Of a stretch of DNA of 64,000 nt, positions 1 through 64,000 are shown piece after piece. Source of the stretch: Caulobacteraceae bacterium (GTDB lineage Bacteria; Pseudomonadota; Alphaproteobacteria; Caulobacterales; Caulobacteraceae); contig JAIXZX010000012.1 in the NCBI GenBank assembly GCA_027489335.1, forward strand, positions 186,001-250,000, read 5' to 3'. A model generated the notes under the pieces. That model was not told the DNA's origin. It did not search any database and saw nothing but the letters and a program-made list of their open reading frames with translations. The translations under genes were made by a program, and so were the position numbers. Each line of letters opens with the position of its first letter. Position 1 is the first letter of the stretch.

Positions 1-676
1 CCTGCTGAATGTGAGCTTTGTCGCCGAGCCGGGATCGACCGTGGCCCTGGTCGGACCGTCTGGGGCCGGCAAGACCACCGCCGTGCGGCTGGCCTTGCGC
101 CTGATCGATCCCCAAGAAGGCATGGTCCTGCTGGACGGGCTCGATCTGCGTAAGGTGCGGCAGGAGGCCCTGCGCCAGGCTGTGGCGCTCGTGCCGCAGG
201 ATGTCGCCCTGTTCAACGACACCCTGCGGGCCAACATCGCCTTTGGACGCCCGCAGGCGAGCCTGGCCGAGATCGAGGCTGTCGCCCAGGCCGCAGAGCT
301 GGCGCCCTTCATCGAGTCGCTGCCCGACGGCCTTGAGACCCGGGTCGGCGAGCGGGGGCTGAAGTTGTCAGGGGGCGAGCGCCAGCGGGTGGGCATTGCG
401 CGCGCCTTGCTCGCCAATCCGCGCTTGCTGATCCTGGACGAGGCCACCAGCGCCCTGGACGGGCGCACGGAGGAAGCCATCCAGGCGACCCTGCGCAAGG
501 TCCGTCAGGGACGGACGACCCTGGTGGTGGCGCACCGCCTGTCGACCATCGTCGACGCCGACCTGATCGTCGTTCTGCGCAGGGGCCGTGTGGTCGAGCG
601 AGGAACCCATGAGGAACTGCTCGCCGCCGCCGGGGAGTACGCCGCCCTGTGGCGACGCCAGACCCGGCAGCGCTGA
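1..676 (+). CDS. ABC exporter, C-terminal nucleotide-binding domain (5' truncated by window)
   Basis: The reading frame is already open at base 2, so the start lies outside the window. The visible part is a complete ATPase domain. It has Walker A GPSGAGKTT, Q-loop VPQD, signature LSGGERQRVGIARALL, Walker B LLILDEATSALD and H-loop VAHRLST. The order and the FNDTLRANIAFG stretch after the Q-loop are typical of MsbA/Atm1-type exporters, whose membrane domain precedes the ATPase in the same chain. The substrate cannot be told from the ATPase alone. The gene ends five bases before the convergent RND permease gene, with no terminator visible between them. Confidence 0.9.
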   Translation, partial: LLNVSFVAEPGSTVALVGPSGAGKTTAVRLALRLIDPQEGMVLLDGLDLRKVRQEALRQAVALVPQDVALFNDTLRANIAFGRPQASLAEIEAVAQAAELAPFIESLPDGLETRVGERGLKLSGGERQRVGIARALLANPRLLILDEATSALDGRTEEAIQATLRKVRQGRTTLVVAHRLSTIVDADLIVVLRRGRVVERGTHEELLAAAGEYAALWRRQTRQR

Positions 677-681
677 TAAGG

Positions 682-3600
682 CTACTCCGCCGCGCGGGGC
701 AGGGCTTCCTCAGGGGCGGTCACCTGTCTGCGGGGACGCAGGCCGAGTTTCTGACGACCCCAGCCACCGGCCCGGCGCAGCCGCTCCCCATAGACCTTGG
801 GCGCGGCCAGCATGACCGGGGTCAGGACCAGGGTCAGAAGCGTGGCGAAGGACAGACCCCAGACTACGGCGGCCGATAGCTGGACCCACCACTCCGACCC
901 GGGCGCCCGGTACTCGATATGGCCGGCGCGGAAATTGGGGTGGAGCTGGAACATCAGCGGCAGCAGACCCACCACCGTCACCACCGTGGTGAGGATCACG
1001 GGGCGGAACCGCTGCGTCGCGGCGCGGACGGCGGCGTCGTCGGCGGGATAGCCGGCCCGGCGCAGCTGGTAGTAGGTGTCCACCAGCACGATGTTGTGGC
1101 CCACCACCACGCCGGCCAGGGCGACGATGCCTGTGCCCAGCATGATCACCGACACATAGTTGAACGTGCCCAGGAAGTTCACCTGGACCCCAAGCAGAAC
1201 ACCTACGGTCGACAGGGCCACCGCTGAGAGCGTCACCACCACGCCATAGAAGCTGTTGAACTGCCACAGCAGGATCACCCCCATCAGGAACAGGGAGACC
1301 GCCATGGCGACCACGAAGAACTGCGCGGCCTCCTGGCCCTCCTCGTCAGCGCCGGTGAACTTCCAGCGGACGTCATCGCTGATTTCGGCCTGCTCCAGCC
1401 AGGGGCGCAGCTCGGCGATCTTCTGGTTGGCGGCGACGCCTTCGATCGCATTGGCCTGGACGATGACCAGACGCTGGCCGTCGCGGCGCTGGATGGTGGT
1501 CACCTGCTGGGCGGGCGCCTGGCGGATGAAATAGCTGGCCGGCACCGGACCCAAGGCGGTGGAGATCTTCAGATCGTCGAAGGCGGCCATGTTGCGCGCG
1601 TCGGCCGGGAAGCGCACCCGGATGTCGAGCTCATCTTCGGCGTCGTCCGGCCGGAAGCGCCCGACCAGGACGCCGGTGGTCACGAACTGGATCGCCTGGC
1701 CCACCGACAGCACATCGACGCCATAGCGTCCGGCCGCCTGCCGGTCGACGGCCAGGTTGAGCTCGATCCCTGGCGAGGTGCGGTTGTCCTCCAGCTCGAA
1801 CAGGTCTGGATCTGAGGCCAGCCGCGCACGGATCAGATCGGCCGCGGCGTTCAGCGCCTCGGGATTCTGACTGCGCAGCTCGACCTGGACGTCCTTGCCC
1901 ACGGGCGGTCCGCCCTGGGGTTCGCGGACTTCGATCTGTACGCCAGGCAGATCGGTCAGGCGGGTGCGGATGTCGTTGACGATATCGGCGCCGCGCAGGC
2001 CCAGTTCGCCGCGCTCCTCGAAGTCGACAAGATCGACCTGCAGCCGGCCCACCGTGTCGTTGGGCGGCCCGCCGCCGCCGCCGCCCGGACTGGCGGCGCC
2101 TGAGCGGGTGTAGATGGAGTCGACGCCTGGCACCCCCAGCAGCCGCTGCTCGACCTGGCGGACCAGCACGTCGTGCGCCTCAGGCGACAGGTTTCCCCGA
2201 GCCTTCACATAGACCTGGGCCCATTCTGGATCCTCCTCCAGGAAGAACTCGGTCCGGTGAGTGGAGGTGGCGAACCAGCCGACGATGGCCACGACGATGA
2301 GCAGGGTGGCGGCGAAGGTGCGGGTGGGGGCGGCCCCCAGAGCCCAGAGCGTCCGGGCATACCAACCCATGAAGCCCGACATCTCCCGGGGATCACCCCG
2401 CTCGGATTTTTCGATCTCCGCCAGATGCGCCTCATCCACCGCGGCTTTGCGGCCGAAGATGGAGCCCAGCGCCGGCGTGAAGATCAGGGCCACGAAGATG
2501 GAGGCCCCCAGCACGTACATGAGCGTCAGGGGCAGGAAGCTCATGAACTTGCCCGGGATCGAGTTCCAGAACATGAACGGCAGGAAGGCGCAGAGCGTTG
2601 TGAGCGTGCCGTTCAGGACCGGGAAGAACATCCGCTTGCCAGCCGCGGCGAAGGCCTCCTCCTTTGGCAGCCCCTCGGCCATCTTCCGGTCGGCGTACTC
2701 CACCACCACGATGCCGCCGTCCACCAGGATGCCGACAGCCAGGACAAGGCCGAACATCACCATCTGGTTGAGGGTCACCCCTGAGGCGTTCAGCATCAGG
2801 AAGGCCAGCATGAAGCAGGCGGGGATCGCCGCGCCGACCATCAGTCCCTGCCGGATGCCCAGGCTGTAGACGATGATCATCATCACCAGGATGGTGGCGA
2901 TCAGCAGGCCGGACTCCAGCACCACCAGGGTGCGGTGGATGAAGTCGCTCTGGTCGTAGGTGTAGGACACCCGGATCGTGTCGGGCCAGCGGGCCTCCTC
3001 GTCGGCGACCACGGCGCGGACGGCGTCCACAGTGTCGAGGATGTTGGCGCCGCTGCGCTTGGCCACCTCCAGCGACATGGCCGGCTCGCCATTGTAGCGG
3101 GTGATGAAGTTCGGCTCCTTGAAGGTGCGCCGCACCTCCCCGATGTCACCCACCGTAATGACCCGGTCGCCGCTCTTCTTGATGGGCAGGCTGAGGATGT
3201 CGGAGGGCTCCTCGACCACGCCGGGGACCTTCACCGCGAACTGGCTGCCGCCGGACCGCAGGTTGCCGGCCGGCACCAGCTGGTTGTTGCGGCTGATGAC
3301 CTGGGCGAGCTCACCAGTGGTGACGTTGTAGGCCTCCATCCGCAGGGGATCGATCGTGACCTCGAGCATCTCCTCGCGGCCGCCGCTCAGCTGGACCTCC
3401 AGCACCCCAGGCGCGGCCTCAAGCCGATCCTGCAGGGAGCGGGCGATCCGGTAGAGCTCGCGCTCAGGCGCGGCGCCAGACAGCACGATGCCGATAATCG
3501 GCTCGCCGCTGAAATTGGCTTCCTCGATGATCGGTTCTTCGGCGTCCGGCGGGAATCGCCCACGGGCCAGGTCGACCTTGGCGCGGACCTCGGCCAGGGC

Positions 3601-3915
3601 CTTGTCCTTGTCGAAGTCGGCCTCGAACTCCAGGTTGACGATCGCCATGCTCTGGCGCGCCGCGGAGTTCATCTCCTTCAGGCCCTCAATGGACTGAAGC
3701 TCCACCTCGAGCGGCTTGACCAGCAGGCGCTCTGAATCCTCCGGGCTCACGCCGGGGTAGGGGACCACCACCGAGACGAACGGGAAGTCGATGTCGGGAT
3801 TGGCCTCCCGGGGCATGGCGAGGTAGCCGAAGAAGCCGAAGATGCTGGCGATCAGGGTGACGCCCAGCACCACCTTCCGCCGCTTGATGGCGCCGTCGAT
3901 CAGCGGACCGATCAT
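682..3915 (-). CDS. RND-family efflux transporter, inner-membrane permease subunit
   Basis: A 1077-residue protein, the usual size for an AcrB/HAE1-type permease. TM1 is near residues 17-35, two large periplasmic loops follow TM1 and TM7, and hydrophobic clusters lie near 335-480, 535-550 and 870-1035. It works as a proton-driven trimer in the inner membrane and exports through a fusion protein and an outer-membrane channel. The TM4 signature reads LAVGILVDGGIVVVEYADR, with one aspartate where classical HAE1 pumps carry two, so coupling or subclass may differ. The periplasmic loop near residue 615 has a glycine run (SPGGGGGG). The start has AGGAGG nine bases upstream. The adaptor gene lies 27 bp upstream in the same direction, so the two are an operon; no outer-membrane channel is in the window. 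Confidence 0.93.
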   Translation of the reverse strand: MIGPLIDGAIKRRKVVLGVTLIASIFGFFGYLAMPREANPDIDFPFVSVVVPYPGVSPEDSERLLVKPLEVELQSIEGLKEMNSAARQSMAIVNLEFEADFDKDKALAEVRAKVDLARGRFPPDAEEPIIEEANFSGEPIIGIVLSGAAPERELYRIARSLQDRLEAAPGVLEVQLSGGREEMLEVTIDPLRMEAYNVTTGELAQVISRNNQLVPAGNLRSGGSQFAVKVPGVVEEPSDILSLPIKKSGDRVITVGDIGEVRRTFKEPNFITRYNGEPAMSLEVAKRSGANILDTVDAVRAVVADEEARWPDTIRVSYTYDQSDFIHRTLVVLESGLLIATILVMMIIVYSLGIRQGLMVGAAIPACFMLAFLMLNASGVTLNQMVMFGLVLAVGILVDGGIVVVEYADRKMAEGLPKEEAFAAAGKRMFFPVLNGTLTTLCAFLPFMFWNSIPGKFMSFLPLTLMYVLGASIFVALIFTPALGSIFGRKAAVDEAHLAEIEKSERGDPREMSGFMGWYARTLWALGAAPTRTFAATLLIVVAIVGWFATSTHRTEFFLEEDPEWAQVYVKARGNLSPEAHDVLVRQVEQRLLGVPGVDSIYTRSGAASPGGGGGGPPNDTVGRLQVDLVDFEERGELGLRGADIVNDIRTRLTDLPGVQIEVREPQGGPPVGKDVQVELRSQNPEALNAAADLIRARLASDPDLFELEDNRTSPGIELNLAVDRQAAGRYGVDVLSVGQAIQFVTTGVLVGRFRPDDAEDELDIRVRFPADARNMAAFDDLKISTALGPVPASYFIRQAPAQQVTTIQRRDGQRLVIVQANAIEGVAANQKIAELRPWLEQAEISDDVRWKFTGADEEGQEAAQFFVVAMAVSLFLMGVILLWQFNSFYGVVVTLSAVALSTVGVLLGVQVNFLGTFNYVSVIMLGTGIVALAGVVVGHNIVLVDTYYQLRRAGYPADDAAVRAATQRFRPVILTTVVTVVGLLPLMFQLHPNFRAGHIEYRAPGSEWWVQLSAAVVWGLSFATLLTLVLTPVMLAAPKVYGERLRRAGGWGRQKLGLRPRRQVTAPEEALPRAAE

Positions 3916-3942
3916 ACTCTCAAGCCTCCTGTGCGACGCGCC

Positions 3943-5004
3943 CTAGCGGGCCAGCGCCACGCGAACCTTCTGGCCCTGGTCCACATAGGACTGGCCGACC
4001 GTAATGACGCGCGCCTCGCCGGTGAGGCCACGCACCCAGACGCCCTCGGCGCTCTCCTCGGTCACCTGGACCGCGGTGAAGACGACAACGTCGCCGGGAC
4101 CCACATGGCGCACGCCCTGGCGGCCCTCAGCATCCAGCACCATGGCCGAGGGGGGCACCAGATGGGCCGGTCCAGAGGCGGTGGTGATCCGGACATCGGC
4201 TGAGAGGCCCGAGCGGACGGCCTGCTGCGGGTTGCTGGCGACGACTTCGAGCCGGTAGGTGCGGGTCTGGGGATCGGCCTCCCGGCCCACGAAGCGGACC
4301 TGACCGGACAGGGTCTCACCCGACACCAGGGTGGCGGTGGCGGGCTCGCCGCTGCGGATCCGGCCAGCCTGGGTCTCGGGCACATTGCCGACGATGAGGA
4401 TGGGGTTCAGCTCAATCAGGGTGCCGCAGGGCTGGCCCGGCGAGAGGTAGGTCCCGACCTCGGCGTCGCGATTGTCGAAAACACCGGCGAAGGGCGCGCG
4501 GATATTGACCTGCTCCAGGGCGATTTCGGCCTGCCGCACCGCCGCGGCGGCCGCGTCCAGATTGGCCTGATCCTGCAGCACCTGGGTCTCCGACCGGTAC
4601 CCCTTTTCCGCCAGCGAGGCCGAGGCCCGCCGCTGCAACTCCCGCGAGCGCAGGGCCGCGCGGGCCTGGTCCAGGGCCGCCTGGCGAGCGTCCACCGAAA
4701 GACGGCAGAGCACCGCGCCCTTCTGGACAAAGCCGCCTTCCCGGGCCGGGGTCGAGGCCACCACGCCAGAGGTCTCGGCGCGAACGACGACGCTGCGCGC
4801 CGCCTCGGTGCGCCCCCGCAAGGTTACGACATAGGGCCGGTTGACCTCTGGGGTCACCGTGACCTGAACCTGGGGAGGCTGGTCAGCCGTCTTCGGTGTC
4901 TCGGCCGGCGCGCTGTCTCCGCCCAGCAGGGACATGGCCACGAAATAGACCACCAGCACGCCGAAGACGGCGAGGATGAAGATGTGAGACGCCTTGAGAC
5001 GCAT
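3943..5004 (-). CDS. RND efflux membrane-fusion (periplasmic adaptor) subunit
   Basis: A 353-residue HlyD/AcrA-type adaptor that bridges the RND pump to an outer-membrane channel. It begins with a single hydrophobic anchor (residues about 6-26). A biotinyl-lipoyl-like strand pair (ETSGVVAS...EGGFVQKGAVLCRL), an alpha-hairpin rich in Ala/Gln/Arg (about 95-150), the second lipoyl half (NIRAPFAGVFDNRDAEVGTYLSPGQ) and a beta-barrel follow. The frame is open to 5061, but the ATG at 5004 is preferred. It has a GGGGGA ribosome site nine bases upstream and starts just before the membrane anchor, while the extra 19 residues look non-coding. It is followed 27 bp later by the permease gene. Substrate unknown. 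Confidence 0.92.
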   Translation of the reverse strand: MRLKASHIFILAVFGVLVVYFVAMSLLGGDSAPAETPKTADQPPQVQVTVTPEVNRPYVVTLRGRTEAARSVVVRAETSGVVASTPAREGGFVQKGAVLCRLSVDARQAALDQARAALRSRELQRRASASLAEKGYRSETQVLQDQANLDAAAAAVRQAEIALEQVNIRAPFAGVFDNRDAEVGTYLSPGQPCGTLIELNPILIVGNVPETQAGRIRSGEPATATLVSGETLSGQVRFVGREADPQTRTYRLEVVASNPQQAVRSGLSADVRITTASGPAHLVPPSAMVLDAEGRQGVRHVGPGDVVVFTAVQVTEESAEGVWVRGLTGEARVITVGQSYVDQGQKVRVALAR

Positions 5005-5243
5005 GCCGTAATTTCCCCCAGCCCCCGGCGGCGCAAAGGCCCGCAGAGGCCGCATTCCCACGTTCTTTGGGATTTCGCGCCGTTGTGCGGCGGGCGTCGC
5101 GGGCGTGCAAATGAATTCGCAGACAGGATACGTTCTGGGTGTGGACTGTGCCTGACGAACCGCAGTTCAGGGCATAGAATGACGCGATCCCTGGAGGCGC
5201 CGGTCGAGGCGCTACCCCTGCTGAACAGAAGACGGAACCCCTG

Positions 5244-5684
5244 ATGAGATATCTTCACACCATGGTCCGCGTGCGCGATCTCGACGCCTCCCTGGACTTC
5301 TATTGCGCAAAACTCGGCCTGGTGGAGGTCTCGCGAGTCGAGAACGCGGGCGGACGGTTCACCCTGGTTTTCCTCTGCGCGCCTGGGGACGAGGAGGCGG
5401 CGCGGGCCCGCAAGGCGCCGATGGTGGAGCTTACCTACAACTGGGATCCGGAGGACTACCAGGGCGGGCGCAATTTCGGTCACCTGGCCTATGCCGTGGA
5501 TGACATCTATGCCGCCTGCCAGCGTCTGATGGATGGGGGCGTGGTGATCAGCCGGCCGCCGCGGGACGGGCACATGGCGTTCGTGCGTTCGCCCGATGGC
5601 ATTTCGGTGGAGCTTTTGCAGGCCGGCGCAGCCCTTCCGCCCGCCGAGCCGTGGTCGTCCATGCCCAATGTCGGGCAGTGGTAG
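5244..5684 (+). CDS. gloA: Lactoylglutathione lyase (glyoxalase I)
   Basis: A 146-residue single-domain glyoxalase I, which isomerises the methylglyoxal-glutathione hemithioacetal to S-lactoylglutathione in the cytosol. The two beta-alpha-beta-beta-beta modules supply the four metal ligands at His5, Glu62, His80 and Glu123. This is close to the His5/Glu56/His74/Glu122 set known for the nickel-dependent E. coli enzyme. The motif GRNFGHLAYAVDD surrounds His80 and SPDGISVELLQ surrounds Glu123. It is a monocistronic gene between the divergent efflux operon and the oppositely oriented tRNA-Asn. Confidence 0.95.
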   Translation: MRYLHTMVRVRDLDASLDFYCAKLGLVEVSRVENAGGRFTLVFLCAPGDEEAARARKAPMVELTYNWDPEDYQGGRNFGHLAYAVDDIYAACQRLMDGGVVISRPPRDGHMAFVRSPDGISVELLQAGAALPPAEPWSSMPNVGQW

Positions 5685-5705
5685 TCAGAGAGGTGAGGTG
5701 ATGGT

Positions 5706-5729
5706 CGTCCGCCGCTAAGGCGGCGGACG
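5706..5729 (-). terminator. Perfect 10-bp hairpin just 3' of tRNA-Asn
   Basis: CGTCCGCCGC and GCGGCGGACG pair perfectly around a four-base loop (5716-5719). The hairpin lies eight bases beyond the tRNA CCA end and 21 bases after the gloA stop codon. There is no T-run on either strand, so it may be a weak terminator, a 3'-processing signal, or both. Confidence 0.5.
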
Positions 5730-5737
5730 AAGGACGG

Positions 5738-5813
5738 TGGCTCCCCGAGCAGGACTCGAACCTGCGACAAGTCGGTTAACAGCCGACTGCTCTACCAACT
5801 GAGCTATCGGGGA
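5738..5813 (-). tRNA. tRNA-Asn (anticodon GTT)
   Basis: On the minus strand the sequence folds as a complete 76-base cloverleaf. The acceptor stem is TCCCCGA/TCGGGGA, the D arm contains AGCTCAGTTGGTAGAGC, the anticodon loop is CTGTTAA, and the T arm contains GGTTCGAGTCC. The CCA end is encoded in the DNA (5738-5740). The anticodon GTT reads AAC/AAT. It stands alone, with its own promoter to the right. Confidence 0.97.
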
Positions 5814-5832
5814 TCAGCACCGTAGGGCGGCG

Positions 5833-5861
5833 GCTATACGCCGGGCGGACGGACGGTGCAA
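5833..5861 (-). promoter_or_regulatory. Sigma-70-type promoter of tRNA-Asn
   Basis: On the minus strand TTGCAC (5856-5861) and TATAGC (5833-5838) are separated by exactly 17 bases. The predicted start lies about 12 bases upstream of the mature tRNA 5' end. Confidence 0.7.
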
Positions 5862-5894
5862 GCCTCCGGTGCGCCCCTATCCACAGCCGAAGTC

Positions 5895-5922
5895 AAAAAA
5901 AGAGCCCGGCCGGAGCCGGGCT
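5895..5922 (-). terminator. Strong intrinsic terminator on the minus strand with no annotated gene before it
   Basis: On the minus strand AGCCCGGC pairs perfectly with GCCGGGCT around TCCG (5903-5922), followed by seven T residues (5895-5901). It sits just upstream of the tRNA promoter and would insulate it. No credible minus-strand protein gene lies between here and the histidine kinase at 6202. The 279 bases 5923-6201 hold a CtrA-type site (5985-6000) but otherwise nothing I recognise. A 72-codon minus-strand reading frame at 5985-6203 starts inside the plus-strand gene region and has no family resemblance. The terminator may end a small RNA. Confidence 0.8.
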
Positions 5923-5984
5923 TGAGAAGGTTGGTGATGGTGGGGTGTCTTCAAGGAAGACCAGGAAAGCTTGGTCTTTTATGG

Positions 5985-6000
5985 TTAAGGCGAGGTTAAC
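5985..6000. promoter_or_regulatory. Full CtrA-type binding site (TTAA-N7-TTAAC)
   Basis: TTAA at 5985-5988, seven bases, then TTAAC at 5996-6000. This matches the consensus for the Caulobacterales cell-cycle regulator CtrA exactly. It lies about 200 bp upstream of the histidine kinase and about 60 bp upstream (on the minus strand) of the orphan terminator, so either direction could be the target. Confidence 0.55.
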
Positions 6001-6201
6001 GATCTGGGCCGCGGCGCCGGGCTCTCGGGTGTGTCGGCGAGCGGATAGACAAGCTTTCCAGCAGGCCTTACAGCCGTTGTCGCCCCGACCGGCTCAGCGG
6101 CTGCGGATGTGTGGAAGCTGTTGATCCGAAGGCGGTCTTCGGGTGCGCGTCCCACGTCCCGGCCCAGCCCGGGACAGGGACGGGAGGACGACACAGACCC
6201 C

Positions 6202-7173
6202 ATGCGGCTCTTCCAGCAGAATCCTTTTCTGGCCTGCGGTCTGGCGGTGGTGACCGCTGCCCTGGGATTCTATGTCCGCTGGGCCCTCGACGGCGTGCTG
6301 CCGCCAGGTTTCCCCTATCTGACCTTCTTCCCGGCGGTGATTCTGACCGCCTTCCTGGCCGGCATGTGGCCAGGCATCCTGTGCGCGGTCCTGTCGGGCC
6401 TGGCGGCCTGGTGGTTCTTCATCCCCCCCATCGGTTTCAGCCTCTCGCCGGCCAGCGCTCTGACCCTGGTCTTTTTCATCTTCGTGGTGGCCGTGGACAT
6501 CGCGGTGATCGAGCTCATGCGCCGCGCCCTGCATGATCTGGAGCGGGAGCAGGCCCTGACGGCGCAGCTCTATGAACGTCAGAGGGTGATGTTCCAGGAG
6601 CTGCAGCACCGTGTGGCCAACAACATGACCTTTGTGGCGGCCCTGCTGCAGATCAAGAAGCGGACCATCGACAGTCCCCAGGCCGCCGAGGCCCTTGATG
6701 AGGCCCGCGAGCGCCTGGTCACCATGGCCCAGATTCACCGTCGGCTTTACGATCCGGCCACCCTGGAGCTGAGCGTCGCCGCGTCGCTGCGGGAGCTGTG
6801 TGATGACCTGGTGCAGGCCGCCGGCGGGGGCGACGTCGTCTGCGACGTCAAGGCCGAAGGCGTGGATCTCGACACCACCCGACTGGTGACCCTGTTCCTG
6901 CTGGTGGCCGAGGTGGTGACCAATTCCCTGAAGCACGCCTTTGATGGCCGGACCGCTGGCCGCATCAATGTGACCCTTCTGCCAGCGGGCGAGGCGCAGG
7001 CCGTTCTGTTGATCGCCGACGATGGTCCAGGCTTTCCCGCGGCCAGTCCCGGCCTCGATGGCCGGCTCAGCCTGGGCTTTGGCATCATGCACAGCCTGGC
7101 GGGCCAATTGGGCGGCCAGCTGGACTTCCCGCCGGGGGCAGGCGCCCAGGTGCGGCTGACTTTCCCCACCTAG
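6202..7173 (+). CDS. Membrane sensor histidine kinase, DUF4118 plus HisKA_2/HWE type
   Basis: A 323-residue kinase. Residues 1-105 contain three to four hydrophobic helices of the KdpD-like DUF4118 type (PYLTFFPAVILTAFLAG, GLAAWWFFIPP). A short linker follows, then a HisKA_2 dimerisation helix with the H-box FQELQHRVANNM (phospho-acceptor His136), then an HATPase domain with N-box VVTNSLKHAF and G-box DDGPGF...LGFGIM. Such kinases in alphaproteobacteria often serve the general stress response (PhyR/NepR), but no phyR, nepR or ecfG is adjacent. The ATG at 6202 is chosen because the membrane domain starts there; the frame is open from 6109. A CtrA-type site lies 200 bp upstream. Confidence 0.85.
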   Translation: MRLFQQNPFLACGLAVVTAALGFYVRWALDGVLPPGFPYLTFFPAVILTAFLAGMWPGILCAVLSGLAAWWFFIPPIGFSLSPASALTLVFFIFVVAVDIAVIELMRRALHDLEREQALTAQLYERQRVMFQELQHRVANNMTFVAALLQIKKRTIDSPQAAEALDEARERLVTMAQIHRRLYDPATLELSVAASLRELCDDLVQAAGGGDVVCDVKAEGVDLDTTRLVTLFLLVAEVVTNSLKHAFDGRTAGRINVTLLPAGEAQAVLLIADDGPGFPAASPGLDGRLSLGFGIMHSLAGQLGGQLDFPPGAGAQVRLTFPT

Positions 7174-7297
7174 GACCGCGCCGTCTCCGGGCGGTCTCCG
7201 AGCCGTCTTGGCGCCGGCGGCGCGCCTGACCGCCGCGCGCTCCGCTGGACGCTGGGCCCGACAAGTGCGGCGGCCATTGGCCTGTCGCCCGCGCCAG

Positions 7298-7315
7298 GTG
7301 TCACCACGGCTTCAC
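7298..7315 (+). promoter_or_regulatory. Pho-box-like direct repeat upstream of phnD
   Basis: GTGTCAC (7298-7304), four bases, GCTTCAC (7309-7315): two 7-mers with an 11-bp period, 73 bp before the phnD start codon. PhoB sites in alphaproteobacteria are CTGTCAT-like heptamers with this spacing. A second match precedes phnC. Confidence 0.5.
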
Positions 7316-7388
7316 GTCCAGATGCGAAACCTCCGGCCCGGCGGCGGGCGTTTGGCGACGCCGGGACATGACAGTGTAGAGGTTCCCC

Positions 7389-8336
7389 ATGCGGCGACGA
7401 TCAGGTGTGATCCTGGCGGCGATCGGCCTTGGCCTTGCAGGTTGCGGCGGGGAGGCGAAGGCGCCCGACGGCGCCTGGCAGAGCGAGATGCGGGAGGTCC
7501 GCATGGCGGTCCGGGGGTCCGAAGACGACCCCATGATCACCCGACGCCTGACGGCCTACAAAACCTATATCGGCAAGGCGACGGGCCTGCCCGTGAAGCT
7601 CTACGAGTCGTCGGACTACAACGGCACGATTCAGGCGCTTTCCAGCGGTCAGGTCGACATCGCTACCATGGCGGGCGGCGGCTACGCCAATGTCGACGCC
7701 CAGATCGGCGAACTGGCCCAGCCCATCCTCACCGTCCGTCAGGCCGAGGGCGACACCGGCTACTATTCCGGTCTGCTGGTCATGGCTGAGAGCCCCTACC
7801 GCACGATCCAGGACCTGAAGGGCAAGACCCTCGGCTACGTCGATTTCAACTCCACCTCCGGTTACCTGTTTCCCCGCGCCGTGATGCGCGAACAAGGAAT
7901 CGACCCGGACACCTTTTTCGGGAAGTCGAGCTTCGCGGGCGGTCATACCCAGGCGGTGATGGCCCTGGATAATGGCCAGTTCGACGCCACGATCATCCAG
8001 GCTGGCGGCGGCGATCCCGAGCACGGCTTCACCACGGGCGCCCACTACACCATGGCCCGCCGCGGAGTGGTGGAGCTGGATGATTTCCGGATCATCTGGA
8101 CGGCGGGTCCCATCCCCAACAGCGCCGTCGTCGTGCGCACCGACCGTCCCCAGCCCTTCATCGACGCGGTGCGCGGCGCCATGGCGGCCTTGCCCTATGA
8201 CGATCCCGACGTCTGGCGCGACATCGGCCAGCCCGACGGGGCGGCCTACACGGCGGTCACCCGCGAACACTACGCCCCGATCATCAAGCTGCGCGCCGAC
8301 GACATCGCCGCCCGTCGCGCCGGAGAGCGCCAATGA
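7389..8336 (+). CDS. phnD: Phosphonate ABC transporter, substrate-binding lipoprotein
   Basis: A 315-residue PhnD-family binding protein. The N-terminus is a lipoprotein signal with lipobox LAGC (Cys19), so it is probably tethered to the inner-membrane outer face rather than free. The ligand motif VDFNSTSGYLFPRA matches the Ser-Thr-Ser/Gly loop by which PhnD proteins hold the phosphonate group. A second conserved part, SSFAGGHTQAVMALDNGQFDA, follows. It heads a tight operon phnD-phnD2-phnE1-phnE2 with 4-bp, 4-bp and 1-bp overlaps. A Pho-box-like repeat precedes it. Confidence 0.93.
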   Translation: MRRRSGVILAAIGLGLAGCGGEAKAPDGAWQSEMREVRMAVRGSEDDPMITRRLTAYKTYIGKATGLPVKLYESSDYNGTIQALSSGQVDIATMAGGGYANVDAQIGELAQPILTVRQAEGDTGYYSGLLVMAESPYRTIQDLKGKTLGYVDFNSTSGYLFPRAVMREQGIDPDTFFGKSSFAGGHTQAVMALDNGQFDATIIQAGGGDPEHGFTTGAHYTMARRGVVELDDFRIIWTAGPIPNSAVVVRTDRPQPFIDAVRGAMAALPYDDPDVWRDIGQPDGAAYTAVTREHYAPIIKLRADDIAARRAGERQ

Positions 8337-9187
8337 AACGCCTGCTTCTCGCCGCCGGCGCGGTGCTGCTCAGCGCCGCCCAGGCCCAGGCGCCCGTCCT
8401 GCCGCTGCGGATCGCCGAGATCACTGGACAGACCGGGCCCTGTGCGCCGCCTGCGGCCAACCTTCCCGCCGCGCAGCGGGCCTATGTCGAACTCCTGGCG
8501 CAACGCCTGGAAACCGATGTGCTGAGCTGTCCGGTGGCGGACGCCGCCGGCGCAGCCCAGGCCCTGGCCAGCGGCGCGGTCGATCTCGCCCGTCTTGACG
8601 GCGCGGCCTTCGGACCCGTCTCCGGTGAGACCCGCAGCATCCTGACGACGCGCGCGACCGGGGACCTGAACCGTCTGCCGGTGGTGGTGGCCGTCCCGCG
8701 CGCCGCCTCGGCCCAGAGCCTGAGCGACCTTGCAGGCGCGAGCCTGGTTTTCGCAGGCCCACAGAAGGCCAATCTGGACGTTCCGCGCCGCGCCCTGGCC
8801 GACTATGGGGCGGCCGACGCCTTCTTCGGGACCCAGATCGTGGCCCGGGATCACGAGGACGCCGCGACCCGCCTGCGCGCCGGTCAGGCCCAGGCCCTGG
8901 TGTTGCATGCCGGCGCCTGGCAGAAACTCTGCCGTGGCGATCAGCCTGGTGAGGATCTGTGCGAGGACCTGCGGGTCGTCTGGCGCCAGCGCCCGGTGGC
9001 CAAGGCGGCGTGGGCCATCCGCACCGATATGAGCGATGACCGTCGCTTCCGTCTGATCGGCATCCATGTGGCCATGCACAACGAGGCGCCGCAGGCCTTC
9101 GCCTGGGCGGCCGGCGCTGGGGCTGCGGAGTTCGAGCCGACCGAAGCCAAGGCTCTGCTCGCCCAGGGCCCGACGGTCGGATCATGA
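8333..9187 (+). CDS. Second PhnD-like periplasmic binding protein
   Basis: A 284-residue protein with a cleavable signal peptide (MKRLLLAAGAVLLSAAQAQA). The fold pattern is that of PhnD/type-2 periplasmic binding proteins: an N-lobe strand LRIAEITGQ, ALASGAVDLARLDGAAFG, a crossover SLSDLAGASLVFAG and ATRLRAGQAQALVLHAGAW. The Ser-Thr-Ser phosphonate loop of the upstream PhnD is replaced by GPQKANLDVPRRA, so the ligand may differ. It carries Cys pairs (38/65 and 203/212 in approximate numbering) that could form disulfides. It overlaps phnD and phnE1 by four bases each, so it is made with the importer. It may be a second receptor widening substrate range, or a non-transporting sensor. Confidence 0.75.
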   Translation: MKRLLLAAGAVLLSAAQAQAPVLPLRIAEITGQTGPCAPPAANLPAAQRAYVELLAQRLETDVLSCPVADAAGAAQALASGAVDLARLDGAAFGPVSGETRSILTTRATGDLNRLPVVVAVPRAASAQSLSDLAGASLVFAGPQKANLDVPRRALADYGAADAFFGTQIVARDHEDAATRLRAGQAQALVLHAGAWQKLCRGDQPGEDLCEDLRVVWRQRPVAKAAWAIRTDMSDDRRFRLIGIHVAMHNEAPQAFAWAAGAGAAEFEPTEAKALLAQGPTVGS

Positions 9188-10062
9188 CCACCGCCGTCGA
9201 GACCTTCGAACGTGATCGCCGCCGGATGCTGATCCGGCAGCGGACCCAGGCGGCCCTTGGCCTGGCGATTTTCACGGTCCTGCTGCTGGTGTCGTTTCAA
9301 CGCAGCCAGTTCTTCGGCTCCGACATCGGCGGCGATCCCCTGGGGCGTATGGCCGACTTCCTGCAGCGGATGAATCCAGGCCTGAAACCTGAGCTGCTGC
9401 TCGAAGACCGCCAGACCCGCGGCTCCCTGCATTCGTGGTTCTACGCCCTGCCCATCTGGCTGCGTGCGGCCTGGCAGACCGTGGAGATGGCGATCCTGGC
9501 CACCGCCCTCGGATCGGTCCTGGCCCTGGGCGCCTCATTCCTGACCGCCCAGAACCTGATGCCCTTCGCGCCGGTGCGGTTTGTGGTGCGACGCATCCTG
9601 GAAGCGATCCGGACCCTGCCGGACCTGATCATGGCGCTGATCCTGGTGGCGGCCTTTGGGGTCGGACCCCTGGCCGGCGTGCTCACCCTGACCATCTCGA
9701 CCCTCGGCGGTCTCGGCAAGCTGTTCGCCGAGATCAATGAAGAGATCGACCCGCGTCAGCTAGAGGCCCTGCAGGCCGCCGGCGCCGGCCCCCTGAAGAA
9801 GATCCGTTACGGCGTAATGCCCCAGGTGCTGCCCAACTACGCCTCCTACGCCCTGATCCGTCTGGAGGGGAACCTGGCCGGCGCCGCAGCCCTTGGCATC
9901 GTGGGGGCTGGCGGCATCGGCCTGGAGCTGCAGCGGGCCATCACCTACACGGAATTCGACACCTATCTGGCGATCCTGCTGATCATCATCGCCATGATCT
10001 TCCTGATCGACTTGTTCTCCGAGGCCGTGCGTCACCGCCTCATCGGTCTGGAGAAGGCCTGA
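9184..10062 (+). CDS. phnE: Phosphonate ABC transporter, permease subunit 1
   Basis: A 292-residue PhnE-type permease. After an N-terminal extension with one helix (residues 20-36) and a periplasmic stretch, it has a binding-protein-dependent transport domain (about 95-285). The EAA-like cytoplasmic loop is EALQAAGAGPLKKIRYGVMPQVLPNY, which contacts the ATPase PhnC. Residues AALGIVGAGGIGLEL are the PhnE hallmark shared with the next gene. It probably pairs with the downstream PhnE2 as a heterodimer. Confidence 0.93.
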   Translation: MTTAVETFERDRRRMLIRQRTQAALGLAIFTVLLLVSFQRSQFFGSDIGGDPLGRMADFLQRMNPGLKPELLLEDRQTRGSLHSWFYALPIWLRAAWQTVEMAILATALGSVLALGASFLTAQNLMPFAPVRFVVRRILEAIRTLPDLIMALILVAAFGVGPLAGVLTLTISTLGGLGKLFAEINEEIDPRQLEALQAAGAGPLKKIRYGVMPQVLPNYASYALIRLEGNLAGAAALGIVGAGGIGLELQRAITYTEFDTYLAILLIIIAMIFLIDLFSEAVRHRLIGLEKA

Positions 10063-10883
10063 TGCCTCGGCAAGCCTATGACCAGGCCCTGGCCATCGCG
10101 CCGGACGCCCTGCGCGCGCCCTGGACCCGCCGGGCGCGCGACTTGGTCCTGCTGATCCTCGCCCTGGCCGCCCTGGTGGGCATGGCCATCGACCTGGAAC
10201 TGGCGCCCGGCGCCCTGATGACCGGCTTTGGCAAGCTCGGCCGGTTCCTGGGCGAGATGGTCCCGCCGTCGTCCGGCGGGCAGTCGGTGCGGATCCTCAA
10301 GGCCCTGGCCGAGACCTTGGCCATGGCCTTCGCCGGCACGGTGATCGCCGCAGTGGTGGCCCTGCCGCTGGGGGTGATCGGCGCCAAGACCGTCGTGGCG
10401 AACCCGGCCCTGCACTTCGCCTTCCGACGGTTCCTCGACATCTTCCGTGGGGTGCCGGCCCTGGTCTGGGCCCTTATCCTGGTCTCGGCCTTTGGCCTGG
10501 GCCCCTTCGCCGGGGTCGTGGCCCTGGCGCTGGCCGACATTCCCAACCTTGCCAAGTTGTTCTCCGAGGCCCTGGAAAACAGTGATCCCAAGCCGATCGA
10601 GGGGGTTCGCTCTGCGGGCGCCTCGCCCCTGGCTGTGATGCGCTTTGGCCTTGCCCCGCAATTCGCCCCCGTCGCCACCAGCCAGACCCTGTTCTTCCTG
10701 GAGGGCAATTTCCGCAATGCCGGGGTTCTCGGGATCGTCGGGGCCGGCGGCATCGGCTTTGAGCTGGATGAGCGCATTCGCATCTTCGCCTTCGACGAAG
10801 TAGCCTTCATCATCCTGCTCTACATGGTCGCCGTGGCCTGCCTGGACACCCTGTCCCGGGCGTTGCGCAACCGGCTGGCCTAG
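10062..10883 (+). CDS. phnE: Phosphonate ABC transporter, permease subunit 2
   Basis: A 273-residue second PhnE. It has about six helices, the loop GVRSAGASPLAVMRFGLAPQ as EAA motif, and GVLGIVGAGGIGFELDERI near the C-terminus. Its first base is the last base of the phnE1 stop codon (TGATG), so translation is probably coupled. Split PhnE1/PhnE2 permeases are common in phosphonate importers. The gene ends on a 4-bp CTAG overlap with the convergent PfkB-kinase gene. Confidence 0.93.
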   Translation: MPRQAYDQALAIAPDALRAPWTRRARDLVLLILALAALVGMAIDLELAPGALMTGFGKLGRFLGEMVPPSSGGQSVRILKALAETLAMAFAGTVIAAVVALPLGVIGAKTVVANPALHFAFRRFLDIFRGVPALVWALILVSAFGLGPFAGVVALALADIPNLAKLFSEALENSDPKPIEGVRSAGASPLAVMRFGLAPQFAPVATSQTLFFLEGNFRNAGVLGIVGAGGIGFELDERIRIFAFDEVAFIILLYMVAVACLDTLSRALRNRLA

Positions 10884-11755
10884 GGGGCGAACGGGCGATA
10901 GGCCCCAGCCGGCGCGTCCAGCGGGGCCGAACTCGGCAGCCCCACCGTGGTCGCGCCCCAGGCGCAGGCGTGCTGAAGAGCCGCCTCCAGGCCTGCGCCA
11001 GCGCTGAGCGCCTCCAGCAGTCCGGCGGCGAACACGTCGCCTGCGCCTGTGGAATCAACGACCTGGACGGAGGGCCCGCGCGCCATGATCTGGCCATCGG
11101 CTGTATGCGCGCAGGCGCCGTCCGCCCCACGGGTGACGACGATGGCTGACAGGCGGGGGCCAAAGACCAGGCGGGCCGCGCTGAACGGATCGGCCAGGAC
11201 ATCGGGGTGAAGGTCGTCGCCCGAGCAGACCACCACATCGGCGGGGCCTGCATAGGCCGGCCCGGGCCAGTGGACGACCACGGGACCGCGGGCTGAGGCG
11301 GCCCAGGCGTCCGCCCCCGGAAACGCGGCGCGAACATAGACGCCATCCGGCTGAATCGCCGGGTGATCTGCAGGCGAGGGCAGGGGCGGAAGCACCAGCC
11401 TCGCGCGATCCAGGTCGAGTCCCAGGACCAGCCGCTCCCCATCCGGCTCAATCAGGATCAGGGTGGTGCGGCTCTCGCCCGGGCGGCGTCCCACCAGCGT
11501 GGTGTCCAGCCCGGCGGCCTCCGCCAGGGTGATCGACTGATCGCCGCCGTCGTCCGAGGCGACGAGGCTGGCGAGATTGACGTGGTGGCCGGCCTTGGTC
11601 AGGGCGACGCCGGCATTGGCGCCGCCGCCGCCAAGGCGGGCGGCGAGACGTCCCTCTAGGCTGCGGCCGGCCATCCGACCGCCACGCTCCAGCCCGCCCT
11701 CAAGCCAGACCGGGCGGTCCAGGGCCAGGGCGCCGATCACCAGGAAATTCGCCAT
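10880..11755 (-). CDS. PfkB/ribokinase-family sugar kinase inserted in the phosphonate locus
   Basis: A 291-residue kinase of the ribokinase superfamily. The N-terminal motif is GGGGANAGVALTKAG and the C-terminal ATP/anion-hole motif is DSTGAGDVFAAGLLEAL, with the catalytic base Asp in GAGD. The substrate is unknown. The setting suggests a phosphorylated or phosphorylatable ribose or nucleoside. It runs against the flanking phn genes and separates phnDDEE from phnC. The ATG at 11755 is preferred over one eight codons upstream because GGAGG lies seven bases before it. It converges on phnE2 with a 4-bp overlap and diverges from phnC. Confidence 0.88.
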   Translation of the reverse strand: MANFLVIGALALDRPVWLEGGLERGGRMAGRSLEGRLAARLGGGGANAGVALTKAGHHVNLASLVASDDGGDQSITLAEAAGLDTTLVGRRPGESRTTLILIEPDGERLVLGLDLDRARLVLPPLPSPADHPAIQPDGVYVRAAFPGADAWAASARGPVVVHWPGPAYAGPADVVVCSGDDLHPDVLADPFSAARLVFGPRLSAIVVTRGADGACAHTADGQIMARGPSVQVVDSTGAGDVFAAGLLEALSAGAGLEAALQHACAWGATTVGLPSSAPLDAPAGAYRPFAP

Positions 11756-11865
11756 GTGGTCGCCTCCGCGCGGCCACACCTAGGTCAAGGCGGTGACGGG
11801 CGCGAGACACCCCGCCACGGCCCAGCCGACAAATCCCCCCTTGGTGGGCCTGAGCCTCTCGCGGG

Positions 11866-11883
11866 CCGTCACGCCGGGGTCAC
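11866..11883 (+). promoter_or_regulatory. Pho-box-like direct repeat upstream of phnC
   Basis: CCGTCAC (11866-11872), four bases (GCCG), GGGTCAC (11877-11883), with identical GTCAC cores exactly 11 bp apart and 56 bp before the phnC start. The geometry matches the site before phnD. Confidence 0.55.
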
Positions 11884-11939
11884 CGGGCCGCCCTAGTCTG
11901 TGACGGATCAAGAGCTTACCGCCGAACCCTGGAGGCAGG

Positions 11940-12722
11940 ATGCTGGAGCTGCGCAACGTGACCAAGCGGTTCGGGGAGGTCAGCGCTGTCGACGGCGTGT
12001 CCTTCAAGTGCGACCGCGGCGAGTTTATCGGGGTGATCGGGCGCTCAGGCGCCGGGAAATCCACCCTGTTGCGCATGATCAACCGCCTGGCCGACCCGAC
12101 CTCGGGCCAGATTCTCTGGGACGGGGAGGATGTGGGCAAGCTGAAGGGCAAGCCGCTGCGTCAGTGGCGCCGCCGCTGCGCCATGATCTTCCAGCAGTTC
12201 AATCTCTGCCCACGGCTGGACGTGATCACCAATGTCCTGGTGGGCGTTCTGGCCGAGCGACCGACCGCCACCTCCCTGCTCAAGATCTTCCCCGCCGAGG
12301 ATCGCGCCCGCGCCATCCTCGAGCTCGATCGCCTGGACATGGCTCAGGTCGCTCTACAGCGGGCCGCGACCCTGTCGGGCGGACAGCAGCAGCGGGTGGC
12401 CATCGCGCGCGCCATGCTGCAGGAGCCTGACATGCTGCTGGCCGACGAGCCGGTGGCTTCGCTTGATCCCATCAACGCCGAGGTGGTGATGGAGGCGCTG
12501 GAGGACGTGTGCCGCGAGCGGGGCATTCCCGTCATCGTCAATCTCCACAGTCTGGATATTGCGCGGCGCTACTGCACCCGGGTGATCGGCATGTCCAAGG
12601 GCAAGATCATCTATGACGGCCCGCCCGCGGGCCTGACGCCCGATGTGGTGGACAGGATCTATGGGGTCCGCACCGGCCGCGCCGGCCGCGCCTTCGCCAC
12701 CCAGGCCGTGGCCGCCGCCTGA
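11940..12722 (+). CDS. phnC: Phosphonate ABC transporter, ATP-binding subunit
   Basis: A 260-residue ATPase that drives phosphonate import with the PhnE pair. Walker A is GRSGAGKST, the Q-loop is [14 protein letters not shown], the signature is [15 protein letters not shown], Walker B is [12 protein letters not shown] and the H-loop is [11 protein letters not shown]. The [11 protein letters not shown] stretch and [19 protein letters not shown] tail are typical of PhnC. The start has GGAGG six bases upstream. It is separated from phnDDEE by the divergent PfkB gene and has its own Pho-box-like site. It starts a second operon with the hexapeptide transferase and phnN. Confidence 0.94.
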
Positions 12723-13414
12723 TGGGTCTGAAGCTTGCCGACCGGCCCCTGGCGCCGGGCTATCGCTATTTCGAGCGCTATGTTCCACCGACGGACGCCG
12801 CCGAGAAGGTCCGCGGCCCCGAACCGGCGATCAACCGCGAGGCCCAGGTGCATGACAGTATCCTTGGTCCCTGGTGCCGGGTCGGCGCGCGCACCAGCCT
12901 GTCGGAAACCGCCATGGGGGCCTTCAGCTATATCGTGAACGATTCCAGCTCGGCCTATGCCGAGATCGGCAAGTTCTGCTCCATCGCCCGGGATGTCCGG
13001 ATCAATCCCGGCAACCATCCGACCTGGAAGGCCGCCCAGCATCACTTCAGCTATCGCGCCATCTCCTATGAGCTGGGGGACGAGGACGACCAGGACTTCT
13101 TCGAGTGGCGCCGCTCGCACACCGTGACCCTGGGCCACGACGTGTGGCTGGGCCACGGGGTGACCGTGCTGCCTGGCGTCACCGTGGGCACCGGCGCAGT
13201 TGTCGGCGCGGGCGCGGTGGTGTCCAAGGATGTGGCCCCCTTCACCATTGTGGGCGGGGTGCCGTCCAAGCCGATCCGCGAGCGCTTCCCCAAGGCGGTG
13301 CAGGACGGCCTTCTTGCGATCGCCTGGTGGGACTGGGACCATGAACGCCTCGCCGACGCCCTCGACGACTTCCGCGCCCTCGACGCCGACGCTTTCGTCG
13401 AAAAATACGCCTGA
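12722..13414 (+). CDS. Phosphonate-cluster hexapeptide-repeat transferase (DapH/LbH type)
   Basis: A 230-residue left-handed beta-helix protein of the family found in phosphonate operons. Hexapeptide turns run from about residue 35 to 185 (ILGPWCRVGARTSLSETAMGAF, then GHDVWLGHGVTVLPGVTVGTGA split by an insert). The insert carries INPGNHPTWKAAQHHFSYRA, characteristic of this subfamily. It is probably an acyl-CoA-dependent O- or N-acetyltransferase; acetylation of an aminoalkylphosphonate or an intermediate is plausible but unproven. The ATG overlaps the phnC stop (TGATG), and the 3' end overlaps phnN by about 74 bp. Confidence 0.88.
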   Translation: MGLKLADRPLAPGYRYFERYVPPTDAAEKVRGPEPAINREAQVHDSILGPWCRVGARTSLSETAMGAFSYIVNDSSSAYAEIGKFCSIARDVRINPGNHPTWKAAQHHFSYRAISYELGDEDDQDFFEWRRSHTVTLGHDVWLGHGVTVLPGVTVGTGAVVGAGAVVSKDVAPFTIVGGVPSKPIRERFPKAVQDGLLAIAWWDWDHERLADALDDFRALDADAFVEKYA

Positions 13415-13961
13415 GGGCGGGCTGCTGGTCCTGGTGGTCGGCCCCTCCGGAGTCGGCAAGGACACCTTGATCGACGGCGCCCGGGCGACCCTGGCCGACA
13501 ATCGTGAAGTGGTGTTTGTGCGCCGCGACATCACCCGTCCCGCCGAGGCCGGCGGCGAGGATCATCGGCCGGTGAGCGAAGCGGAGTTTCAGAGTCGCGA
13601 GGCGGCCGGCGACTATGTCTTGTCCTGGCGCGCCCATGGGCTCTGCTACGGCGTGCCCGCGGACATCCTGCAGGATCTGGCCGCCGGGCGCAGGGTGGTC
13701 GTCAATGTGTCCCGCGGCGTGATCGACGAGGCCCGGCGGCGCCTGGGGGCTGTGCGTATCGTCTCCGTGAGCGCCGACCCTGAGCAGCTGGCCGCGCGCT
13801 TGCGCGGCCGCGGCCGGGAGTCCGAGGCCGAGATCGCCGACCGCATCGCCCGCGCCCAGGCCTACGGGGTCGCGGGTGACGACGTGATCACGCTGCGCAA
13901 CGACGGGTCACGAGAAGCGGGCGTCATGGCTATGATAAGAGCCATAATGATTGAGGGTTAA
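13341..13961 (+). CDS. phnN: Ribose 1,5-bisphosphate phosphokinase
   Basis: PhnN phosphorylates ribose 1,5-bisphosphate to PRPP, the last step that returns the C-P lyase sugar to nucleotide metabolism. The protein is guanylate-kinase-like. P-loop GPSGVGKDT lies near residue 35, followed by FVRRDITRPAEAGGEDH (substrate/lid part), LSWRAHGLCYGVP, and NVSRGVIDEARRR. I place the start at the ATG 13341, giving 206 residues and a 74-bp overlap with the transferase gene. This leaves an atypical 27-residue Ser/Thr/Pro-rich leader, so an alternative start (GTG or CTG) just before LLVLVVGPSG near 13420-13435 is possible. The end is clear. Confidence 0.88.
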   Translation: MNASPTPSTTSAPSTPTLSSKNTPEGGLLVLVVGPSGVGKDTLIDGARATLADNREVVFVRRDITRPAEAGGEDHRPVSEAEFQSREAAGDYVLSWRAHGLCYGVPADILQDLAAGRRVVVNVSRGVIDEARRRLGAVRIVSVSADPEQLAARLRGRGRESEAEIADRIARAQAYGVAGDDVITLRNDGSREAGVMAMIRAIMIEG

Positions 13962-14030
13962 ACCTGGAGCGGCTGCGGCGAGCTGTTAAGAGGGCCGGCC
14001 CTTAAGCCCCCCTGTGTCTAGGAGCCGCTC

Positions 14031-15005
14031 GTGGTCGACTCGCTGCAACTGGCTCTGACCAATCTGCTGACCCCGGCGATCCTGTTCTTCTTGCTGGGCT
14101 TCGGGGCCGGCTGGTTCAAGTCCGACCTGGCCGTGCCGGAGGGTGCGGCCAAGACCCTGGCCCTGGTGCTGATGCTGTCCATCGGCTTCAAGGGCGGCGT
14201 CGAAGCCGCGCGGGCAGGGCTCAGCCCGGACTTCCTCAAGGCCGCTGGCGTCGGCCTGACCCTGAGTTTCGGCATCCCCATCATCGCCTTCGGCGTCCTG
14301 AAGGTGATCAGCCGGCTGGACCGGACCACGGCGGCGGCGACGGCGGCCCACTATGGCTCGGTCTCCATCGTCACCTTTGTCGCAGGCACGGAATTCCTGC
14401 GGGTCAGCGGCGTTCCGTTTGGCGGCTATATGGTCGCGGTGGTCGCCTTGATGGAAACCCCGGCCATCCTTTCGGCCCTGATCTTGGCCGGCGGCGGGGC
14501 GGCCGGTCGCCAGGGGCTGCGCGGCGAGCTGTTCCGCGAAGTCGCGCTGAACGGGTCCGTGGTTCTTCTGATCGGCGCCTTCCTGGTCGGCCTGCTCAGC
14601 GGCGACGCGGGCATGAGCAAGATGGAGGTCTTTGTCGGCCCCGTCTTCCAGGGGGTGCTGGTGCTCTTCCTGCTGGATATGGGCCTGGTGGCGGCGCGGC
14701 GGCTGAGCGCAGCCCGGTCCCTGACCCTGCCGCTGATCGCCTTTGCGATCTGCATGCCGCTGTTGTCTTCGATGCTGTCGCTCGGCCTATCCCTGGCGCT
14801 GGGCCTGTCGCCCGGCAATGCGGCGGTCCTGGCCATACTGGCGGCCAGCGCCTCCTATATCGCCGTGCCGGCGGCCATGCGGATCGCCCTGCCGGACGCT
14901 GATCCGGGAGTCTATCTGACCCTGTCGCTCGCCGTGACCTTCCCGTTCAATCTGGTCTTCGGCATTCCCCTCTACACGGCGGCCACCGCCGCCCTCATCG
15001 GGTGA
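14031..15005 (+). CDS. SbtA-like sodium-dependent anion (bicarbonate-type) transporter
   Basis: A 324-residue membrane protein with about ten hydrophobic segments in two similar halves. It matches the SbtA/DUF897 family (LTPAILFFLLGFGAGWFKSDLAVPEG at the N-terminus; TAAHYGSVSIVTFVAG; ILAASASYIAVPAAMRIALP). In cyanobacteria SbtA imports bicarbonate with sodium. Here there is no carboxysome or Rubisco gene nearby, so the anion is open. The start is GTG with GGAG upstream. The next gene encodes an SbtB/PII-like protein, the usual partner. An imperfect palindrome centred on GGGCCGGCCC (13992-14001) lies 30 bp before the start. Confidence 0.85.
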   Translation: MVDSLQLALTNLLTPAILFFLLGFGAGWFKSDLAVPEGAAKTLALVLMLSIGFKGGVEAARAGLSPDFLKAAGVGLTLSFGIPIIAFGVLKVISRLDRTTAAATAAHYGSVSIVTFVAGTEFLRVSGVPFGGYMVAVVALMETPAILSALILAGGGAAGRQGLRGELFREVALNGSVVLLIGAFLVGLLSGDAGMSKMEVFVGPVFQGVLVLFLLDMGLVAARRLSAARSLTLPLIAFAICMPLLSSMLSLGLSLALGLSPGNAAVLAILAASASYIAVPAAMRIALPDADPGVYLTLSLAVTFPFNLVFGIPLYTAATAALIG

Positions 15006-15010
15006 GATCC

Positions 15011-15319
15011 ATGCAACTGTCCAAGCGCAAGAAGCTGGAGATCATCGTCGAGGCGCCGGTGCTGCGTCGGGTCGAGACCTTCCTCGCCGAGGCGGGCGTG
15101 CGAGGCTGGACCGTCCTGCCCAGCCTGGCCGGGGCCGGCGACAGCGGGGAATGGCGCAGCGGCGACTTCACGCCGGGTCAGGAAAAGCGGCTGATCTTCG
15201 CTCTGGTGACCACCGAGGTGGCGGACCGGGTCCTGGCCCGCCTGGCCGACTTCTTCGCCGACTATCCAGGCGTGGTGGCGGTCTCAGACGTGGAAGTCAT
15301 GCGCGGCGAGAAGTTCTAG
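15011..15319 (+). CDS. SbtB-like PII-family signalling protein
   Basis: A 102-residue ferredoxin-like PII protein. Pattern: KKLEIIVEAPVLRRVETFLAEAGVRGWTV (first beta-alpha-beta), a loop with AGAGDSGEWRSGDF in place of the T-loop, KRLIFALVTTEVADRVLARLADFF, and VVAVSDVEVM at the end. It lacks the conserved Tyr51-type uridylylation region of GlnB, as SbtB proteins do. SbtB binds adenine nucleotides and gates SbtA, and the gene order here supports the same pairing. The ATG at 15011 is preferred; a GTG at 15002 overlapping the sbtA-like stop is an alternative. It converges with the 2H phosphoesterase gene with a 4-bp overlap. Confidence 0.82.
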   Translation: MQLSKRKKLEIIVEAPVLRRVETFLAEAGVRGWTVLPSLAGAGDSGEWRSGDFTPGQEKRLIFALVTTEVADRVLARLADFFADYPGVVAVSDVEVMRGEKF

Positions 15320-16005
15320 GCTGCGAAACTGAACCGAGACATGACCTCGAAGGGCGCGTCGCGGTCGGCCTGGCGGTAGATGGCCACGCTGTCAAAGCGG
15401 TGCGGACCGGTCACATAGGCGAAGAGCTGAGAGAGGGTCTCCAGCACCCGGGCGCGCACGGCGTCATCGGCGATCCCGCTGGTCAGCGTCATATGGAACC
15501 GGAAGTCGTCGAAGATGTAAGGATAGCCCCAGTCCAGCATCCGGGCGTCCTGGGCCGGCGACAGGCCCGCCTTGCGCCGGCGGGCGATATCGGCCTCCGA
15601 CAGGGGCGCGCGGAAGGGATCGAAGTCCCGCACGCAGGCCTCGGCCAGGGCGTCCATGGCCGGGCAGGGATCGTTGAGTCGGAAGGCCAGGAAACGCCCC
15701 AGCGCCTGGGGGGAGATCGAAGCCTCGAAGGCGGTTCGGCGGCTGGCGAAGCCCTCGGCGAAGTCTAACAGGTCCCGCTCGCTGGCGCCGTCCGCCAGCT
15801 CGAACGGCGCCTTCAGGGTGGCGTGGAAGCCATAGCCCCGGGGGCTGGCGGTCAGCGCGTCCAGGTCCAGGTCGGCCAGCGCAGGCGTGGCTGGCCGGAC
15901 GCAATCGACCTTGCGGTGCGGATCGCGACCGAGCCAGGCGCAGGCCAGGTCCCAGAGGTCGCCCTGCGGATCAGGGGCGTAATAGACGGCGTAGCGGGGG
16001 CTCAT
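15316..16005 (-). CDS. Phosphonate-operon DUF1045 protein, 2H phosphoesterase fold
   Basis: A 229-residue member of the DUF1045 family that occurs in C-P lyase operons. Two H-x-T motifs, GFHATLKAPF (about residue 60) and FHMTLTSGI (about 172), form the active site of the 2H (LigT-like) phosphoesterases, which open cyclic phosphodiesters. The operon has no phnP, whose product opens 5-phosphoribosyl 1,2-cyclic phosphate, so this enzyme is a good candidate for that step. It is the last gene of the phnGHIJKLM operon and its start overlaps the phnM stop by four bases. Confidence 0.87.
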   Translation of the reverse strand: MSPRYAVYYAPDPQGDLWDLACAWLGRDPHRKVDCVRPATPALADLDLDALTASPRGYGFHATLKAPFELADGASERDLLDFAEGFASRRTAFEASISPQALGRFLAFRLNDPCPAMDALAEACVRDFDPFRAPLSEADIARRRKAGLSPAQDARMLDWGYPYIFDDFRFHMTLTSGIADDAVRARVLETLSQLFAYVTGPHRFDSVAIYRQADRDAPFEVMSRFSFAA

Positions 16006-17144
16006 GCCACGCGGACGCCCTGACGCCAGACCTCGACCGGTACGGGCCAGCCCTGGCTGCGCCGGGAGACCCGAACCAGATCAGCCCGCTGCCCCGCGAC
16101 GATCTCGCCCCGGTCATTGAGGCCCAGGCTGCGGGCCGGGGCAGAGCTGACCGTGGCCATGGCGTCCTGCGGGGTCCAGCCCATATCGTCGATCAGCATG
16201 AAGGCGGAGCGCAGCATGGAGAGGGGCACATAGTCCGAGGCGAGGATGTCGAGCACGCCAGCCTGGGCGCTCTCACGGGCCGACAGATTGCCCGAATGCG
16301 AGCCGCCGCGCACGAAGTTCGGCGCCCCCATGGCCACGAACATGCCCAGCTCCCGCGCCCTTTGGGCCGCGGTCAGGGTGACGGGAAACTCCGCGATGAC
16401 GCAGCCGTCGTCATGGGCCTCTTCCACATGCTCCAGCGTCTCGTCGTCATGGGCGGCGAGCGGCAAGCCGTACTCCCGGGCAAACGCCACCACCTTGCGG
16501 CGGTTGTCATAGGCGACGCCGGGATCGCGGCCGGCATGACGGCGGGCCATGATCTCTTCGATCTCGTCAGCGCTGCGCCCGGCCGCCACCATGCGCGCCT
16601 GGAGGCGCTCCACATTGGCGGTCTGCCGCTGCCCCGGCGTGTGGTCCATGACCGACAGCAGCTTCAGCCGTGGATTGTCGGCGTGCGGCTCCAGCAGGGT
16701 GAGCAGCTCAGGATTGGTGACCTCGCAGCGCAGGTGCAGCAGGTGATCGGCGCGCAGGGCGCCGTCGATCTGCGCCTGGTCCATGCCGCCGATCATGGGA
16801 CCCAGCGCGTCCTTGCGGTCCAGGCCGTCCTTGCGGCCGTGCAGGCTGAGCGAGTCCAGCACGGTGGTGATCCCGGCGGTGACGCACTGGCCGTCATGAG
16901 CCAGCGCCGCGCCATAGGCGTCCCACAGGGCGCCGGGGCGGGGCTGGTAGTGCTTTTCCAGGTTGTCGGTGTGGATATCGACCAGGCCCGCGACCAGCAC
17001 ATTGCCGGTCCAGTCCAGCGCGCTGGCCGGCGCGGAGGCCCGGGCCTCCACGGCGGCGATGACGCCGTCGCGGAGAACCAGTTCGGCGGCGATCTGGCCC
17101 GTGGGCGTGATCACCTGGTCGGAGAAGATGCGGGTCTCGGTCAT
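16002..17144 (-). CDS. phnM: Alpha-D-ribose 1-methylphosphonate 5-triphosphate diphosphatase
   Basis: A 380-residue amidohydrolase-fold enzyme that removes pyrophosphate from the 5-triphosphate intermediate so that PhnJ can act. Metal ligands include His58 and Asp60 in GLVDIHTDNLEKHYQPRPG. Further family blocks are SVMDHTPGQRQ, LAAHDDETLEHVEEA and FVRGGSHSGNLSARE. The length is normal. It follows phnL by two bases. A second phnM-like gene lies at 22677 in the opposite direction; this copy, inside the core operon, is the likely pathway enzyme. Confidence 0.95.
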   Translation of the reverse strand: MTETRIFSDQVITPTGQIAAELVLRDGVIAAVEARASAPASALDWTGNVLVAGLVDIHTDNLEKHYQPRPGALWDAYGAALAHDGQCVTAGITTVLDSLSLHGRKDGLDRKDALGPMIGGMDQAQIDGALRADHLLHLRCEVTNPELLTLLEPHADNPRLKLLSVMDHTPGQRQTANVERLQARMVAAGRSADEIEEIMARRHAGRDPGVAYDNRRKVVAFAREYGLPLAAHDDETLEHVEEAHDDGCVIAEFPVTLTAAQRARELGMFVAMGAPNFVRGGSHSGNLSARESAQAGVLDILASDYVPLSMLRSAFMLIDDMGWTPQDAMATVSSAPARSLGLNDRGEIVAGQRADLVRVSRRSQGWPVPVEVWRQGVRVA

Positions 17145-17146
17145 GG

Positions 17147-17851
17147 TCAGGCGGCCGCCTTGAACTGGGACACCTCAAAGAGCCGGCTGGCCACGGCGTC
17201 GCGAACATCGAGATCGTGGAAGATGCCGATCATGGCGGCGCCTTCCTCAAGGGCCTCGTTGATCAGCCGCACGACGATGGCCCGGTTCTCCGCATCCAGG
17301 GAGGCGGTGGGCTCGTCCAATAACAGGACCGGATACTTGCGGATGAAGCTGCGGGCGATATTCACCCGCTGCTGCTCGCCGCCGGAGAAGGTGGCCGGCG
17401 GCAGGTCCCAGTGGGCCTGGGGCAGGCGGAGCGCCGACAGCAGTTCGCTGGCCCGGTCCTTGGCCTCTTCGAACGGGACGCCGTTTTCCAGCAGGGGCTC
17501 CATCACCAGCTGCAGGGTCGGCACCCGGGGGATGACCCGCAGGAACTGGGAGACGTAGCCCAGGGTTCGACGACGAACCTCCAGCACCTCGTGGGGATTG
17601 GCCTTGGTGATGTCCACATAGGCGCCGTCGTGCCAGACCTTCACCGCTCCTTGCGTCGGCAGGTAGTTGCCGAAGATGGAGCGCATGAGGGTGGACTTGC
17701 CGACGCCGGACTCTCCGGCCAGCACCACGCATTCGCCGGCGGCGACCTGCAGGGTGAGGTCCTGGAAGACCGGGATGGTGGCCGATTCCGCGTTGTGCAG
17801 AACGAAGGTCTTGGCCAGGTCTTCGACGATGATCAGGGGTTTGTCGGTCAT
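17147..17851 (-). CDS. phnL: C-P lyase operon ABC-type ATPase PhnL
   Basis: A 234-residue ABC ATPase without a membrane partner. PhnL associates with the C-P lyase core complex and is needed for forming the ribose-triphosphate phosphonate. Walker A is GESGVGKST, the signature is FSGGEQQRVNIARSF, Walker B is LLLDEPTASLD and the H-loop GIFHDLDVRD. The N-terminal IIVEDLAKTFVLHNA is typical of PhnL. It lies four bases after phnK. Confidence 0.95.
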   Translation of the reverse strand: MTDKPLIIVEDLAKTFVLHNAESATIPVFQDLTLQVAAGECVVLAGESGVGKSTLMRSIFGNYLPTQGAVKVWHDGAYVDITKANPHEVLEVRRRTLGYVSQFLRVIPRVPTLQLVMEPLLENGVPFEEAKDRASELLSALRLPQAHWDLPPATFSGGEQQRVNIARSFIRKYPVLLLDEPTASLDAENRAIVVRLINEALEEGAAMIGIFHDLDVRDAVASRLFEVSQFKAAA

Positions 17852-17855
17852 GGCT

Positions 17856-18653
17856 CTAGATCTGCAGGACGGAGGAGACGAGGAGCTGGGTGTAGGGATG
17901 CTGGGGATCGTCCAGCACCTGGTCGGTGAGCCCGGTTTCCACCACCTCGCCGCCCTTCATGACCATCAGGCGGTCGGCCATCAGCCGGGCCACGGCCATG
18001 TCGTGGGTGACGATGATCACCGCCAGGCCCAGGTCCCGGACCAGTTCGCGGAGCAGGTCGAGCAGGCGGGCCTGCACCGAGACGTCGAGGCCGCCGGTGG
18101 GCTCATCCATGAACACCAGGCGCGGGCCATGGATCAGGTTGCGGGCCACCTGGATGCGCTGCTGCATGCCGCCGGAGAAGTTGCGCGGCTTGTCGTCGAT
18201 GCGGCGGGTGTCGAGCTCTACCCGGTCCAGCCAGTCGATAGTGGCCTGGCGCATATTGCCATAGTGGCGGCCGCCCAGATTCATCAGCGGCTCGGCCACA
18301 TTGGCCCCGCCGGAGACCCGCATGCGCAGGCCGTCGCGGGGGTTCTGGTGCACGAAGCCCCATTCTTCCCGCTGCATCCGGCGCCGGTCGGGCTCGGACA
18401 GGCCATAGATGTCGGTCAGGCCAAAGCGGCGGGTGTCGAAGCGGACCTCGCCCGAGGTCGGCGTCAGCTTGCCGGAGATGCAGTTGAGCAGGGTGGTCTT
18501 GCCCGATCCGCTCTCGCCGACGATGCCGAGCACCTCGCCCGGACGCAGGTCGAAGGCCACGTCACGGCAGCCCAGGACATGGCCGTACCATTTGGTCAGG
18601 CCCTCGACGCTGAGCAGCGGCGCTGGCGCTATTCTGCCAGGGATGGCGTTCAT
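17856..18653 (-). CDS. phnK: C-P lyase complex ABC-type subunit PhnK
   Basis: A 265-residue ABC ATPase that binds the PhnGHIJ core and is required in vivo for C-P cleavage. Walker A is GESGSGKTT, the signature is FSGGMQQRIQVARNL, Walker B is LVFMDEPTGGLD and the H-loop VTHDMAVARLMAD. The DIYGLSEPDRRRMQREEWGFVHQNPRDGLR stretch resembles both PhnK and oligopeptide ATPases; the operon position settles PhnK. It overlaps phnJ by four bases. Confidence 0.95.
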   Translation of the reverse strand: MNAIPGRIAPAPLLSVEGLTKWYGHVLGCRDVAFDLRPGEVLGIVGESGSGKTTLLNCISGKLTPTSGEVRFDTRRFGLTDIYGLSEPDRRRMQREEWGFVHQNPRDGLRMRVSGGANVAEPLMNLGGRHYGNMRQATIDWLDRVELDTRRIDDKPRNFSGGMQQRIQVARNLIHGPRLVFMDEPTGGLDVSVQARLLDLLRELVRDLGLAVIIVTHDMAVARLMADRLMVMKGGEVVETGLTDQVLDDPQHPYTQLLVSSVLQI

Positions 18654-19579
18654 TGGGCGGGCTCCTTCAGGGCGGCGTCCTGATCCAGGGTGTGGCCGGC
18701 CATGGGGCCGACATGGCCAGCCTCGCGGCGTTCGGCGCAGTGGTGGCTGTCGGAGCAGACGAACATCTTGTCGCCGGCGTCATCGAGGATGACCTCGTCG
18801 AGATAGGAGTCCTCGGCCCCGCACAGGGCGCAGGTCTCTTCCCAGGTTTGGGTCTCGAACGGATAGTCCTCGAAATCCAGGCTGCGGACGCGGGTGAAGG
18901 GCGGCACGGCGTAGATCCGCTTTTCGCGGCCGGCGCCGAACAGCATGACCGCCTCGTTCTGGGCCATTTTCGGATTGTCGAACTTGGGGATGGGCGAGGG
19001 CGACATGAGGTAGCGCTCCTCCACCATCACCGGATAGCCGGCGGTGGCGGCGATGCGCCCATAGGCCGAGACGTTCTCGTAGAGCGAGACGTACTGCAGG
19101 CCGTACTCCTCGTAGGCATGCATGGCGCGGGTTTCGGTCTCCCGGGCCTCCAGGCCGCGCAGGGGCTCCGGCTGCGGCACCTGGTAGACCAGGACCTGGC
19201 CCTGCTTGAGGGGCTTTTCCGGGATCCGGTGGCGGGTCTGGATGATGGTCGCCTCACCAGTGTCCTCGGTGGTGGCTACGTCGGCCACATTGGCGAAGAA
19301 CCGGCGGATGGAGACGGCGTTGGTGGTGTCGTCGGCGCCCTGGTCGATGCACTTGTAGACATCGTCGGGGCCGATGATCGCCGCGGTCAGCTGGATGCCG
19401 CCGGTGCCCCAGCCGTAGGGCACGGGCATTTCCCGCGAGCCGAAGGGCACCTGGTATCCGGGGATGGCCAGGGCCTTAAGGATCGAGCGGCGGATCATCC
19501 GCTTCGTCTGCTCGTCGAGATAGGCGTAGTTGTAATAGCGCTCGGGCGCATTGGCGCGAGCCGGAACTGGGGTGCTCAT
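18650..19579 (-). CDS. phnJ: C-P lyase, radical SAM enzyme PhnJ
   Basis: A 309-residue PhnJ, the enzyme that breaks the carbon-phosphorus bond by radical chemistry and releases an alkane and ribose cyclic phosphate. The cysteines Cys250, Cys253, Cys275 and Cys281 (ETCALCGAEDSY ... MFVCSDSHHCAER) match E. coli Cys241/244/266/272 with a constant offset of nine. The fourth is the proposed thiyl-radical residue. The glycyl-radical position is conserved as Gly41 in ALAIPGYQVPFGSRE. All catalytic residues are present, so the enzyme should be active. It overlaps phnI and phnK by four bases each. Confidence 0.97.
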   Translation of the reverse strand: MSTPVPARANAPERYYNYAYLDEQTKRMIRRSILKALAIPGYQVPFGSREMPVPYGWGTGGIQLTAAIIGPDDVYKCIDQGADDTTNAVSIRRFFANVADVATTEDTGEATIIQTRHRIPEKPLKQGQVLVYQVPQPEPLRGLEARETETRAMHAYEEYGLQYVSLYENVSAYGRIAATAGYPVMVEERYLMSPSPIPKFDNPKMAQNEAVMLFGAGREKRIYAVPPFTRVRSLDFEDYPFETQTWEETCALCGAEDSYLDEVILDDAGDKMFVCSDSHHCAERREAGHVGPMAGHTLDQDAALKEPAQ

Positions 19580-20685
19580 TCTGCGGCTTCCTTCAGGGCG
19601 GCGCGGCGCTCGAAGTGCTCCTTGCGGAGCCGGCGGATCAGTTGCAGGTCGGCCTGGAAGTCGACGTAGTGGGGCAGCTTCAGATGCTGCACGAAGCCCG
19701 AGGCCTCCACATTGTCGGAGTGGTAGAGGACGAATTCCTCGTCCTGCACCGGGGCGTCTGCCTGCTCGCCCACTTCACGATGACGCAGGGCGCGGTCGAC
19801 GATGGCCATGCTCATGGCCTTCCGCTCGCAATGACCGAAGGTCAGGCCGTAGCCGCGGGTGTATTGCGGCGGGCGCTCGGCGGAGCCGGCGAAGCCCGAC
19901 AGCATGGTGCATTCCGTCAGGGTGATTTCGCCGATCTCGATGGCGAAGCCGAGCTCGTCGGGGACGAACTCGACGGCCACTTCGCCCATGCGGATCTCGC
20001 CGCAGAGGGGGTGGGTTGAGCCCCAGCCGCGCTGCGAGGAATAGGCCAGGCTGAGCAGGAAGCCCTCGTCGCCGCGGGCCAGGGCCTGCAGGCGCTGGTC
20101 GCGATCGGCGGGGAACTTCATCGGCTGGCGGGTCAGGTCGTAGGGCTCGGGCGCTTCGTCGGTGCGGACGTCATGCTCCAGCAGATCCTCATGGCGGAAC
20201 ACCGAGGCGATGTTGGGCATGGGATAGGCCTGGGGCTCTTCGGCCTGGGGCGCGGGCTCAGGGACGACACCGCCTTCCGCCGCCAGGGCGAAGTCGAGCA
20301 GGCGGTGGGTGTAGTCGAAGGTGGGGCCAAGCACCTGGCCGCCGGGAATGTCCTTGAAGGCGGCCGAGACGCGGCGGCGCACCGCCATGGCTTCGGTCTC
20401 CACGGGCAGGGAGGCGCCGAAGCGGGGCAGGGTGGTGCGATAGGCCCGCAGCAGGAAGATGGCCTCGGGCAGGTCGCCCCGGGCCTGCTTGACCGCCAGC
20501 GCAGCCAGGTCGCGGTCGTAGCAGGAGCCTTCGCTCATCACCCGATCGACGGCCAGCGAGAGCTGCTCGCGAACCTGCGCCACTTCCAGCTCGCTGACGC
20601 CCGGATCGCCACGGCGGTCCTCGGCCAGCCACTGGTGGGCGTGGGTGATCGCCTTCTCGCCGCCTTTGACGGAAACATAGGCCAT
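19576..20685 (-). CDS. phnI: C-P lyase core subunit, nucleosidase PhnI
   Basis: A 369-residue PhnI that, with PhnG, PhnH and PhnL, displaces adenine from ATP by the phosphonate to give ribose 1-phosphonate 5-triphosphate. It starts with the family sequence MAYVSVKGGEKAITHAHQWL. Other conserved blocks are PRFGASLPVET, HPLCGEIRMGEVAVEF and GYGLTFGHCERKAMSMAIVDRAL. The region LYHSDNVEASGFVQHLKLPHYVDFQADL near the C-terminus is strongly family-like. GGAGG lies six bases before the start. Confidence 0.96.
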   Translation of the reverse strand: MAYVSVKGGEKAITHAHQWLAEDRRGDPGVSELEVAQVREQLSLAVDRVMSEGSCYDRDLAALAVKQARGDLPEAIFLLRAYRTTLPRFGASLPVETEAMAVRRRVSAAFKDIPGGQVLGPTFDYTHRLLDFALAAEGGVVPEPAPQAEEPQAYPMPNIASVFRHEDLLEHDVRTDEAPEPYDLTRQPMKFPADRDQRLQALARGDEGFLLSLAYSSQRGWGSTHPLCGEIRMGEVAVEFVPDELGFAIEIGEITLTECTMLSGFAGSAERPPQYTRGYGLTFGHCERKAMSMAIVDRALRHREVGEQADAPVQDEEFVLYHSDNVEASGFVQHLKLPHYVDFQADLQLIRRLRKEHFERRAALKEAAE

Positions 20686-20686
20686 G

Positions 20687-21304
20687 TCAGCCTCCCTTGA
20701 TCTGAGCGGTTGTGGTGCGCGGCAGGGCGAGCAGCTGGTCGCCTGAGACCAGCAGAACGTCGACGCCGAACTGGAACTGCGCCTGATTGGTCTCGATCTG
20801 CGTCCAGAAGTCCTGGGGCAGTCCCTGGGGCGCGATGTCGGTGGTGGTCTGGATGCCCGGACCGCTGAGGGTCACCACGGGTCCGCCCTCGAGGGACGCA
20901 ATCTGCAGGATCACCGTCGTGGACCGGTCGGGGTATTTGGCGTCGCCCTGGTTGAAGGCGGCCAGACTTGGGGCCTTGGCCATGTCGGTGACGATGGCGA
21001 AGGCGGCCTCTTGAGCGTTCCGCGTCAGCGGACAGCCACAGTGGAAGCGCAGCCAGGCCTCCGCTTCGGAATCGGCCAGGGCCGGGTCGAGCCAGACCAG
21101 GGTCTCGAAGTCAAAGAGGGTGAGCGCCACGGCGCCGGCGGCCTTGCTGAGGCCGGTCGGAGCCTGAGGCGCGCGCTCGAAGCGGGTGATGCGCCCGGGG
21201 CGGGCCATGCATTCCATCACCTCGCGGAACACCGCCTGGCTCTCGCGGACGGGGTCGGCGAAGGCCGGGGCGATGCGGCTGAGATCGAGGGTTGCGACGC
21301 TCAT
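20687..21304 (-). CDS. phnH: C-P lyase core subunit PhnH
   Basis: A 205-residue PhnH of the core complex. Family blocks seen: AFADPVRESQAVFREVMECMARPG at residues 12-35, LTLFDFETLVWLD, FHCGCPLT, and PEAWL-like central helices replaced by EAEAWLRFHCG. The C-terminus has FQFGVDVLLVSGDQLLALPRTT. It overlaps phnG by four bases (ATGA) and ends one base before the phnI start codon. Confidence 0.95.
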   Translation of the reverse strand: MSVATLDLSRIAPAFADPVRESQAVFREVMECMARPGRITRFERAPQAPTGLSKAAGAVALTLFDFETLVWLDPALADSEAEAWLRFHCGCPLTRNAQEAAFAIVTDMAKAPSLAAFNQGDAKYPDRSTTVILQIASLEGGPVVTLSGPGIQTTTDIAPQGLPQDFWTQIETNQAQFQFGVDVLLVSGDQLLALPRTTTAQIKGG

Positions 21305-21774
21305 TGGGGGCCTCGGGTGCGGACCATGGTGAAGAAGTCGACCTTGGTGGCCGCGGCCTTTCGGGCGGCGGTGTCACGACGCTCAGCCTGGGCGCGGGCC
21401 AGTCTGGCGACCACGGCGCCCTCGACGGCGGGCCGAAGCGCCGGCGCCTGCATCATGGCGTCGACGGCGGCCGCCAGCTCGGCGTGGCGACGATCGCGGC
21501 CGGCGACGTAGCCGATCCCCGTCTCACCGCTCTCAAGCCGCACGGCCGCACGGGTGACGGTCATTTCGCCCACATTGAAGGCGTCGCCGGCGCCGCCCAT
21601 GCGACCGCGCACCAGGACCAGACCTGTCTCGGGCGCCCGCAGGGCCGAATAGGCCGGGGGATTTGAAAGGTCGTCCCAGGCTGCGCTCACCTCACCGGGC
21701 TGAGCCTTGGCCAGGATGGACAACCATTGGCGGCGCTCATTGCCCGCCGCGTTGTTGACCGGGTCAACCGGCAT
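21301..21774 (-). CDS. phnG: C-P lyase core subunit PhnG, first gene of the operon
   Basis: A 157-residue PhnG. The segment ERRQWLSILAKAQPGEV near the N-terminus and FNVGEMTVTRAAVRLESGETGIGYVAGRDRRHAELAA in the middle are typical. GAGGTG lies four bases upstream of the ATG at 21774. This is the first gene of an eight-gene operon phnGHIJKLM-DUF1045, read leftward from the intergenic region shared with phnF. Confidence 0.94.
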   Translation of the reverse strand: MPVDPVNNAAGNERRQWLSILAKAQPGEVSAAWDDLSNPPAYSALRAPETGLVLVRGRMGGAGDAFNVGEMTVTRAAVRLESGETGIGYVAGRDRRHAELAAAVDAMMQAPALRPAVEGAVVARLARAQAERRDTAARKAAATKVDFFTMVRTRGPQ

Positions 21775-21818
21775 GCGTCACCTCGACAAGTAAGTAAAAT
21801 GTTGTATTCGTCCTATGC

Positions 21819-21840
21819 ATTGGGTATTCGAAAGCCCAAT
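21819..21840. promoter_or_regulatory. 22-bp palindrome between phnG and phnF, likely PhnF operator
   Basis: ATTGGG-TA-TTCGAA-AG-CCCAAT pairs at nine of eleven symmetric positions, around the central TTCGAA. It lies in an AT-rich stretch 45 bp before phnG and 88 bp before phnF. GntR/HutC-type regulators bind palindromes of about this size beside their own genes. Confidence 0.6.
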
Positions 21841-21928
21841 AGGCGACAACAAGCCAAGTATGAAACTTATTTTACAGTAGTAAAACTTGTCTAGGACATC
21901 CGACGTAGACTGATCACGAGGTGGTGGA

Positions 21929-22648
21929 ATGTCAGGTGGAATGCCGTTGTGGCGAGAGATCGCCCAGTCGCTGGAACAGCAGATCCGGTCGAGAGAACTG
22001 ACGCCCGGTGACAAGTTACCGACCGAACATGAGCTTTCGCGCCAGTTCATGGTCAATCGCCATACGGTGCGCCGCGCCCTGTCGGACCTGCAGGAAAAGG
22101 GGATTGTGGAGTCGACCCAGGGGCGGGGCAGCTTCGTGCGCCGCCCATCACGCCCGGCACGCCTGCAGAAGCGGCCGCGGTTCACCGAGGCGGTGCTGAA
22201 AAGCGGCGCCGAGCCCACCACTCAGATCATCAAGCTGGAAGTCCGCCCGGCGGTCAGTGCAGTGGCCGAGGCCCTGGGTCTCAAGATCGGGGCGCCGGTG
22301 ATCTTCATGGAGCGGCGCCGCTTCGTTGACGGTGAGCCGACAGCGCTGGGTCTTCACCACTTCAGCTTCGAGCGGTTCCCGACCTTCATCGAGATGTACA
22401 AGGTCCGCGGCACCATCACTCAGACCCTGCGCGACAGCGGCGTGCCCGACTACACCCGGCGCAAGACCTCCATCTCCGCACGCCTGCCGACCCCGCAGGA
22501 GGCCGAGCAGCTGCACGTGCCCCGCCATGTGCCGCTGCTGATCCGCCGGTACCTGAATGTGGATGGTCTGGGACGCCCGCTGGAGTTCGGGGAGTCGCGC
22601 TCCACCGCCGAGATCGAGATCGTTTTTCAGGACCCCGAGCGGGACTGA
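21929..22648 (+). CDS. phnF: GntR/HutC-family regulator of phosphonate genes
   Basis: A 239-residue repressor-type regulator. A winged helix-turn-helix (residues about 5-72, PLWREIAQSLEQQIRS ... LPTEHELSRQFMVNRHTVRRAL ... GRGSFV) is followed by a UTRA ligand-binding domain (about 90-235). PhnF proteins respond to phosphate or phosphonate compounds in some species; the ligand here is unknown. It diverges from phnG and faces the PhnM2-EEP pair 28 bp downstream, so it may control both directions. Confidence 0.9.
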   Translation: MSGGMPLWREIAQSLEQQIRSRELTPGDKLPTEHELSRQFMVNRHTVRRALSDLQEKGIVESTQGRGSFVRRPSRPARLQKRPRFTEAVLKSGAEPTTQIIKLEVRPAVSAVAEALGLKIGAPVIFMERRRFVDGEPTALGLHHFSFERFPTFIEMYKVRGTITQTLRDSGVPDYTRRKTSISARLPTPQEAEQLHVPRHVPLLIRRYLNVDGLGRPLEFGESRSTAEIEIVFQDPERD

Positions 22649-22676
22649 ATTGACTTAGTTTTCCAGGAGATTGAGC

Positions 22677-23810
22677 GTGGAACTGGCGTTTAGAAACGCG
22701 CGCGTGGTTACGGGCGACGAAGACTTCATCGGATCGGTCCTGGTGCGTGGCGGGGTCATCGCCCAGGTGGACCGCGGCGCGGGCGCAGTGGGGGAGGACT
22801 TCGAAGGCGACGTCCTGATGCCGGGCGTCGTCGACCTGCACACGGACAGCCTCGAGAAGCACTACTTCCCCCGGCCCAATATCGACTGGAACCCGGTCTC
22901 GGCGGCGGTGACTCACGACGGCTGCGGCCTGTCGGTAGGGGTGACGACGGTGTTGAACTCCCTGACCCTGGGCTCGTTCAATCCTTCGGCGGCCCGCAAC
23001 ACCGATAACCTGAAGCGCCTGGTGGAAGGCCTCCATGGCGCCCAGGGCCAGGGGATGCTCCGGGCCGATCACAAGATCCACTGGCGATGCGAGACCACGG
23101 CGGACGACCTGCGGGGGCGTCTCGACGCCATGGCCGACCATCCGATGACGTCTCTCTTCTCGCTGATGGACCACACGCCTGGCCAGCGTCAGTACCGCAA
23201 TCTTGAGAAGCACCTGGCCAACTGGCAGGCCGGCGGCATGAGCGAGGCCGCCGCCTTCGATCGCCTGGCTCAGGTGCGAGAGCGCCAGGCCCGCAACGCC
23301 GACGCCAACCGCCGCCATGTGGCGCAGATGGCCACCGATCGTCAGATCCCCCTGGCCAGCCATGACGACGAGAGCATCGAGCACATCGACGAAGCCGCCA
23401 ATCTTGGGGCCACCGTAGCGGAATTCCCCGTCACCGCTGAAGCCGCCCGCCGGGCGCGGGAACGCGGCATGGTGGTGGTCATGGGCGGGCCGAACCTGAT
23501 CCGCGGCGGCTCCTATTCCGGCAATGTCCCCGCCGCCGAGCTCGCCGAGGCCGACCTGCTGGACGCCTTCGCCTCAGACTATGTGCCGCGCAGCCTTGTG
23601 GAGTGCGCCTTCGCCATGACCCGGCCGCCCTTCAGCTGGAGCCTCGCCCAGGCCGTGGCCCTGGTCACCGCAGCGCCGGCGCGGGCGGTCGGGCTCGCAG
23701 ATCGCGGTGAGATCGCCGCCGGTCAGCGGGCGGATCTGTTGCGGGTGCGGCTGGCCGGGGATCTGCCCCTGGTGCGCGGAGTCTGGACGAAGGGCGCCCG
23801 CGCCGCGTGA
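22677..23810 (+). CDS. Second PhnM-like amidohydrolase
   Basis: A 377-residue paralogue of PhnM. It keeps the metal motif GVVDLHTDSLEKHYFPRPN and the blocks SLMDHTPGQRQ, LASHDDESIEHIDEA, GGPNLIRGGSYSGN and FASDYVP. It should therefore be a catalytically competent phosphohydrolase of the same type. The start is taken as GTG at 22677 with AGGAG seven bases before it; a TTG at 22671 is less well placed. It follows phnF by 28 bp and overlaps the next gene's region. It could act on a different substituted ribose phosphonate, or on the same one under other conditions. Confidence 0.88.
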   Translation: MELAFRNARVVTGDEDFIGSVLVRGGVIAQVDRGAGAVGEDFEGDVLMPGVVDLHTDSLEKHYFPRPNIDWNPVSAAVTHDGCGLSVGVTTVLNSLTLGSFNPSAARNTDNLKRLVEGLHGAQGQGMLRADHKIHWRCETTADDLRGRLDAMADHPMTSLFSLMDHTPGQRQYRNLEKHLANWQAGGMSEAAAFDRLAQVRERQARNADANRRHVAQMATDRQIPLASHDDESIEHIDEAANLGATVAEFPVTAEAARRARERGMVVVMGGPNLIRGGSYSGNVPAAELAEADLLDAFASDYVPRSLVECAFAMTRPPFSWSLAQAVALVTAAPARAVGLADRGEIAAGQRADLLRVRLAGDLPLVRGVWTKGARAA

Positions 23811-23815
23811 GGCCC

Positions 23816-24550
23816 ATGCGTATCGTCACCCTCAACACCTGGAAGAACGAGGGTCAGTATGCGCGGAGGCTCGCCCTGATGGCCGAGGGCCTGGGCGAGC
23901 TGGAGCCTGACGTGGTCTGCCTTCAGGAGTGCTTCCAGGCGCAAGGCTGGGACACTGCGGCCCATCTGTCGGAGGCGCTGGGACTGGTGGCTCTGTCGGC
24001 GCCGGCCCGGCGAAAGCTGCGGCGACATCAGGGGGAGATCGTCGACAGCGCCTCGGGCCTGGCCATGCTCTGTCGCGAGCCTCCCCTGACCACGGGGCGG
24101 ATCGCCCTGCCGTCTGATCCGACCGATGGCGAGCGGATTGGCCAATGGGCCGATGTCGCCCCTGGCCTCAGGGTGCTGAACCTGCATCTGACGCACCTGA
24201 GGGGGCCGCAGGCCGCTGACCTGCGGCAGGCTCAACTTGTCCAGGCGATCTCTGACGCCGCTCAACCAGGTTGCAGCCTGCTGGTTGCTGGCGACCTTAA
24301 CGCCGCGGCCCATGCGCCGGAGCTCGCGTCGATCGCCGCGGCGCTCGATCACCACGCGGCCGCCACCCTGCAAGGGGAGCGGGCTGATGGCGGACCCTCG
24401 CCAGTCGCCGCGATCGACCACCTGGCCCTCCTGCAACCCGCAGACTGGAAGATCGTGCGCCGCTTCCGCGCCCTCGACCGGCCCGACGCCGAGGGCTGGT
24501 ATCCGTCAGATCACGCCGCAGTCGTCGCCGACCTGACCTCATCCACCTGA
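23816..24550 (+). CDS. Endonuclease/exonuclease/phosphatase (EEP) family hydrolase
   Basis: A 244-residue cytosolic EEP-fold protein with no signal peptide. It begins RIVTLNTWKNEG, then EPDVVCLQECF (catalytic Glu), LNLHLTHLRG, LLVAGDLNAAAH (Asp/Asn), and ends YPSDHAAVVADL (Asp/His pair). These residues bind the metal and activate water in the family, which includes nucleases, sphingomyelinases and phosphodiesterases. No DNA-binding insert is visible, so a small-molecule phosphodiester or phosphomonoester is likelier. It starts five bases after PhnM2 and closes the phnF-phnM2 operon, so a role in processing phosphonate-derived ribose phosphates is possible. Confidence 0.82.
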   Translation: MRIVTLNTWKNEGQYARRLALMAEGLGELEPDVVCLQECFQAQGWDTAAHLSEALGLVALSAPARRKLRRHQGEIVDSASGLAMLCREPPLTTGRIALPSDPTDGERIGQWADVAPGLRVLNLHLTHLRGPQAADLRQAQLVQAISDAAQPGCSLLVAGDLNAAAHAPELASIAAALDHHAAATLQGERADGGPSPVAAIDHLALLQPADWKIVRRFRALDRPDAEGWYPSDHAAVVADLTSST

Positions 24551-24571
24551 ACGTCCAAGAGTGAACAGAAA

Positions 24572-24598
24572 AGGCGCCCCGGCTTGGCCGAGGCGCCT
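24572..24598 (-). terminator. Intrinsic terminator of the TonB-receptor gene
   Basis: On the minus strand a 12-bp stem (one G-U pair) closes a CAA loop and is followed by TTTT. It lies 56 bases after the receptor stop codon. Confidence 0.85.
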
Positions 24599-24614
24599 GA
24601 AGGTCAGCCCGACA

Positions 24615-24640
24615 GCTGACCGCGCCTGCGCGCGGTCAGC
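24615..24640. terminator. Perfect 11-bp hairpin before the TonB-receptor terminator
   Basis: GCTGACCGCGC pairs perfectly with GCGCGGTCAGC around CTGC. It lies 14 bases after the receptor stop (minus strand) and 17 bases before the intrinsic terminator. There is no T-run, so it may stabilise the mRNA 3' end or act as an auxiliary stop. Confidence 0.55.
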
Positions 24641-24653
24641 CTGGAACGGGGAT

Positions 24654-27353
24654 CTAGAAGGAGGCGCGGACGCCCAGCAGGTATTTCCGGCCGAAGCCCT
24701 CGATTTCGTAAGGACGATCTTCGCGACCCTGGTAGCGAACACCCTCTTCATTGGTGAGGTTGTTGGCGTCCAGGAAGACCGAGAAGGTCTCGTTGACCTG
24801 ATAGCGGGCGGAGAAGTCCAGGCGCTGGCTGTCGCCCCAGTAGAGGTTCGAGTTGGCCGAAGAGCCCGAGGGGAAGACTTCGTCCAGCCAGTCGGTGCGG
24901 TGCTGCCAGCTCAGGCGCGAGGACAGGCCATACTTCTCATAGAAGAGGGTCGCGCCAGTGATGCGATCCGATGTGCCAGGGAACTCCACCGTCTCGCCGG
25001 TCGGGGTCTCGAACTCGCCCTTGGTGAAGGACACGCTGCCCTGGAAGCCGAAGCCCGACAGCCAGCCCGGCAGGAAGGTCCAGGGCTGGGTGTAGACGAA
25101 CTCCAGGCCGGTCAGATGGCCGCTGCGGCCGTTCTGGATCGAAGACAGGGTGTAGGCGCTGCGATCGACCCCACCGAAGTCGTAGCTGTCGTCGCCCACG
25201 ATCCGCGAGGCGTCGAACAGGACATTGTCGACCTCCCGGTGGAAGAAGCTGGCCGCCAGCAGGGCTGCGGGGGCGAAGTACCATTCGGCCGACAGATCGA
25301 CGCCGTAGGCCTTCTCCGGGGTGACGAAGGGGTTGCCGCCACTGATGGTCTCGGCAGTGTCGTTCACGGTCACTGTGGCGCGCATGTCCTCCAGGCTCGG
25401 ACGGGCCGAACCGGTGATGAAGGCCGCCCGGAGCTTCAGCGTGTCCGAATAGTCGAAGCCGTAGTGCAGGCTCGGGAAGACATTGGTCTCTTCTGACGAG
25501 AAGCTCAGCGGAACCAGCGCGCCGGCCACATTGGCGAGACCCTCGGAGTTGATCTCCGTGCGCTCGACGCGCACGCCAGCGGTGAGGGTGTGGCGATCCC
25601 ACTTCCAGCGGTTCATCACATAGCCCGACGCGACCTTCTCATCGACGGCGTTGGTGGCCCGCTTGTCGATGTCATAGACGGCGAAGTTGCCCGTTCCCGC
25701 CGCATTGGCGGCCCGGGCGGCGGCCATCAGGGCCAGGACGCCATCGCGCATGCGTGCGGTGTCGATGTGAACGGCGGTGAAGCCGCGGTCCATGTCCTGA
25801 TCCCAGACGGTGGAGCCGAACAGCGCCTTCATATCCCAGGGCATGCCCAGGAGGGCGCCGTTGGTCTCCAGCGGGAACCCGGTGCGGTTGCCGGTGGCCA
25901 CGGTCCCGTCAGGACGAACCAGGGCGGTGACGTCGTTCTCCTGGGCCCGATCATCATACTGGAAACCGGCGCTGAAGGTGGCCTGGGCGCCGAAGCTGTC
26001 CCAGTCGCGGCTGCCGTCGAACTTCAGGGTCACTGCCTCGGTTTCAAGCCGGCCGGTGGACTCCGTGGCGAAGGATTCCGGCAGGGTGAGTTGGTTAAGC
26101 GAGGTGCGCTGGGCGCCGCGGGCCGGCTGACCATTGACCAGCACCGTGTCGTAGAGGGTGTGCAACGGGATGCCGTTGCCGGTGGCGTTGACCTTCACGG
26201 TCATCGACGGAAGGAATGCGGTGTTGGCGATCGACGGCCGCGAGGTGGAGGTGGACGTCTGCTGTCCGACGGACGGGTAGAAGGTGTTGAACTCGGTGGT
26301 GGCGTAGGCCAGGTCCCAGCTCAGGTCCCAGTTCTTGACCCGATGGTCGCCGTGCAGAACGCTGAAGTTCACGCCGTTGGTATAGATGCCATTGGCGAAG
26401 GACGCGGTCATCGGCACGCCGATCAGATCGGCCGTCTCAAAGTTCCGCGTGCCCGAAAAGGCGTTGGCGTAGGTGAAAACGTACCAGTTGCGTTCTTCGA
26501 AGTCTTCAAACTCGGTAACGAGGTGCGTCAACGACAGATAGTGGTCGTCATTCGGCGCGTATTCGATCTTGCCCGAATAGGACTCCGTGACCCGTTCGAT
26601 CACATACTTGGTGAAACGCTGCGACGAGAGGCCGACCGTGTCGAAGCGGGGCTCCGAGTTGTCGGTGTGCTGTTCGAAGGAATAGTGCGAGCCGATCAGG
26701 CTGGCGCCCCAGGTCCCGTTGGACCAGGACAGACGGCCGGAATACTGCTTCACCGGCCCGTCGCCCATGTCGACGAAGCCGCCGCCTAGGTCGAACGACC
26801 CGTGGAAGCCCGGCAGGGACAGGGGTGAGAAGGTCTCGATGTTCACCCGGCCGGCCAGGGCCTCGGCCGGCATGTTCGGCAGCAGGGTCTTGTTCAGCAC
26901 GACCTGGCTGATCTGCGCGGCCGGCACGGAGTCGAAGCGGAAGATGCGGTCTTCGGCGCCGATCAGGTTGACGCCGTCCAGCGCCATAGTGGTCCAGCGG
27001 GTCGGCGCGCCGCGGATCTGGATATAGCGCTCCTGACCCTGGTCACGCTGAACGCCGACGCCGGGCAGACGGGCGAGCGCGCCGGCGGCGGTGGCGTCGG
27101 GGAAGCGGCCGATGGTGTCGGCGGCGATGACGTTGACGATGTTGTCCGACGCCTTCTGGATTTCCAGGGACGCTTCAATGGACTCGCGGATCGGCGAGGC
27201 GGTGACCACCACCTCCGAAACTTCGGCGTCCTGGGCCAGGGCGGGCGCGGCGGCGGCGGCGAGAATGGGCAGAGAGGCCGTGACGGCCAGCAGAGCGCGG
27301 CGCTTGCGAGCGCCGGCCAGACGCGCGGTGTGGCGCAGATGGTTGGATGACAT
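24654..27353 (-). CDS. TonB-dependent outer-membrane receptor
   Basis: An 899-residue receptor with a long signal peptide (cleavage after about residue 40, AAPALAQ). A TonB box-like EVSEVVVTAS and a plug domain follow (about 60-200, IGRFPDATAAGALARLPGVGVQRDQGQ, IQIRGAP, LDGVNLIG). A 22-strand barrel ends in LGVRASF with the terminal Phe of outer-membrane proteins. The ligand is unknown. No ABC importer or regulator is coupled. It lies next to, but convergent with, the phnF-phnM2-EEP operon, so a link to phosphonate or organophosphate uptake is only a guess. A purine-rich AAGGGGGAC precedes the ATG. Confidence 0.93.
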   Translation of the reverse strand: MSSNHLRHTARLAGARKRRALLAVTASLPILAAAAAPALAQDAEVSEVVVTASPIRESIEASLEIQKASDNIVNVIAADTIGRFPDATAAGALARLPGVGVQRDQGQERYIQIRGAPTRWTTMALDGVNLIGAEDRIFRFDSVPAAQISQVVLNKTLLPNMPAEALAGRVNIETFSPLSLPGFHGSFDLGGGFVDMGDGPVKQYSGRLSWSNGTWGASLIGSHYSFEQHTDNSEPRFDTVGLSSQRFTKYVIERVTESYSGKIEYAPNDDHYLSLTHLVTEFEDFEERNWYVFTYANAFSGTRNFETADLIGVPMTASFANGIYTNGVNFSVLHGDHRVKNWDLSWDLAYATTEFNTFYPSVGQQTSTSTSRPSIANTAFLPSMTVKVNATGNGIPLHTLYDTVLVNGQPARGAQRTSLNQLTLPESFATESTGRLETEAVTLKFDGSRDWDSFGAQATFSAGFQYDDRAQENDVTALVRPDGTVATGNRTGFPLETNGALLGMPWDMKALFGSTVWDQDMDRGFTAVHIDTARMRDGVLALMAAARAANAAGTGNFAVYDIDKRATNAVDEKVASGYVMNRWKWDRHTLTAGVRVERTEINSEGLANVAGALVPLSFSSEETNVFPSLHYGFDYSDTLKLRAAFITGSARPSLEDMRATVTVNDTAETISGGNPFVTPEKAYGVDLSAEWYFAPAALLAASFFHREVDNVLFDASRIVGDDSYDFGGVDRSAYTLSSIQNGRSGHLTGLEFVYTQPWTFLPGWLSGFGFQGSVSFTKGEFETPTGETVEFPGTSDRITGATLFYEKYGLSSRLSWQHRTDWLDEVFPSGSSANSNLYWGDSQRLDFSARYQVNETFSVFLDANNLTNEEGVRYQGREDRPYEIEGFGRKYLLGVRASF

Positions 27354-27520
27354 GGTCCGTCCCCCTTGTTGCTGTGATCAGCGGACGGGGGCCTCGACTA
27401 GGCTAGGTGGGTGTCATCCATTCGTGGGTTTGGTGATGTCTCGATGTTGAGGCCGCGACTTGTTGGTTAGACAGGGTGGCGTGGCGCACTCATCCCGAGG
27501 GGACAAGTGCGCCGACCAAC

Positions 27521-28120
27521 CTAACCGTGCAGCTTCTTGGCCACCTCGGCGATCCGGCGGCCCTGATAGCGGGCGCCGTCCAGTTCGGTCTGGCTGGGCT
27601 GGCGCGAACCGTCCCCGCCGGTGATCGTCGTGGCGCCATAGGGGCTGCCGCCGGTCACTTCGTCCAGGCGCATCTGGGCCTGATAGCCATAGTCCATGCC
27701 GACCACCACGAGGCCAAAGTGCATCAGGTTGGTGATCAGCGAGAAGAGCGTGGTCTCCTGGCCGCCATGCTGGGTGGCCGTGGCGGTGAAGGCGCCGCCG
27801 ACCTTGCCGTTCAGGGCGCCGCTTGCCCACAGGCCGCCGGCCTGGTCCAGGAAATTGGCCATCTGCGAGGCCATGCGGCCAAAGCGGGTGCCGACGCCGA
27901 CGATGATGGCGTCATATTCGGCCAGATCCTGGATGGAGGCCACAGGCGCCTCCTGATCCAGCTTGTAGTGGGCGGCCTTGGCGACCTCTTCAGGCACGAG
28001 GTCCGGGACCCGCTTGATGTCGACCTGGACGCCGGTCTCCCGGGCGCCTTCGGCCACAGCCTTGGCCATGGTTTCGATATGGCCATAGGCCGAATAGTAA
28101 AGGACCAGAACCTTGGTCAT
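27521..28120 (-). CDS. wrbA: NAD(P)H:quinone oxidoreductase, WrbA type
   Basis: A 199-residue flavodoxin-fold enzyme that reduces quinones by two electrons using FMN. The N-terminal phosphate loop is [17 protein letters not shown]. The blocks [23 protein letters not shown] and [23 protein letters not shown] match WrbA. The ATG at 28120 has AGGAG seven bases upstream and is preferred over an ATG five codons earlier. It is co-directional with the pirin gene 46 bp upstream, a common pairing for quinone and oxidative-stress defence. Confidence 0.94.
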
Positions 28121-28166
28121 GTCGCTCTCCTGCAAAATGGAAAATAGGGGGGAGGGGACGCGGCTC

Positions 28167-28865
28167 TCAGGCCGCGTCCACCAGGACGAGTTCGGAGTCT
28201 TCCAGGGCGGTGATGGTCAGGGACGTCTCGCCGGTGATGGCCGCCCCGTCGCGCGCCTCAAGGGTTACGCCGTTGACCTCCACCCGGCCCTTGGCCGGCA
28301 CCAGATAGGCGTGGCGCGCGGCGTCCAGGACGTGCTCGGTGGTCTCGCCCGCCTTCAGAGTGGCGCCCAGCACCCGGGCCGGGGTGCGGATCGGCAGAGC
28401 GTCGGCGTCGTCCTCGAAGCCGCTGGCCAGGGTCACGAACCGTCCTGACCGGTCGCCCTTCGGAAAGGGCTTGGCGCCCCAGGCGGGCGCGCCGCCGGTG
28501 CGGGCCGGTTCGATCCAGATCTGGAAGATGCGGGTGGTGTCGCTTTCCAGATTGTACTCCGCATGGCGGATGCCGGAGCCTGCGCTCATCACCTGGACGT
28601 CGCCGGCCTCGGTGCGACCTTTGTTGCCCAGGCTGTCCTGGTGGGTGATCGCCCCGTCACGGACATAGGTGATGATCTCCATGTCGGCGTGGGGGTGGGG
28701 CGGAAAGCCGGAGTTGGGCGCGATCTCGTCGTCGTTCCACACGCGGATCGGGCCCCAGCCCATGCGCTTGGGATCGTAATAGTTGGCGAAGGAGAAGTGG
28801 TGGCGCGCCTTCAGCCAACCATGGTCGGCGCCGCCCAGTCCGTCGAAACCTCTGCGTTCGATCAT
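28167..28865 (-). CDS. Pirin-family protein (quercetinase-like bicupin)
   Basis: A 232-residue bicupin. The N-terminal cupin has the metal motif [16 protein letters not shown] with [10 protein letters not shown], giving the three His and one Glu of pirins. The C-terminal cupin (about 150-230) is degenerate. Bacterial pirins have quercetin 2,3-dioxygenase activity or act as redox-sensing partners. The ATG at 28865 has GGAGG seven bases upstream. The frame runs open a further 177 codons upstream through the LysR gene, but that part is only the antisense of lysR. It diverges from the LysR gene and leads wrbA. Confidence 0.93.
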
Positions 28866-28937
28866 CTCGAAACCTCCGCGCCCGATGGGGCGCTCTTGCC
28901 TGAGACCAAGATAGGGCTGATGATCGCGATATAAATA

Positions 28938-28961
28938 GAAACTACTGAAAGATACTGTTTC
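28938..28961. promoter_or_regulatory. Candidate LysR-type operator
   Basis: GAAAC (28938-28942) and GTTTC (28957-28961) form an inverted repeat with a 14-base spacer in a short AT-rich stretch between the divergent pirin and LysR genes. It ends four bases before the LysR start codon, consistent with autorepression. Confidence 0.45.
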
Positions 28962-28965
28962 CAAA

Positions 28966-29904
28966 ATGCCCAAGTTGCCGGACCTGGAGGCCATGGCGAT
29001 CTTCGCCAAGGTGGTGGAGCTAAAGTCCTTCTCCGCCGCCGCCGATGAGCTGGCCCTGTCCAAGGCGACGGTCTCCAAGGCCGTGACCCGGCTTGAGGCG
29101 AGGCTCGGCGCGCGACTTTTCAACCGCACCTCTAGGCGCCTCGCCCTGACGGAGGCGGGCCTTCGGTTGGCCGGGCCAGCCGCGCAGCTGCTGAATGACG
29201 GCGAAGCGGCCGAGGACTCCATCCTGGCCCAGTCCGCCCAGCCCCGCGGACTTGTGCGTCTGGCCTCGCCCATGTCCTTCGGCCTGCTGGAGGTGGCCCC
29301 CCTGCTGCCGGACTTCCTCGCCGCCCATCCCGAAGTGTCAGTGGACCTGCATATGAGCGACGAGACCATCGATCTTGTCGGCATGGGGTTCGACATGGCG
29401 CTTCGGATCGCCGCCTTGCCAGACTCATCCCTCGTCGCCCGCCGGATCGGGCCTGTCGCGCGTCATGTGGTGGCGTCCCCGGCCTATCTCGCCGCCCGGG
29501 GGCGTCCGACCCATCCGGCCCATCTGGCTGAACATGCCTGCCTCGGCTACGCCTATCTGCCCACGCCGGAGACTTGGCGGTTCGTCAACTCAGCCGGCGA
29601 AGAGGCGTCGGTCCGTCCCTCCGGCCCCTTGCGAGCCAACAACGCCGAAGCCCTGCTGCCCGCCCTGGAGGCGGGGCTTGGCCTCGCCGTCCAACCTGAC
29701 TTCATTGTCGGCGAGAGCCTCTCGGCCGGGCGACTGGAGGCGGTGCTCCCTGAGTGGAGCCCTCCGCCGGTCGCGCTCCATCTGGTGATGCCCCCGGGTG
29801 GTCCGCGGCCGGCGCGGGTGGAGGTCCTCGCCCGGTTCCTGGTGGAGCGGCTCTCGGCGCGGTGCGCCGGGCGTGGTCCGGCCTCGACAGATGCGTCAGG
29901 CTGA
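28966..29904 (+). CDS. LysR-family transcriptional regulator
   Basis: A 312-residue regulator. An N-terminal winged helix-turn-helix (residues 4-63: MAIFAKVVELKSFSAAADELALSKATVSKAVTRLEARLGARLFNR) is followed by a periplasmic-binding-like effector domain. The C-terminal part has a YLPTPETWRFVN block typical of the group that controls divergent oxidoreductase or pirin genes. No Shine-Dalgarno is visible before the ATG (GTTTCCAAA-ATG), so the message may be leaderless or the gene weakly translated. Its natural target is the divergent pirin-wrbA operon. Confidence 0.93.
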   Translation: MPKLPDLEAMAIFAKVVELKSFSAAADELALSKATVSKAVTRLEARLGARLFNRTSRRLALTEAGLRLAGPAAQLLNDGEAAEDSILAQSAQPRGLVRLASPMSFGLLEVAPLLPDFLAAHPEVSVDLHMSDETIDLVGMGFDMALRIAALPDSSLVARRIGPVARHVVASPAYLAARGRPTHPAHLAEHACLGYAYLPTPETWRFVNSAGEEASVRPSGPLRANNAEALLPALEAGLGLAVQPDFIVGESLSAGRLEAVLPEWSPPPVALHLVMPPGGPRPARVEVLARFLVERLSARCAGRGPASTDASG

Positions 29905-29918
29905 GCCACTGGAGTCCC

Positions 29919-31118
29919 ATGCAGATGCGCCTGAGCCTCAATGACCCGCGCGGCCGGCTGATGGCCGTCCTGACGGTTGCTCTGTCTCTGGCTGTCGCTG
30001 GATGCGGCTCGATCTCGCGCCCGGATGTCGAGCTGGCGCGGGCTCAGGCCCCGGCCCACGCCGTGCTCGACCCCTTCCGTTTCGCGGCCAATGACGAGGC
30101 GGCGGGCCGGGCGTTCCTGAGCGCCTGGCAGGTCGAGCGTGAAGCCCTTGGGGCCGACGGGATCACCGCCCTGGCGGTCTCGGGCGGCGGCGCCAACGGC
30201 GCCTATGGGGCGGGCGTCCTGGTCGGGTGGACGCAAGCGGGGGACCGACCGGTTTTCGATCTGGTGACGGGGGTGAGCACGGGCGCCCTGATCTCACCCT
30301 TCGCCTTTCTGGGACCGACCTGGGACGAAAGCCTCACCGCGGCCTATCGTGATGAGGACGTCTCGCGCCTGACCTCCGGCGGCTGGGGGGCGCTGTCGCG
30401 TCCAAGCCTGTACAGCGACCGGTCCCTGCGCGCCCTGGTGGGAAAGTATGTTGACCCCGCGCTGTTGCGGGCAATCGCCGCCGAGCACCGTCGCGGTCGC
30501 CGGCTATTGGTGGCGACCACCAATCTGGACGCTCAGGCCACCATTCTGTGGGACATGGGCGCGATCGCCATGGCCGGACAGGCGCCGGGGCAGGAAGCCA
30601 CGGCGGTGGCCCTGTTCCGCAACGTCCTGGTGGCCTCGGCCAGCATTCCGGGAGTCTTCCCGCCGGTGATGATGCAACTGGACGAGACCGGAGTGGGTGT
30701 GGCCGAGATGCATGTGGACGGCGGCGTCAGCACGCCGTTCGTCCTGGGTCCGGCGACCCTGACGCTGTGGACGCCTGAGGGCATCATGCGCCCGCGCGAC
30801 CTCTATGTGATCATCAACGGCGAGATTGAGCCCAGGCGGTCGCTCACCAAGGGGGCGACCCTGCCGATCCTGATGCGCAGCTTTGACACTCTGTCCAAAT
30901 CGGACCTCCGGGCGCATCTGATCGCCGCCGTGGCCTTCGCCAACCGCAACGACGCGCGACTGCGCTACGCCGCCATCCCGACGGCCCTGGGGGCCGACAG
31001 CCTGGCGTTCGATCTGGACTCCATGCGCCGCCTGTTCGAGGCGGGTCGCGTTGCGGGGGCGGAGGGCGCAGCCTTCGCCGAAATCACCCCGGAGACGGCT
31101 TCGACGCCGGCGCCCTGA
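29919..31118 (+). CDS. Patatin-like phospholipase, lipoprotein
   Basis: A 399-residue patatin-domain protein. The start has a lipoprotein signal ending LAVAGC (Cys29), so it is anchored in the envelope. The oxyanion motif is SGGGANGAYGAG, the nucleophile Ser120 is in TGVSTGAL (G-x-S-x-G), and the dyad Asp267 is in VDGGV. These residues make a serine acylhydrolase active on phospholipids. The start could also be the second ATG at 29925, which lies ten bases after GGAG. The frame is open further upstream, but that part overlaps lysR and has no signal peptide. Confidence 0.88.
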   Translation: MQMRLSLNDPRGRLMAVLTVALSLAVAGCGSISRPDVELARAQAPAHAVLDPFRFAANDEAAGRAFLSAWQVEREALGADGITALAVSGGGANGAYGAGVLVGWTQAGDRPVFDLVTGVSTGALISPFAFLGPTWDESLTAAYRDEDVSRLTSGGWGALSRPSLYSDRSLRALVGKYVDPALLRAIAAEHRRGRRLLVATTNLDAQATILWDMGAIAMAGQAPGQEATAVALFRNVLVASASIPGVFPPVMMQLDETGVGVAEMHVDGGVSTPFVLGPATLTLWTPEGIMRPRDLYVIINGEIEPRRSLTKGATLPILMRSFDTLSKSDLRAHLIAAVAFANRNDARLRYAAIPTALGADSLAFDLDSMRRLFEAGRVAGAEGAAFAEITPETASTPAP

Positions 31119-31122
31119 GCCC

Positions 31123-31590
31123 TCAGGCCGCGCTGGAAACGGCGGGCGGCGCAGGCGCGGCGGCTGGCGCATCGGCTTCAGGCTTCGGCAGCCGGACGCT
31201 GCGACCTTCGAACACCGCGCCGGTCTCCATGGCCAGCTGCTCGTGGGCGATGTCGCCTTCCACATGGGCTGTGCCATAGAGGCGCACTTGGCGCGCCTTC
31301 ATCGGCCCTTTGATCTGGCCGCGGATTTCGGCGACCACGGCGACGACGGAGCCCTCAATCCGGCCCTGGGGGCCCAGGCTGAGCTTGCCGACGCGCACAT
31401 CGCCGCGGACCAGTCCATCGATCTGGACCTCGGCTTCGCCGGCGATATTCCCTTGAATACAAAGGCCCGGACCGATCAGGGACGGCGCCTTGGGCTTGGG
31501 CGCCGCGGACGGCGCCGCCGCAGCGTTGCGGACCATCGGGGTCTCCTCGGCCTGGGGCCGAGCGGGGGTCTTGTTGGCTTTCTCGAACAT
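31123..31590 (-). CDS. Bactofilin (polymer-forming cytoskeletal protein)
   Basis: A 155-residue bactofilin. A Pro/Ala-rich head (residues 1-35) precedes the beta-helical DUF583 core (about 36-130: LIGPGLCIQGNIAGEAEVQIDGLVRGDVRVGKLSLGP...). The regular spacing of GxxxGxV turns is typical. Bactofilins polymerise without nucleotides; in Caulobacter two of them place a peptidoglycan synthase at the stalk. The ATG at 31590 has AAGGGA eight bases upstream. The usual neighbouring peptidase gene is absent. It converges with the patatin gene five bases away. Confidence 0.92.
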   Translation of the reverse strand: MFEKANKTPARPQAEETPMVRNAAAAPSAAPKPKAPSLIGPGLCIQGNIAGEAEVQIDGLVRGDVRVGKLSLGPQGRIEGSVVAVVAEIRGQIKGPMKARQVRLYGTAHVEGDIAHEQLAMETGAVFEGRSVRLPKPEADAPAAAPAPPAVSSAA

Positions 31591-31652
31591 GGCGGCGTCC
31601 CTTCTCGGTACGATTTGAACCGAGCTTTGCAAGGCTGGGGCCGTGGCGAAGC

Positions 31653-33518
31653 TTAGGGCTCAGCCATCGCGCCGCGCACCAGCCGGGCATAGAGCCGCTC
31701 CGCCACGCCCTTGGGCTGATCGAGACCCAGCCGCGCCAGGGCGTCGCGCACCCGTTCGTCAGGTCGCCCGGCGGTCACCCCGCGCAGGGCCAGGGCGGCG
31801 ATCTCGGTCTTGGCGGCGGCCGCCGACTTGATCTTCTGCAGGGCCGGCGCCAGGGCCTGTTCCACCTCGGTCATTTCCGTACCGAACGGGAAGGAGGGCA
31901 GGTCGCCGGCCTTTCGGAAGGGCGCAAGTCGCTCGCCCAGGGCCTCGGCGGTGTTGTCGGCGGCGAAGTCGGCGATCTGGTGGCTGGCCGGCAGCTTGCC
32001 CGCCGCCTTGGCCTGTCCCGCCAGATCCTCGTGGAAGGCGGCGTCGGCCACCTCCAGCATGCGGGCGATCACTTCGCTGTCCCGGGCGCCGCGCAGATCA
32101 GCGACGCCGTACTCGGTCACCACCATGTCGCGCAGGTGGCGGGGAATGGTGGTGTGACCATAGGACCAGCGGATGTTGGACTCCGGCCCGTCGCTGGCCT
32201 GGCGGCTGGCGGGCAGGGTCATAATCGACCGCGCGTCGGGCAGGGCGAAGGCCTGGGCGACGAAGTTGTACTGGCCGCCAACCCCGCTCACCACGCGGCC
32301 ATCCTCCAGGGCGTCGGAGGCCACCGCGCCCAGCAGGGTGGCGATCATGGCGTTGTTGACGAAGCGCGCGCCCTTGCGGTCGGCCACCCGCTTTTCGAAG
32401 TCCGCGCCATGCAGCTCATTGACGAAGCCCACATCGGTCATCCGGAACTTGGCCCGCTCCTCCAGCGGCATGTCGCGCAGGGCGGCGTAGAAGTCCCGCG
32501 GCGCCAGGAAGAAGGCGGCGTCCAGCACAGCGCCGTCCACCTCCCGCTTCAGGACGCCGGCGCGGTAGAGCTCGAGAAAGGCGTCCACGAACATTTCGGT
32601 GGCCGCATAAATCCCCTCCTCGAAGGGGGCGGTGTGACGTTCCAGCTCGTCGTCGTGCGGGGCCAGCGCCTTGAGGATCTCCGCGAACCTTGCCGGCTGC
32701 CGGTGGCGTAGGATGAGCGCGTGGGCCACCGCATGGCCCATGGAGCCGATGCCGATTTCCAGGGTGCCGCCGTCGGGGATCAGGCTCGCCACGTGGAAGC
32801 CCATGGCGTAGTGGGTCAGGCTGACGGGCTGCTTGGGCGGTCCGGGCAGGGGAAACTCCACCTCCGGGCTCTCCAGCATCATGGCGAAGGCCTCGGGCGG
32901 CAGTTCGGCGGGACCGGGCATGTAGGGCAGCTCGGCGTTGACCTGGCCCACCAGGATGAGGTCGGTCCGCCCCTCGGCCTTGGCCTTGAGCAGTTCCAGG
33001 GTCAGGTCGGTGTTGCAGGATAGGCTGTAGCTCTCTGCGCCCTCGCGCTCGCCCTTGGCCACCAGCTGGGCGACCACGTTGCATCCGCGATCCAGAATGT
33101 AGCGGCTGGCGTGGGTGTAGTTGGCGCTGATGTAGTTCTGCTGCACCTCGGGATCGTTCAGCCACATGCCGGCCTGCAGGAAGAACTCGTCCACCTCGAT
33201 ATTGGGCGGCAGGCCACCGCGGCGCTGGGCCTGGGCGTAGGCGAGCTCGGGATAACCGCCCAAGGTCCGCTCCAGGATCGGCCCCATGAAGCGCTTCTCC
33301 AGCAGGCTTCCGGGCTCGGGCGGCGTCAGGGTGAGCGCGGTGAAGATCCGCAGGGAGATGGAGCGGTCAGTGGCGGCCCGGGCATAGAGGGCGTTGGCGA
33401 TATGGTTGGCCTTGCCGAGACCAAGGGGCAGGCCCAGCACCACCTTGCCGTCCAGCCGTTCGATGATGGCCTTGGCGACATCGTCGGCCTGGGTCATCCG
33501 CAGCATCGAAGAACTCAC
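31653..33518 (-). CDS. Acetyl-CoA hydrolase/CoA-transferase family protein
   Basis: A 621-residue member of the acetyl-CoA hydrolase/transferase family, with the C-terminal block VSGVGGQYNFVAQAFALPDARSIM and GHTTIPRHLRDMVVTEYGVADLRG. These enzymes move CoA between acyl groups and acetate/succinate or hydrolyse acyl-CoA through a glutamyl-CoA intermediate. The N-terminal half is longer than in the shortest members (about 500). It is the last gene of the fad operon and overlaps the FadJ-type gene by four bases, so it probably handles the acyl- or acetyl-CoA made by beta-oxidation. The exact donor and acceptor cannot be read from the sequence. Confidence 0.88.
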   Translation of the reverse strand: MSSSMLRMTQADDVAKAIIERLDGKVVLGLPLGLGKANHIANALYARAATDRSISLRIFTALTLTPPEPGSLLEKRFMGPILERTLGGYPELAYAQAQRRGGLPPNIEVDEFFLQAGMWLNDPEVQQNYISANYTHASRYILDRGCNVVAQLVAKGEREGAESYSLSCNTDLTLELLKAKAEGRTDLILVGQVNAELPYMPGPAELPPEAFAMMLESPEVEFPLPGPPKQPVSLTHYAMGFHVASLIPDGGTLEIGIGSMGHAVAHALILRHRQPARFAEILKALAPHDDELERHTAPFEEGIYAATEMFVDAFLELYRAGVLKREVDGAVLDAAFFLAPRDFYAALRDMPLEERAKFRMTDVGFVNELHGADFEKRVADRKGARFVNNAMIATLLGAVASDALEDGRVVSGVGGQYNFVAQAFALPDARSIMTLPASRQASDGPESNIRWSYGHTTIPRHLRDMVVTEYGVADLRGARDSEVIARMLEVADAAFHEDLAGQAKAAGKLPASHQIADFAADNTAEALGERLAPFRKAGDLPSFPFGTEMTEVEQALAPALQKIKSAAAAKTEIAALALRGVTAGRPDERVRDALARLGLDQPKGVAERLYARLVRGAMAEP

Positions 33519-35632
33519 GTCAGGCGATCCCAGCCCTGATCGGGACGGAAGCGCTCGCCATGGATGGCGGCGAGCTCCTCCATGCGGGTCTTAAGCTTCT
33601 GCGCCCCGGCCGCACGGGCATAGTGGATCGGCCCGCCACGGAAGGGGGCGAAGCCGGCGCCGAAGATCATCGCGCCGTCAACCACGTCCTCGTCCTCCAC
33701 CACGCCCTTGCGGAGGCATTCGAGGCAGGCGTCGATCATCGGCAGGATCAGGCGGTCGGTCATCTCCTGGGTGGGCTTGGCGAAGGACTTGGCCTTCTGT
33801 GGCTCGCCGCCCTTCCAGGCATAGATGCCCTTGCCGGTCTTGCGGCCGAGCTCGCCGGCCGTGACCTTGGCCCGCAGGGTGTCCGGCGGCACGGGCAGGG
33901 GCTTTTCGAGCCCGGCCTTGAGGCTGTCGGCCACGGCGATGCCCACATCCAGACCCACCTGATCGGCCAGTTCGGCCGGCCCCACCGGCATGCCGAAGGT
34001 CTCGGCTGCGGCGTCGATGGTTTCGGGGGAAACGCCCTCCTGCATCATCACCATGGCTTCGAGCATGTAGGGGGTCAGCGCCCGGTTCACGAGGAAGCCC
34101 GGCGCGCTGCGCACCGGCGCCGGCAGGCGGTCGATGGCGCCCAGGAAGGCCTTGGCCAGATTGATGGTGTCGGTGGCCACGCCCTCATGGGTGACGATCT
34201 CCACCAGCTGCATCCGCGAAACGGGATTGAAGAAGTGGATGCCGATCAGTCGCTCGGGCCGCGAAAGCCCCTGCGCCAGGTCCTCCAGCCGGATCGACGA
34301 GGTGTTGGTCGCCAGCACCGCGCCGGACTTCATGCGCGGCTCGAGGTCGGCATAGATTTTCTTCTTCAGTTCAAGCTTTTCCGGGGCCGCCTCGATGATC
34401 AGATCGGCGTGACGAACGCCTTGGCCGTCCGGATCGGGGATCAGGCGGTCCAGGGCGTCACGGGTCTTGCCGCTGTCGTGGCCGAGCTTCGGATAGAGGG
34501 CTGCGGCCCGGCCGACGGCCTGGGCGATGATCTCCGGCTTCAGGTCGGCCAGGGTGACCTTGATCCCGTGCCAGGCCGCCCAGGCGGCGATGTCGCCCCC
34601 CATGGCGCCGGCGCCGATGACGTGCAGGTGGCGCGGCGGTTGCGCCGCCACCTCGGTCAGCCGTTTCATCTTTTCCCGCAGGAAGAAGACGCGGATCAGA
34701 TTCTGAGCGGCGTCGGTCGTCATGAGCTTGGCGAAGGAGGCGATCTCGGCCTTGCGCAGGGCCTTCAGGTCATCGCCGTGACGTTCCCACAGGTCCACAA
34801 GGGCGCTCGGCGCGGGATAGTGCTCGGCCGGCGCCTGTTTGGCGGCCTGGCTGCGCATGCGATCGGCCGCGGCGCGGCGCGGAATGTCGGCGTGCAGGAT
34901 GCGTTCGGTGACCTGGTGGCGCAGCCGGCCCAGGCGGCCGGGCTTGGAGGAGCGGAACTCGCCCCGGGCGACCGCAGCGATGGCGGCGCGCACATGGCGT
35001 TCCTCGGTCACGGCGTCGGCCAGGCCGAGGGCCTTGGCCTCGCCCGGGCGCTTGGCCTTCCCGGTCAGCATCATCTGCATGGCGTCCAGCGGGTCGATCA
35101 GGTCCAGGAGGCGGGCCGTGCCTCCCAGGCCGGGATGGAGGCCAAGTTGCACCTCCGGAAAGCCGAGGCGGGCCTCATCGCCCACCAGGATGCGGTGATC
35201 GCAGGCCAGCGCGATCTCCAGCCCGCCGCCCAGGGCGTAGCCGTGGATCACCGCCACCGTCGGCGTGCTGAGTTTGGCCAGCCGATCGACCACCTCATGG
35301 GCGCGGGTCATGCGTTGCTCGACCTCACCGGCGTCGCGGGCGCCGACAAAGGCTTTCACATCGGCGCCGGCGAAGAAGCCGCCGGCCTTGGCCGAGCGGA
35401 TCACCAGGGCCTTGGGGGCGTCCTGCTCCACCTGGGCCAGGATCTGGTCGAGCTCTTCCAGGACCTCCTCGGACACGGTGTTGGCGCTGGCGCCGGGCTG
35501 GTCGGCGATCAGCCAGTCGATCCCGTCCGCGTCGCGGGTCAGCCGCCAGGCCTTCCAGGGTCCGGGCGCGCCGGTGTCGGGGCCAAGCTCCATCAGCCGC
35601 GGCTCGAGGGTCTTCCAGGCGGTGTCCGTCAT
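33515..35632 (-). CDS. fadJ: Multifunctional enoyl-CoA hydratase / 3-hydroxyacyl-CoA dehydrogenase
   Basis: A 705-residue two-part protein for steps two and three of fatty-acid beta-oxidation. Residues about 15-200 are a crotonase domain with the two catalytic Glu in GGGLEIALACDHRI and FPEVQLGLHPGLGG. Residues about 320-690 are the NAD-dependent dehydrogenase with GAGAMGGDIAAWAAWHG and catalytic His in GIHFFNPVSRMQLVEIV, then the C-terminal PFRGGPIHYA block. AAGGAG precedes the ATG at 35632. The frame is open beyond this start into the thiolase gene, but those codons are its shadow. It sits 11 bp after the thiolase gene. Confidence 0.94.
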   Translation of the reverse strand: MTDTAWKTLEPRLMELGPDTGAPGPWKAWRLTRDADGIDWLIADQPGASANTVSEEVLEELDQILAQVEQDAPKALVIRSAKAGGFFAGADVKAFVGARDAGEVEQRMTRAHEVVDRLAKLSTPTVAVIHGYALGGGLEIALACDHRILVGDEARLGFPEVQLGLHPGLGGTARLLDLIDPLDAMQMMLTGKAKRPGEAKALGLADAVTEERHVRAAIAAVARGEFRSSKPGRLGRLRHQVTERILHADIPRRAAADRMRSQAAKQAPAEHYPAPSALVDLWERHGDDLKALRKAEIASFAKLMTTDAAQNLIRVFFLREKMKRLTEVAAQPPRHLHVIGAGAMGGDIAAWAAWHGIKVTLADLKPEIIAQAVGRAAALYPKLGHDSGKTRDALDRLIPDPDGQGVRHADLIIEAAPEKLELKKKIYADLEPRMKSGAVLATNTSSIRLEDLAQGLSRPERLIGIHFFNPVSRMQLVEIVTHEGVATDTINLAKAFLGAIDRLPAPVRSAPGFLVNRALTPYMLEAMVMMQEGVSPETIDAAAETFGMPVGPAELADQVGLDVGIAVADSLKAGLEKPLPVPPDTLRAKVTAGELGRKTGKGIYAWKGGEPQKAKSFAKPTQEMTDRLILPMIDACLECLRKGVVEDEDVVDGAMIFGAGFAPFRGGPIHYARAAGAQKLKTRMEELAAIHGERFRPDQGWDRLT

Positions 35633-35643
35633 CGATGTCTCCT

Positions 35644-36927
35644 TCAGACCGCTTGGATGAGCATGGCGCCGCCCTGGCCGCCGCCGATGCACTCGGTGGC
35701 GACGCCGCGGGGCTGGGACAGGCGCTTCATGGCGTTGGCCAGGTGCAGGACGATCCGCGCGCCGCTGGCGCCCACTGGATGGCCCATGCCGATGGCGCCG
35801 CCATCGACGTTCAGCCGCTCCCGGTCGATCTGGCCGAAGTCGCCCTCCAGGCCGAGCACCTGGCGGCGGAAGCCATCGTCCTGCCAGGCCGCCAGACAGG
35901 CCAGGACCTGGGCGGCGAACGCCTCGTTGATCTCCCAGATCGGCACGTCCGAAAGGGTCATGTCGTGGGCGCGCAGCAGTTCGGTGGCCGACATCACGGG
36001 GCCAAGCCCCATGATTTTCGGGTCCAGCGCGGCCCAGCGGCTGTCGACGATCTCGGCCAGGGGCTCCAGGCCGTGTTCCTTGACCGCGGCTTCCGAGGCC
36101 AGGACCACCCACGTCGCGCCGTCGGTGATCTGCGAACTGTTGCCCGCGGTCACCTTGCCGAAGGGCGGTTCGAAGGCCGGCTTCAGCATGGCCAGCTTGT
36201 CGGGGCTGGAGTCCGGCCGCACCCCGTCGTCGCGGTCATAGAGTTCGCCGTCCGGTGCGAAAGCGGGCTCCAGCTCGCCCTTGAACCAGCCCTCGGTGTG
36301 GGCGCGGGCCGAGCGGAGCTGGCTCTCGGAGGCGTAGACGTCGGCGTCATGGCGGGAGATGTCGAACATCTGGGCCAGCACCTCGGCGGTCTGGCCCATA
36401 TTGAGGTCGGTGATCGGGTCGGTCAGGCCGCGCTCCAGGCCGATGACGGGACTGAGGAAGTCAGGCCGGAAACCCATGGCCGCCTTGGCCCTCGCCATCG
36501 GATTGCGGGCGCCGTTCAGCTCGGCGAACCATTCGGTGGCGTCATGGCTCAGCACCAGGGGCGCGTGGCTCAGGGATTCTGCGCCGCCCGCCAGGATCAG
36601 GTCGGCGGTCCCCTGCTGGATGTAGCGAAAGGCGGTGTCGATGGACTGCATGCCCGAGCCGCAGTTGATCTGCACGGTGAAGGCCACCATGGCCTCGCCC
36701 ATCCCTAGACGCAGGGCCGCCACCCGGGCCGGGTTCATCTCGTCGGCCACCACGTTCACGCAGCCCAGGATCACCTGATCAAAGGCGGTCGGCGCGAAGG
36801 GCTGCCGCAGCAACAGCGGTCGCCCACACTGGACGGCCAGATCCACCGGCGTGAAGGGGCCGGGCCGCCCGCGGGCCTTGATGAAGGGGGTGCGGGCGCC
36901 GTCGACGATATAGACCGGCCGGCTCAT
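35644..36927 (-). CDS. fadI: Acetyl-CoA acyltransferase (beta-oxidation thiolase)
   Basis: A 427-residue thiolase. The acyl-accepting Cys89 lies in VQINCGSGMQS, the catalytic His in GAIGMGHPVGASGARI, and the second Cys in TECIGGGQGGAML at the C-terminus. It releases acetyl-CoA in the last step of beta-oxidation. The length is in the FadI range rather than that of the shorter biosynthetic thiolases. It overlaps the FadE-type gene by four bases. Confidence 0.93.
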   Translation of the reverse strand: MSRPVYIVDGARTPFIKARGRPGPFTPVDLAVQCGRPLLLRQPFAPTAFDQVILGCVNVVADEMNPARVAALRLGMGEAMVAFTVQINCGSGMQSIDTAFRYIQQGTADLILAGGAESLSHAPLVLSHDATEWFAELNGARNPMARAKAAMGFRPDFLSPVIGLERGLTDPITDLNMGQTAEVLAQMFDISRHDADVYASESQLRSARAHTEGWFKGELEPAFAPDGELYDRDDGVRPDSSPDKLAMLKPAFEPPFGKVTAGNSSQITDGATWVVLASEAAVKEHGLEPLAEIVDSRWAALDPKIMGLGPVMSATELLRAHDMTLSDVPIWEINEAFAAQVLACLAAWQDDGFRRQVLGLEGDFGQIDRERLNVDGGAIGMGHPVGASGARIVLHLANAMKRLSQPRGVATECIGGGQGGAMLIQAV

Positions 36928-39176
36928 TCGGCGGCCTCGACATGGCGTTGTTCGGCCGGCGTGGCCTTGCCGGTGATTTCCTCGGGCGAGAAGTCGTCGA
37001 CGGCCACGACCTTGGCCACGGCGATGGCGACCTCGGCCAGCCGGTCGTGGTCCTCGCGGCTGATCAGGCCCTGGTCGAGGGCGGCGTCCGGGTCGCGGAC
37101 CCGCAGCTTCTTCATGCGGTCGCGGATCGGTTCGGTGGAGACCACCAGATCCAGGGCGCGCTCCAGTTCGGCCACAGCGTCATCGCCAACGCCCAGATAG
37201 ACCCCGTCGGTGAGGCGGTCGCGGGTGGCTGACGGCTCCAGGATCAGGCGGGCGCAGGCGCGGGTGACCCGGTCGCTCGGTCCCCGGCGGATCACGCCGA
37301 AGGGCAGGACGAACAGGCCCAGAAGCCAGGCCAGGGGCTGGTTGGGGAAGTTGTCGAGAATCTCCTTCAGCCGGCGCTCGATGGTCAGGAAGCCGTCCTG
37401 CATGATCCACTCGACCAGCGGCAGGTCCGCCTCCTGGCGGCCGTCTTCCTCCCAGCGCTTCAGGGTCGCGCTGAGCAGGTAGAGTTCGGCCAGGATGTCG
37501 CCGAAGCGGGCCGACAGCATCTCCTTGCGCTTCAACGAGCCGCCCATGCTGAGAAGGGCGGCGTCGGAGGCCAGCGCAAACCCCGCCGCATAGCGGCTGA
37601 GCTTGCGGTAGTAGCGCTTGGCGGGGCCGGTCTCAGGCGCAGGCCCGATCAGGCCGTCGCTCCAGGAGCGGATGACGGCGTTCTTGGCGGTGCGCAGGAT
37701 GTGGCCGGCGTGAGCCCAGACGGTGACGTCAAACGCCGCGAGGCCGCGCTGCGTATCCTCGTCGGCCAGGGCCTCCATCTCCTTGAGGATGAAGGGGTGG
37801 GCGCGGATGGCGCCCTGGCCGAAGACGATCAGACTGCGGGTGAGGATATTGGCGCCTTCCACGGTGATGCCGACTGGCACCGAGCGGTAGAAGGTCCCCA
37901 GATAGTTCTTTGGTCCATCGATCACCGCCTTGCCGGCATGGACATCCATGGCGTCATTGGCGCTGATCCGCATCCGTTCGGTGGCGCTGTTCTTCATGAT
38001 CGCCGAGACCACCGACGGGTGGTGGCCGAGCGCCAAGCCGGCGCAGGTGAAGCGGCGGGCGGCGTCCAGCAGATAGGCGTTCGCCGCAATGCGCCCCAGG
38101 CGTTCCTGCACCCCTTCGAACTCGCCGATGGGAATGCGGAACTGGGTGCGGACGCGGGAATAGGCGCCCGTGGTGCGCGCCGCCATGGCGGCGCCGGCGG
38201 CCGACAGGGAGGGCAGGGAGATGCCGCGGCCGGCGGCGAGCGCCGCGTTCAACATCATCCAGCCCTTGCCGATCTGGTCCTGGCCGCCAAGGATCGCATC
38301 CATGGGCAGGAAGACGTCGTGGCCCGAATTGGGGCCGTTCTGGAAGGCCTGCATGGCCGGAATGTGCCGGCGGCCGATCTCGATGCCTGGGGTATCGGTG
38401 GGCGCCAGGATGACCGTGATGCCCAGGTCCTCTTCACCGCCCAGCAGGCCGTCGGGATCTTTGACCTTCACGGCCAGCCCCAGAACGGTCGCGATGGGGC
38501 CCAGGGTAATGTAGCGCTTGGCCCAGTTCAGCCTGAGGCCCAGCACCTTCTGGCCCTTGTACTCGCCTTCGCAGACCACGCCGGTGTCAGTCATGGCCGT
38601 GGCGTCGGAGCCGGCCTCAGAGCTGGTCAGACCAAAGGCGGGAATGTCGCGGCCATCGGCCAGGCGCGGCAGCCAGTAGGACTTCTGATCGTCCGTGCCG
38701 AACTTCATCAGCAGTTCGCCGGGGCCAAGCGAGTTGGGCACCATCACCGTCACGGCGGCGGCCACCGAGCGGGTGGAGATCTTCCGCACCACTTCGGAAT
38801 GGGCGTAGGGGCTGAAGCCCAGCCCGCCATATTCCTCGGGAATGATCATCCCGAAGAAGCGCTCGCGCTTGATGAACTCCCAGGCCTCCGGCGGAAGGTC
38901 GCGGTCCTCCCAGTTGATCTTCCAGTCGTCCAGCATGGCGCACAGCTGATCGACGGGGCCATCGATGAAGGCCCCTTCGGCCTCGGTCAGCTTGGCGGCG
39001 GGAATGTCCAGCATGGCCTGCCAGTCTGGATCGCCGGAGAACAGGGCCGCGTCCCACCAGACGTCTCCCGCGGCGATGGCCTCGGCCTCGGTGTCGGACA
39101 TCTCGGGCAGGACACCCTTGGCCATGTGATAGATCGGCCGCGTGACGAAGTCGCGGCGCAGGGCGGACCTGTCCAT
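36924..39176 (-). CDS. fadE: FadE-type acyl-CoA dehydrogenase with DUF1974 tail
   Basis: A 750-residue flavoprotein for the first beta-oxidation step. The N-terminal and middle domains (IIPEEYGGLGFSPYAHSEVV, AFGLTSSEAGSDATAMTDTG) and the C-terminal helices (ANAYLLDAARRFTCAGL, NYLGTFYRSVPVGITVEGANILTRSLIVFGQGAI) are followed by a DUF1974-type tail (from about 500). Unlike E. coli FadE (814 residues), it lacks the N-terminal membrane segments, so it may be peripheral. The gene starts the four-gene fad operon. A 13-bp palindrome GCACAA-A-TTGTGC lies 76 bp upstream. Confidence 0.93.
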   Translation of the reverse strand: MDRSALRRDFVTRPIYHMAKGVLPEMSDTEAEAIAAGDVWWDAALFSGDPDWQAMLDIPAAKLTEAEGAFIDGPVDQLCAMLDDWKINWEDRDLPPEAWEFIKRERFFGMIIPEEYGGLGFSPYAHSEVVRKISTRSVAAAVTVMVPNSLGPGELLMKFGTDDQKSYWLPRLADGRDIPAFGLTSSEAGSDATAMTDTGVVCEGEYKGQKVLGLRLNWAKRYITLGPIATVLGLAVKVKDPDGLLGGEEDLGITVILAPTDTPGIEIGRRHIPAMQAFQNGPNSGHDVFLPMDAILGGQDQIGKGWMMLNAALAAGRGISLPSLSAAGAAMAARTTGAYSRVRTQFRIPIGEFEGVQERLGRIAANAYLLDAARRFTCAGLALGHHPSVVSAIMKNSATERMRISANDAMDVHAGKAVIDGPKNYLGTFYRSVPVGITVEGANILTRSLIVFGQGAIRAHPFILKEMEALADEDTQRGLAAFDVTVWAHAGHILRTAKNAVIRSWSDGLIGPAPETGPAKRYYRKLSRYAAGFALASDAALLSMGGSLKRKEMLSARFGDILAELYLLSATLKRWEEDGRQEADLPLVEWIMQDGFLTIERRLKEILDNFPNQPLAWLLGLFVLPFGVIRRGPSDRVTRACARLILEPSATRDRLTDGVYLGVGDDAVAELERALDLVVSTEPIRDRMKKLRVRDPDAALDQGLISREDHDRLAEVAIAVAKVVAVDDFSPEEITGKATPAEQRHVEAAE

Positions 39177-39251
39177 GCAACACCTCTTTCAGAAACGGGT
39201 TCAGCAAAGCCAACGCATCACGGCCGGTTCGGTTCGTGACAGAGGGCTGCG

Positions 39252-39264
39252 GCACAAATTGTGC
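39252..39264. promoter_or_regulatory. 13-bp palindrome upstream of the fad operon
   Basis: GCACAA-A-TTGTGC is perfectly symmetric around one base, in the 153-bp gap between fadE and the divergent acidic protein gene. It is AT-richer than its surroundings. It looks like a TetR- or GntR-type operator, but does not match a fatty-acid regulator site I know. Confidence 0.4.
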
Positions 39265-39329
39265 GGCCGGATCGAACGGGGATGGCGCCCAGGTGTTCTG
39301 TGATGAACGCACCAGCCATTGGAGAGCCC

Positions 39330-39785
39330 ATGCCCCCCGCACCCGAGCAGCCCGACTTCGAACCGCAGGATCAGGCCGAGGTCTTTGACGAGGACAACAC
39401 CGTCGGCGCTGGCGACGACGTTCCGCCGGCCGAAATGCGCACCTTCGAGGAGATGGTCCAGGTCCGCGACGAGACCTCAGCGGTGGGCGACGCCGACGAT
39501 GACGAAGCGCAGTTCGCCGAGGATCTCGACGATGGCGAGATCGTCGCGCTCGGCCGCGATGAGCAGGATGGTCTGGCCCGTGATGGCGACCGTCCGGTGT
39601 TTGACGCGGCTCAGGACGGCGGCGGCCCGGGCATCGGTGAGGATGAGGCCCCGCTGCTAGATGCTGGTGACATGGCCGCGGCGCCCGACTCGGACCGCGA
39701 CGACCCCGCCGCTCTGGAGTCCGAACGCCTGAATGACGCCGACTTGCAGGACCTTGGCTATCAGGACACCCCATCTAAGGAATGA
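39330..39785 (+). CDS. Small, highly acidic protein of unknown function
   Basis: A 151-residue protein with an extreme excess of Asp and Glu (for example FDEDNTVGAGDD, DADDDEAQFAEDLDDGEI), few hydrophobic residues and no signal peptide or membrane helix. It is probably disordered. I do not recognise it. The ATG at 39330 has TTGGAGAG just before it; an ATG at 39303 with AGGTG is an alternative that adds nine residues. It diverges from fadE and is followed 51 bp later by the phosphotransacetylase gene. Confidence 0.65.
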   Translation: MPPAPEQPDFEPQDQAEVFDEDNTVGAGDDVPPAEMRTFEEMVQVRDETSAVGDADDDEAQFAEDLDDGEIVALGRDEQDGLARDGDRPVFDAAQDGGGPGIGEDEAPLLDAGDMAAAPDSDRDDPAALESERLNDADLQDLGYQDTPSKE

Positions 39786-39836
39786 CCCGGGGTGGGCGGC
39801 GGCCCTCGACCGTGACACCCTGACGCCCCGCCTCAG

Positions 39837-40805
39837 ATGGAGCCTGCCTTGACCCAGCCGACCTCGACCGACAGCGTCCCAGGCTCGCAACTTGAGCGCC
39901 TGCTGGCCCTGGCGGACCGGCCTGACCCCGTGCGGACCGTCGTGGTTCACCCGGTCGATGACCTGTCTCTCGGGGGCGCGGTCGAGGCCGCCGCTCGTGG
40001 GCTGATCGTTCCTATCCTGGTTGGACCTGAGGCGCGGATTCGGGCCACCGCCGACGCCGCCGGTCTGGACATCAGCGGCTTTGAGCTCCGCGATGCGCCT
40101 CACAGCCATGCCGCCGCGGCCCTGGCCTGTCAGCTCGCCGGACGGGGCGAGGCCGAGGCGGTGATGAAGGGCGCGCTCCACACCGACGAGCTGCTGGAGG
40201 CGGTGGTCGCCAAGGATTGCGGCCTGCGCACCGAACGGCGGATGAGCCACGTCTTCATCCTCGACGTGCCGACCTATCCCAAGCCGCTGCTGGTCACCGA
40301 TGCAGCGATCAACATCGCCCCGGACCTGGCCACCAAGCGCGACATTGTCCAGAACGCCATCGACTGCGCCCGGGCCATGGGGGTCGCGCGGCCCAAGGTC
40401 GCCATCCTGGCGGCGGTGGAGACGGTCAATCCGAAGATGATCGCCACCCTGGACGCGGCGGCCCTCTGCAAGATGGCCGACCGCGGACAGATCGTCGGCG
40501 GCCTGCTCGATGGCCCGCTCGCCTTCGACAACGCCATCTCCCGCGAGGCCGCCGAGCAGAAGCACATCGTCTCCGAGGTGGCTGGGGACGCCGACATCCT
40601 GCTGGTGCCGGACATTGAGTCCGGCAACATGCTGGCCAAGCAGCTCTTCTATCTGGCCCGCGCGCAATCGGCCGGGATCGTCATGGGCGCGCGCACGCCA
40701 ATCATGCTCACCAGTCGCTCCGACGGGGTGCTGTCGCGCCTGGCCTCCTGCGCCGTCGCCCTGCTGGTGGCCAAGGCTGAACGTCTGAAGCCTCAGTCCC
40801 ACTAG
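39837..40805 (+). CDS. pta: Phosphate acetyl/acyltransferase
   Basis: A 322-residue phosphotransacetylase of the short type (no N-terminal regulatory domain), which makes acetyl phosphate from acetyl-CoA. Family blocks: GLIVPILVGPEARI, GRGEAEAVMKGALHTDELL, RRMSHVFILDVPTYPKPLLVTDAAINI, and GDADILLVPDIESGNMLAKQL. The last blocks resemble the phosphate butyryltransferase/Pta group used in acetate and poly-beta-hydroxybutyrate metabolism. The start may be the TTG at 39849, which has GGAG six bases before it, rather than the ATG at 39837. The acetate kinase gene follows after 14 bp. Confidence 0.9.
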   Translation: MEPALTQPTSTDSVPGSQLERLLALADRPDPVRTVVVHPVDDLSLGGAVEAAARGLIVPILVGPEARIRATADAAGLDISGFELRDAPHSHAAAALACQLAGRGEAEAVMKGALHTDELLEAVVAKDCGLRTERRMSHVFILDVPTYPKPLLVTDAAINIAPDLATKRDIVQNAIDCARAMGVARPKVAILAAVETVNPKMIATLDAAALCKMADRGQIVGGLLDGPLAFDNAISREAAEQKHIVSEVAGDADILLVPDIESGNMLAKQLFYLARAQSAGIVMGARTPIMLTSRSDGVLSRLASCAVALLVAKAERLKPQSH

Positions 40806-40819
40806 AGCCGGGGCGCGCG

Positions 40820-41995
40820 ATGCAGATCCTGGTCCTCAACGCCGGCTCCTCCAGCCTGAAGTTCGCGGTCTATGACAGCGTTGGCGAGGGGCTGAGCCTT
40901 GGGATGACCGGCGCGGTCTCCGGCTTGCCCGACCGACCTCAGTTCCGGGTGCGCGACGCCGAAGGCGCGACCCTGGCGGAGGCCGAGTGGCCGAAGGCGG
41001 CCGGCGCCTTGGACGAGGCCCTGGCGCGCACGCTTGACTGGCTGGCCGGGGAGGGCGGGGTGAGCGGGCCGGCCGCGATCGGTCACCGCATCGTTCATGG
41101 AGGCCTGGCGTTCGACGCCCCGGTCCGCCTTGAGGCTGAGACCCTCCGCCGCCTGGAAGCGCTCTCGCCCCTGGCGCCCCTGCACCAGCCCTTCAACCTG
41201 GCCGCGGTGCGCGCCGCGCAGGATCGGTTTCCAGGCGCGGTCCAGGTCGGTTGCTTCGACACCGCCTTCCACGCCGGTCAGCCGCGGCTCGCGCGGCTCT
41301 ACGCCCTGCCGCGGGACCTCACCGAGGGGGGCGTCCTGGCCTATGGCTTCCACGGCCTGTCCTACGACTTCATCGCCGGCGAGCTTCGGGACCGGTTCGG
41401 CCCCTCCTGCGGCGGGCGGGTGATCGTCGCCCACCTGGGCAGCGGGGTGTCCCTCTGCGCCCTGGCCGATGGTGAGAGCCTGGCCACCACCATGGGCTTC
41501 TCGGCCCTGGATGGCCCGCCCATGGCCACCCGGTCCGGCGCTCTGGACCCAGGCGTCCTGCTTTATCTGATGGAGGATCGGGGCATGTCGGTCGCCGACC
41601 TCACCGACCTGCTCTATCGCCGGTCAGGCCTGCTCGGCGTGTCGGGGGAGAGCGGCGACGTCCGCGTCCTGTTGGCCAGCGACCGTCCAGAGGCGCGGGA
41701 GGCGCTGGACCTGTTCGTCTATCGGCTGTCGCGGGAGATCGGCGGGCTAGCCGCCGCCCTGGGCGGTGTCGACCGCCTGGTCTTCACCGCCGGTGTGGGG
41801 GAAAACGCCGCAGAAATCCGCGCCCGGGTCCTGCAGGCCTGCGCCTGGCTGGGCGCTGATCTCGACGCCGAGGCCAACCGGGCAGGCGCCGAGATCATCA
41901 CCACCCCGGCCAGTCAACTCCAGGCGCTCGTCCTGCCCACCGACGAACAGATCGTCATCGCCCGCGCCGCCCGGGCGCTGCTACAGGACGCCTGA
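40820..41995 (+). CDS. ackA: Acetate/propionate kinase
   Basis: A 391-residue acetate kinase that makes ATP from acetyl phosphate. Key blocks: NAGSSSLKFAVYD at the N-terminus, GHRIVHGG, VGCFDTAFHAGQP (catalytic Asp), AHLGSGVSLCA (phosphate-binding), and FTAGVGENAAEIRARV. The length is as usual. With the upstream phosphotransacetylase it forms a fermentative/overflow acetate pathway. A terminator follows ten bases after the stop codon. Confidence 0.96.
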   Translation: MQILVLNAGSSSLKFAVYDSVGEGLSLGMTGAVSGLPDRPQFRVRDAEGATLAEAEWPKAAGALDEALARTLDWLAGEGGVSGPAAIGHRIVHGGLAFDAPVRLEAETLRRLEALSPLAPLHQPFNLAAVRAAQDRFPGAVQVGCFDTAFHAGQPRLARLYALPRDLTEGGVLAYGFHGLSYDFIAGELRDRFGPSCGGRVIVAHLGSGVSLCALADGESLATTMGFSALDGPPMATRSGALDPGVLLYLMEDRGMSVADLTDLLYRRSGLLGVSGESGDVRVLLASDRPEAREALDLFVYRLSREIGGLAAALGGVDRLVFTAGVGENAAEIRARVLQACAWLGADLDAEANRAGAEIITTPASQLQALVLPTDEQIVIARAARALLQDA

Positions 41996-42004
41996 AAGCG
42001 AAAA

Positions 42005-42030
42005 AGGCCCCGGCGACTAAGCCGGGGCCT
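42005..42030. terminator. Bidirectional terminator between ackA and ompW
   Basis: AGGCCCCGGC and GCCGGGGCCT pair over ten bases around GACTAA. On the minus strand it ends in a T-run (the AAAAA at 42001-42005), fitting the end of ompW. For ackA the run after the hairpin is weaker (CTCCTT). Confidence 0.85.
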
Positions 42031-42058
42031 CTCCTTCAGTCTGCGTGTGTCGCGCGGC

Positions 42059-42706
42059 TTAGAACTTGTAGCCAAAGCCCGCCGAGACGACCCACGGGTC
42101 CAGCTTCACCGTGGACTTCACGCCGTTGCGGTTGTCGGTGGCGTCGGTTTCGAAGAACACCTTCTTCACGTCGAGATTGGCGCTCCAGGGGCCGCTGACG
42201 GCCACGTCCACGCCGGCCTGCAGCGCGAAGCCGAAGCCGTTGTCGATGTCGAGGTCGAAGTTGTTCTTATCGGAGCCGTTGTAGAAGATCATGTAGTTCA
42301 CGCCTGCGCCCACATAGGGGCTGACCTTGGCGGTCGGCGCGAAGTGATATTGCAGGGAGACCACCGGGGGGAGGACCCAGGTCTCCTTGACCTTCACATC
42401 GGTGGCCGGACCCTTGGCGGTGACCGTGTGCTTGGTCGTGCCGGCGATCACTTCGACAGCGACATTGTCGGTGAAGAAATAGCTTAGACCGATGGTCGGC
42501 ATCACATCGGCGTTGACCTCGGCGCGTAGGCCCGTCGCGGCGCCGGCCAGGGTGGTGATGGGGTCGCCGGCTTCCGGATCGACCGAGGTCACCCGGACAT
42601 TGAGCATCGTGGTCCCGGCGGCCTTGGGCTGGAACTCCTGGGCCTGGGCGGCGCCGGCGAGGGTGAGGGCGAGGCCCGCGGCGAGAACGGCGGCGGTGGT
42701 TTTCAT
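42059..42706 (-). CDS. ompW: OmpW-family outer-membrane porin
   Basis: A 215-residue eight-stranded barrel protein. The signal peptide ends AGAAQAQ (about residue 22), then GTTMLNVRVTSVDP begins the barrel. PTIGLSYFFTDNVAVEVIAG, KVSPYVGAGVNYMIFY and the C-terminal SAGFGYKF with final Phe are the OmpW pattern. OmpW forms a narrow hydrophobic channel and is induced by low oxygen or stress in several proteobacteria. The ATG at 42706 has AAGGGGA upstream. The frame stays open through the neighbouring gene, but that is shadow. An FNR-like box lies 70 bp upstream. Confidence 0.92.
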   Translation of the reverse strand: MKTTAAVLAAGLALTLAGAAQAQEFQPKAAGTTMLNVRVTSVDPEAGDPITTLAGAATGLRAEVNADVMPTIGLSYFFTDNVAVEVIAGTTKHTVTAKGPATDVKVKETWVLPPVVSLQYHFAPTAKVSPYVGAGVNYMIFYNGSDKNNFDLDIDNGFGFALQAGVDVAVSGPWSANLDVKKVFFETDATDNRNGVKSTVKLDPWVVSAGFGYKF

Positions 42707-42769
42707 GACTATCCCCTTATTGACGGTATGACCGTGGCCGCCTGATGCGCCTGCCCGGGGAGGGCCTCC

Positions 42770-42783
42770 TTGATCTGGCTCAA
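42770..42783. promoter_or_regulatory. FNR/FixK-like box upstream of ompW
   Basis: TTGAT-CTGG-CTCAA. One position away from the FNR/FixK consensus TTGAT-N4-ATCAA. Its centre is 70 bp from the ompW start codon. Confidence 0.5.
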
Positions 42784-42812
42784 GCCTGAGCCTGGGGCGG
42801 CCTGCTGGGCGT

Positions 42813-42826
42813 TTGATACGCCTCAA
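42813..42826. promoter_or_regulatory. FNR/FixK-like box upstream of the YqjD-like gene
   Basis: TTGAT-ACGC-CTCAA. The same half-sites as the box at 42770, with the same single deviation. Its centre is 43 bp from the first box and 65 bp from the start codon of the small membrane protein gene. Confidence 0.5.
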
Positions 42827-42883
42827 GGCGTCGCTCGGCGAAGGGGCGCCAGATGGGGTGCGCAACCCCAAGGAGCCGCCCCC

Positions 42884-43210
42884 ATGTCGAAATCCATCAG
42901 CAAAGACCTCCGCGAAGACGTCAAAGATCTGCGGGAGAACATCGACGAGACCCTCGAGGACGTCGCCCGCGCCCTGCGATCGGCGGCTGAAAGCCTGTCG
43001 GAGGAGAGCGAAGAAGCGATCGCCAAGGCGGCCGTAGCCGTCCGCAAGGCCGCCGACGCCCTGTCGGAAAAGGCCAAGCCTGCCAAGGCCATGGCCGACA
43101 AGGCTGTGCAGGAGGTGAAGGAACACCCTCTCGTCTCGGCCGGGGCCGCCCTGACCGCCGCCGCCCTGCTGATCAGCCTGTTGGTGGCCGAACGCCGCAA
43201 GAAATCCTGA
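42884..43210 (+). CDS. Small ElaB/YqjD (DUF883)-like membrane protein
   Basis: A 108-residue protein with a long charged, coiled-coil N-terminal part (residues about 3-75, rich in Lys, Glu and Ala) and one C-terminal hydrophobic helix (VSAGAALTAAALLISLLVAE) ending RRKKS. This tail-anchored layout is that of ElaB/YqjD, which bind ribosomes at the membrane in stationary phase. AAGGAG precedes the ATG at 42884. It is followed 101 bp later by the universal stress protein gene. Confidence 0.8.
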   Translation: MSKSISKDLREDVKDLRENIDETLEDVARALRSAAESLSEESEEAIAKAAVAVRKAADALSEKAKPAKAMADKAVQEVKEHPLVSAGAALTAAALLISLLVAERRKKS

Positions 43211-43311
43211 GCGAGCACGCTCGCCGCGGCCCCACCAAAGTCCGCGCCTGTCCTCTATGATCCCAGCGGTCACGAGGGCAGGCGCCCCCTTGCTATGAAT
43301 GGAGATCCCTC

Positions 43312-44160
43312 ATGCCTTTCAAAGACATCCTTCTCCATCTTGAGTCCTATCCCGACCCGACGTCCGATCTGGCCCTGGAGCAGGGCCTCAGCCTGTGCGC
43401 CGCGCTTGGGGACCAGGTCACCGCTCTCGTCCCTCAGGTGTCGATCCCGCTGAAAACCAACCGCCTCGCCGATTTCGCTCTGAACCTTGGCGACATGGCC
43501 AGGGCCGAGGAGGGGCGCAGCCGCCAGAACGCCGCGCACCTGCTCGACCAGTTTGAACGCCGGGCCACTGAGCTCGGCGTGTTTGGCGGCCGGCTGTCGC
43601 CCGAGGCCGAAGTCTTCGAAATCCCGGAGCTCACCGCCCGGCTGGCTCGGACCCGTGACCTTTGCGTCATTCCGTATGGCCGAGAGTCGGCGGCCCCTCA
43701 GGGGGTGGCGGAAGCGATGATCTTCGCCTCCGGCCGACCGGTGGTGATCTACCGGCCCAACGACGCACGGCCAGCCCAGAGAGGGCTCGGGACCGTGGTG
43801 GTGGCGTGGGATGCGAGCCGTTCGGCGGCCGCCGCCGTCGCCGCGGCGCTTCCCGCCCTGACCTCCGCCCGCAAGGTGGTTGTCCTGACGGTCCTGAACG
43901 AGAAGGCGACCGCCAGCTCGGGCGCCCCGCAGGATCTGCTGCGCCACCTCGCCCGTTACGGGGTCACAGCCGAGGCCATGGAGTTCGATTCCGCCGGCGC
44001 GAAGATCGGCTCGGTCCTCGACCATGTCGCCCTGCGGACGGAGGCCGACCTCCTGGTCATGGGGGCCTTTGGTCATTCCCGGGCCCGGGAGTTCGTCCTG
44101 GGGGGCGCCACACGCAGCATGCTGGAGGCGCCGCCGGTCCCCGTGCTGCTGGCGCACTGA
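43312..44160 (+). CDS. Universal stress protein, tandem UspA-type domains
   Basis: A 282-residue cytosolic protein with two UspA-like domains. The second keeps the ATP-binding motif GAFGHSRAREFVLGGAT (G-x2-G-x9-G-A-T); the first (residues 1-145) has lost it (IPYGRESAAPQG). Such tandem proteins are induced by starvation or low oxygen in many bacteria. GGAG lies eight bases before the ATG. It is transcribed with the YqjD-like gene and lies downstream of ackA and ompW, forming a possible hypoxia or stress group. Confidence 0.9.
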   Translation: MPFKDILLHLESYPDPTSDLALEQGLSLCAALGDQVTALVPQVSIPLKTNRLADFALNLGDMARAEEGRSRQNAAHLLDQFERRATELGVFGGRLSPEAEVFEIPELTARLARTRDLCVIPYGRESAAPQGVAEAMIFASGRPVVIYRPNDARPAQRGLGTVVVAWDASRSAAAAVAAALPALTSARKVVVLTVLNEKATASSGAPQDLLRHLARYGVTAEAMEFDSAGAKIGSVLDHVALRTEADLLVMGAFGHSRAREFVLGGATRSMLEAPPVPVLLAH

Positions 44161-44173
44161 CAGCTGCTGCTTT

Positions 44174-44215
44174 CGGCGGCGTAAGGGCGGGAAATCCGCC
44201 GTCACGCCGCCGTTT
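44174..44215 (+). terminator. Nested-hairpin intrinsic terminator after the stress protein gene
   Basis: Outer stem CGGCGGCGT/ACGCCGCCG (44174-44182/44204-44212) and inner stem GGCGG/CCGCC (44186-44190/44196-44200), followed by TTTC. Confidence 0.7.
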
Positions 44216-44291
44216 CTGGATTCAGTCCTGGCCCTGGGTTAAGCGACAGGCGCCGCATCGCAGGCGGCGACCAAGTGTGCGGGGCGCGTTC

Positions 44292-46091
44292 GTGACCATC
44301 CAACCCATCTTCAAGTCTCTGGCCTTAGCCGCCGTCGGCCTCACCCTGGCGAGCGGCGCAGCCAGCGCCCCGGCGAAAGCTGAGACCGTCGCCATTGTCG
44401 GGGCCACCATCTTTGACGCCACAGGCGCGGCGCCTCGCACGGCCGATGTGCTGATCCAGGATGGCCGGATCGCCGCCGTGGGCGTTGGCCTGACCGTCCC
44501 GGTCGGCGCGGTCACCATCGACGCCCGCGGCAAGGCCCTGACGCCGGGCTTCTTTGACGTCCACACCCATTGGACGCCCAACGGCGCGCCCTATCAGACG
44601 CCAGCCATCGCCACCGCCTATGTGCAGGCCGGCGTCACCACGGTGAATGACTTCCACCAGCCGCCGGAATCCTACGAGCCCCGGCGTCGCTGGCTGTCGC
44701 AGCTGGCCTCGCCGCATGTGAACCTGACGGCGCGGATGAGCACGCCGGGCGGCCACGGCGCGGACTGGGGCGACACGACCACCACCAAGTGGGTCAACAC
44801 CCCAGACGGCGCCCGTCACGAGGTCCGCCGGCTGGTCCCCTATGAGCCGGACCTCATCAAGGCCTTCGCCGACGGGTGGCGCTACGGCCTCTCGGCCGAC
44901 AACACCTCGATGGATGTGGGCACGCTCAGCGCCCTGGTGGATGAGGCGCACAAGAATGACCTGAAGGTCGTCACCCACACCGTGACGGTCGCACGCGGCA
45001 AGGTCGCGGCCCGGGCCGGGGTGGATATCATCGTCCACAGTCTGCAGGACATGCTGGTGGACCAGGAGGTCATCGACCTGATGAAGGCGTCAGGCACGGC
45101 CTATGCCCCGACACTTGCGGTCTACGAGCCGGTCAAGCCTGGCCAGTCCCCGCCCGACGACCTGAACAATCCGCGCTTCGTCCAGTCCAACGCCAAGTTC
45201 CAGTATGCCCTGCGCAATGTGAAGGCGCTGCATGACGCGGGCGTCCTGGTGGCGCTCGGCACTGACGCCGGGATGCCCGGCACGCCGCATGGGGTCGCGA
45301 CCCTGCATGAGATGGAGCTGCTGGTTCAGGCTGGTTTCACGCCGGTGGAGGCGCTGATGGTGGCCACCGCAAACAGCGCCCGCGCCATGGGTGTTCTGGA
45401 CGATCGCGGCACCATCGAGGTCGGCAAGCGCGCCGACCTGGTGCTGATCGACGGCGCGCCCTGGAGCAATATCTCCGACGTCCGCAAGACCGAGCGGGTC
45501 TTCATCGACGGCCGTCAGGTGGTGGGCCCCGGGGTGGTCCTGCCGGCGGCCAACAGCCAGATGACCATGGCGCCCGCGCCGGCTCAGGCTCTGATCGACG
45601 ACTTCGAAGGCGCGCCGGGGCGCACCGCCGCCGGCGCCCTGCGGGTGCAGGACACCGACGGCGGCATGGACCGCAGCGTGCTCATCAGCCTCGTCGCCCC
45701 TGAGGCGGCCGGCGACAACGCCCTGCGGCTGGCGGCGCGCATGTCGGTCAAGGAGGACCCCCATACCGGCGTCATCCTCCCGCTCAGCCGCGGGTCGGTC
45801 CAGCCGGTGGACGCGCGCGCCTTCAAGGGCCTGGCGTTTGGTCTGCGTGGAGATGGCGGCGCCTACCGGGTGATGATTCGCACCGTCGGCGGCTGGTGGC
45901 AGACCGAGGTTGAGGCCGGGCCGGAGTGGACCAGCTACACCGTGCCGTTCTCGGACCTGCGGCCTGCGCCGGGCTGGCGGCGGGCCGAGACGCCATGGAC
46001 GGCCAGCGATCTGCTGGAGGTCCAGTTCGGCGGCGGGCGTGCAGCCGGGGAGACCCTTTGGCTGGAGGTCGACGACGTCCGCTTCTACTGA
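44292..46091 (+). CDS. Exported metal-dependent amidohydrolase with C-terminal jelly-roll domain
   Basis: A 599-residue protein. A signal peptide (about residues 1-30, ASGAASAPAKAE) is followed by an amidohydrolase TIM barrel (about 31-420). Its ligands appear at His91 and His93 (GFFDVHTHW), VVTHTVTVARGK, IVHSLQDM and the catalytic Asp in LGTDAGMPG. The last 150 residues (ALIDDFEGAPG ... LWLEVDDVRFY) form a CIA30/CBM11-like jelly-roll. The substrate is not known; relatives include imidazolonepropionase-like and prolidase-like enzymes. The start is taken as GTG at 44292, just before the signal peptide; the frame is open far upstream as the shadow of the stress protein gene. It lies 217 bp before a TonB receptor gene in the same direction. 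Confidence 0.85.
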   Translation: MTIQPIFKSLALAAVGLTLASGAASAPAKAETVAIVGATIFDATGAAPRTADVLIQDGRIAAVGVGLTVPVGAVTIDARGKALTPGFFDVHTHWTPNGAPYQTPAIATAYVQAGVTTVNDFHQPPESYEPRRRWLSQLASPHVNLTARMSTPGGHGADWGDTTTTKWVNTPDGARHEVRRLVPYEPDLIKAFADGWRYGLSADNTSMDVGTLSALVDEAHKNDLKVVTHTVTVARGKVAARAGVDIIVHSLQDMLVDQEVIDLMKASGTAYAPTLAVYEPVKPGQSPPDDLNNPRFVQSNAKFQYALRNVKALHDAGVLVALGTDAGMPGTPHGVATLHEMELLVQAGFTPVEALMVATANSARAMGVLDDRGTIEVGKRADLVLIDGAPWSNISDVRKTERVFIDGRQVVGPGVVLPAANSQMTMAPAPAQALIDDFEGAPGRTAAGALRVQDTDGGMDRSVLISLVAPEAAGDNALRLAARMSVKEDPHTGVILPLSRGSVQPVDARAFKGLAFGLRGDGGAYRVMIRTVGGWWQTEVEAGPEWTSYTVPFSDLRPAPGWRRAETPWTASDLLEVQFGGGRAAGETLWLEVDDVRFY

Positions 46092-46149
46092 TCGCTGATC
46101 ACTGAGCGTCGATCGGCGAATTTCACCCCAAATCGAACGAAATGCTGCG

Positions 46150-46175
46150 AAAATGGGCGAGGTTTGCCCATTTTT
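46150..46175. terminator. Intrinsic terminator after the amidohydrolase
   Basis: AAAATGGGC pairs with GCCCATTTT around GAGGTTT, followed by a T. It reads as an intrinsic terminator on both strands. The remaining gap to the receptor gene (46176-46308) should hold its promoter, but I see no clear -35/-10 pair. Confidence 0.8.
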
Positions 46176-46308
46176 GCGGCGGTGTGGCGAAAGTGTGTCG
46201 GCCGGGACCGTATAACGCCGCTACACTGGGCCTGCCGTCTATTCGGCCGAGAGGATCTGGAGAACCGGGAAAACGTCGGTCCCCAGATCAGGTCATAAGG
46301 GGATCAGT

Positions 46309-49300
46309 ATGAACATCACCAACTGGGGGCGGCGCGGTCTGCTCGGGACGACCATGCTCTGCGCGCTCGGCGCCGGCGGAGCCTTCGCCCAGACCGCCGA
46401 GACCACGGTGGACGAGATCATCGTCGTCGGATCGCAGGTGCAGGGCTCGCGGATTACGGACGCCGTACCCGTCACCGTGCTCGGCCAGGATGAGCTTCAA
46501 TCCGTGGCCGCCGCGTCGGGGGATGAACTGTTCCGCTCCATCCCGCAGATGGGCGATGTGAGCTTCAATTCCAGCTACCTGCCCAATTCCAGCAACAGCG
46601 CCCGCGGCGATGTGGGCTCGGTGAACCTGCGTAATCTGGGCGTCGGCAACACCCTGGTCCTGTTGAATGGCCGCCGGGTAGTGACCCACCCCTCCAGCCG
46701 CGCCGACGAGAACCTCGTTCCGGTCCTGACCTACAACACCAACGCCATCCCGGTGAACGGCCTGCAGCGCCTGGAAGTGCTGCGCGACGGTGCGGCGGCG
46801 CTCTACGGCTCGGACGCGGTGGCCGGCGTGGTCAACACCGTGCTGCGCACCGACTATGATGGCCTGACCCTGGACGCCCAGTACGGCGGCGCCGAGGGCA
46901 CGGGTCTGCGCCAGACCGACCTGTCGGCCCTGTTCGGCCGCAATTTTGACCGCGGCAATGTCACGGTCTTCGCCAGCTATACCGACCGCACGGCCCTGGA
47001 CGCCCTGGACCAGGACTACACCGCCTCCCTGGACCGCCGGCCGCTGTTCGCCGGCACCCGCTTTGACGGCGCCACCTCCCTGGACGCCCGCAGCACCGTG
47101 ACCCCATGGGGCTATTTCCAGGCCAGCGGGCCAGTGCGGCGCAACGGCGCCCTGGTGACCTCGACGGCGGGCTTCTTCCACGTCCAGCCGACCACCTTCA
47201 CCGGCTGCGCGACGCCCACCAGCGGCGGGCTCTGCCTGGATGACGGCGCCATCGCCACGGCCGGCGCCGACCGCGACCTGCGCTTCGACTCGCCGGCGGC
47301 CTACAACACCACGGTGATCCCCGAGGTGGAGCGGGTGAACCTGTTCCTCACCGGCAACTACGACCTGACCGACGAGATCACGGGTTTTGGCGAGCTCGGC
47401 TACTACACCGCCACCACCAAGAGCCTGCAGACCTCCACCGGCACCCTGTCTTCGATGCCGATCACCATGCCGGCCTCGAGCTACTACAACCCGTTCGGCC
47501 CCACGACCTTCGCCAATGGGACGGTCAATCCGAACCGCCTTTCGGGCATCGACGCCCCGGCCGCTGGCCGCGACGTCACCATCCGCACCTACAACTTCTC
47601 GGACGCCGGGCCGACTTCGGTCGATGTGGAGAACTCCCAGTGGCGGGCCCTGGCCGGGCTGCGCGGCGAGCGCTTCGGCTTCAACTGGGAAGGGGCGATC
47701 CTCTATTCCAAGGCCGAGGTCGAGGACGTCTCGGACGGCATAAGCGCCACCCTGCTTCAGCGCCAGCTCTCCCTGTCGACCCCAGACGCCTACAACCCCT
47801 TCAACGGGGCCAACCTGCAGACCACCAGCCTGGCCGATAATGCGCTGAGCAGCCAGGCGGCCCTGGACGCCATCCGGATCAAGACGGTCCGCCGCAACAC
47901 CAGCTCGCTGGCCCTGGCGGATTTCAAGATCTCTCGGCCGGACATTTTCACCTTGCCGGGCGGCGATGTCGGCATGGCGCTTGGCCTGGAGTATCGGCGC
48001 GAGACGCAGAAGGACGACCGTGACGGCCGCGTGGACGGCACGATCAACTTCACCGATGCGGTGACCGGGACGGCCTATACGGGCGACCTGATCGGCACCA
48101 GCCCGTCGCCGGACACCAGCGGTTCGCGCACCGTCGCCTCGGGCTTCATCGAGTTCGCCGTGCCGGTGATCTCGCCGGAGATGAACATCCCGCTGGTCCA
48201 GAGCGTGGAGATGCAGCTGGCGGGCCGCTTCGAAGACTTCAGCGACGCCGGCTCGGTCGCCAAGCCCAAGGTCGCCGTGGCCTGGGACGTGGTCGATGGG
48301 CTGCGCTTCCGCGGCTCCTGGGCCCAGGGCTTCAAGGCCCCGAACCTGGAGCAGGTGAACGCCACCCTGGTGACCCGCTCCAACACCCGCACCGACTTCA
48401 TCCGCTGCGAGGCCGACCTGCGGGCCGGACGCATCGCCAGCTTCGCGGCCTGTTCGCGAGCGGGCGCCACCACCGCGCAGCGGGCTGGCAACCAGGACCT
48501 GAAGCCCGAAGAGTCCGAGACCTGGGGGGCGGGGGTCGTCTTCGAACCCCAGTTCCTGCCCCCCGCAGTCGGCGACTTCATCTTCACGGTCGACTACTGG
48601 CGGGTGAAGCAGGAGGGCATTGTCGGCCTGTTCGGCGAGGGCAACGCGCTTATCCTCGACTACCTGCTGCGCACCCAGGGAACCAGCAATCCCGACGTGA
48701 TCCGCGCGGCGCCGACCGCCGATGACGTGGCGGCCTTCGCCGGCACCAACCTGACGCCGGTGGGTCAGGTGCTGTTCGTCAACGACCAGTACCAGAACCT
48801 CCTGCCGCAGGAGGCTCGCGGCCTCGACATCGGCGTGGCCTGGAGCCTGAATGGCACGCGGTTCGGCGACTTCTCGGCCAGCTTTAATGCCGCCCATCTG
48901 ATGAAGTTCTACCGCCAGCCGTCCCCGGCCATTCAGGAGCTGCTGGACGCCCAGGCGGCCGGCGCCATCAATCCCGGCGTCAATATCGCCGGCGGCGGGG
49001 ACCTGATCCGCGACGAAGGCCGGCCGGAGTGGAAGTGGTCGGCTTCGGCCACCTGGCGCTACGAGCAGTTCACCCTGGGCGCCTTCACCCAGTATGTGGG
49101 CGATGTTCAGGACTTCGGGCTGATCGACGCGGCGGGCGATCCGTGGATCGTCGACAGCCAGCTGACCGCCAATCTCTACGGCCAGTACGAGTTCACCGAC
49201 GGCATGGCGGCCGACACTCGCCTGCGCCTGGGTGTTCGCAACCTGACCGACGAGAAGCCCCCGCTGGCCTCGGACGGCTATCTGGGCGAGCTCTACACGC

Positions 49301-49344
49301 CCTACAGCCGCTATTGGTATGTGAGCGTGCGTAAGACCTTCTAG
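46309..49344 (+). CDS. Large TonB-dependent outer-membrane receptor
   Basis: A 1011-residue receptor. The signal peptide ends GGAFAQ (about residue 27). A TonB box-like VDEIIVVGS and a plug (about 40-190) with RDVGSVNLRNLG-like blocks follow, here GDVGSVNLRNLGVGNTLVLLNGRRV and EVLRDGAAALYGSDAVAGVVN. The barrel ends YWYVSVRKTF with terminal Phe. This class imports oligopeptides, glycans or other large compounds in Caulobacterales. The flanking genes encode exported hydrolases, so it may take up an amide- or peptide-like compound. AAGGGG precedes the ATG. Confidence 0.93.
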   Translation: MNITNWGRRGLLGTTMLCALGAGGAFAQTAETTVDEIIVVGSQVQGSRITDAVPVTVLGQDELQSVAAASGDELFRSIPQMGDVSFNSSYLPNSSNSARGDVGSVNLRNLGVGNTLVLLNGRRVVTHPSSRADENLVPVLTYNTNAIPVNGLQRLEVLRDGAAALYGSDAVAGVVNTVLRTDYDGLTLDAQYGGAEGTGLRQTDLSALFGRNFDRGNVTVFASYTDRTALDALDQDYTASLDRRPLFAGTRFDGATSLDARSTVTPWGYFQASGPVRRNGALVTSTAGFFHVQPTTFTGCATPTSGGLCLDDGAIATAGADRDLRFDSPAAYNTTVIPEVERVNLFLTGNYDLTDEITGFGELGYYTATTKSLQTSTGTLSSMPITMPASSYYNPFGPTTFANGTVNPNRLSGIDAPAAGRDVTIRTYNFSDAGPTSVDVENSQWRALAGLRGERFGFNWEGAILYSKAEVEDVSDGISATLLQRQLSLSTPDAYNPFNGANLQTTSLADNALSSQAALDAIRIKTVRRNTSSLALADFKISRPDIFTLPGGDVGMALGLEYRRETQKDDRDGRVDGTINFTDAVTGTAYTGDLIGTSPSPDTSGSRTVASGFIEFAVPVISPEMNIPLVQSVEMQLAGRFEDFSDAGSVAKPKVAVAWDVVDGLRFRGSWAQGFKAPNLEQVNATLVTRSNTRTDFIRCEADLRAGRIASFAACSRAGATTAQRAGNQDLKPEESETWGAGVVFEPQFLPPAVGDFIFTVDYWRVKQEGIVGLFGEGNALILDYLLRTQGTSNPDVIRAAPTADDVAAFAGTNLTPVGQVLFVNDQYQNLLPQEARGLDIGVAWSLNGTRFGDFSASFNAAHLMKFYRQPSPAIQELLDAQAAGAINPGVNIAGGGDLIRDEGRPEWKWSASATWRYEQFTLGAFTQYVGDVQDFGLIDAAGDPWIVDSQLTANLYGQYEFTDGMAADTRLRLGVRNLTDEKPPLASDGYLGELYTPYSRYWYVSVRKTF

Positions 49345-49350
49345 GTTGAG

Positions 49351-49380
49351 GGCGCGGGCGGTCTTCGGGTCGCCCGCGCC
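49351..49380 (+). terminator. GC-rich hairpin after the TonB receptor gene
   Basis: GGCGCGGGCG pairs perfectly with CGCCCGCGCC around a loop containing CTTCGG. It starts seven bases after the stop codon. There is no T-run, so partial read-through into the M20 gene is likely. Confidence 0.6.
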
Positions 49381-49466
49381 GACTTGCATCGGCCCGCCAT
49401 CGGCAGAGGATGTCGGGTCAGCGGGGCTTGCCGCCCCTTGGTATCCCAGTCTTCCGGAGTTCGCCC

Positions 49467-50942
49467 ATGCGCCGCGCCGCCTTCAAGATCGCCCTGATGG
49501 GCGCCGCCAGCCTGACCCTGATCCTGTCCGGTTCCCCGGCCAGCGCGCAGGTGACTCCCCAGGACAAGCAGACCCTGATCGCCAGCGTCGAGAAGGGCGC
49601 GCCGCGGATGGCCGACGTGGCCCACCAGATTTGGGAGTTCGCCGAGGTCGGCTATCAGGAGACCAAGAGTTCGGCCCTGCTGCAGTCTGAACTGCGCAAG
49701 GCGGGATTTTCGGTGCAGGCCGGGGTGGCCGGCATGCCCACGGCCTTTGTCGCCAGCTTCAAGAACGGCGAGGGTCCGGTGATCGCCATCCTGGCTGAGT
49801 ACGACGCCTTGCCTGGCCTCGCCCAGGAGGCCAAGCCCGAGCCGGCCCCGATCGCCGGCCAGATCGCGGGCCACGCGTGTGGGCACCACCTGTTCGGCGC
49901 CGCCTCCGTGGCGGCCGCTCAAAGCCTGGCCGCGTGGATGAAGGCCAACAATGTGGCTGGCGAGATCCGCGTCTATGGCACACCGGCCGAGGAGGGGGGC
50001 TCGGGCAAGGTCTATATGGTCCGCGAGGGCCTGTTCTCCGACGTGGACGCGACCCTCCACTGGCATCCCAGCGACGGTAACAGCGCTGCTCAGAGCGTCT
50101 CGCTGGCCAATATCTCCGGCAAGTTCCGTTTCGCCGGAGCCTCGGCCCACGCGTCCGCCGCGCCCTTCCGCGGCCGCTCGGCTCTGGACGGGGTCGAGAT
50201 CATGAACGTGGCGGTGAACTATCTGCGAGAGCACATCCCGGACGGGACGCGCATCCACTATGTCGTGACCGATGGCGGCGCCGCCCCGAACGTCGTGCCG
50301 GACAAGGCCGAGGTCTATTACTACGTGCGCCACACCGATCCTCAGATCGTCCGCGACGTCTTCGCCCGGATGCAGAAGGCCGCTGAAGGCGCGGCGCTGG
50401 CCACCGAAACCACGGTGAGATTCGAGCAGACCGGGGGCGTCTACAACATGCTGGTGAACGACACCCTGGGCCAGGTCATGGACCAGGCGCTGCGCGAGGT
50501 CGGTCCGCCGGTCTGGAACGACGAGGAGAAGGCCTTCGCTGAGGCCATGAGCCAGCAACTGCCGGCCGGTCGCAAGCCCACCCCGGCCAGCGAAATCAGG
50601 CCCTATTCCATCGGCGGCGGCGGCGGCGGCTCAACCGACGTGGCCGATGTGAGCTGGGTGACGCCGACCGCGGGCATGGGCGCGGTGACCTGGGTGCCTG
50701 GCACGGCCGCCCACAGCTGGCAGGCTGTCGCCGCCGGCGGAACGAGCATTGGCTCAAAAGGGGCCGAGGTCGCGGCCAAGACCCTGGCCCTGGCCGGGGC
50801 CCGCCTGTTGCGCGAGCCGGCCCTGATCGAAACCGCCACCGCCGAATTGCTCGAGCGACGCGGCGCGGACTTCACCTATGAGGCCATGGTCGGGGACCGG
50901 GCGCCGCCGCTCGATTACCGCAAGTCCTCGAAGGGGGACTGA
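49467..50942 (+). CDS. Exported M20-family amidohydrolase (AbgB-like)
   Basis: A 491-residue zinc hydrolase of the M20D group, which includes p-aminobenzoyl-glutamate hydrolase and amidohydrolases. A signal peptide (SGSPASAQ, about residues 1-28) precedes the catalytic domain. Metal ligands lie in GHACGHHLFGAA, GTPAEEGGSGK and TLHWHP. The dimerisation/lid domain is about 200-310, and a glycine run GGGGGG precedes STDVADVSW. It acts in the periplasm. It follows the TonB receptor in the same direction, so uptake and cleavage are probably coupled. The ATG at 49467 has CGGAG eight bases upstream. Confidence 0.9.
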   Translation: MRRAAFKIALMGAASLTLILSGSPASAQVTPQDKQTLIASVEKGAPRMADVAHQIWEFAEVGYQETKSSALLQSELRKAGFSVQAGVAGMPTAFVASFKNGEGPVIAILAEYDALPGLAQEAKPEPAPIAGQIAGHACGHHLFGAASVAAAQSLAAWMKANNVAGEIRVYGTPAEEGGSGKVYMVREGLFSDVDATLHWHPSDGNSAAQSVSLANISGKFRFAGASAHASAAPFRGRSALDGVEIMNVAVNYLREHIPDGTRIHYVVTDGGAAPNVVPDKAEVYYYVRHTDPQIVRDVFARMQKAAEGAALATETTVRFEQTGGVYNMLVNDTLGQVMDQALREVGPPVWNDEEKAFAEAMSQQLPAGRKPTPASEIRPYSIGGGGGGSTDVADVSWVTPTAGMGAVTWVPGTAAHSWQAVAAGGTSIGSKGAEVAAKTLALAGARLLREPALIETATAELLERRGADFTYEAMVGDRAPPLDYRKSSKGD

Positions 50943-50959
50943 CCCCCAGCTGCGCTTGG

Positions 50960-51904
50960 TCAGGCCGATTCCTTCAGGAGAACGGTCTGACCGGTGCGGG
51001 CGCCCGCCCACAGGAAGGCGCGATAGGCCTCGAAGCACTGCTCCCCGCACAGCAGACGCATGATCGCGCCTTCGGCTATGGCCGGCAGCACTTCCGGATG
51101 GTCCTGGGCCAGGGGCATGAGCGCTTCGGCGTTCCAGGCCTTGGAATGCTCGACGTCCAGAACGGCATGCAGATCGAAGTACTTGCGCAGCTTGGGGGCC
51201 ACGCCCAGGCGCTTCAGGCCTGCGGCCACGGACGCCACGCGGGTCGGGGCGGTCAGCTCCACGACGCCCAGGGCGCCCACCGAGTGATAGGCATATCGTC
51301 GGGTGGCGGCGAAGGCGGTCATAGTGTTGGCGAGCGCCAGGGACTGCCAGAGCGTGCCCTCGATGGTCGGGGCGAGCTCCAGGCCCTGAACGGTCATGTC
51401 CAGCATGGGCCCATGCATGCCGCCCATATTCCCGCGGCCCATCTCGTCCCAATAGTTGCGAGCCAGCTCCAGCTTGGGCCGCGCCGGGAGCTTGACCTGG
51501 GTCAGAGCGACCAGGTCGTCGAACCCGGCTTCGCCCGCGGCTTCTTGGGTGAGAAACCAGGAGATCTGTTCCAGGTCGGCCTCAGTGGCGATCCAGTCGA
51601 ACAGAGGGTCCCACTGGCCCGGGCCGTTGTCCTTCAGCCCCTCGAACCAGGCGATAAAGCCATCGGGATCGGTCGGAACCTGTGCGATCTCGTCCTGAAT
51701 GCGGGCGCGGAAGGCCTCGATGAACTCGCCCTCCTTCTGCTGCATCCGCAGGTCGCGGTTCAGCTCCAGCCGCCAGTCGTTGCGCGGGACCTGTGGCGAA
51801 AGCCGGCTGCGGTTCCACCGCGCCAGTCCCCGATGGAGGCTGTTGGGGTCCGAAAAACCGGCTGCGGGGGCGCTTTTCAGGCCCAAGCCTTGGATCATGG
51901 CCAT
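50960..51904 (-). CDS. Heme-oxygenase-like diiron enzyme (HDO family, iron-containing redox enzyme)
   Basis: A 314-residue all-helical protein of the iron-containing redox enzyme/Haem_oxygenas_2 type. The candidate iron ligands fall in the spacing of heme-oxygenase-like diiron oxidases: a first Glu (121 or 125, FLTQEAAGEAGF), Glu154 and His164 (YWDEMGRGNMGGMHG, ten apart), then His246, Asp250 and His253 (FDLHAVLDVEHSK, H-x3-D-x2-H). Such enzymes perform oxidative chain breakage, N-oxygenation or alkene formation. The N-terminal 90 residues are an extra part I cannot assign. The reaction is unknown. AGGAGA precedes the ATG at 51904. It diverges from a flavodoxin-like gene, a possible electron donor. 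Confidence 0.8.
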   Translation of the reverse strand: MAMIQGLGLKSAPAAGFSDPNSLHRGLARWNRSRLSPQVPRNDWRLELNRDLRMQQKEGEFIEAFRARIQDEIAQVPTDPDGFIAWFEGLKDNGPGQWDPLFDWIATEADLEQISWFLTQEAAGEAGFDDLVALTQVKLPARPKLELARNYWDEMGRGNMGGMHGPMLDMTVQGLELAPTIEGTLWQSLALANTMTAFAATRRYAYHSVGALGVVELTAPTRVASVAAGLKRLGVAPKLRKYFDLHAVLDVEHSKAWNAEALMPLAQDHPEVLPAIAEGAIMRLLCGEQCFEAYRAFLWAGARTGQTVLLKESA

Positions 51905-52060
51905 GGAAATCTCCTGTTGGTGGGAGAAAGTCGCAGACCACCCGCCGGGTTCCGGCCCTGACGTGGCCCGGGGAAATATTCACCGGCCAAGCTGGGTCAG
52001 CTTGGAGGGCGGCGGCTCGCCAGCCTGTCTGACCAGGGCGATGTCGCCTATGCTGCCCCC

Positions 52061-52552
52061 ATGAAGTCGCTGCTGATCGTCTATCACTCGCGCACCGGCG
52101 GTTCGCGCCAGATGGCCCATGCCGCCGAGGCCGCCGCCCGTGACGGGGGTGAGGCGCGGGTTCAGATCCTTGAGGCGACAGAGGCCGGGCCGGACGACCT
52201 TCTTGAGGCGGACGGCTACCTGTTCGTCTGTCCGGAGAACCTGGCGGCGATCTCCGGTGAGATGAAGGCCTTCTTCGACCGCGCCTACTATCCCGTCCTG
52301 GGGCGCATCGAAGGTCGTCCCTACGCCCTGATGGTCTGCGCCGGCAGCGACGGGGAAAATGCGGTCCGCCAGATGACTCGGATCGCGACGGGCTGGCGGT
52401 TGAAAGCCGTGGCTGATCCGATCATCGTCTGCACCCACGCCCAGACGCCTGAGGCGATCCTGGCGGCGAAACAGATCGCGCCGGCCGAACTGGCGCGGTG
52501 CGGCGAGCTCGGCGCGGCGCTGGCGGCCGGATTGGCGATGGGGATCTACTGA
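52061..52552 (+). CDS. Flavodoxin-fold (NAD(P)H/FMN) protein
   Basis: A 163-residue protein with the flavodoxin pattern. The FMN-phosphate loop is IVYHSRTGGSRQMAHA (residues 6-21), the second loop is FVCPENLAAISGEMKAFFDRAYY (54-76), and the third is CAGSDGENAVRQM. Such small proteins reduce quinones or donate electrons. It diverges from the diiron-enzyme gene (156 bp apart) and converges on the last gene of the chemosensory operon with a 7-bp overlap. Confidence 0.86.
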   Translation: MKSLLIVYHSRTGGSRQMAHAAEAAARDGGEARVQILEATEAGPDDLLEADGYLFVCPENLAAISGEMKAFFDRAYYPVLGRIEGRPYALMVCAGSDGENAVRQMTRIATGWRLKAVADPIIVCTHAQTPEAILAAKQIAPAELARCGELGAALAAGLAMGIY

Positions 52553-54416
52553 GACCAGGCCCGGGTGAGCGCCGCCTGCAAGGTGGCGTTGCTGAACGGC
52601 TTGTGCACCAGGGCGATGTCGCCGGGCACCTCAACGTCGAAATAGCCGGTGATGAGAATGATCGGCAAGTCCGACCCATCCGCCCGCGCCCGATTGGCGA
52701 ACTCGACGCCGTTTACGCCGGGCATGGCGAAGTCCACCAGGGCCAGGTCAAACGGGCCGCCCTCCCGCAGCAGACGCAGTGCGGCGTCTGCGCCGTCCGC
52801 CTCGACGACCTCGTGGCCGCAGTCGCGCAGGAAGCCCGCGGTCACCGCACGCACGGGGGCCTCGTCATCGACCACCAGGATGCGCCGTCCTGACCCGTTC
52901 TGATCAGGCCTGTTCTCTTCGAGGGGCGGGGCCGCCTCGGTGGTTTCGACGACCGCCCGGGGCAGATAGATCTTCACCTCGGTTCCCTGGCCCGGCTCAC
53001 TGCAGATTTCCAGGGCGCCGCCGGAGCGCTGCGCGAAGCCATAGGCCATGGGCAGGCCAAGACCGGTGCCCTTGCCCACGGGCTTGGTCGTGAAGAAGGG
53101 CTCGAGGACGCGGGCCAGCACCTCAGGCGTCATGCCTGCGCCGGTGTCGTGCACGGAAATCACCGCATAGTCGCCGACCGCCAGATCCAGCTGGGGTTCG
53201 GGCGCGGTCAGCGTCTGGTTCCATGCGGAGATGGTGATTCGGCCGCCGTCGGGCATGGCGTCGCGGGCGTTGACCGCCAGGTTGAGTATCGCCAGTTCGA
53301 ACTGGTCGGGCTCGATGGCCGAGCGCCACAGGCCAGCGGCCAGATTCCAGCTGATCCTGGCCCCCCCGCCCAGGGTCCGTTCGACCAGATCCTTGGTCTC
53401 TGAGAGGATGTCGGCGAGGTCCACCACCTCAGCCCCACGGCTCTCGGTCTGTCGGCTGAAGCCGAGCAGGCGCTGAGTCAGGGTCGCGCCCTTCTGGGCT
53501 GCCATGGTGGCGTTATCCAGATAGCGCCGCACGGCCGCCTCATCGCCCAGGCGGCGGGTGGCGAGTTCGAGACTCCCGATGATGGCGGTCAGCAGGTTGT
53601 TGAAGTCGTGCGCCACGCCCCCGGCCAAGGTGCCAAGCGCGCGCAGCTTGTCGGCCTGCCGCAGGTGCATTTCGGCGAGCTTTTCGTCGGTGACGTCCCG
53701 CTCGACGACCACCAGGTGGCGCACTTCGCCAGCGGGGTCATGGACCGGAACGATGGCCGTCTCCAGCCACTGGGTGCCGACCTCGGTCTCCCGTTCGTCC
53801 AGAACCTCGACCGTCTCGCCCTGGGCCAGGGCCTTAGCCTCGGCGTCAGGCCGGCCAAGGCCGCCGAGCTCGGACTCGGTCCGGCCGACACCTGTCTCCG
53901 AGCCCAGACCCAAGGCCAGGGCCTTGCGTTCATTGATCCGCACAAAGCGGCCTTCGCGATCCTTGACCGCGACCGCGGCCGGCAGGTGGGCCATGAGCCC
54001 GCGGAGCAGGGAGCGCTCCTCATTCAAGGCCCGCCGCAGATGGTGGCGCTCGGCGGCGGCCATGACCATCGACCGCAAGGCCTCCGGGTCCCAGGGCTTG
54101 GCGGCGTAACCGACGATGCCGCCCTTGTTGAGCGCGGCGGTGACGGAGCTGAGATCGGCATAGCCGGTCAGCAGAATGGCCTCGGCCTCCGAAACGTCCC
54201 GCGCCCGGCTGAGAAACACGTCGCCGGTCATTTCCGGCATCCGCTGGTCGGAGATGATCACCGCCACGTCCGGCTCGCGGGCCAGGACCTCGAGCGCCTC
54301 GGCGCCCCCATGGGCGGCGAGCACCCGGAAGCTGTCCTCGAACAGGTCTTCGAGCGCCACCAGGATGTCCGGCTCGTCGTCGACGAGAAGGATCAGCGGC
54401 CTTGGAGAGAGGGCGG

Positions 54417-54420
<4 letters not shown>
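52546..54420 (-). CDS. Hybrid histidine kinase, REC-PAS-HisKA-HATPase-REC
   Basis: A 624-residue cytosolic kinase, the last gene of the chemosensory operon. An N-terminal receiver (acceptor Asp58 in SDQRMPEMTG; KPWD loop) is followed by a PAS domain (about 140-245) and an H-box GTLAGGVAHDFNN (His271). An HATPase domain (DTGAGMTPEVLARVLEPFFTTK, GTGLGLPMAYGF) and a C-terminal receiver (Asp563 in LVDFAMPGVNG) complete it. The DQRMPEMTG/KPW form is common in receivers attached to HD-GYP or hybrid kinases. No DNA-binding or GGDEF output is present. CheA could phosphorylate the N-terminal receiver and set the kinase activity. Confidence 0.92.
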
Positions 54421-56044
<1,624 letters not shown>

Positions 56045-56048
<4 letters not shown>

Positions 56049-57112
56049 GGACGGCCCTTGCTGGACAGCTGGAGGATGCGAGGCCCGATCAGGTCCAGAG
56101 GCAGGATATCCCGGGCGGCGCGCAGGCGCACGGCGGCGGCCGGCATGCCGTTCACCACTGCGGTGCTGGCGTGCTCGGCGATGGTGTGTGCGCCCCCCTG
56201 GCTCAGGCGGGACATCCCCTGAGCCCCGTCGTCTCCCATCCCGGTCAGCAGGGCGGCGACCGTGCGGGTCGGGACCGCCTCGGCCAGGGCTCCGAACAAG
56301 ACGTTGGCCGAGGGGCGTTGGCCGCCCACGGGCGGGTCACGGGTGACGCGCATGACGCCGGAGCTGCGGATCGCGAGATGGCAATCCCCAGGCGCCACAT
56401 AGACGCAGCTGGGCTCAGCCAGCACCCCGTCCTGCGCCAGGACCACCGGCATGGCGCAAAGGCCATCCAACCACTTGGCGAACCCTTCCATGAAGGCCGC
56501 GCCCATATGCTGGACCAGCAGGACGGGCGCGGGGAAGTTCGAGGGCAGGGCGCCCAGCACCTTGGCCAGGGCGGGCGGACCGCCGGTCGACGCCGCCAGC
56601 GCCAGGAAGTCCAGGCGCTCGAAGGCGCCCGGTACGGTCGGCCGGACCTCGGGTCGCTCATCCCGCGGCGCGCCGATGCTGCGGCGGCGGATGACCGGGA
56701 CGCTGCTCATGATGAACAGCTGGGTGCAGATGGTCTCGGCTAGGCGCTCGTAGCTGGCGTTGCTGGGACCCGCGGGCTTCTCCACCACGGTCAGCGCCCC
56801 GGCCCGCAAGGCGTTCATGGAAATGCGCAGGGAGGCGTCTTCCACCGCATCAGCGATGACCACAATCGGCGTGGGGTTGTCAGCCATGATCCGGGCCGTG
56901 GCCTCCAGGCCATCCATGCCCGGCAGCCGGATGTCCATGGAGATGACGTCCGGGCGGACCCGCGGAATCTCCGCCAGGGCCTCTTCGGCCGAGGCGACGG
57001 CGGCCGCGACGACAAACCTTGGGTCCCGGCCGATGATGTGAGTGAGCAGCTGGCGAACGACGAGGGAGTCCTCGACGATCATCACGCGGACGGGGGCGCG
57101 GCCTTGGTTCAC
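56045..57112 (-). CDS. cheB: Chemoreceptor glutamate methylesterase
   Basis: A 355-residue CheB. The receiver has Asp60 in VISMDIRLPGMDG and Lys112 in VVEKPAG. The methylesterase domain (about 165-345) has the Ser175/His202/Asp295 triad in AASTGGPPA, LLVQHM and TGMGDDGAQGM. It resets receptor methylation and is switched on by CheA. The gene overlaps cheA and the next kinase by four bases each. It corresponds to WspF in the Wsp arrangement. Confidence 0.95.
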
Positions 57113-59289
57113 AGGATGCGCCCGATGGTGGCCAGCAGTTCCCGTTGGTCGAACTTCTGCTTGGTGATGTAGGCCTCGGCGCCCAGGTCCAGCCCCCGGC
57201 GCACATCGGCCTCGTCGTCGCGGGAGGTCATCAGGATGACCGGCAGGCGCGCCAGCCCGGCGTCGGCCTTGATCGCCTGGAGCAGGGAGAAGCCGTCCAT
57301 GCGCGGCATTTCGATGTCGGCGACCACCAGATCGATCACGGTGTCGGAGGAGCGCAGGGTGTTCAGGGCGTCCACCCCGTCCACCGCCAGCAGGACGCGA
57401 TAGCCCTGGGCTTCCAGAATGCTCTTCTCGAGGGTGCGGGTGGTGATGGAGTCGTCCACCACCAGAACGGTCCGGACCTGCCGGGCTTCGGTTTCCTTGG
57501 GCGCGAGCCCCAGCGCCGAAGCTGATAGCCGCCGCGCGTTTCTCAGCCAGCGGTCGATCAGCGCTTCCGGATTGAGGACCAGCAAGGGTCGGTCCTCATC
57601 CAGGATCGCCGCCCCCAGGGTCAGGCCCGGCGCGATACGGCTGTCATCCAGGTCCTGAACGGTGAGCTCACGCACATCGACGATCTCGTCGACGGCGAGC
57701 AACAGGTGCCGTTCCCCACGGTGAATGAGGACCATCGGCGCTGAGGCGCCGGGCGCCGGCGGCTCAAGCGCGGCGTCGTTCAGGAGGGCGTTCAAGGGGA
57801 TCACGGGCGTGACAATGTCCGACCCGTCGATTTGTATCCGGGCGCTAGGCACGCCTTCGACGATTTCCAGCTCACCGCTTCGCAGACGCAACAGGGAGCG
57901 GACAGCGAAACTGGGGACGCCAAACAGTGCGCCGCCGGCCTCTACGGCCACCAGGGTCTGCCGGGCCGCCGACAAAGGGGCCGAAAGGATGACCTCGGCC
58001 CCGAAGGGAGTCCGGGCCCGCAGCCGGGCCGAGCCGCCCAGGGCGGCGAGGGATTGCCCCACCGCCGACAGGCCCATGCCGCGGCCTGACAGGCGATCCA
58101 CCGACTTGGCCGCCGAAACCCCGGGCTCGAACGCCAGGGCGAGTATCTCGTCAGGGCGTCGGGAGCCTTCGCTGGGGGACAAGAGGCCGCGGGCGATGGC
58201 GGCGGCCTCGATCCGGGCGAGGTCGGGGCCCGGTCCGTCATCGGCGATCCGGACCTCCAGACGTCCACCCCGAGCCCTGGCCTGCAGGGTGACGTGCAAC
58301 CGATCGGACTTGCCGGCCGCCTTGCGCGCCTCCGGGGTCTCCGCCCCATGGCTGACAGCGTTGCGCAGCAGGTGGATGATCGGCTCGCGCAAGGCTTGCA
58401 GTACGCGGCGCTCGGCGCGGACCTCCAGACCTTCGGTGCGCACTTCCACCTCAAGGCCCTGGTCGCGACCTATATCCCTGACCATGCGCCCGAGATCGCC
58501 CAGCAGACTCTCGGCCGGCGCCAGCGCGATCTCGTCGATCTGTTCGCGCAACACCGCGAGGCTTTCGCCCACGGCCCAGTTGGCCCGCGACTGACGCCGG
58601 GCGAGTTCGCCCAGATCCCGGGTCAGGGCCTGCAGGGCATGTTCAAAGGCGACCGCCCTGTTGGATGACCGACCTTCGCCGCCGCCGCGGGCGCGCATGT
58701 CGCGCCACAGGCGTTCCAGCTGGTCGGCTTCACGTCGCAGGCGCTGGGTGAGCTCCACCTGGGCGGCCTCGTTCTGAACCTCGCTGGACAGGTGGTGCAG
58801 CGCCTCGTTCAGGCGCTCGCCAAGTTCGGCGTCGACCCGCACATATTCGGGCGAGCGGTCCGACGAGGAGGAGGTCGGCGGCTCAACCTGCTCAACCGGC
58901 CCGCTCGGCTTGACCGGCGCAGGCGGGGCGACCTGCGCGCCAAGCGCCTGCAGCGCCCGGCTGGCGTCGGGCAGGGGGGCGCCGTCCCGCTGCGCGGCCG
59001 CCTGAGCTTCGATGGCGTCCAGGCCCAGATGGATGAGATCGACCGTGGCGGCGTCCAGGCCCGCGCCGTCGTCGATCACCTGGTCCAGCCGTTCCTCCAG
59101 CCGGTGCGCCAGATGCTCGACGACTTCCAGATCCACCGCCCGGGCGGCGCCCTTCAGACTGTGCAGGCGGCGGAACACCTCGCGCAGATCCGCCTCGCCC
59201 GGCTCGGCCAGGGACCGGCGCACCGATTCCAGGTGCTCGCGGTGTTCAATGTCGAAGGCCGCCAGGAGCTGGGCGCGGAGGTCGGGCAC
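57109..59289 (-). CDS. cheA: CheA-type histidine kinase with C-terminal receiver
   Basis: A 726-residue CheA-REC hybrid like WspE. Domains: Hpt (residues 1-105, phospho-acceptor His43 in RRLHSLKGAAR); a Pro/Ser linker (about 118-145); a helical dimerisation part; HATPase (about 275-420, with HLLRNAVSHGA, DDGPGPDL, GRGMGLSAV); a CheW-like coupling domain (about 425-560); and a receiver (about 605-726, Asp658 in VVADIEMPRMDGF). The Hpt and kinase motifs are intact. The internal receiver may act as a phosphate sink. It follows the receptor gene by nine bases. Confidence 0.95.
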   Translation of the reverse strand: MPDLRAQLLAAFDIEHREHLESVRRSLAEPGEADLREVFRRLHSLKGAARAVDLEVVEHLAHRLEERLDQVIDDGAGLDAATVDLIHLGLDAIEAQAAAQRDGAPLPDASRALQALGAQVAPPAPVKPSGPVEQVEPPTSSSSDRSPEYVRVDAELGERLNEALHHLSSEVQNEAAQVELTQRLRREADQLERLWRDMRARGGGEGRSSNRAVAFEHALQALTRDLGELARRQSRANWAVGESLAVLREQIDEIALAPAESLLGDLGRMVRDIGRDQGLEVEVRTEGLEVRAERRVLQALREPIIHLLRNAVSHGAETPEARKAAGKSDRLHVTLQARARGGRLEVRIADDGPGPDLARIEAAAIARGLLSPSEGSRRPDEILALAFEPGVSAAKSVDRLSGRGMGLSAVGQSLAALGGSARLRARTPFGAEVILSAPLSAARQTLVAVEAGGALFGVPSFAVRSLLRLRSGELEIVEGVPSARIQIDGSDIVTPVIPLNALLNDAALEPPAPGASAPMVLIHRGERHLLLAVDEIVDVRELTVQDLDDSRIAPGLTLGAAILDEDRPLLVLNPEALIDRWLRNARRLSASALGLAPKETEARQVRTVLVVDDSITTRTLEKSILEAQGYRVLLAVDGVDALNTLRSSDTVIDLVVADIEMPRMDGFSLLQAIKADAGLARLPVILMTSRDDEADVRRGLDLGAEAYITKQKFDQRELLATIGRIL

Positions 59290-59298
59290 GGCGGGCGA

Positions 59299-60960
59299 TC
59301 AGACCCGGTAGCGTTCGGCCAGTCCCAGCAGCTGCTGGGAGAGGCTCGCGAGGTTGCCGGCGGCTTCCTCCAGCTGGCGGGTGCCGACGGCGGTCTGCTG
59401 ACTGGCCTGCCGGATATTCTGCAGGGCGCCCATGACCTGTTCGATCCCCAGCTGCTGCTGATTGGTGGAGGCGACGATCTGCTGGAAGGTCTGGACGCTT
59501 TCCTGAACCCGGCCGGTGATTTCGGTGATGGTGCGTTGGGTGGTGTCGGTGCGCTCCTTGCCCGCGGCCACCCGTTTGACGGCCTCTTCGGTGAGCATGA
59601 CCGAGGAATTGATCCCCCGCTGGATGTCGCCGAGAATCGAGCGGACCTGATTGGTGGCGTCCTTGGCCTGGTCGGCCAGCAGCTTCATTTCGGAAGCCAC
59701 AACGGCGAAGCTGCGTCCGTTCTCGCCGGCGGCGGCGGCCTCGATGGCGGCGTTGAGCGCCAGCAGGTGCGAACGCTCGGAGATATCGTTGACCGTCGAG
59801 ATGATGTCGCCGATGGCCTGGGTCTTCTCGCTCAGGGCCACGATGTTCTCGGCCACGGCCTCGGCCTGGTCGCGAATGGAATCCATGGCCCGGGCGGTCT
59901 CGTCGACGGCGCGCAGGCCCTCGTTGCTGGTCTGGGCGGTGGCCTGGGCCGAGGCGATCACCTCCTGGGCGCGCTTGCCGATCTGGGCGCCGGAATGGGT
60001 GATCTCGTCGACCGTGGCGGCGGTCTCCTGCACCGCGGCCAGCTGTTCCTCGACGCTGGCGGCCTGCTCCTGGGACGAGGCGCGGATCTCGGCGGTGGCG
60101 GCGTTCAGATTCTCGGTGGCTTCCCGGTTCTGGCGGGCGAGGTCGCGCAAGCCGTCGACCATGACGTTGAGGGTGGCGCCGAGCCGGCCGATCTCGTCGG
60201 CGCTGGTCAGCTCGGTGTGCCGGGTCAGGTCGCCCTGGCCGACCCGCTCGACGAAGGCCATGAAGCTGTTCAGGGGGGTGATGATCGACTTGCGGATCAG
60301 ATAGGCCACGGCCATGGCGATGCCCACCGCCAGGACCAGCCCGATCAGATTGTAGAGGCGGCTCTGCTGGTACACCGTATCGACGCGCCGCTGGCCCAGC
60401 TCAATCGCCTGATCGAGAGAGGCGCTGGCGCGGGCCATCTCCTGCTGGAAGGCCGCCCGGGGGCCCAGAAGACCTTCCCGCTGGCTTTGACCTGCGGCCA
60501 TGTCCCCCCGGGCCATGGCCTGGAAGGCGATCAGGTCACGCTGGCGCAGGTCGGTCAGGATCGCACGGGCGCGGGTCAGGGACTGGCTGATCTCGCCCCA
60601 CGCCTTGGCCCGATCGCTGGTGATGGCGGACTCCTGATAGTTGGTCGCCTGGGTGATGGCCTGATCCAGGCTCTGGATCGCCGTGGCTTCCGCGCGGCGC
60701 CAGTCTGCCGAGGCGCCATCCGCGGTGGGCCCCATCACGCCCATGGCGTGGTCGGCGAAGTCGGCCTCGGTGGCCGCCTCGAGTTGGTGCTGTGCGGTCT
60801 GGACGTCTGTGAGCTGCCGGACAAAGGCCAGGTCTCGCGTGACGATGCGGGAGGTTTCCGACCGGACCTCGCCGATCTGCGACAGGCCCAGGGCGCCCAG
60901 GGCGATCACCAGGACGATGACGGCGATGAAGCCGAGCAGGATTCGGTTGGCGATACTCAC
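59299..60960 (-). CDS. Methyl-accepting chemotaxis protein
   Basis: A 553-residue membrane receptor similar in layout to WspA. TM1 is at about 5-27, a helical periplasmic sensor (four-helix bundle type) at 28-190, and TM2 at about 192-212. A HAMP domain (about 213-265) and the cytoplasmic signalling hairpin follow. The tip reads [28 protein letters not shown], close to the consensus that contacts CheA and CheW. The C-terminus ends LGLAERYRV with no NWETF pentapeptide. It lies three bases after the second cheW gene. Confidence 0.94.
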
Positions 60961-60963
60961 GGG

Positions 60964-61521
60964 TCAGGCTCCCACAGGCGCGTCGCCAGCCAGCAAGGCG
61001 GGGACGGAAAGGATGACGAGGGTCTTGGCGTTGTCGTCCCCCGCGCTCACCACGACGGCGTGCTGCGGGTGGTCGAGATCAGGTCGCACCAGAGCGGACT
61101 GAGGGCGTTCGGACAGTCGCAGGGCGATGTCGCGCCGGCCGTTCAGCATGACGAGATAACCACCCGCCTCCCGCGGCGGCGGGGCGCCCAGCAGGACGCC
61201 CAGATCGAGCACCTGGCGAACGCGACCGTTATCGGCCACCAGTCCCATGACGGCGCCGGCGCCGGCCACTCCGGTTCGACCGAGCCGCTCTAGGGGCCGC
61301 AGGCTGGCGACATCGGCCATAGGAAGGCCGTAGAGGTTTCCGCCCATGGGGCAGAGCAGGACCCTCATGGCGTCCGTCACCGAGACGTCGGACGCGATGG
61401 CTTCGGGCGCCGCCAGCCGGCGCGCCCGGTCGTCCAGGATCTGTCGGGTCCGCGGGGACTCTGCGGTCTGAACCGGCCGCTCGCCTCGGGGGCGAGCGGT
61501 CTTTGACGTGCTCTGGCTCAT
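60964..61521 (-). CDS. cheW: CheW-type coupling protein (second in the operon)
   Basis: A 185-residue CheW-domain protein. An N-terminal extension of about 50 charged residues precedes the coupling domain (VLLCPMGGNLYGLPMADVASLRPLERL ... AVMGLVADNGRVRQVLDLGVLLG). It links receptor and CheA. It overlaps the cheR stop by four bases. In Wsp order it takes the place of WspD. Confidence 0.86.
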   Translation of the reverse strand: MSQSTSKTARPRGERPVQTAESPRTRQILDDRARRLAAPEAIASDVSVTDAMRVLLCPMGGNLYGLPMADVASLRPLERLGRTGVAGAGAVMGLVADNGRVRQVLDLGVLLGAPPPREAGGYLVMLNGRRDIALRLSERPQSALVRPDLDHPQHAVVVSAGDDNAKTLVILSVPALLAGDAPVGA

Positions 61522-62927
61522 CGGCGCCCCCTCCCGTCCTTCTCAAGCTGCAACCTGGCGAGTTCGCGCAGGTCGCCGGCTCTCAGCCCATCCCCTTCGC
61601 ACAGGGGTGAGGCCGGGCTCAAGCTCGCGGCCAGACGGGCGACCGCCGCCAGGGCGCGACGGCCGGCTTCCTGATCACCGCGTTCGAGCCGCACCAGCCC
61701 CAGATGATACTGGGCCATGAGGAAGGTTCCATCCAGATAGACCGCCCGGCGAAGGGCGTCTTCGGCTTCACTCAGTCGTCCCTGAGCCTGAGAGATGAGA
61801 CCCAGATAGAAGTAGGTCGCCGGCTCGGATGAGGTCTCCGCCAGGGCCTCCTGGCACAGCGCTTCGGCCTCCGCGAAACGTCCAAGGTTGGCCAGGATGC
61901 GGATGTCGGCCAGCGGCGCCGTCCTGGCCTCGGAGACCTGTGCGCGCGGTGGATCGACGGGCCTCGGCGTCGGAGCCGGCGCCGGCGCCGGCGGCAAGGC
62001 CTGAGGTGGGGGCGGAGACTCAGTCACGACACTGGGCGGCGGCGTCCAGCTGGCCGCCGGCGCGGCGGGCGGCTCGTCCCCGGGGGCCCGCCGACGGTAT
62101 GCCACGGCGCCCGGCAGGGTGATGGTCCGCACATGGGCTTCGAACCCGGGATTGGGCTCGGCATGCCCCACCAGCAGCCACCCCGCCTCACCCAGGCGCT
62201 GGGCCAGAGCGCCGACGACGGCGTTCATGGCCTCTGGATGGAAGTAGATCAGGACGTTTCGGCACAGGATCAGGTCGAAGTCCGTCAGGTCCAGCGGCGC
62301 CGCCGGTCCCAACAGGTCCAGCAGGTTGCCGTACTGGAACCGGACCAGGCTGCGGAACCGCGGTCGCAGCCGCCAGCTACGACCCTCGTGGGTGAACCAG
62401 GCGCTCCGCTGCTCGGCCGACAGGGATCGCAGCGCCCAGGCGCCGAAGCTCGCCGTGCGGGCCGCCTCCAGCGCGGCTTCGTTGATGTCGGTGCCCAGGA
62501 TGGTGAGCCGCCAGTCGGCGATCTGATCCCCCAGAAGTTCCGCCAGAAGGATGGCCACCGAATAGGGTTCGGCCCCCGTGGCGCAGCCGGCGCTCCAGAT
62601 CCGCAGCCTCTTCGAATGGGCGTGGCGGGCGATCAATTCGGGGAGAATATGCGACTTTAGAGCCGTAAATTGCTCCACATAGCGCAGGAAATAGGTCTCT
62701 CCGACCGTGATTTCCCCCTCCAGCCGTCGCCATTCGGCCGGCCCGGCCTGAGGATCGTCGAGCAGGCGGACATAGGCCTCAAGGTCCTCGAGGCGTACGG
62801 CCGCCAGGCGTCGGCGGACCCGTTCCCACAGGACGTCGTCCTTGTCGGCGTAATAGAAATGACCGGTCCGGGCGATGACCTCGGCCTTCAGTCGCCAGAA
62901 GGGGTGGCCAGGGGCGAACACCGGCAC
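61518..62927 (-). CDS. cheR: CheR-type receptor methyltransferase with TPR tail
   Basis: A 469-residue fusion. Residues about 1-270 are a CheR domain with VGETYFLR, IWSAGCATGAEPYS (SAM-binding) and LILCRNVLIYF. A Pro-rich linker (about 280-335) leads to about three TPR units (340-440: LANLGRFAEAEALCQEAL, YFYLGLISQAQGRLSEAEDALRRAV). This CheR-TPR fusion is the WspC layout. The TPR could bind the CheW partners. It follows the first cheW gene by eight bases. Confidence 0.94.
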   Translation of the reverse strand: MPVFAPGHPFWRLKAEVIARTGHFYYADKDDVLWERVRRRLAAVRLEDLEAYVRLLDDPQAGPAEWRRLEGEITVGETYFLRYVEQFTALKSHILPELIARHAHSKRLRIWSAGCATGAEPYSVAILLAELLGDQIADWRLTILGTDINEAALEAARTASFGAWALRSLSAEQRSAWFTHEGRSWRLRPRFRSLVRFQYGNLLDLLGPAAPLDLTDFDLILCRNVLIYFHPEAMNAVVGALAQRLGEAGWLLVGHAEPNPGFEAHVRTITLPGAVAYRRRAPGDEPPAAPAASWTPPPSVVTESPPPPQALPPAPAPAPTPRPVDPPRAQVSEARTAPLADIRILANLGRFAEAEALCQEALAETSSEPATYFYLGLISQAQGRLSEAEDALRRAVYLDGTFLMAQYHLGLVRLERGDQEAGRRALAAVARLAASLSPASPLCEGDGLRAGDLRELARLQLEKDGRGRR

Positions 62928-62935
62928 GGCGGGGC

Positions 62936-63442
62936 TCAGGGGGCGCCATCCCCGGAGGCCTCAAGCCTCGCGCGCAGGGTCTCGGCGATTTCCGCGACTC
63001 GGGCCTGTTCCTCCAGCAGCAGCAGACGATCCACGTCCAGCAGGGCGACCAGGCGGCCAAGGATCAGCAGATTGCCGATCACCGCGCCATTGGCGCTGAC
63101 CGAGTCCGATACCGGCGTGAAGTCCTCGGCCTCGGCCTCAGCGTCCTTCACCCGGTCTGCCAGGAGGGCCAGATCGCCGCCGCCGTGCGGGGCGCTCAGC
63201 CGCACCACGTGGCTGTAGAGCTCGGGGCTGGCCGGCGGCCGCGTCGGGTCCAGCAGGCGGGCCAGGTCGATCACCGCCAGGGGCCGGCCTTGGCGGTTCA
63301 TGAAACCGGCCAGCACCTTGGGCCAGGGGGCCTGACGCTCAAACCGGGTCACGGGCAGGATTTCGGCTACGGCGCCCATGGGCAGGGCCATGTCGACGCC
63401 GACCACGTCCAGCAAGAGATAGCGGTCCTGAGGGAAGGGCAT
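62936..63442 (-). CDS. cheW: CheW-type coupling protein, first gene of the operon
   Basis: A 168-residue CheW domain (RYLLLDVVGVDMALPMGAVAEILPVT, FMNRQGRPLAVIDLARLL) with a C-terminal helix (ARVAEIAETLRARLEA). It leads the eight-gene chemosensory operon. In Wsp order it corresponds to WspB. The 100 bp upstream hold a large hairpin (63499-63533), but no clear promoter is visible. Confidence 0.9.
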   Translation of the reverse strand: MPFPQDRYLLLDVVGVDMALPMGAVAEILPVTRFERQAPWPKVLAGFMNRQGRPLAVIDLARLLDPTRPPASPELYSHVVRLSAPHGGGDLALLADRVKDAEAEAEDFTPVSDSVSANGAVIGNLLILGRLVALLDVDRLLLLEEQARVAEIAETLRARLEASGDGAP

Positions 63443-63498
63443 AGGAGTCTAGAACACCATTCCGCCCCCGCCGCCAATCGTCATTCGCAACCTGCGGG

Positions 63499-63533
63499 CG
63501 CGAACCTGCGCCGGCGCAGGCTCGCGGTTCGCG
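63499..63533. repeat. GC-rich cruciform-type inverted repeat between the MBL gene and the chemosensory operon
   Basis: Outer arms CGCGAACC/GGTTCGCG (63499-63506/63526-63533) enclose the perfect 16-bp palindrome at 63505-63520 (centre GCCGGC). It starts 10 bases after the MBL gene's stop codon (minus strand). There is no T-run, so its role as a terminator is uncertain. Confidence 0.55.
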
Positions 63534-63542
63534 TAGGGGCTT

Positions 63543-64000
63543 TCAGATCTCGGTCACGGGCAGGCGGAGATAGACGCGACCGTCCCGCTCGGCCGGCGGC
63601 AGGGCGCCGGCGCGGATGTTCACCTGCAAGGACGGCAGGATCAGGGTCGGCGGGGGCAGGGTGGCGTCCCGGGCCTCCCGACGGGCCACGAAGTCGGCCT
63701 CGCTCACCCCACCGCGCAGGTGGATATTTTCCGCCTGCTGGGCCGCCACGGTGGTCTCCCAGGCGTGGGTCTTGCGATCCTCGGTCAGGTAGTCGTGGCC
63801 GACATAGATCTTGGTTTCGGGCGGCAGGGCGAGGATCTTCTGGATCGACCGATAGAGGGTCGCGGCGTCACCGCCGGGGAAGTCGGCCCGCGCCGTGCCG
63901 TAGTCGGGCATGAACAGGGTGTCGCCCACATAGGCCGCGCCATCGATCAGATAGGTCACGCAGGCCGGCGTGTGGCCAGGCGTATGCAGCACGCTGATCT
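63543..64000 (-). CDS. MBL-fold metallo-hydrolase (N-terminus outside the window)
   Basis: The reading frame enters from the right edge, so the N-terminal half with the first metal motif is missing. The visible part has HTPGHTPACVTYLIDG (second His of the metal centre), VGDTLFMPDYGTARADFPGGDAATLYRSI (the bridging Asp, and the family's downstream block) and IYVGHDY (third His). This pattern matches the persulfide-dioxygenase/Blh group of the glyoxalase II-like hydrolases. Its stop is 101 bp before the chemosensory operon and it reads in the same direction. Confidence 0.88.
   Translation of the reverse strand, partial: ISVLHTPGHTPACVTYLIDGAAYVGDTLFMPDYGTARADFPGGDAATLYRSIQKILALPPETKIYVGHDYLTEDRKTHAWETTVAAQQAENIHLRGGVSEADFVARREARDATLPPPTLILPSLQVNIRAGALPPAERDGRVYLRLPVTEI

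Follow-up and report, generated by a model that had tools for sequence, protein, structure and literature searches.

C-P lyase is a main broad-range route by which methylphosphonate, breakdown products of glyphosate and further phosphonates are used, and it is a methane source in oxygenated water. The fate of its ribose intermediates outside E. coli has been little tested. In the phn loci of Sinorhizobium and Aminobacter, DUF1045 lies near phnM, and this 2H gene (DUF1045/rcsF) of alphaproteobacterial phn loci was proposed to replace PhnP (PMC8235418; PMC10574752). Caulobacterales clusters are drawn in a figure of PMC10291797, and two PhnM-family proteins per genome have already been noted in print. 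Among the matches listed for multi-word queries of the open-licence PMC literature, none dealt with PfkB or EEP at C-P lyase loci, which is weak evidence of absence.

Here we describe a complete C-P lyase locus at 7389-24550 of a Phenylobacterium contig; positions are those of the window, the whole stretch of 64,000 nucleotides that was analysed. The locus shares phnGHIJKLM, phnC, phnD, phnE, phnF and phnN with the E. coli phn operon. It differs from it in having neither phnP nor phnO, with DUF1045 instead, in adding a second PhnM, a second PhnD, EEP, PfkB and SbtAB, and in that its core and phnF units are divergent. The genes, with the profile scores on which their assignment rests, are as follows.

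7389..8336, forward: phnD1, phosphonate-type binding protein with the STSGY motif (PF12974, 163 bits; TIGR01098, 176, cut-off 112)
8333..9187, forward: phnD2, divergent PhnD-like protein without the STSGY motif, with conserved cysteines (PF12974, 81 bits)
9184..10062, forward: phnE1, permease (TIGR01097, 250 bits, cut-off 217)
10062..10883, forward: phnE2, permease (TIGR01097, 265 bits, cut-off 217)
10880..11779, reverse: PfkB-family kinase (PF00294, 90 bits; GAGD motif kept)
11940..12722, forward: phnC, ATPase (TIGR02315, 318 bits, cut-off 266)
12722..13414, forward: hexapeptide acyltransferase of phosphonate operons (TIGR03308, 288 bits, cut-off 202)
13419..13961, forward: phnN, ribose 1,5-bisphosphokinase, putative start (TIGR02322, 201 bits, cut-off 156)
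14031..15005, forward: SbtA-like Na+/anion transporter (PF05982, 356 bits, cut-off 27)
15002..15319, forward: SbtB-like PII protein (PF00543, 51 bits, cut-off 25; matched solved chains include SbtB)
15316..16005, reverse: DUF1045 2H phosphoesterase, presumed PhnP substitute (TIGR03223, 249.5 bits, cut-off 248.95)
16002..17144, reverse: phnM1 (TIGR02318, 417 bits, cut-off 391; PhnM-invariant residues kept)
17147..17851, reverse: phnL (TIGR02324, 319 bits, cut-off 256)
17856..18653, reverse: phnK (TIGR02323, 373 bits, cut-off 303)
18650..19579, reverse: phnJ, C-P bond-cleaving subunit (PF06007, 471 bits, Pfam cut-off 25; E. coli alignment)
19576..20685, reverse: phnI (PF05861, 526 bits)
20687..21304, reverse: phnH (TIGR03292, 208 bits)
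21301..21774, reverse: phnG (TIGR03293, 175 bits)
21929..22648, forward: phnF, GntR/UTRA regulator, divergent from phnG (TIGR02325, 201 bits, cut-off 157)
22671..23810, forward: phnM2, second PhnM (TIGR02318, 410 bits, cut-off 391)
23807..24550, forward: EEP-fold phosphatase/phosphodiesterase of a phn-linked subfamily (PF03372, 56.2 bits, cut-off 24.5; signature and tree)

The preliminary description of this DNA had claimed a full core (phnGHIJKLM, phnC, phnD, phnE1/E2, phnN and phnF) with intact PhnJ catalytic residues, and the profile matches and coordinates bear this out. PhnJ is 70% identical to that of E. coli and carries its cysteine stretch and PGYQV glycine, which we take to be catalytic; phnGHIJKLM are present together with these conserved residues, as expected of the C-P lyase pathway. 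In a second family-profile scoring, PhnH reached 225 bits and PhnG 177 bits. The extra proteins named there, the PhnD-like second protein, PfkB, Sbt_1, the PII-like protein, DUF1045, the second PhnM and EEP, were likewise all recovered above Pfam cut-offs. As gene order, when compared with relatives, is largely preserved in 33 other loci, and dN/dS is ≤0.42 for 22 genes (window against three relatives), the locus is not a product of chance. Judged from sequence, it is in all likelihood a functional locus of a C-P lyase type common to Caulobacteraceae and some neighbours. A scan of the window that tolerated up to 3 mismatches found no Pho box; relatives repeatedly show a weak PhoB-like site between phnG and phnF, but it is mostly within shuffle range, and thus we make no regulon claim.

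Among the uptake genes, D1 reached TIGR01098 while phnD2 stayed below its cut-off (46 against 112), and neither reached the PhnD equivalog TIGR03431 (D1 199, D2 49, cut-off 261). phnD2 sits between D1 and E1 in 22/22 relatives; this divergent binding protein, like the second PhnM, belongs to the constant parts of this locus type. The hexapeptide transferase, found in 22 of 23 relatives, had been overlooked earlier; its family (TIGR03308) is already known as phosphonate-associated. The TIGR02322 match of phnN covers residues 74-249 of the ORF at 13200-13961.

DUF1045, over the cut-off of TIGR03223 (Phn_opern_protn) and beside phn genes, has both HxT motifs, as read from the sequence, and is present in 28/28 relatives. 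PhnP (TIGR03307) was over its cut-off in none of 101 Phenylobacterium genomes, the window's included, with weak sub-threshold matches in 99. A PDB sequence search, at the limits used, gave no match for DUF1045, PhnM2, EEP or PhnD2.

Both PhnM copies exceed the cut-off of the PhnM equivalog TIGR02318, and PhnM2 retains the PhnM active site. M1 and M2 form sister clades in trees of 63 and 70 PhnM-family proteins, with support of 96/95 in the enlarged tree; the first tree held only 29 class matches, and 20 more, second copies included, were added to the later one. One relative (G349) has its own PhnM pair in the enlarged tree. phnM2 adjoins phnF in 24 of 27 loci, and the remaining three have phnF at the edge of a contig or close to it. 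At least two PhnM-family matches, some of them fragments, occur in 27 of the 55 other PhnM-positive genomes of the class sample.

The start of EEP overlaps the phnM2 stop, and its N, E, D, N, D and H columns, presumably catalytic, are invariant. EEP was found in 18/30 phnJ-positive and 0/71 phnJ-negative Phenylobacterium genomes, and PfkB in 17/30 and 1/71, the association tests ignoring phylogeny; the sole PfkB-positive genome without phnJ has phnC/E1/E2 beside PfkB. In these counts one PfkB copy (G129) is outside the phn locus, and two (G168 and G191) are on contigs left out of the reading. The 21 phn-linked EEPs group in a single clade (99/97) and share a signature of five residues (K13, R68, K70, S83 and G108) that is complete in none of 12 non-phn EEPs, 3 of which lack the front end; non-phn profile matches from G037, G049 and G534 were left out of the tree, and of the EEP profile matches that the class and phylum samples gave away from phn genes, most were followed up. 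A basic patch of R68, K70, R72 and R110 was rejected as phn-specific, since R72 and R110, and also D107, are common to the nearest non-phn EEPs. Of the 24 loci with enough sequence behind phnM2 to hold EEP, 7 gave no tblastn match to it there, and EEP is shortened or only partly matched in G125 and G148; PfkB, present in 14 of the 23 relatives having phnE2 and phnC on the contig, is missing in 9. Therefore, neither is essential. A PHROGs search gave no match for EEP.

PfkB reached no equivalog cut-off, including those of ribokinase (TIGR02152, 70 against 299.65) and ribose-1-phosphate kinases (NF053626, 58 against 330; NF041134, 32 against 500), and a kinase tree including E. coli references gave no resolved branching.

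An Sbt_1 domain with a PII-like partner, as expected of an SbtA bicarbonate transporter, marks the pair as SbtA/SbtB-like. sbtA stands at this place in 8/28 relatives, as an insertion in close relatives, and the junction carries a different insert in G038. Counting all copies, sbtA is in 18/30 phnJ-positive against 11/71 phnJ-negative genomes (p 2e-5); outside the phn locus, the figures are 9/30 against 11/71 (p 0.11). The pair is probably a later insertion, outside the pathway chemistry.

The preliminary description had suggested that the extras fit no textbook scheme. This stands for several genes, but not for DUF1045, an already known phn-operon gene and candidate PhnP substitute, nor for paired PhnM, which is common and in print. 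Within the genus, EEP, PfkB and PhnM2 accompany phnJ much more often than chance would give, and phn operons from a different class or order also contain relatives of EEP and PfkB. The possibility that the extras lie beside phn genes only in this genome thus fails for these three; for SbtAB it largely holds, because only 9/29 genomes with sbtA carry it in the phn locus. As read from the genomes compared, PhnM2, EEP and PfkB recur with the C-P lyase pathway and are not bystanders of one genome. Of the variant route or added salvage branch envisaged earlier, a side branch is possible, but a variant route is not indicated; every ordinary step is encoded.

We consider it moderately probable that the locus encodes the ordinary pathway plus accessory enzymes (PhnM2, EEP and PfkB) acting on ribose-phosphate intermediates, whose identity as substrates we infer. 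By sequence, the uptake genes D1/D2/E1/E2/C, the core G-H-I-J-K-L, PhnM, DUF1045 as presumed PhnP substitute and PhnN jointly code for the ordinary route. In this route ATP and phosphonate give ribosyl-phosphonate triphosphate and then 5-phosphoribosyl phosphonate, which is converted to alkane and 5-phosphoribosyl 1,2-cyclic phosphate, then ribose 1,5-bisphosphate and PRPP. PhnM2 may be a specialised diphosphatase for RPnTP/RTP that is produced together with the regulator unit. EEP may hydrolyse a 5-phosphorylated intermediate, the cyclic phosphate or ribose 1,5-bisphosphate being first choice, and would give Pi directly, bypassing PhnN. Its active site is intact, with K13, R68 and K70 phn-specific and R72 and R110 also present in the nearest non-phn relatives; ANGEL2, named there a 2',3'-cyclic phosphatase, is among its fold-match titles, and PHP-family enzymes and ANGEL2 are reportedly cyclic-phosphate precedents. 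PfkB may put a phosphate back on the 5-OH of anionic ribosyl compounds left without their 5-phosphate.

Alternatively, EEP could cut phosphonate esters (glycerol, sugar or lipid head-group) upstream to release free phosphonate, PfkB consuming the released sugar or polyol. EEP fold neighbours include phosphodiesterases and sphingomyelinases; the fold matches single out no substrate and no one subfamily among TDP2, nocturnin, ANGEL2 and the sphingomyelinases. In Rhizobium sp. AB2/73, PfkB comes after a carbohydrate-type ABC transporter (SBP_bac_1/8), and both belong to one gene run with phnGHIJKLM; R. jaguaris has a similar transporter and PfkB without an adjoining phn core. However, we regard this as unlikely, as the window EEP has no signal peptide by reading of its sequence, the window's locus showed no sugar transporter, phnF of Rhizobium sp. 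11515TR lies directly before PfkB without such a transporter, and the conserved basic EEP residues hint that the substrate has a second phosphate.

It is quite unlikely that PhnM2 and EEP only clear away dead-end or toxic compounds that PhnI and PhnJ form on the side, e.g. ribose 5-triphosphate, with no role in phosphorus yield. The retained PhnM active site and the absence or damage of EEP in several loci, as for a non-essential clean-up enzyme, would agree with it, but PhnM1 alone could suffice, and the placement of M2 beside phnF in 24 of the 27 loci also argues against it.

A very doubtful extension is that PfkB, PhnM2 and EEP give C-P lyase an additional entry and exit, a ribosyl-phosphonate salvage loop, of which no description was met among the matches listed in the open-licence PMC literature. 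PfkB would convert ribosyl phosphonate, leaked or taken up, straight to 5-phosphoribosyl phosphonate, the PhnJ substrate, with no ATP or adenine spent through PhnGHI, and EEP would free the product Pi without PhnN and PRPP.

That the extras are mere neighbours without a phosphonate role is likely for SbtAB, given its occurrence in phnJ-negative genomes, its mostly non-phn location and the other insert of G038 at the junction, but highly improbable overall, as EEP and PfkB track phnJ across the genus with relatives in distant phn operons, all extras are under purifying selection, and even sbtA, all copies counted, is commoner with phnJ.

Most extras are thus recurring partners of the C-P lyase pathway, and the phn-linked EEP subfamily, the phn-linked kinase and the duplicated PhnM offer three definite enzymes for the question of alternative end steps. 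Among described systems, alphaproteobacterial DUF1045-type phn loci differ in that their PhnM is mostly nearer E. coli PhnM than M1 or M2; many of these genomes carry a second, more distant PhnM-like protein, and EEP had no match in about 4 kb around 29 of these loci's PhnM genes.

For the kinase, the closest fold to the PfkB model is the sulfofructose kinase YihV, which shares a D-R pair and a basic residue at position 27/35, reportedly sulfonate contacts in YihV, but is only 22-23% identical over the structural alignment. Among 7 plasmid records read, 4 had no phn core genes beside PfkB; the homologues of Aeromonas, Photobacterium, Ciceribacter and R. jaguaris had none within 10-12 kb, and a phnF-like regulator lies near that of R. 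jaguaris. Distant PfkB relatives do lie inside the C-P lyase operons of three Rhizobiaceae strains, Rhizobium sp. AB2/73 (one of two records taken in, the second, H54, left out), Rhizobium sp. 11515TR and Sinorhizobium sp. B11. These differ from the window in their divergent PhnJ, a PfkB only ~30% identical to that of Caulobacteraceae and, in AB2/73, the transporter before PfkB.

For EEP, the only plasmid record matched was p2-T1 of Acidovorax sp. T1, which carries a betaproteobacterial phn operon. This plasmid is conjugative, and the operon has one PhnM, its EEP between the hexapeptide transferase and phnC, and no PfkB in the stretch; it shares with our locus the same EEP subfamily, DUF1045, phnN, phnF and a DapH/DapD/GlmU-type (hexapeptide) protein.

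All genes named in the preliminary description of the C-P lyase (phn) cluster were found at 7389–24550, on a contig of 362 kb, together with a hexapeptide transferase gene that it had overlooked. As for gene identities, neither PhnD1 nor PhnD2 reached the cut-off of the PhnD equivalog; for PfkB, SbtA and the EEP-fold phosphatase (EEP), matches were to broad Pfam families and to nothing narrower. Judged by the second phnM, the nearest named relatives were Phenylobacterium MAGs. The features referred to below are:

6109–7173, HisKA_2/HWE-type sensor kinase, immediately upstream of phnD1
8333–9187, phnD2
12722–13414, hexapeptide transferase (TIGR03308)
16002–17144, minus strand, phnM1
21775–21928, divergent phnG/phnF region
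22671–23810, plus strand, phnM2
23807–24550, plus strand, EEP
24654–27353, TonB-dependent receptor (TIGR01782, 500 bits), directly after the locus

The minus strand carries phnGHIJKL, phnM1 and the DUF1045 gene as one run, and the plus strand carries phnF, phnM2 and EEP, starting at the intergenic region common to phnG and phnF. That region is AT-rich, with a weak PhoB-like site recurring in relatives. On the other side, the transporter block, pfkB (on the opposite strand), the transferase gene, phnN and sbtAB converge on DUF1045. PhnD2 lacks the STSGY motif and has several cysteines conserved in at least 90% of 24 aligned copies (the window and relatives), and its ligand may be other than phosphonate.

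phnJ was detected in 12/119 sampled Caulobacteraceae genomes and in 30/101 Phenylobacterium genomes. Gene order around it was read in a further 33 genomes, of which 29 belong to Phenylobacterium and 4 elsewhere in Caulobacteraceae. Several of these loci sit on short contigs, and two, in G129 and G001, had layouts unlike the rest.

Loci carrying each gene in its place, counting only loci with the named flanks on the contig and excluding the window
phnD2, 22/22
pfkB, 14/23
transferase, 22/23
sbtA, 8/28
DUF1045, 28/28
phnM1, 28/29
phnM2 adjoining phnF, 24/27

In each of the three loci with no phnM2 beside phnF (G038, G051 and G192), phnF was at or near a contig end, and in G192 phnM2 was on a different contig. 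By tblastn, EEP was present in 17 of the 25 phnM2-bearing loci; one of the 8 where it was not found (G168) is at a contig edge. A TonB-dependent receptor homologue, which may carry phosphonates across the outer membrane, followed phnM2 or EEP in 12/33 loci read, and the sensor kinase was at the same place in 6/33, in close relatives only.

Across the 101 Phenylobacterium genomes, the set of 30 with a PhnM-family protein was exactly the phnJ-positive set, and 26 of these had a PhnM2-type protein (at least 65% identity). DUF1045 was found in 28 genomes, all phnJ-positive. EEP was present in 18 genomes, every one phnJ-positive (Fisher p 2e-12), and PfkB in 18, of which 17 were phnJ-positive (p 2e-10), phylogeny being ignored in both tests. 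Recurrence with phnJ, which had been proposed as a check on the extra genes, held for EEP, PfkB and PhnM2. The sole phnJ-negative genome with PfkB (G135) is 81% complete; its pfkB, matched in three pieces, is surrounded by pieces of phnC (98–100%), phnE2 (93%) and phnE1 (98%), and its phn locus is probably unassembled. What counts against a clean pfkB–phnJ picture is that pfkB lies far away from the phn locus in G129 and may also lie apart from it in G168 and G191. Between tblastn match ends, the phnE2–phnC gap was 995 to 1059 bp with pfkB (14 loci) and 102 to 136 bp without it (6 loci), or 459 bp in G156; G129 and G001, also without pfkB at this place, have other layouts there. That PhnM2, EEP and PfkB travel with the C-P lyase pathway is firm within the genus and thinner outside.

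A related EEP occurs outside phn loci in another Caulobacteraceae genus; among three copies read, two start with a lipoprotein-like signal sequence, and it is possibly an exported cousin of the phn-linked EEP. A divergent C-P lyase is encoded together with PfkB on plasmids of three Rhizobiaceae strains; PfkB is preceded by a carbohydrate-type ABC transporter in Rhizobium sp. AB2/73 and by phnF in Rhizobium sp. 11515TR. PhnJ of Sinorhizobium sp. B11 shares 51% identity with E. coli PhnJ.

When 63 PhnM proteins were placed in a tree (16 PhnM1, 17 PhnM2, 29 further alphaproteobacterial sequences and the E. coli protein), PhnM1 and PhnM2 each formed a clade (100/100) on the same side of a 100/99 branch. 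They were still sisters (96/95) in a 70-protein tree with 20 class sequences added, including distant second copies, and fewer PhnM1 and PhnM2 rows. There, another alphaproteobacterium (G349) had its own separate pair, so PhnM duplication is not peculiar to this group. At least two PhnM-family matches were found in 27/55 other PhnM-positive genomes of the class sample, the second copy being mostly distant and sometimes a fragment, and PMC9381506 also notes genomes with two phnM copies. Both proteins retain the PhnM-invariant residues; among the positions fixed differently in the two, G99 is replaced by H in PhnM1 and H280 by Y in PhnM2 (E. coli numbering). G129 has two PhnM2-type copies and zero PhnM1-type, which suggests that PhnM2 is capable of the PhnM job.

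Recurrence with the phn locus largely did not hold for SbtAB. SbtA was found in 29/101 genomes, in 18/30 phnJ-positive vs 11/71 phnJ-negative ones (p 2e-5, same test, phylogeny ignored), but it was inside the phn locus in only 9, the window counted (identity at least 91%), and copies outside the locus only were not significantly associated (9/30 vs 11/71, p 0.11). Outside copies were read in 12/20 genomes; two had an sbtA–sbtB pair, and in 6 of the remaining 10 a gene that reads as LysR-type adjoined sbtA. Measured likewise between tblastn match ends, the phnN–DUF1045 gap was 1356 to 1940 bp with sbtAB (8 loci) and 1 to 168 bp without it (18 loci), apart from G001, with its different layout, and G038, a second Caulobacteraceae genome, with a different 2.2-kb insert. 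By eye, the latter holds a MurA-like ORF and a P-loop kinase-like ORF, so the convergent junction looks insertion-prone. In close relatives, SbtAB is most plausibly a passenger or an add-on.

We infer putative roles of PhnM2, EEP and PfkB from position, conserved residues and fold. Within the incomplete coverage of open-licence PMC full texts, we found no description of the PhnM1/PhnM2 pair with EEP, of a phn-linked EEP subfamily or of the recurrent kinase. The core of the locus is already known: the textbook C-P lyase route is fully encoded, with DUF1045 presumably standing in for PhnP. A survey of 54 operons reports rcsF, of the 2H family, within the 16 that are phnP-less (PMC10574752), and the proposal of PhnP replacement is repeated for DUF1045 in PMC8235418.
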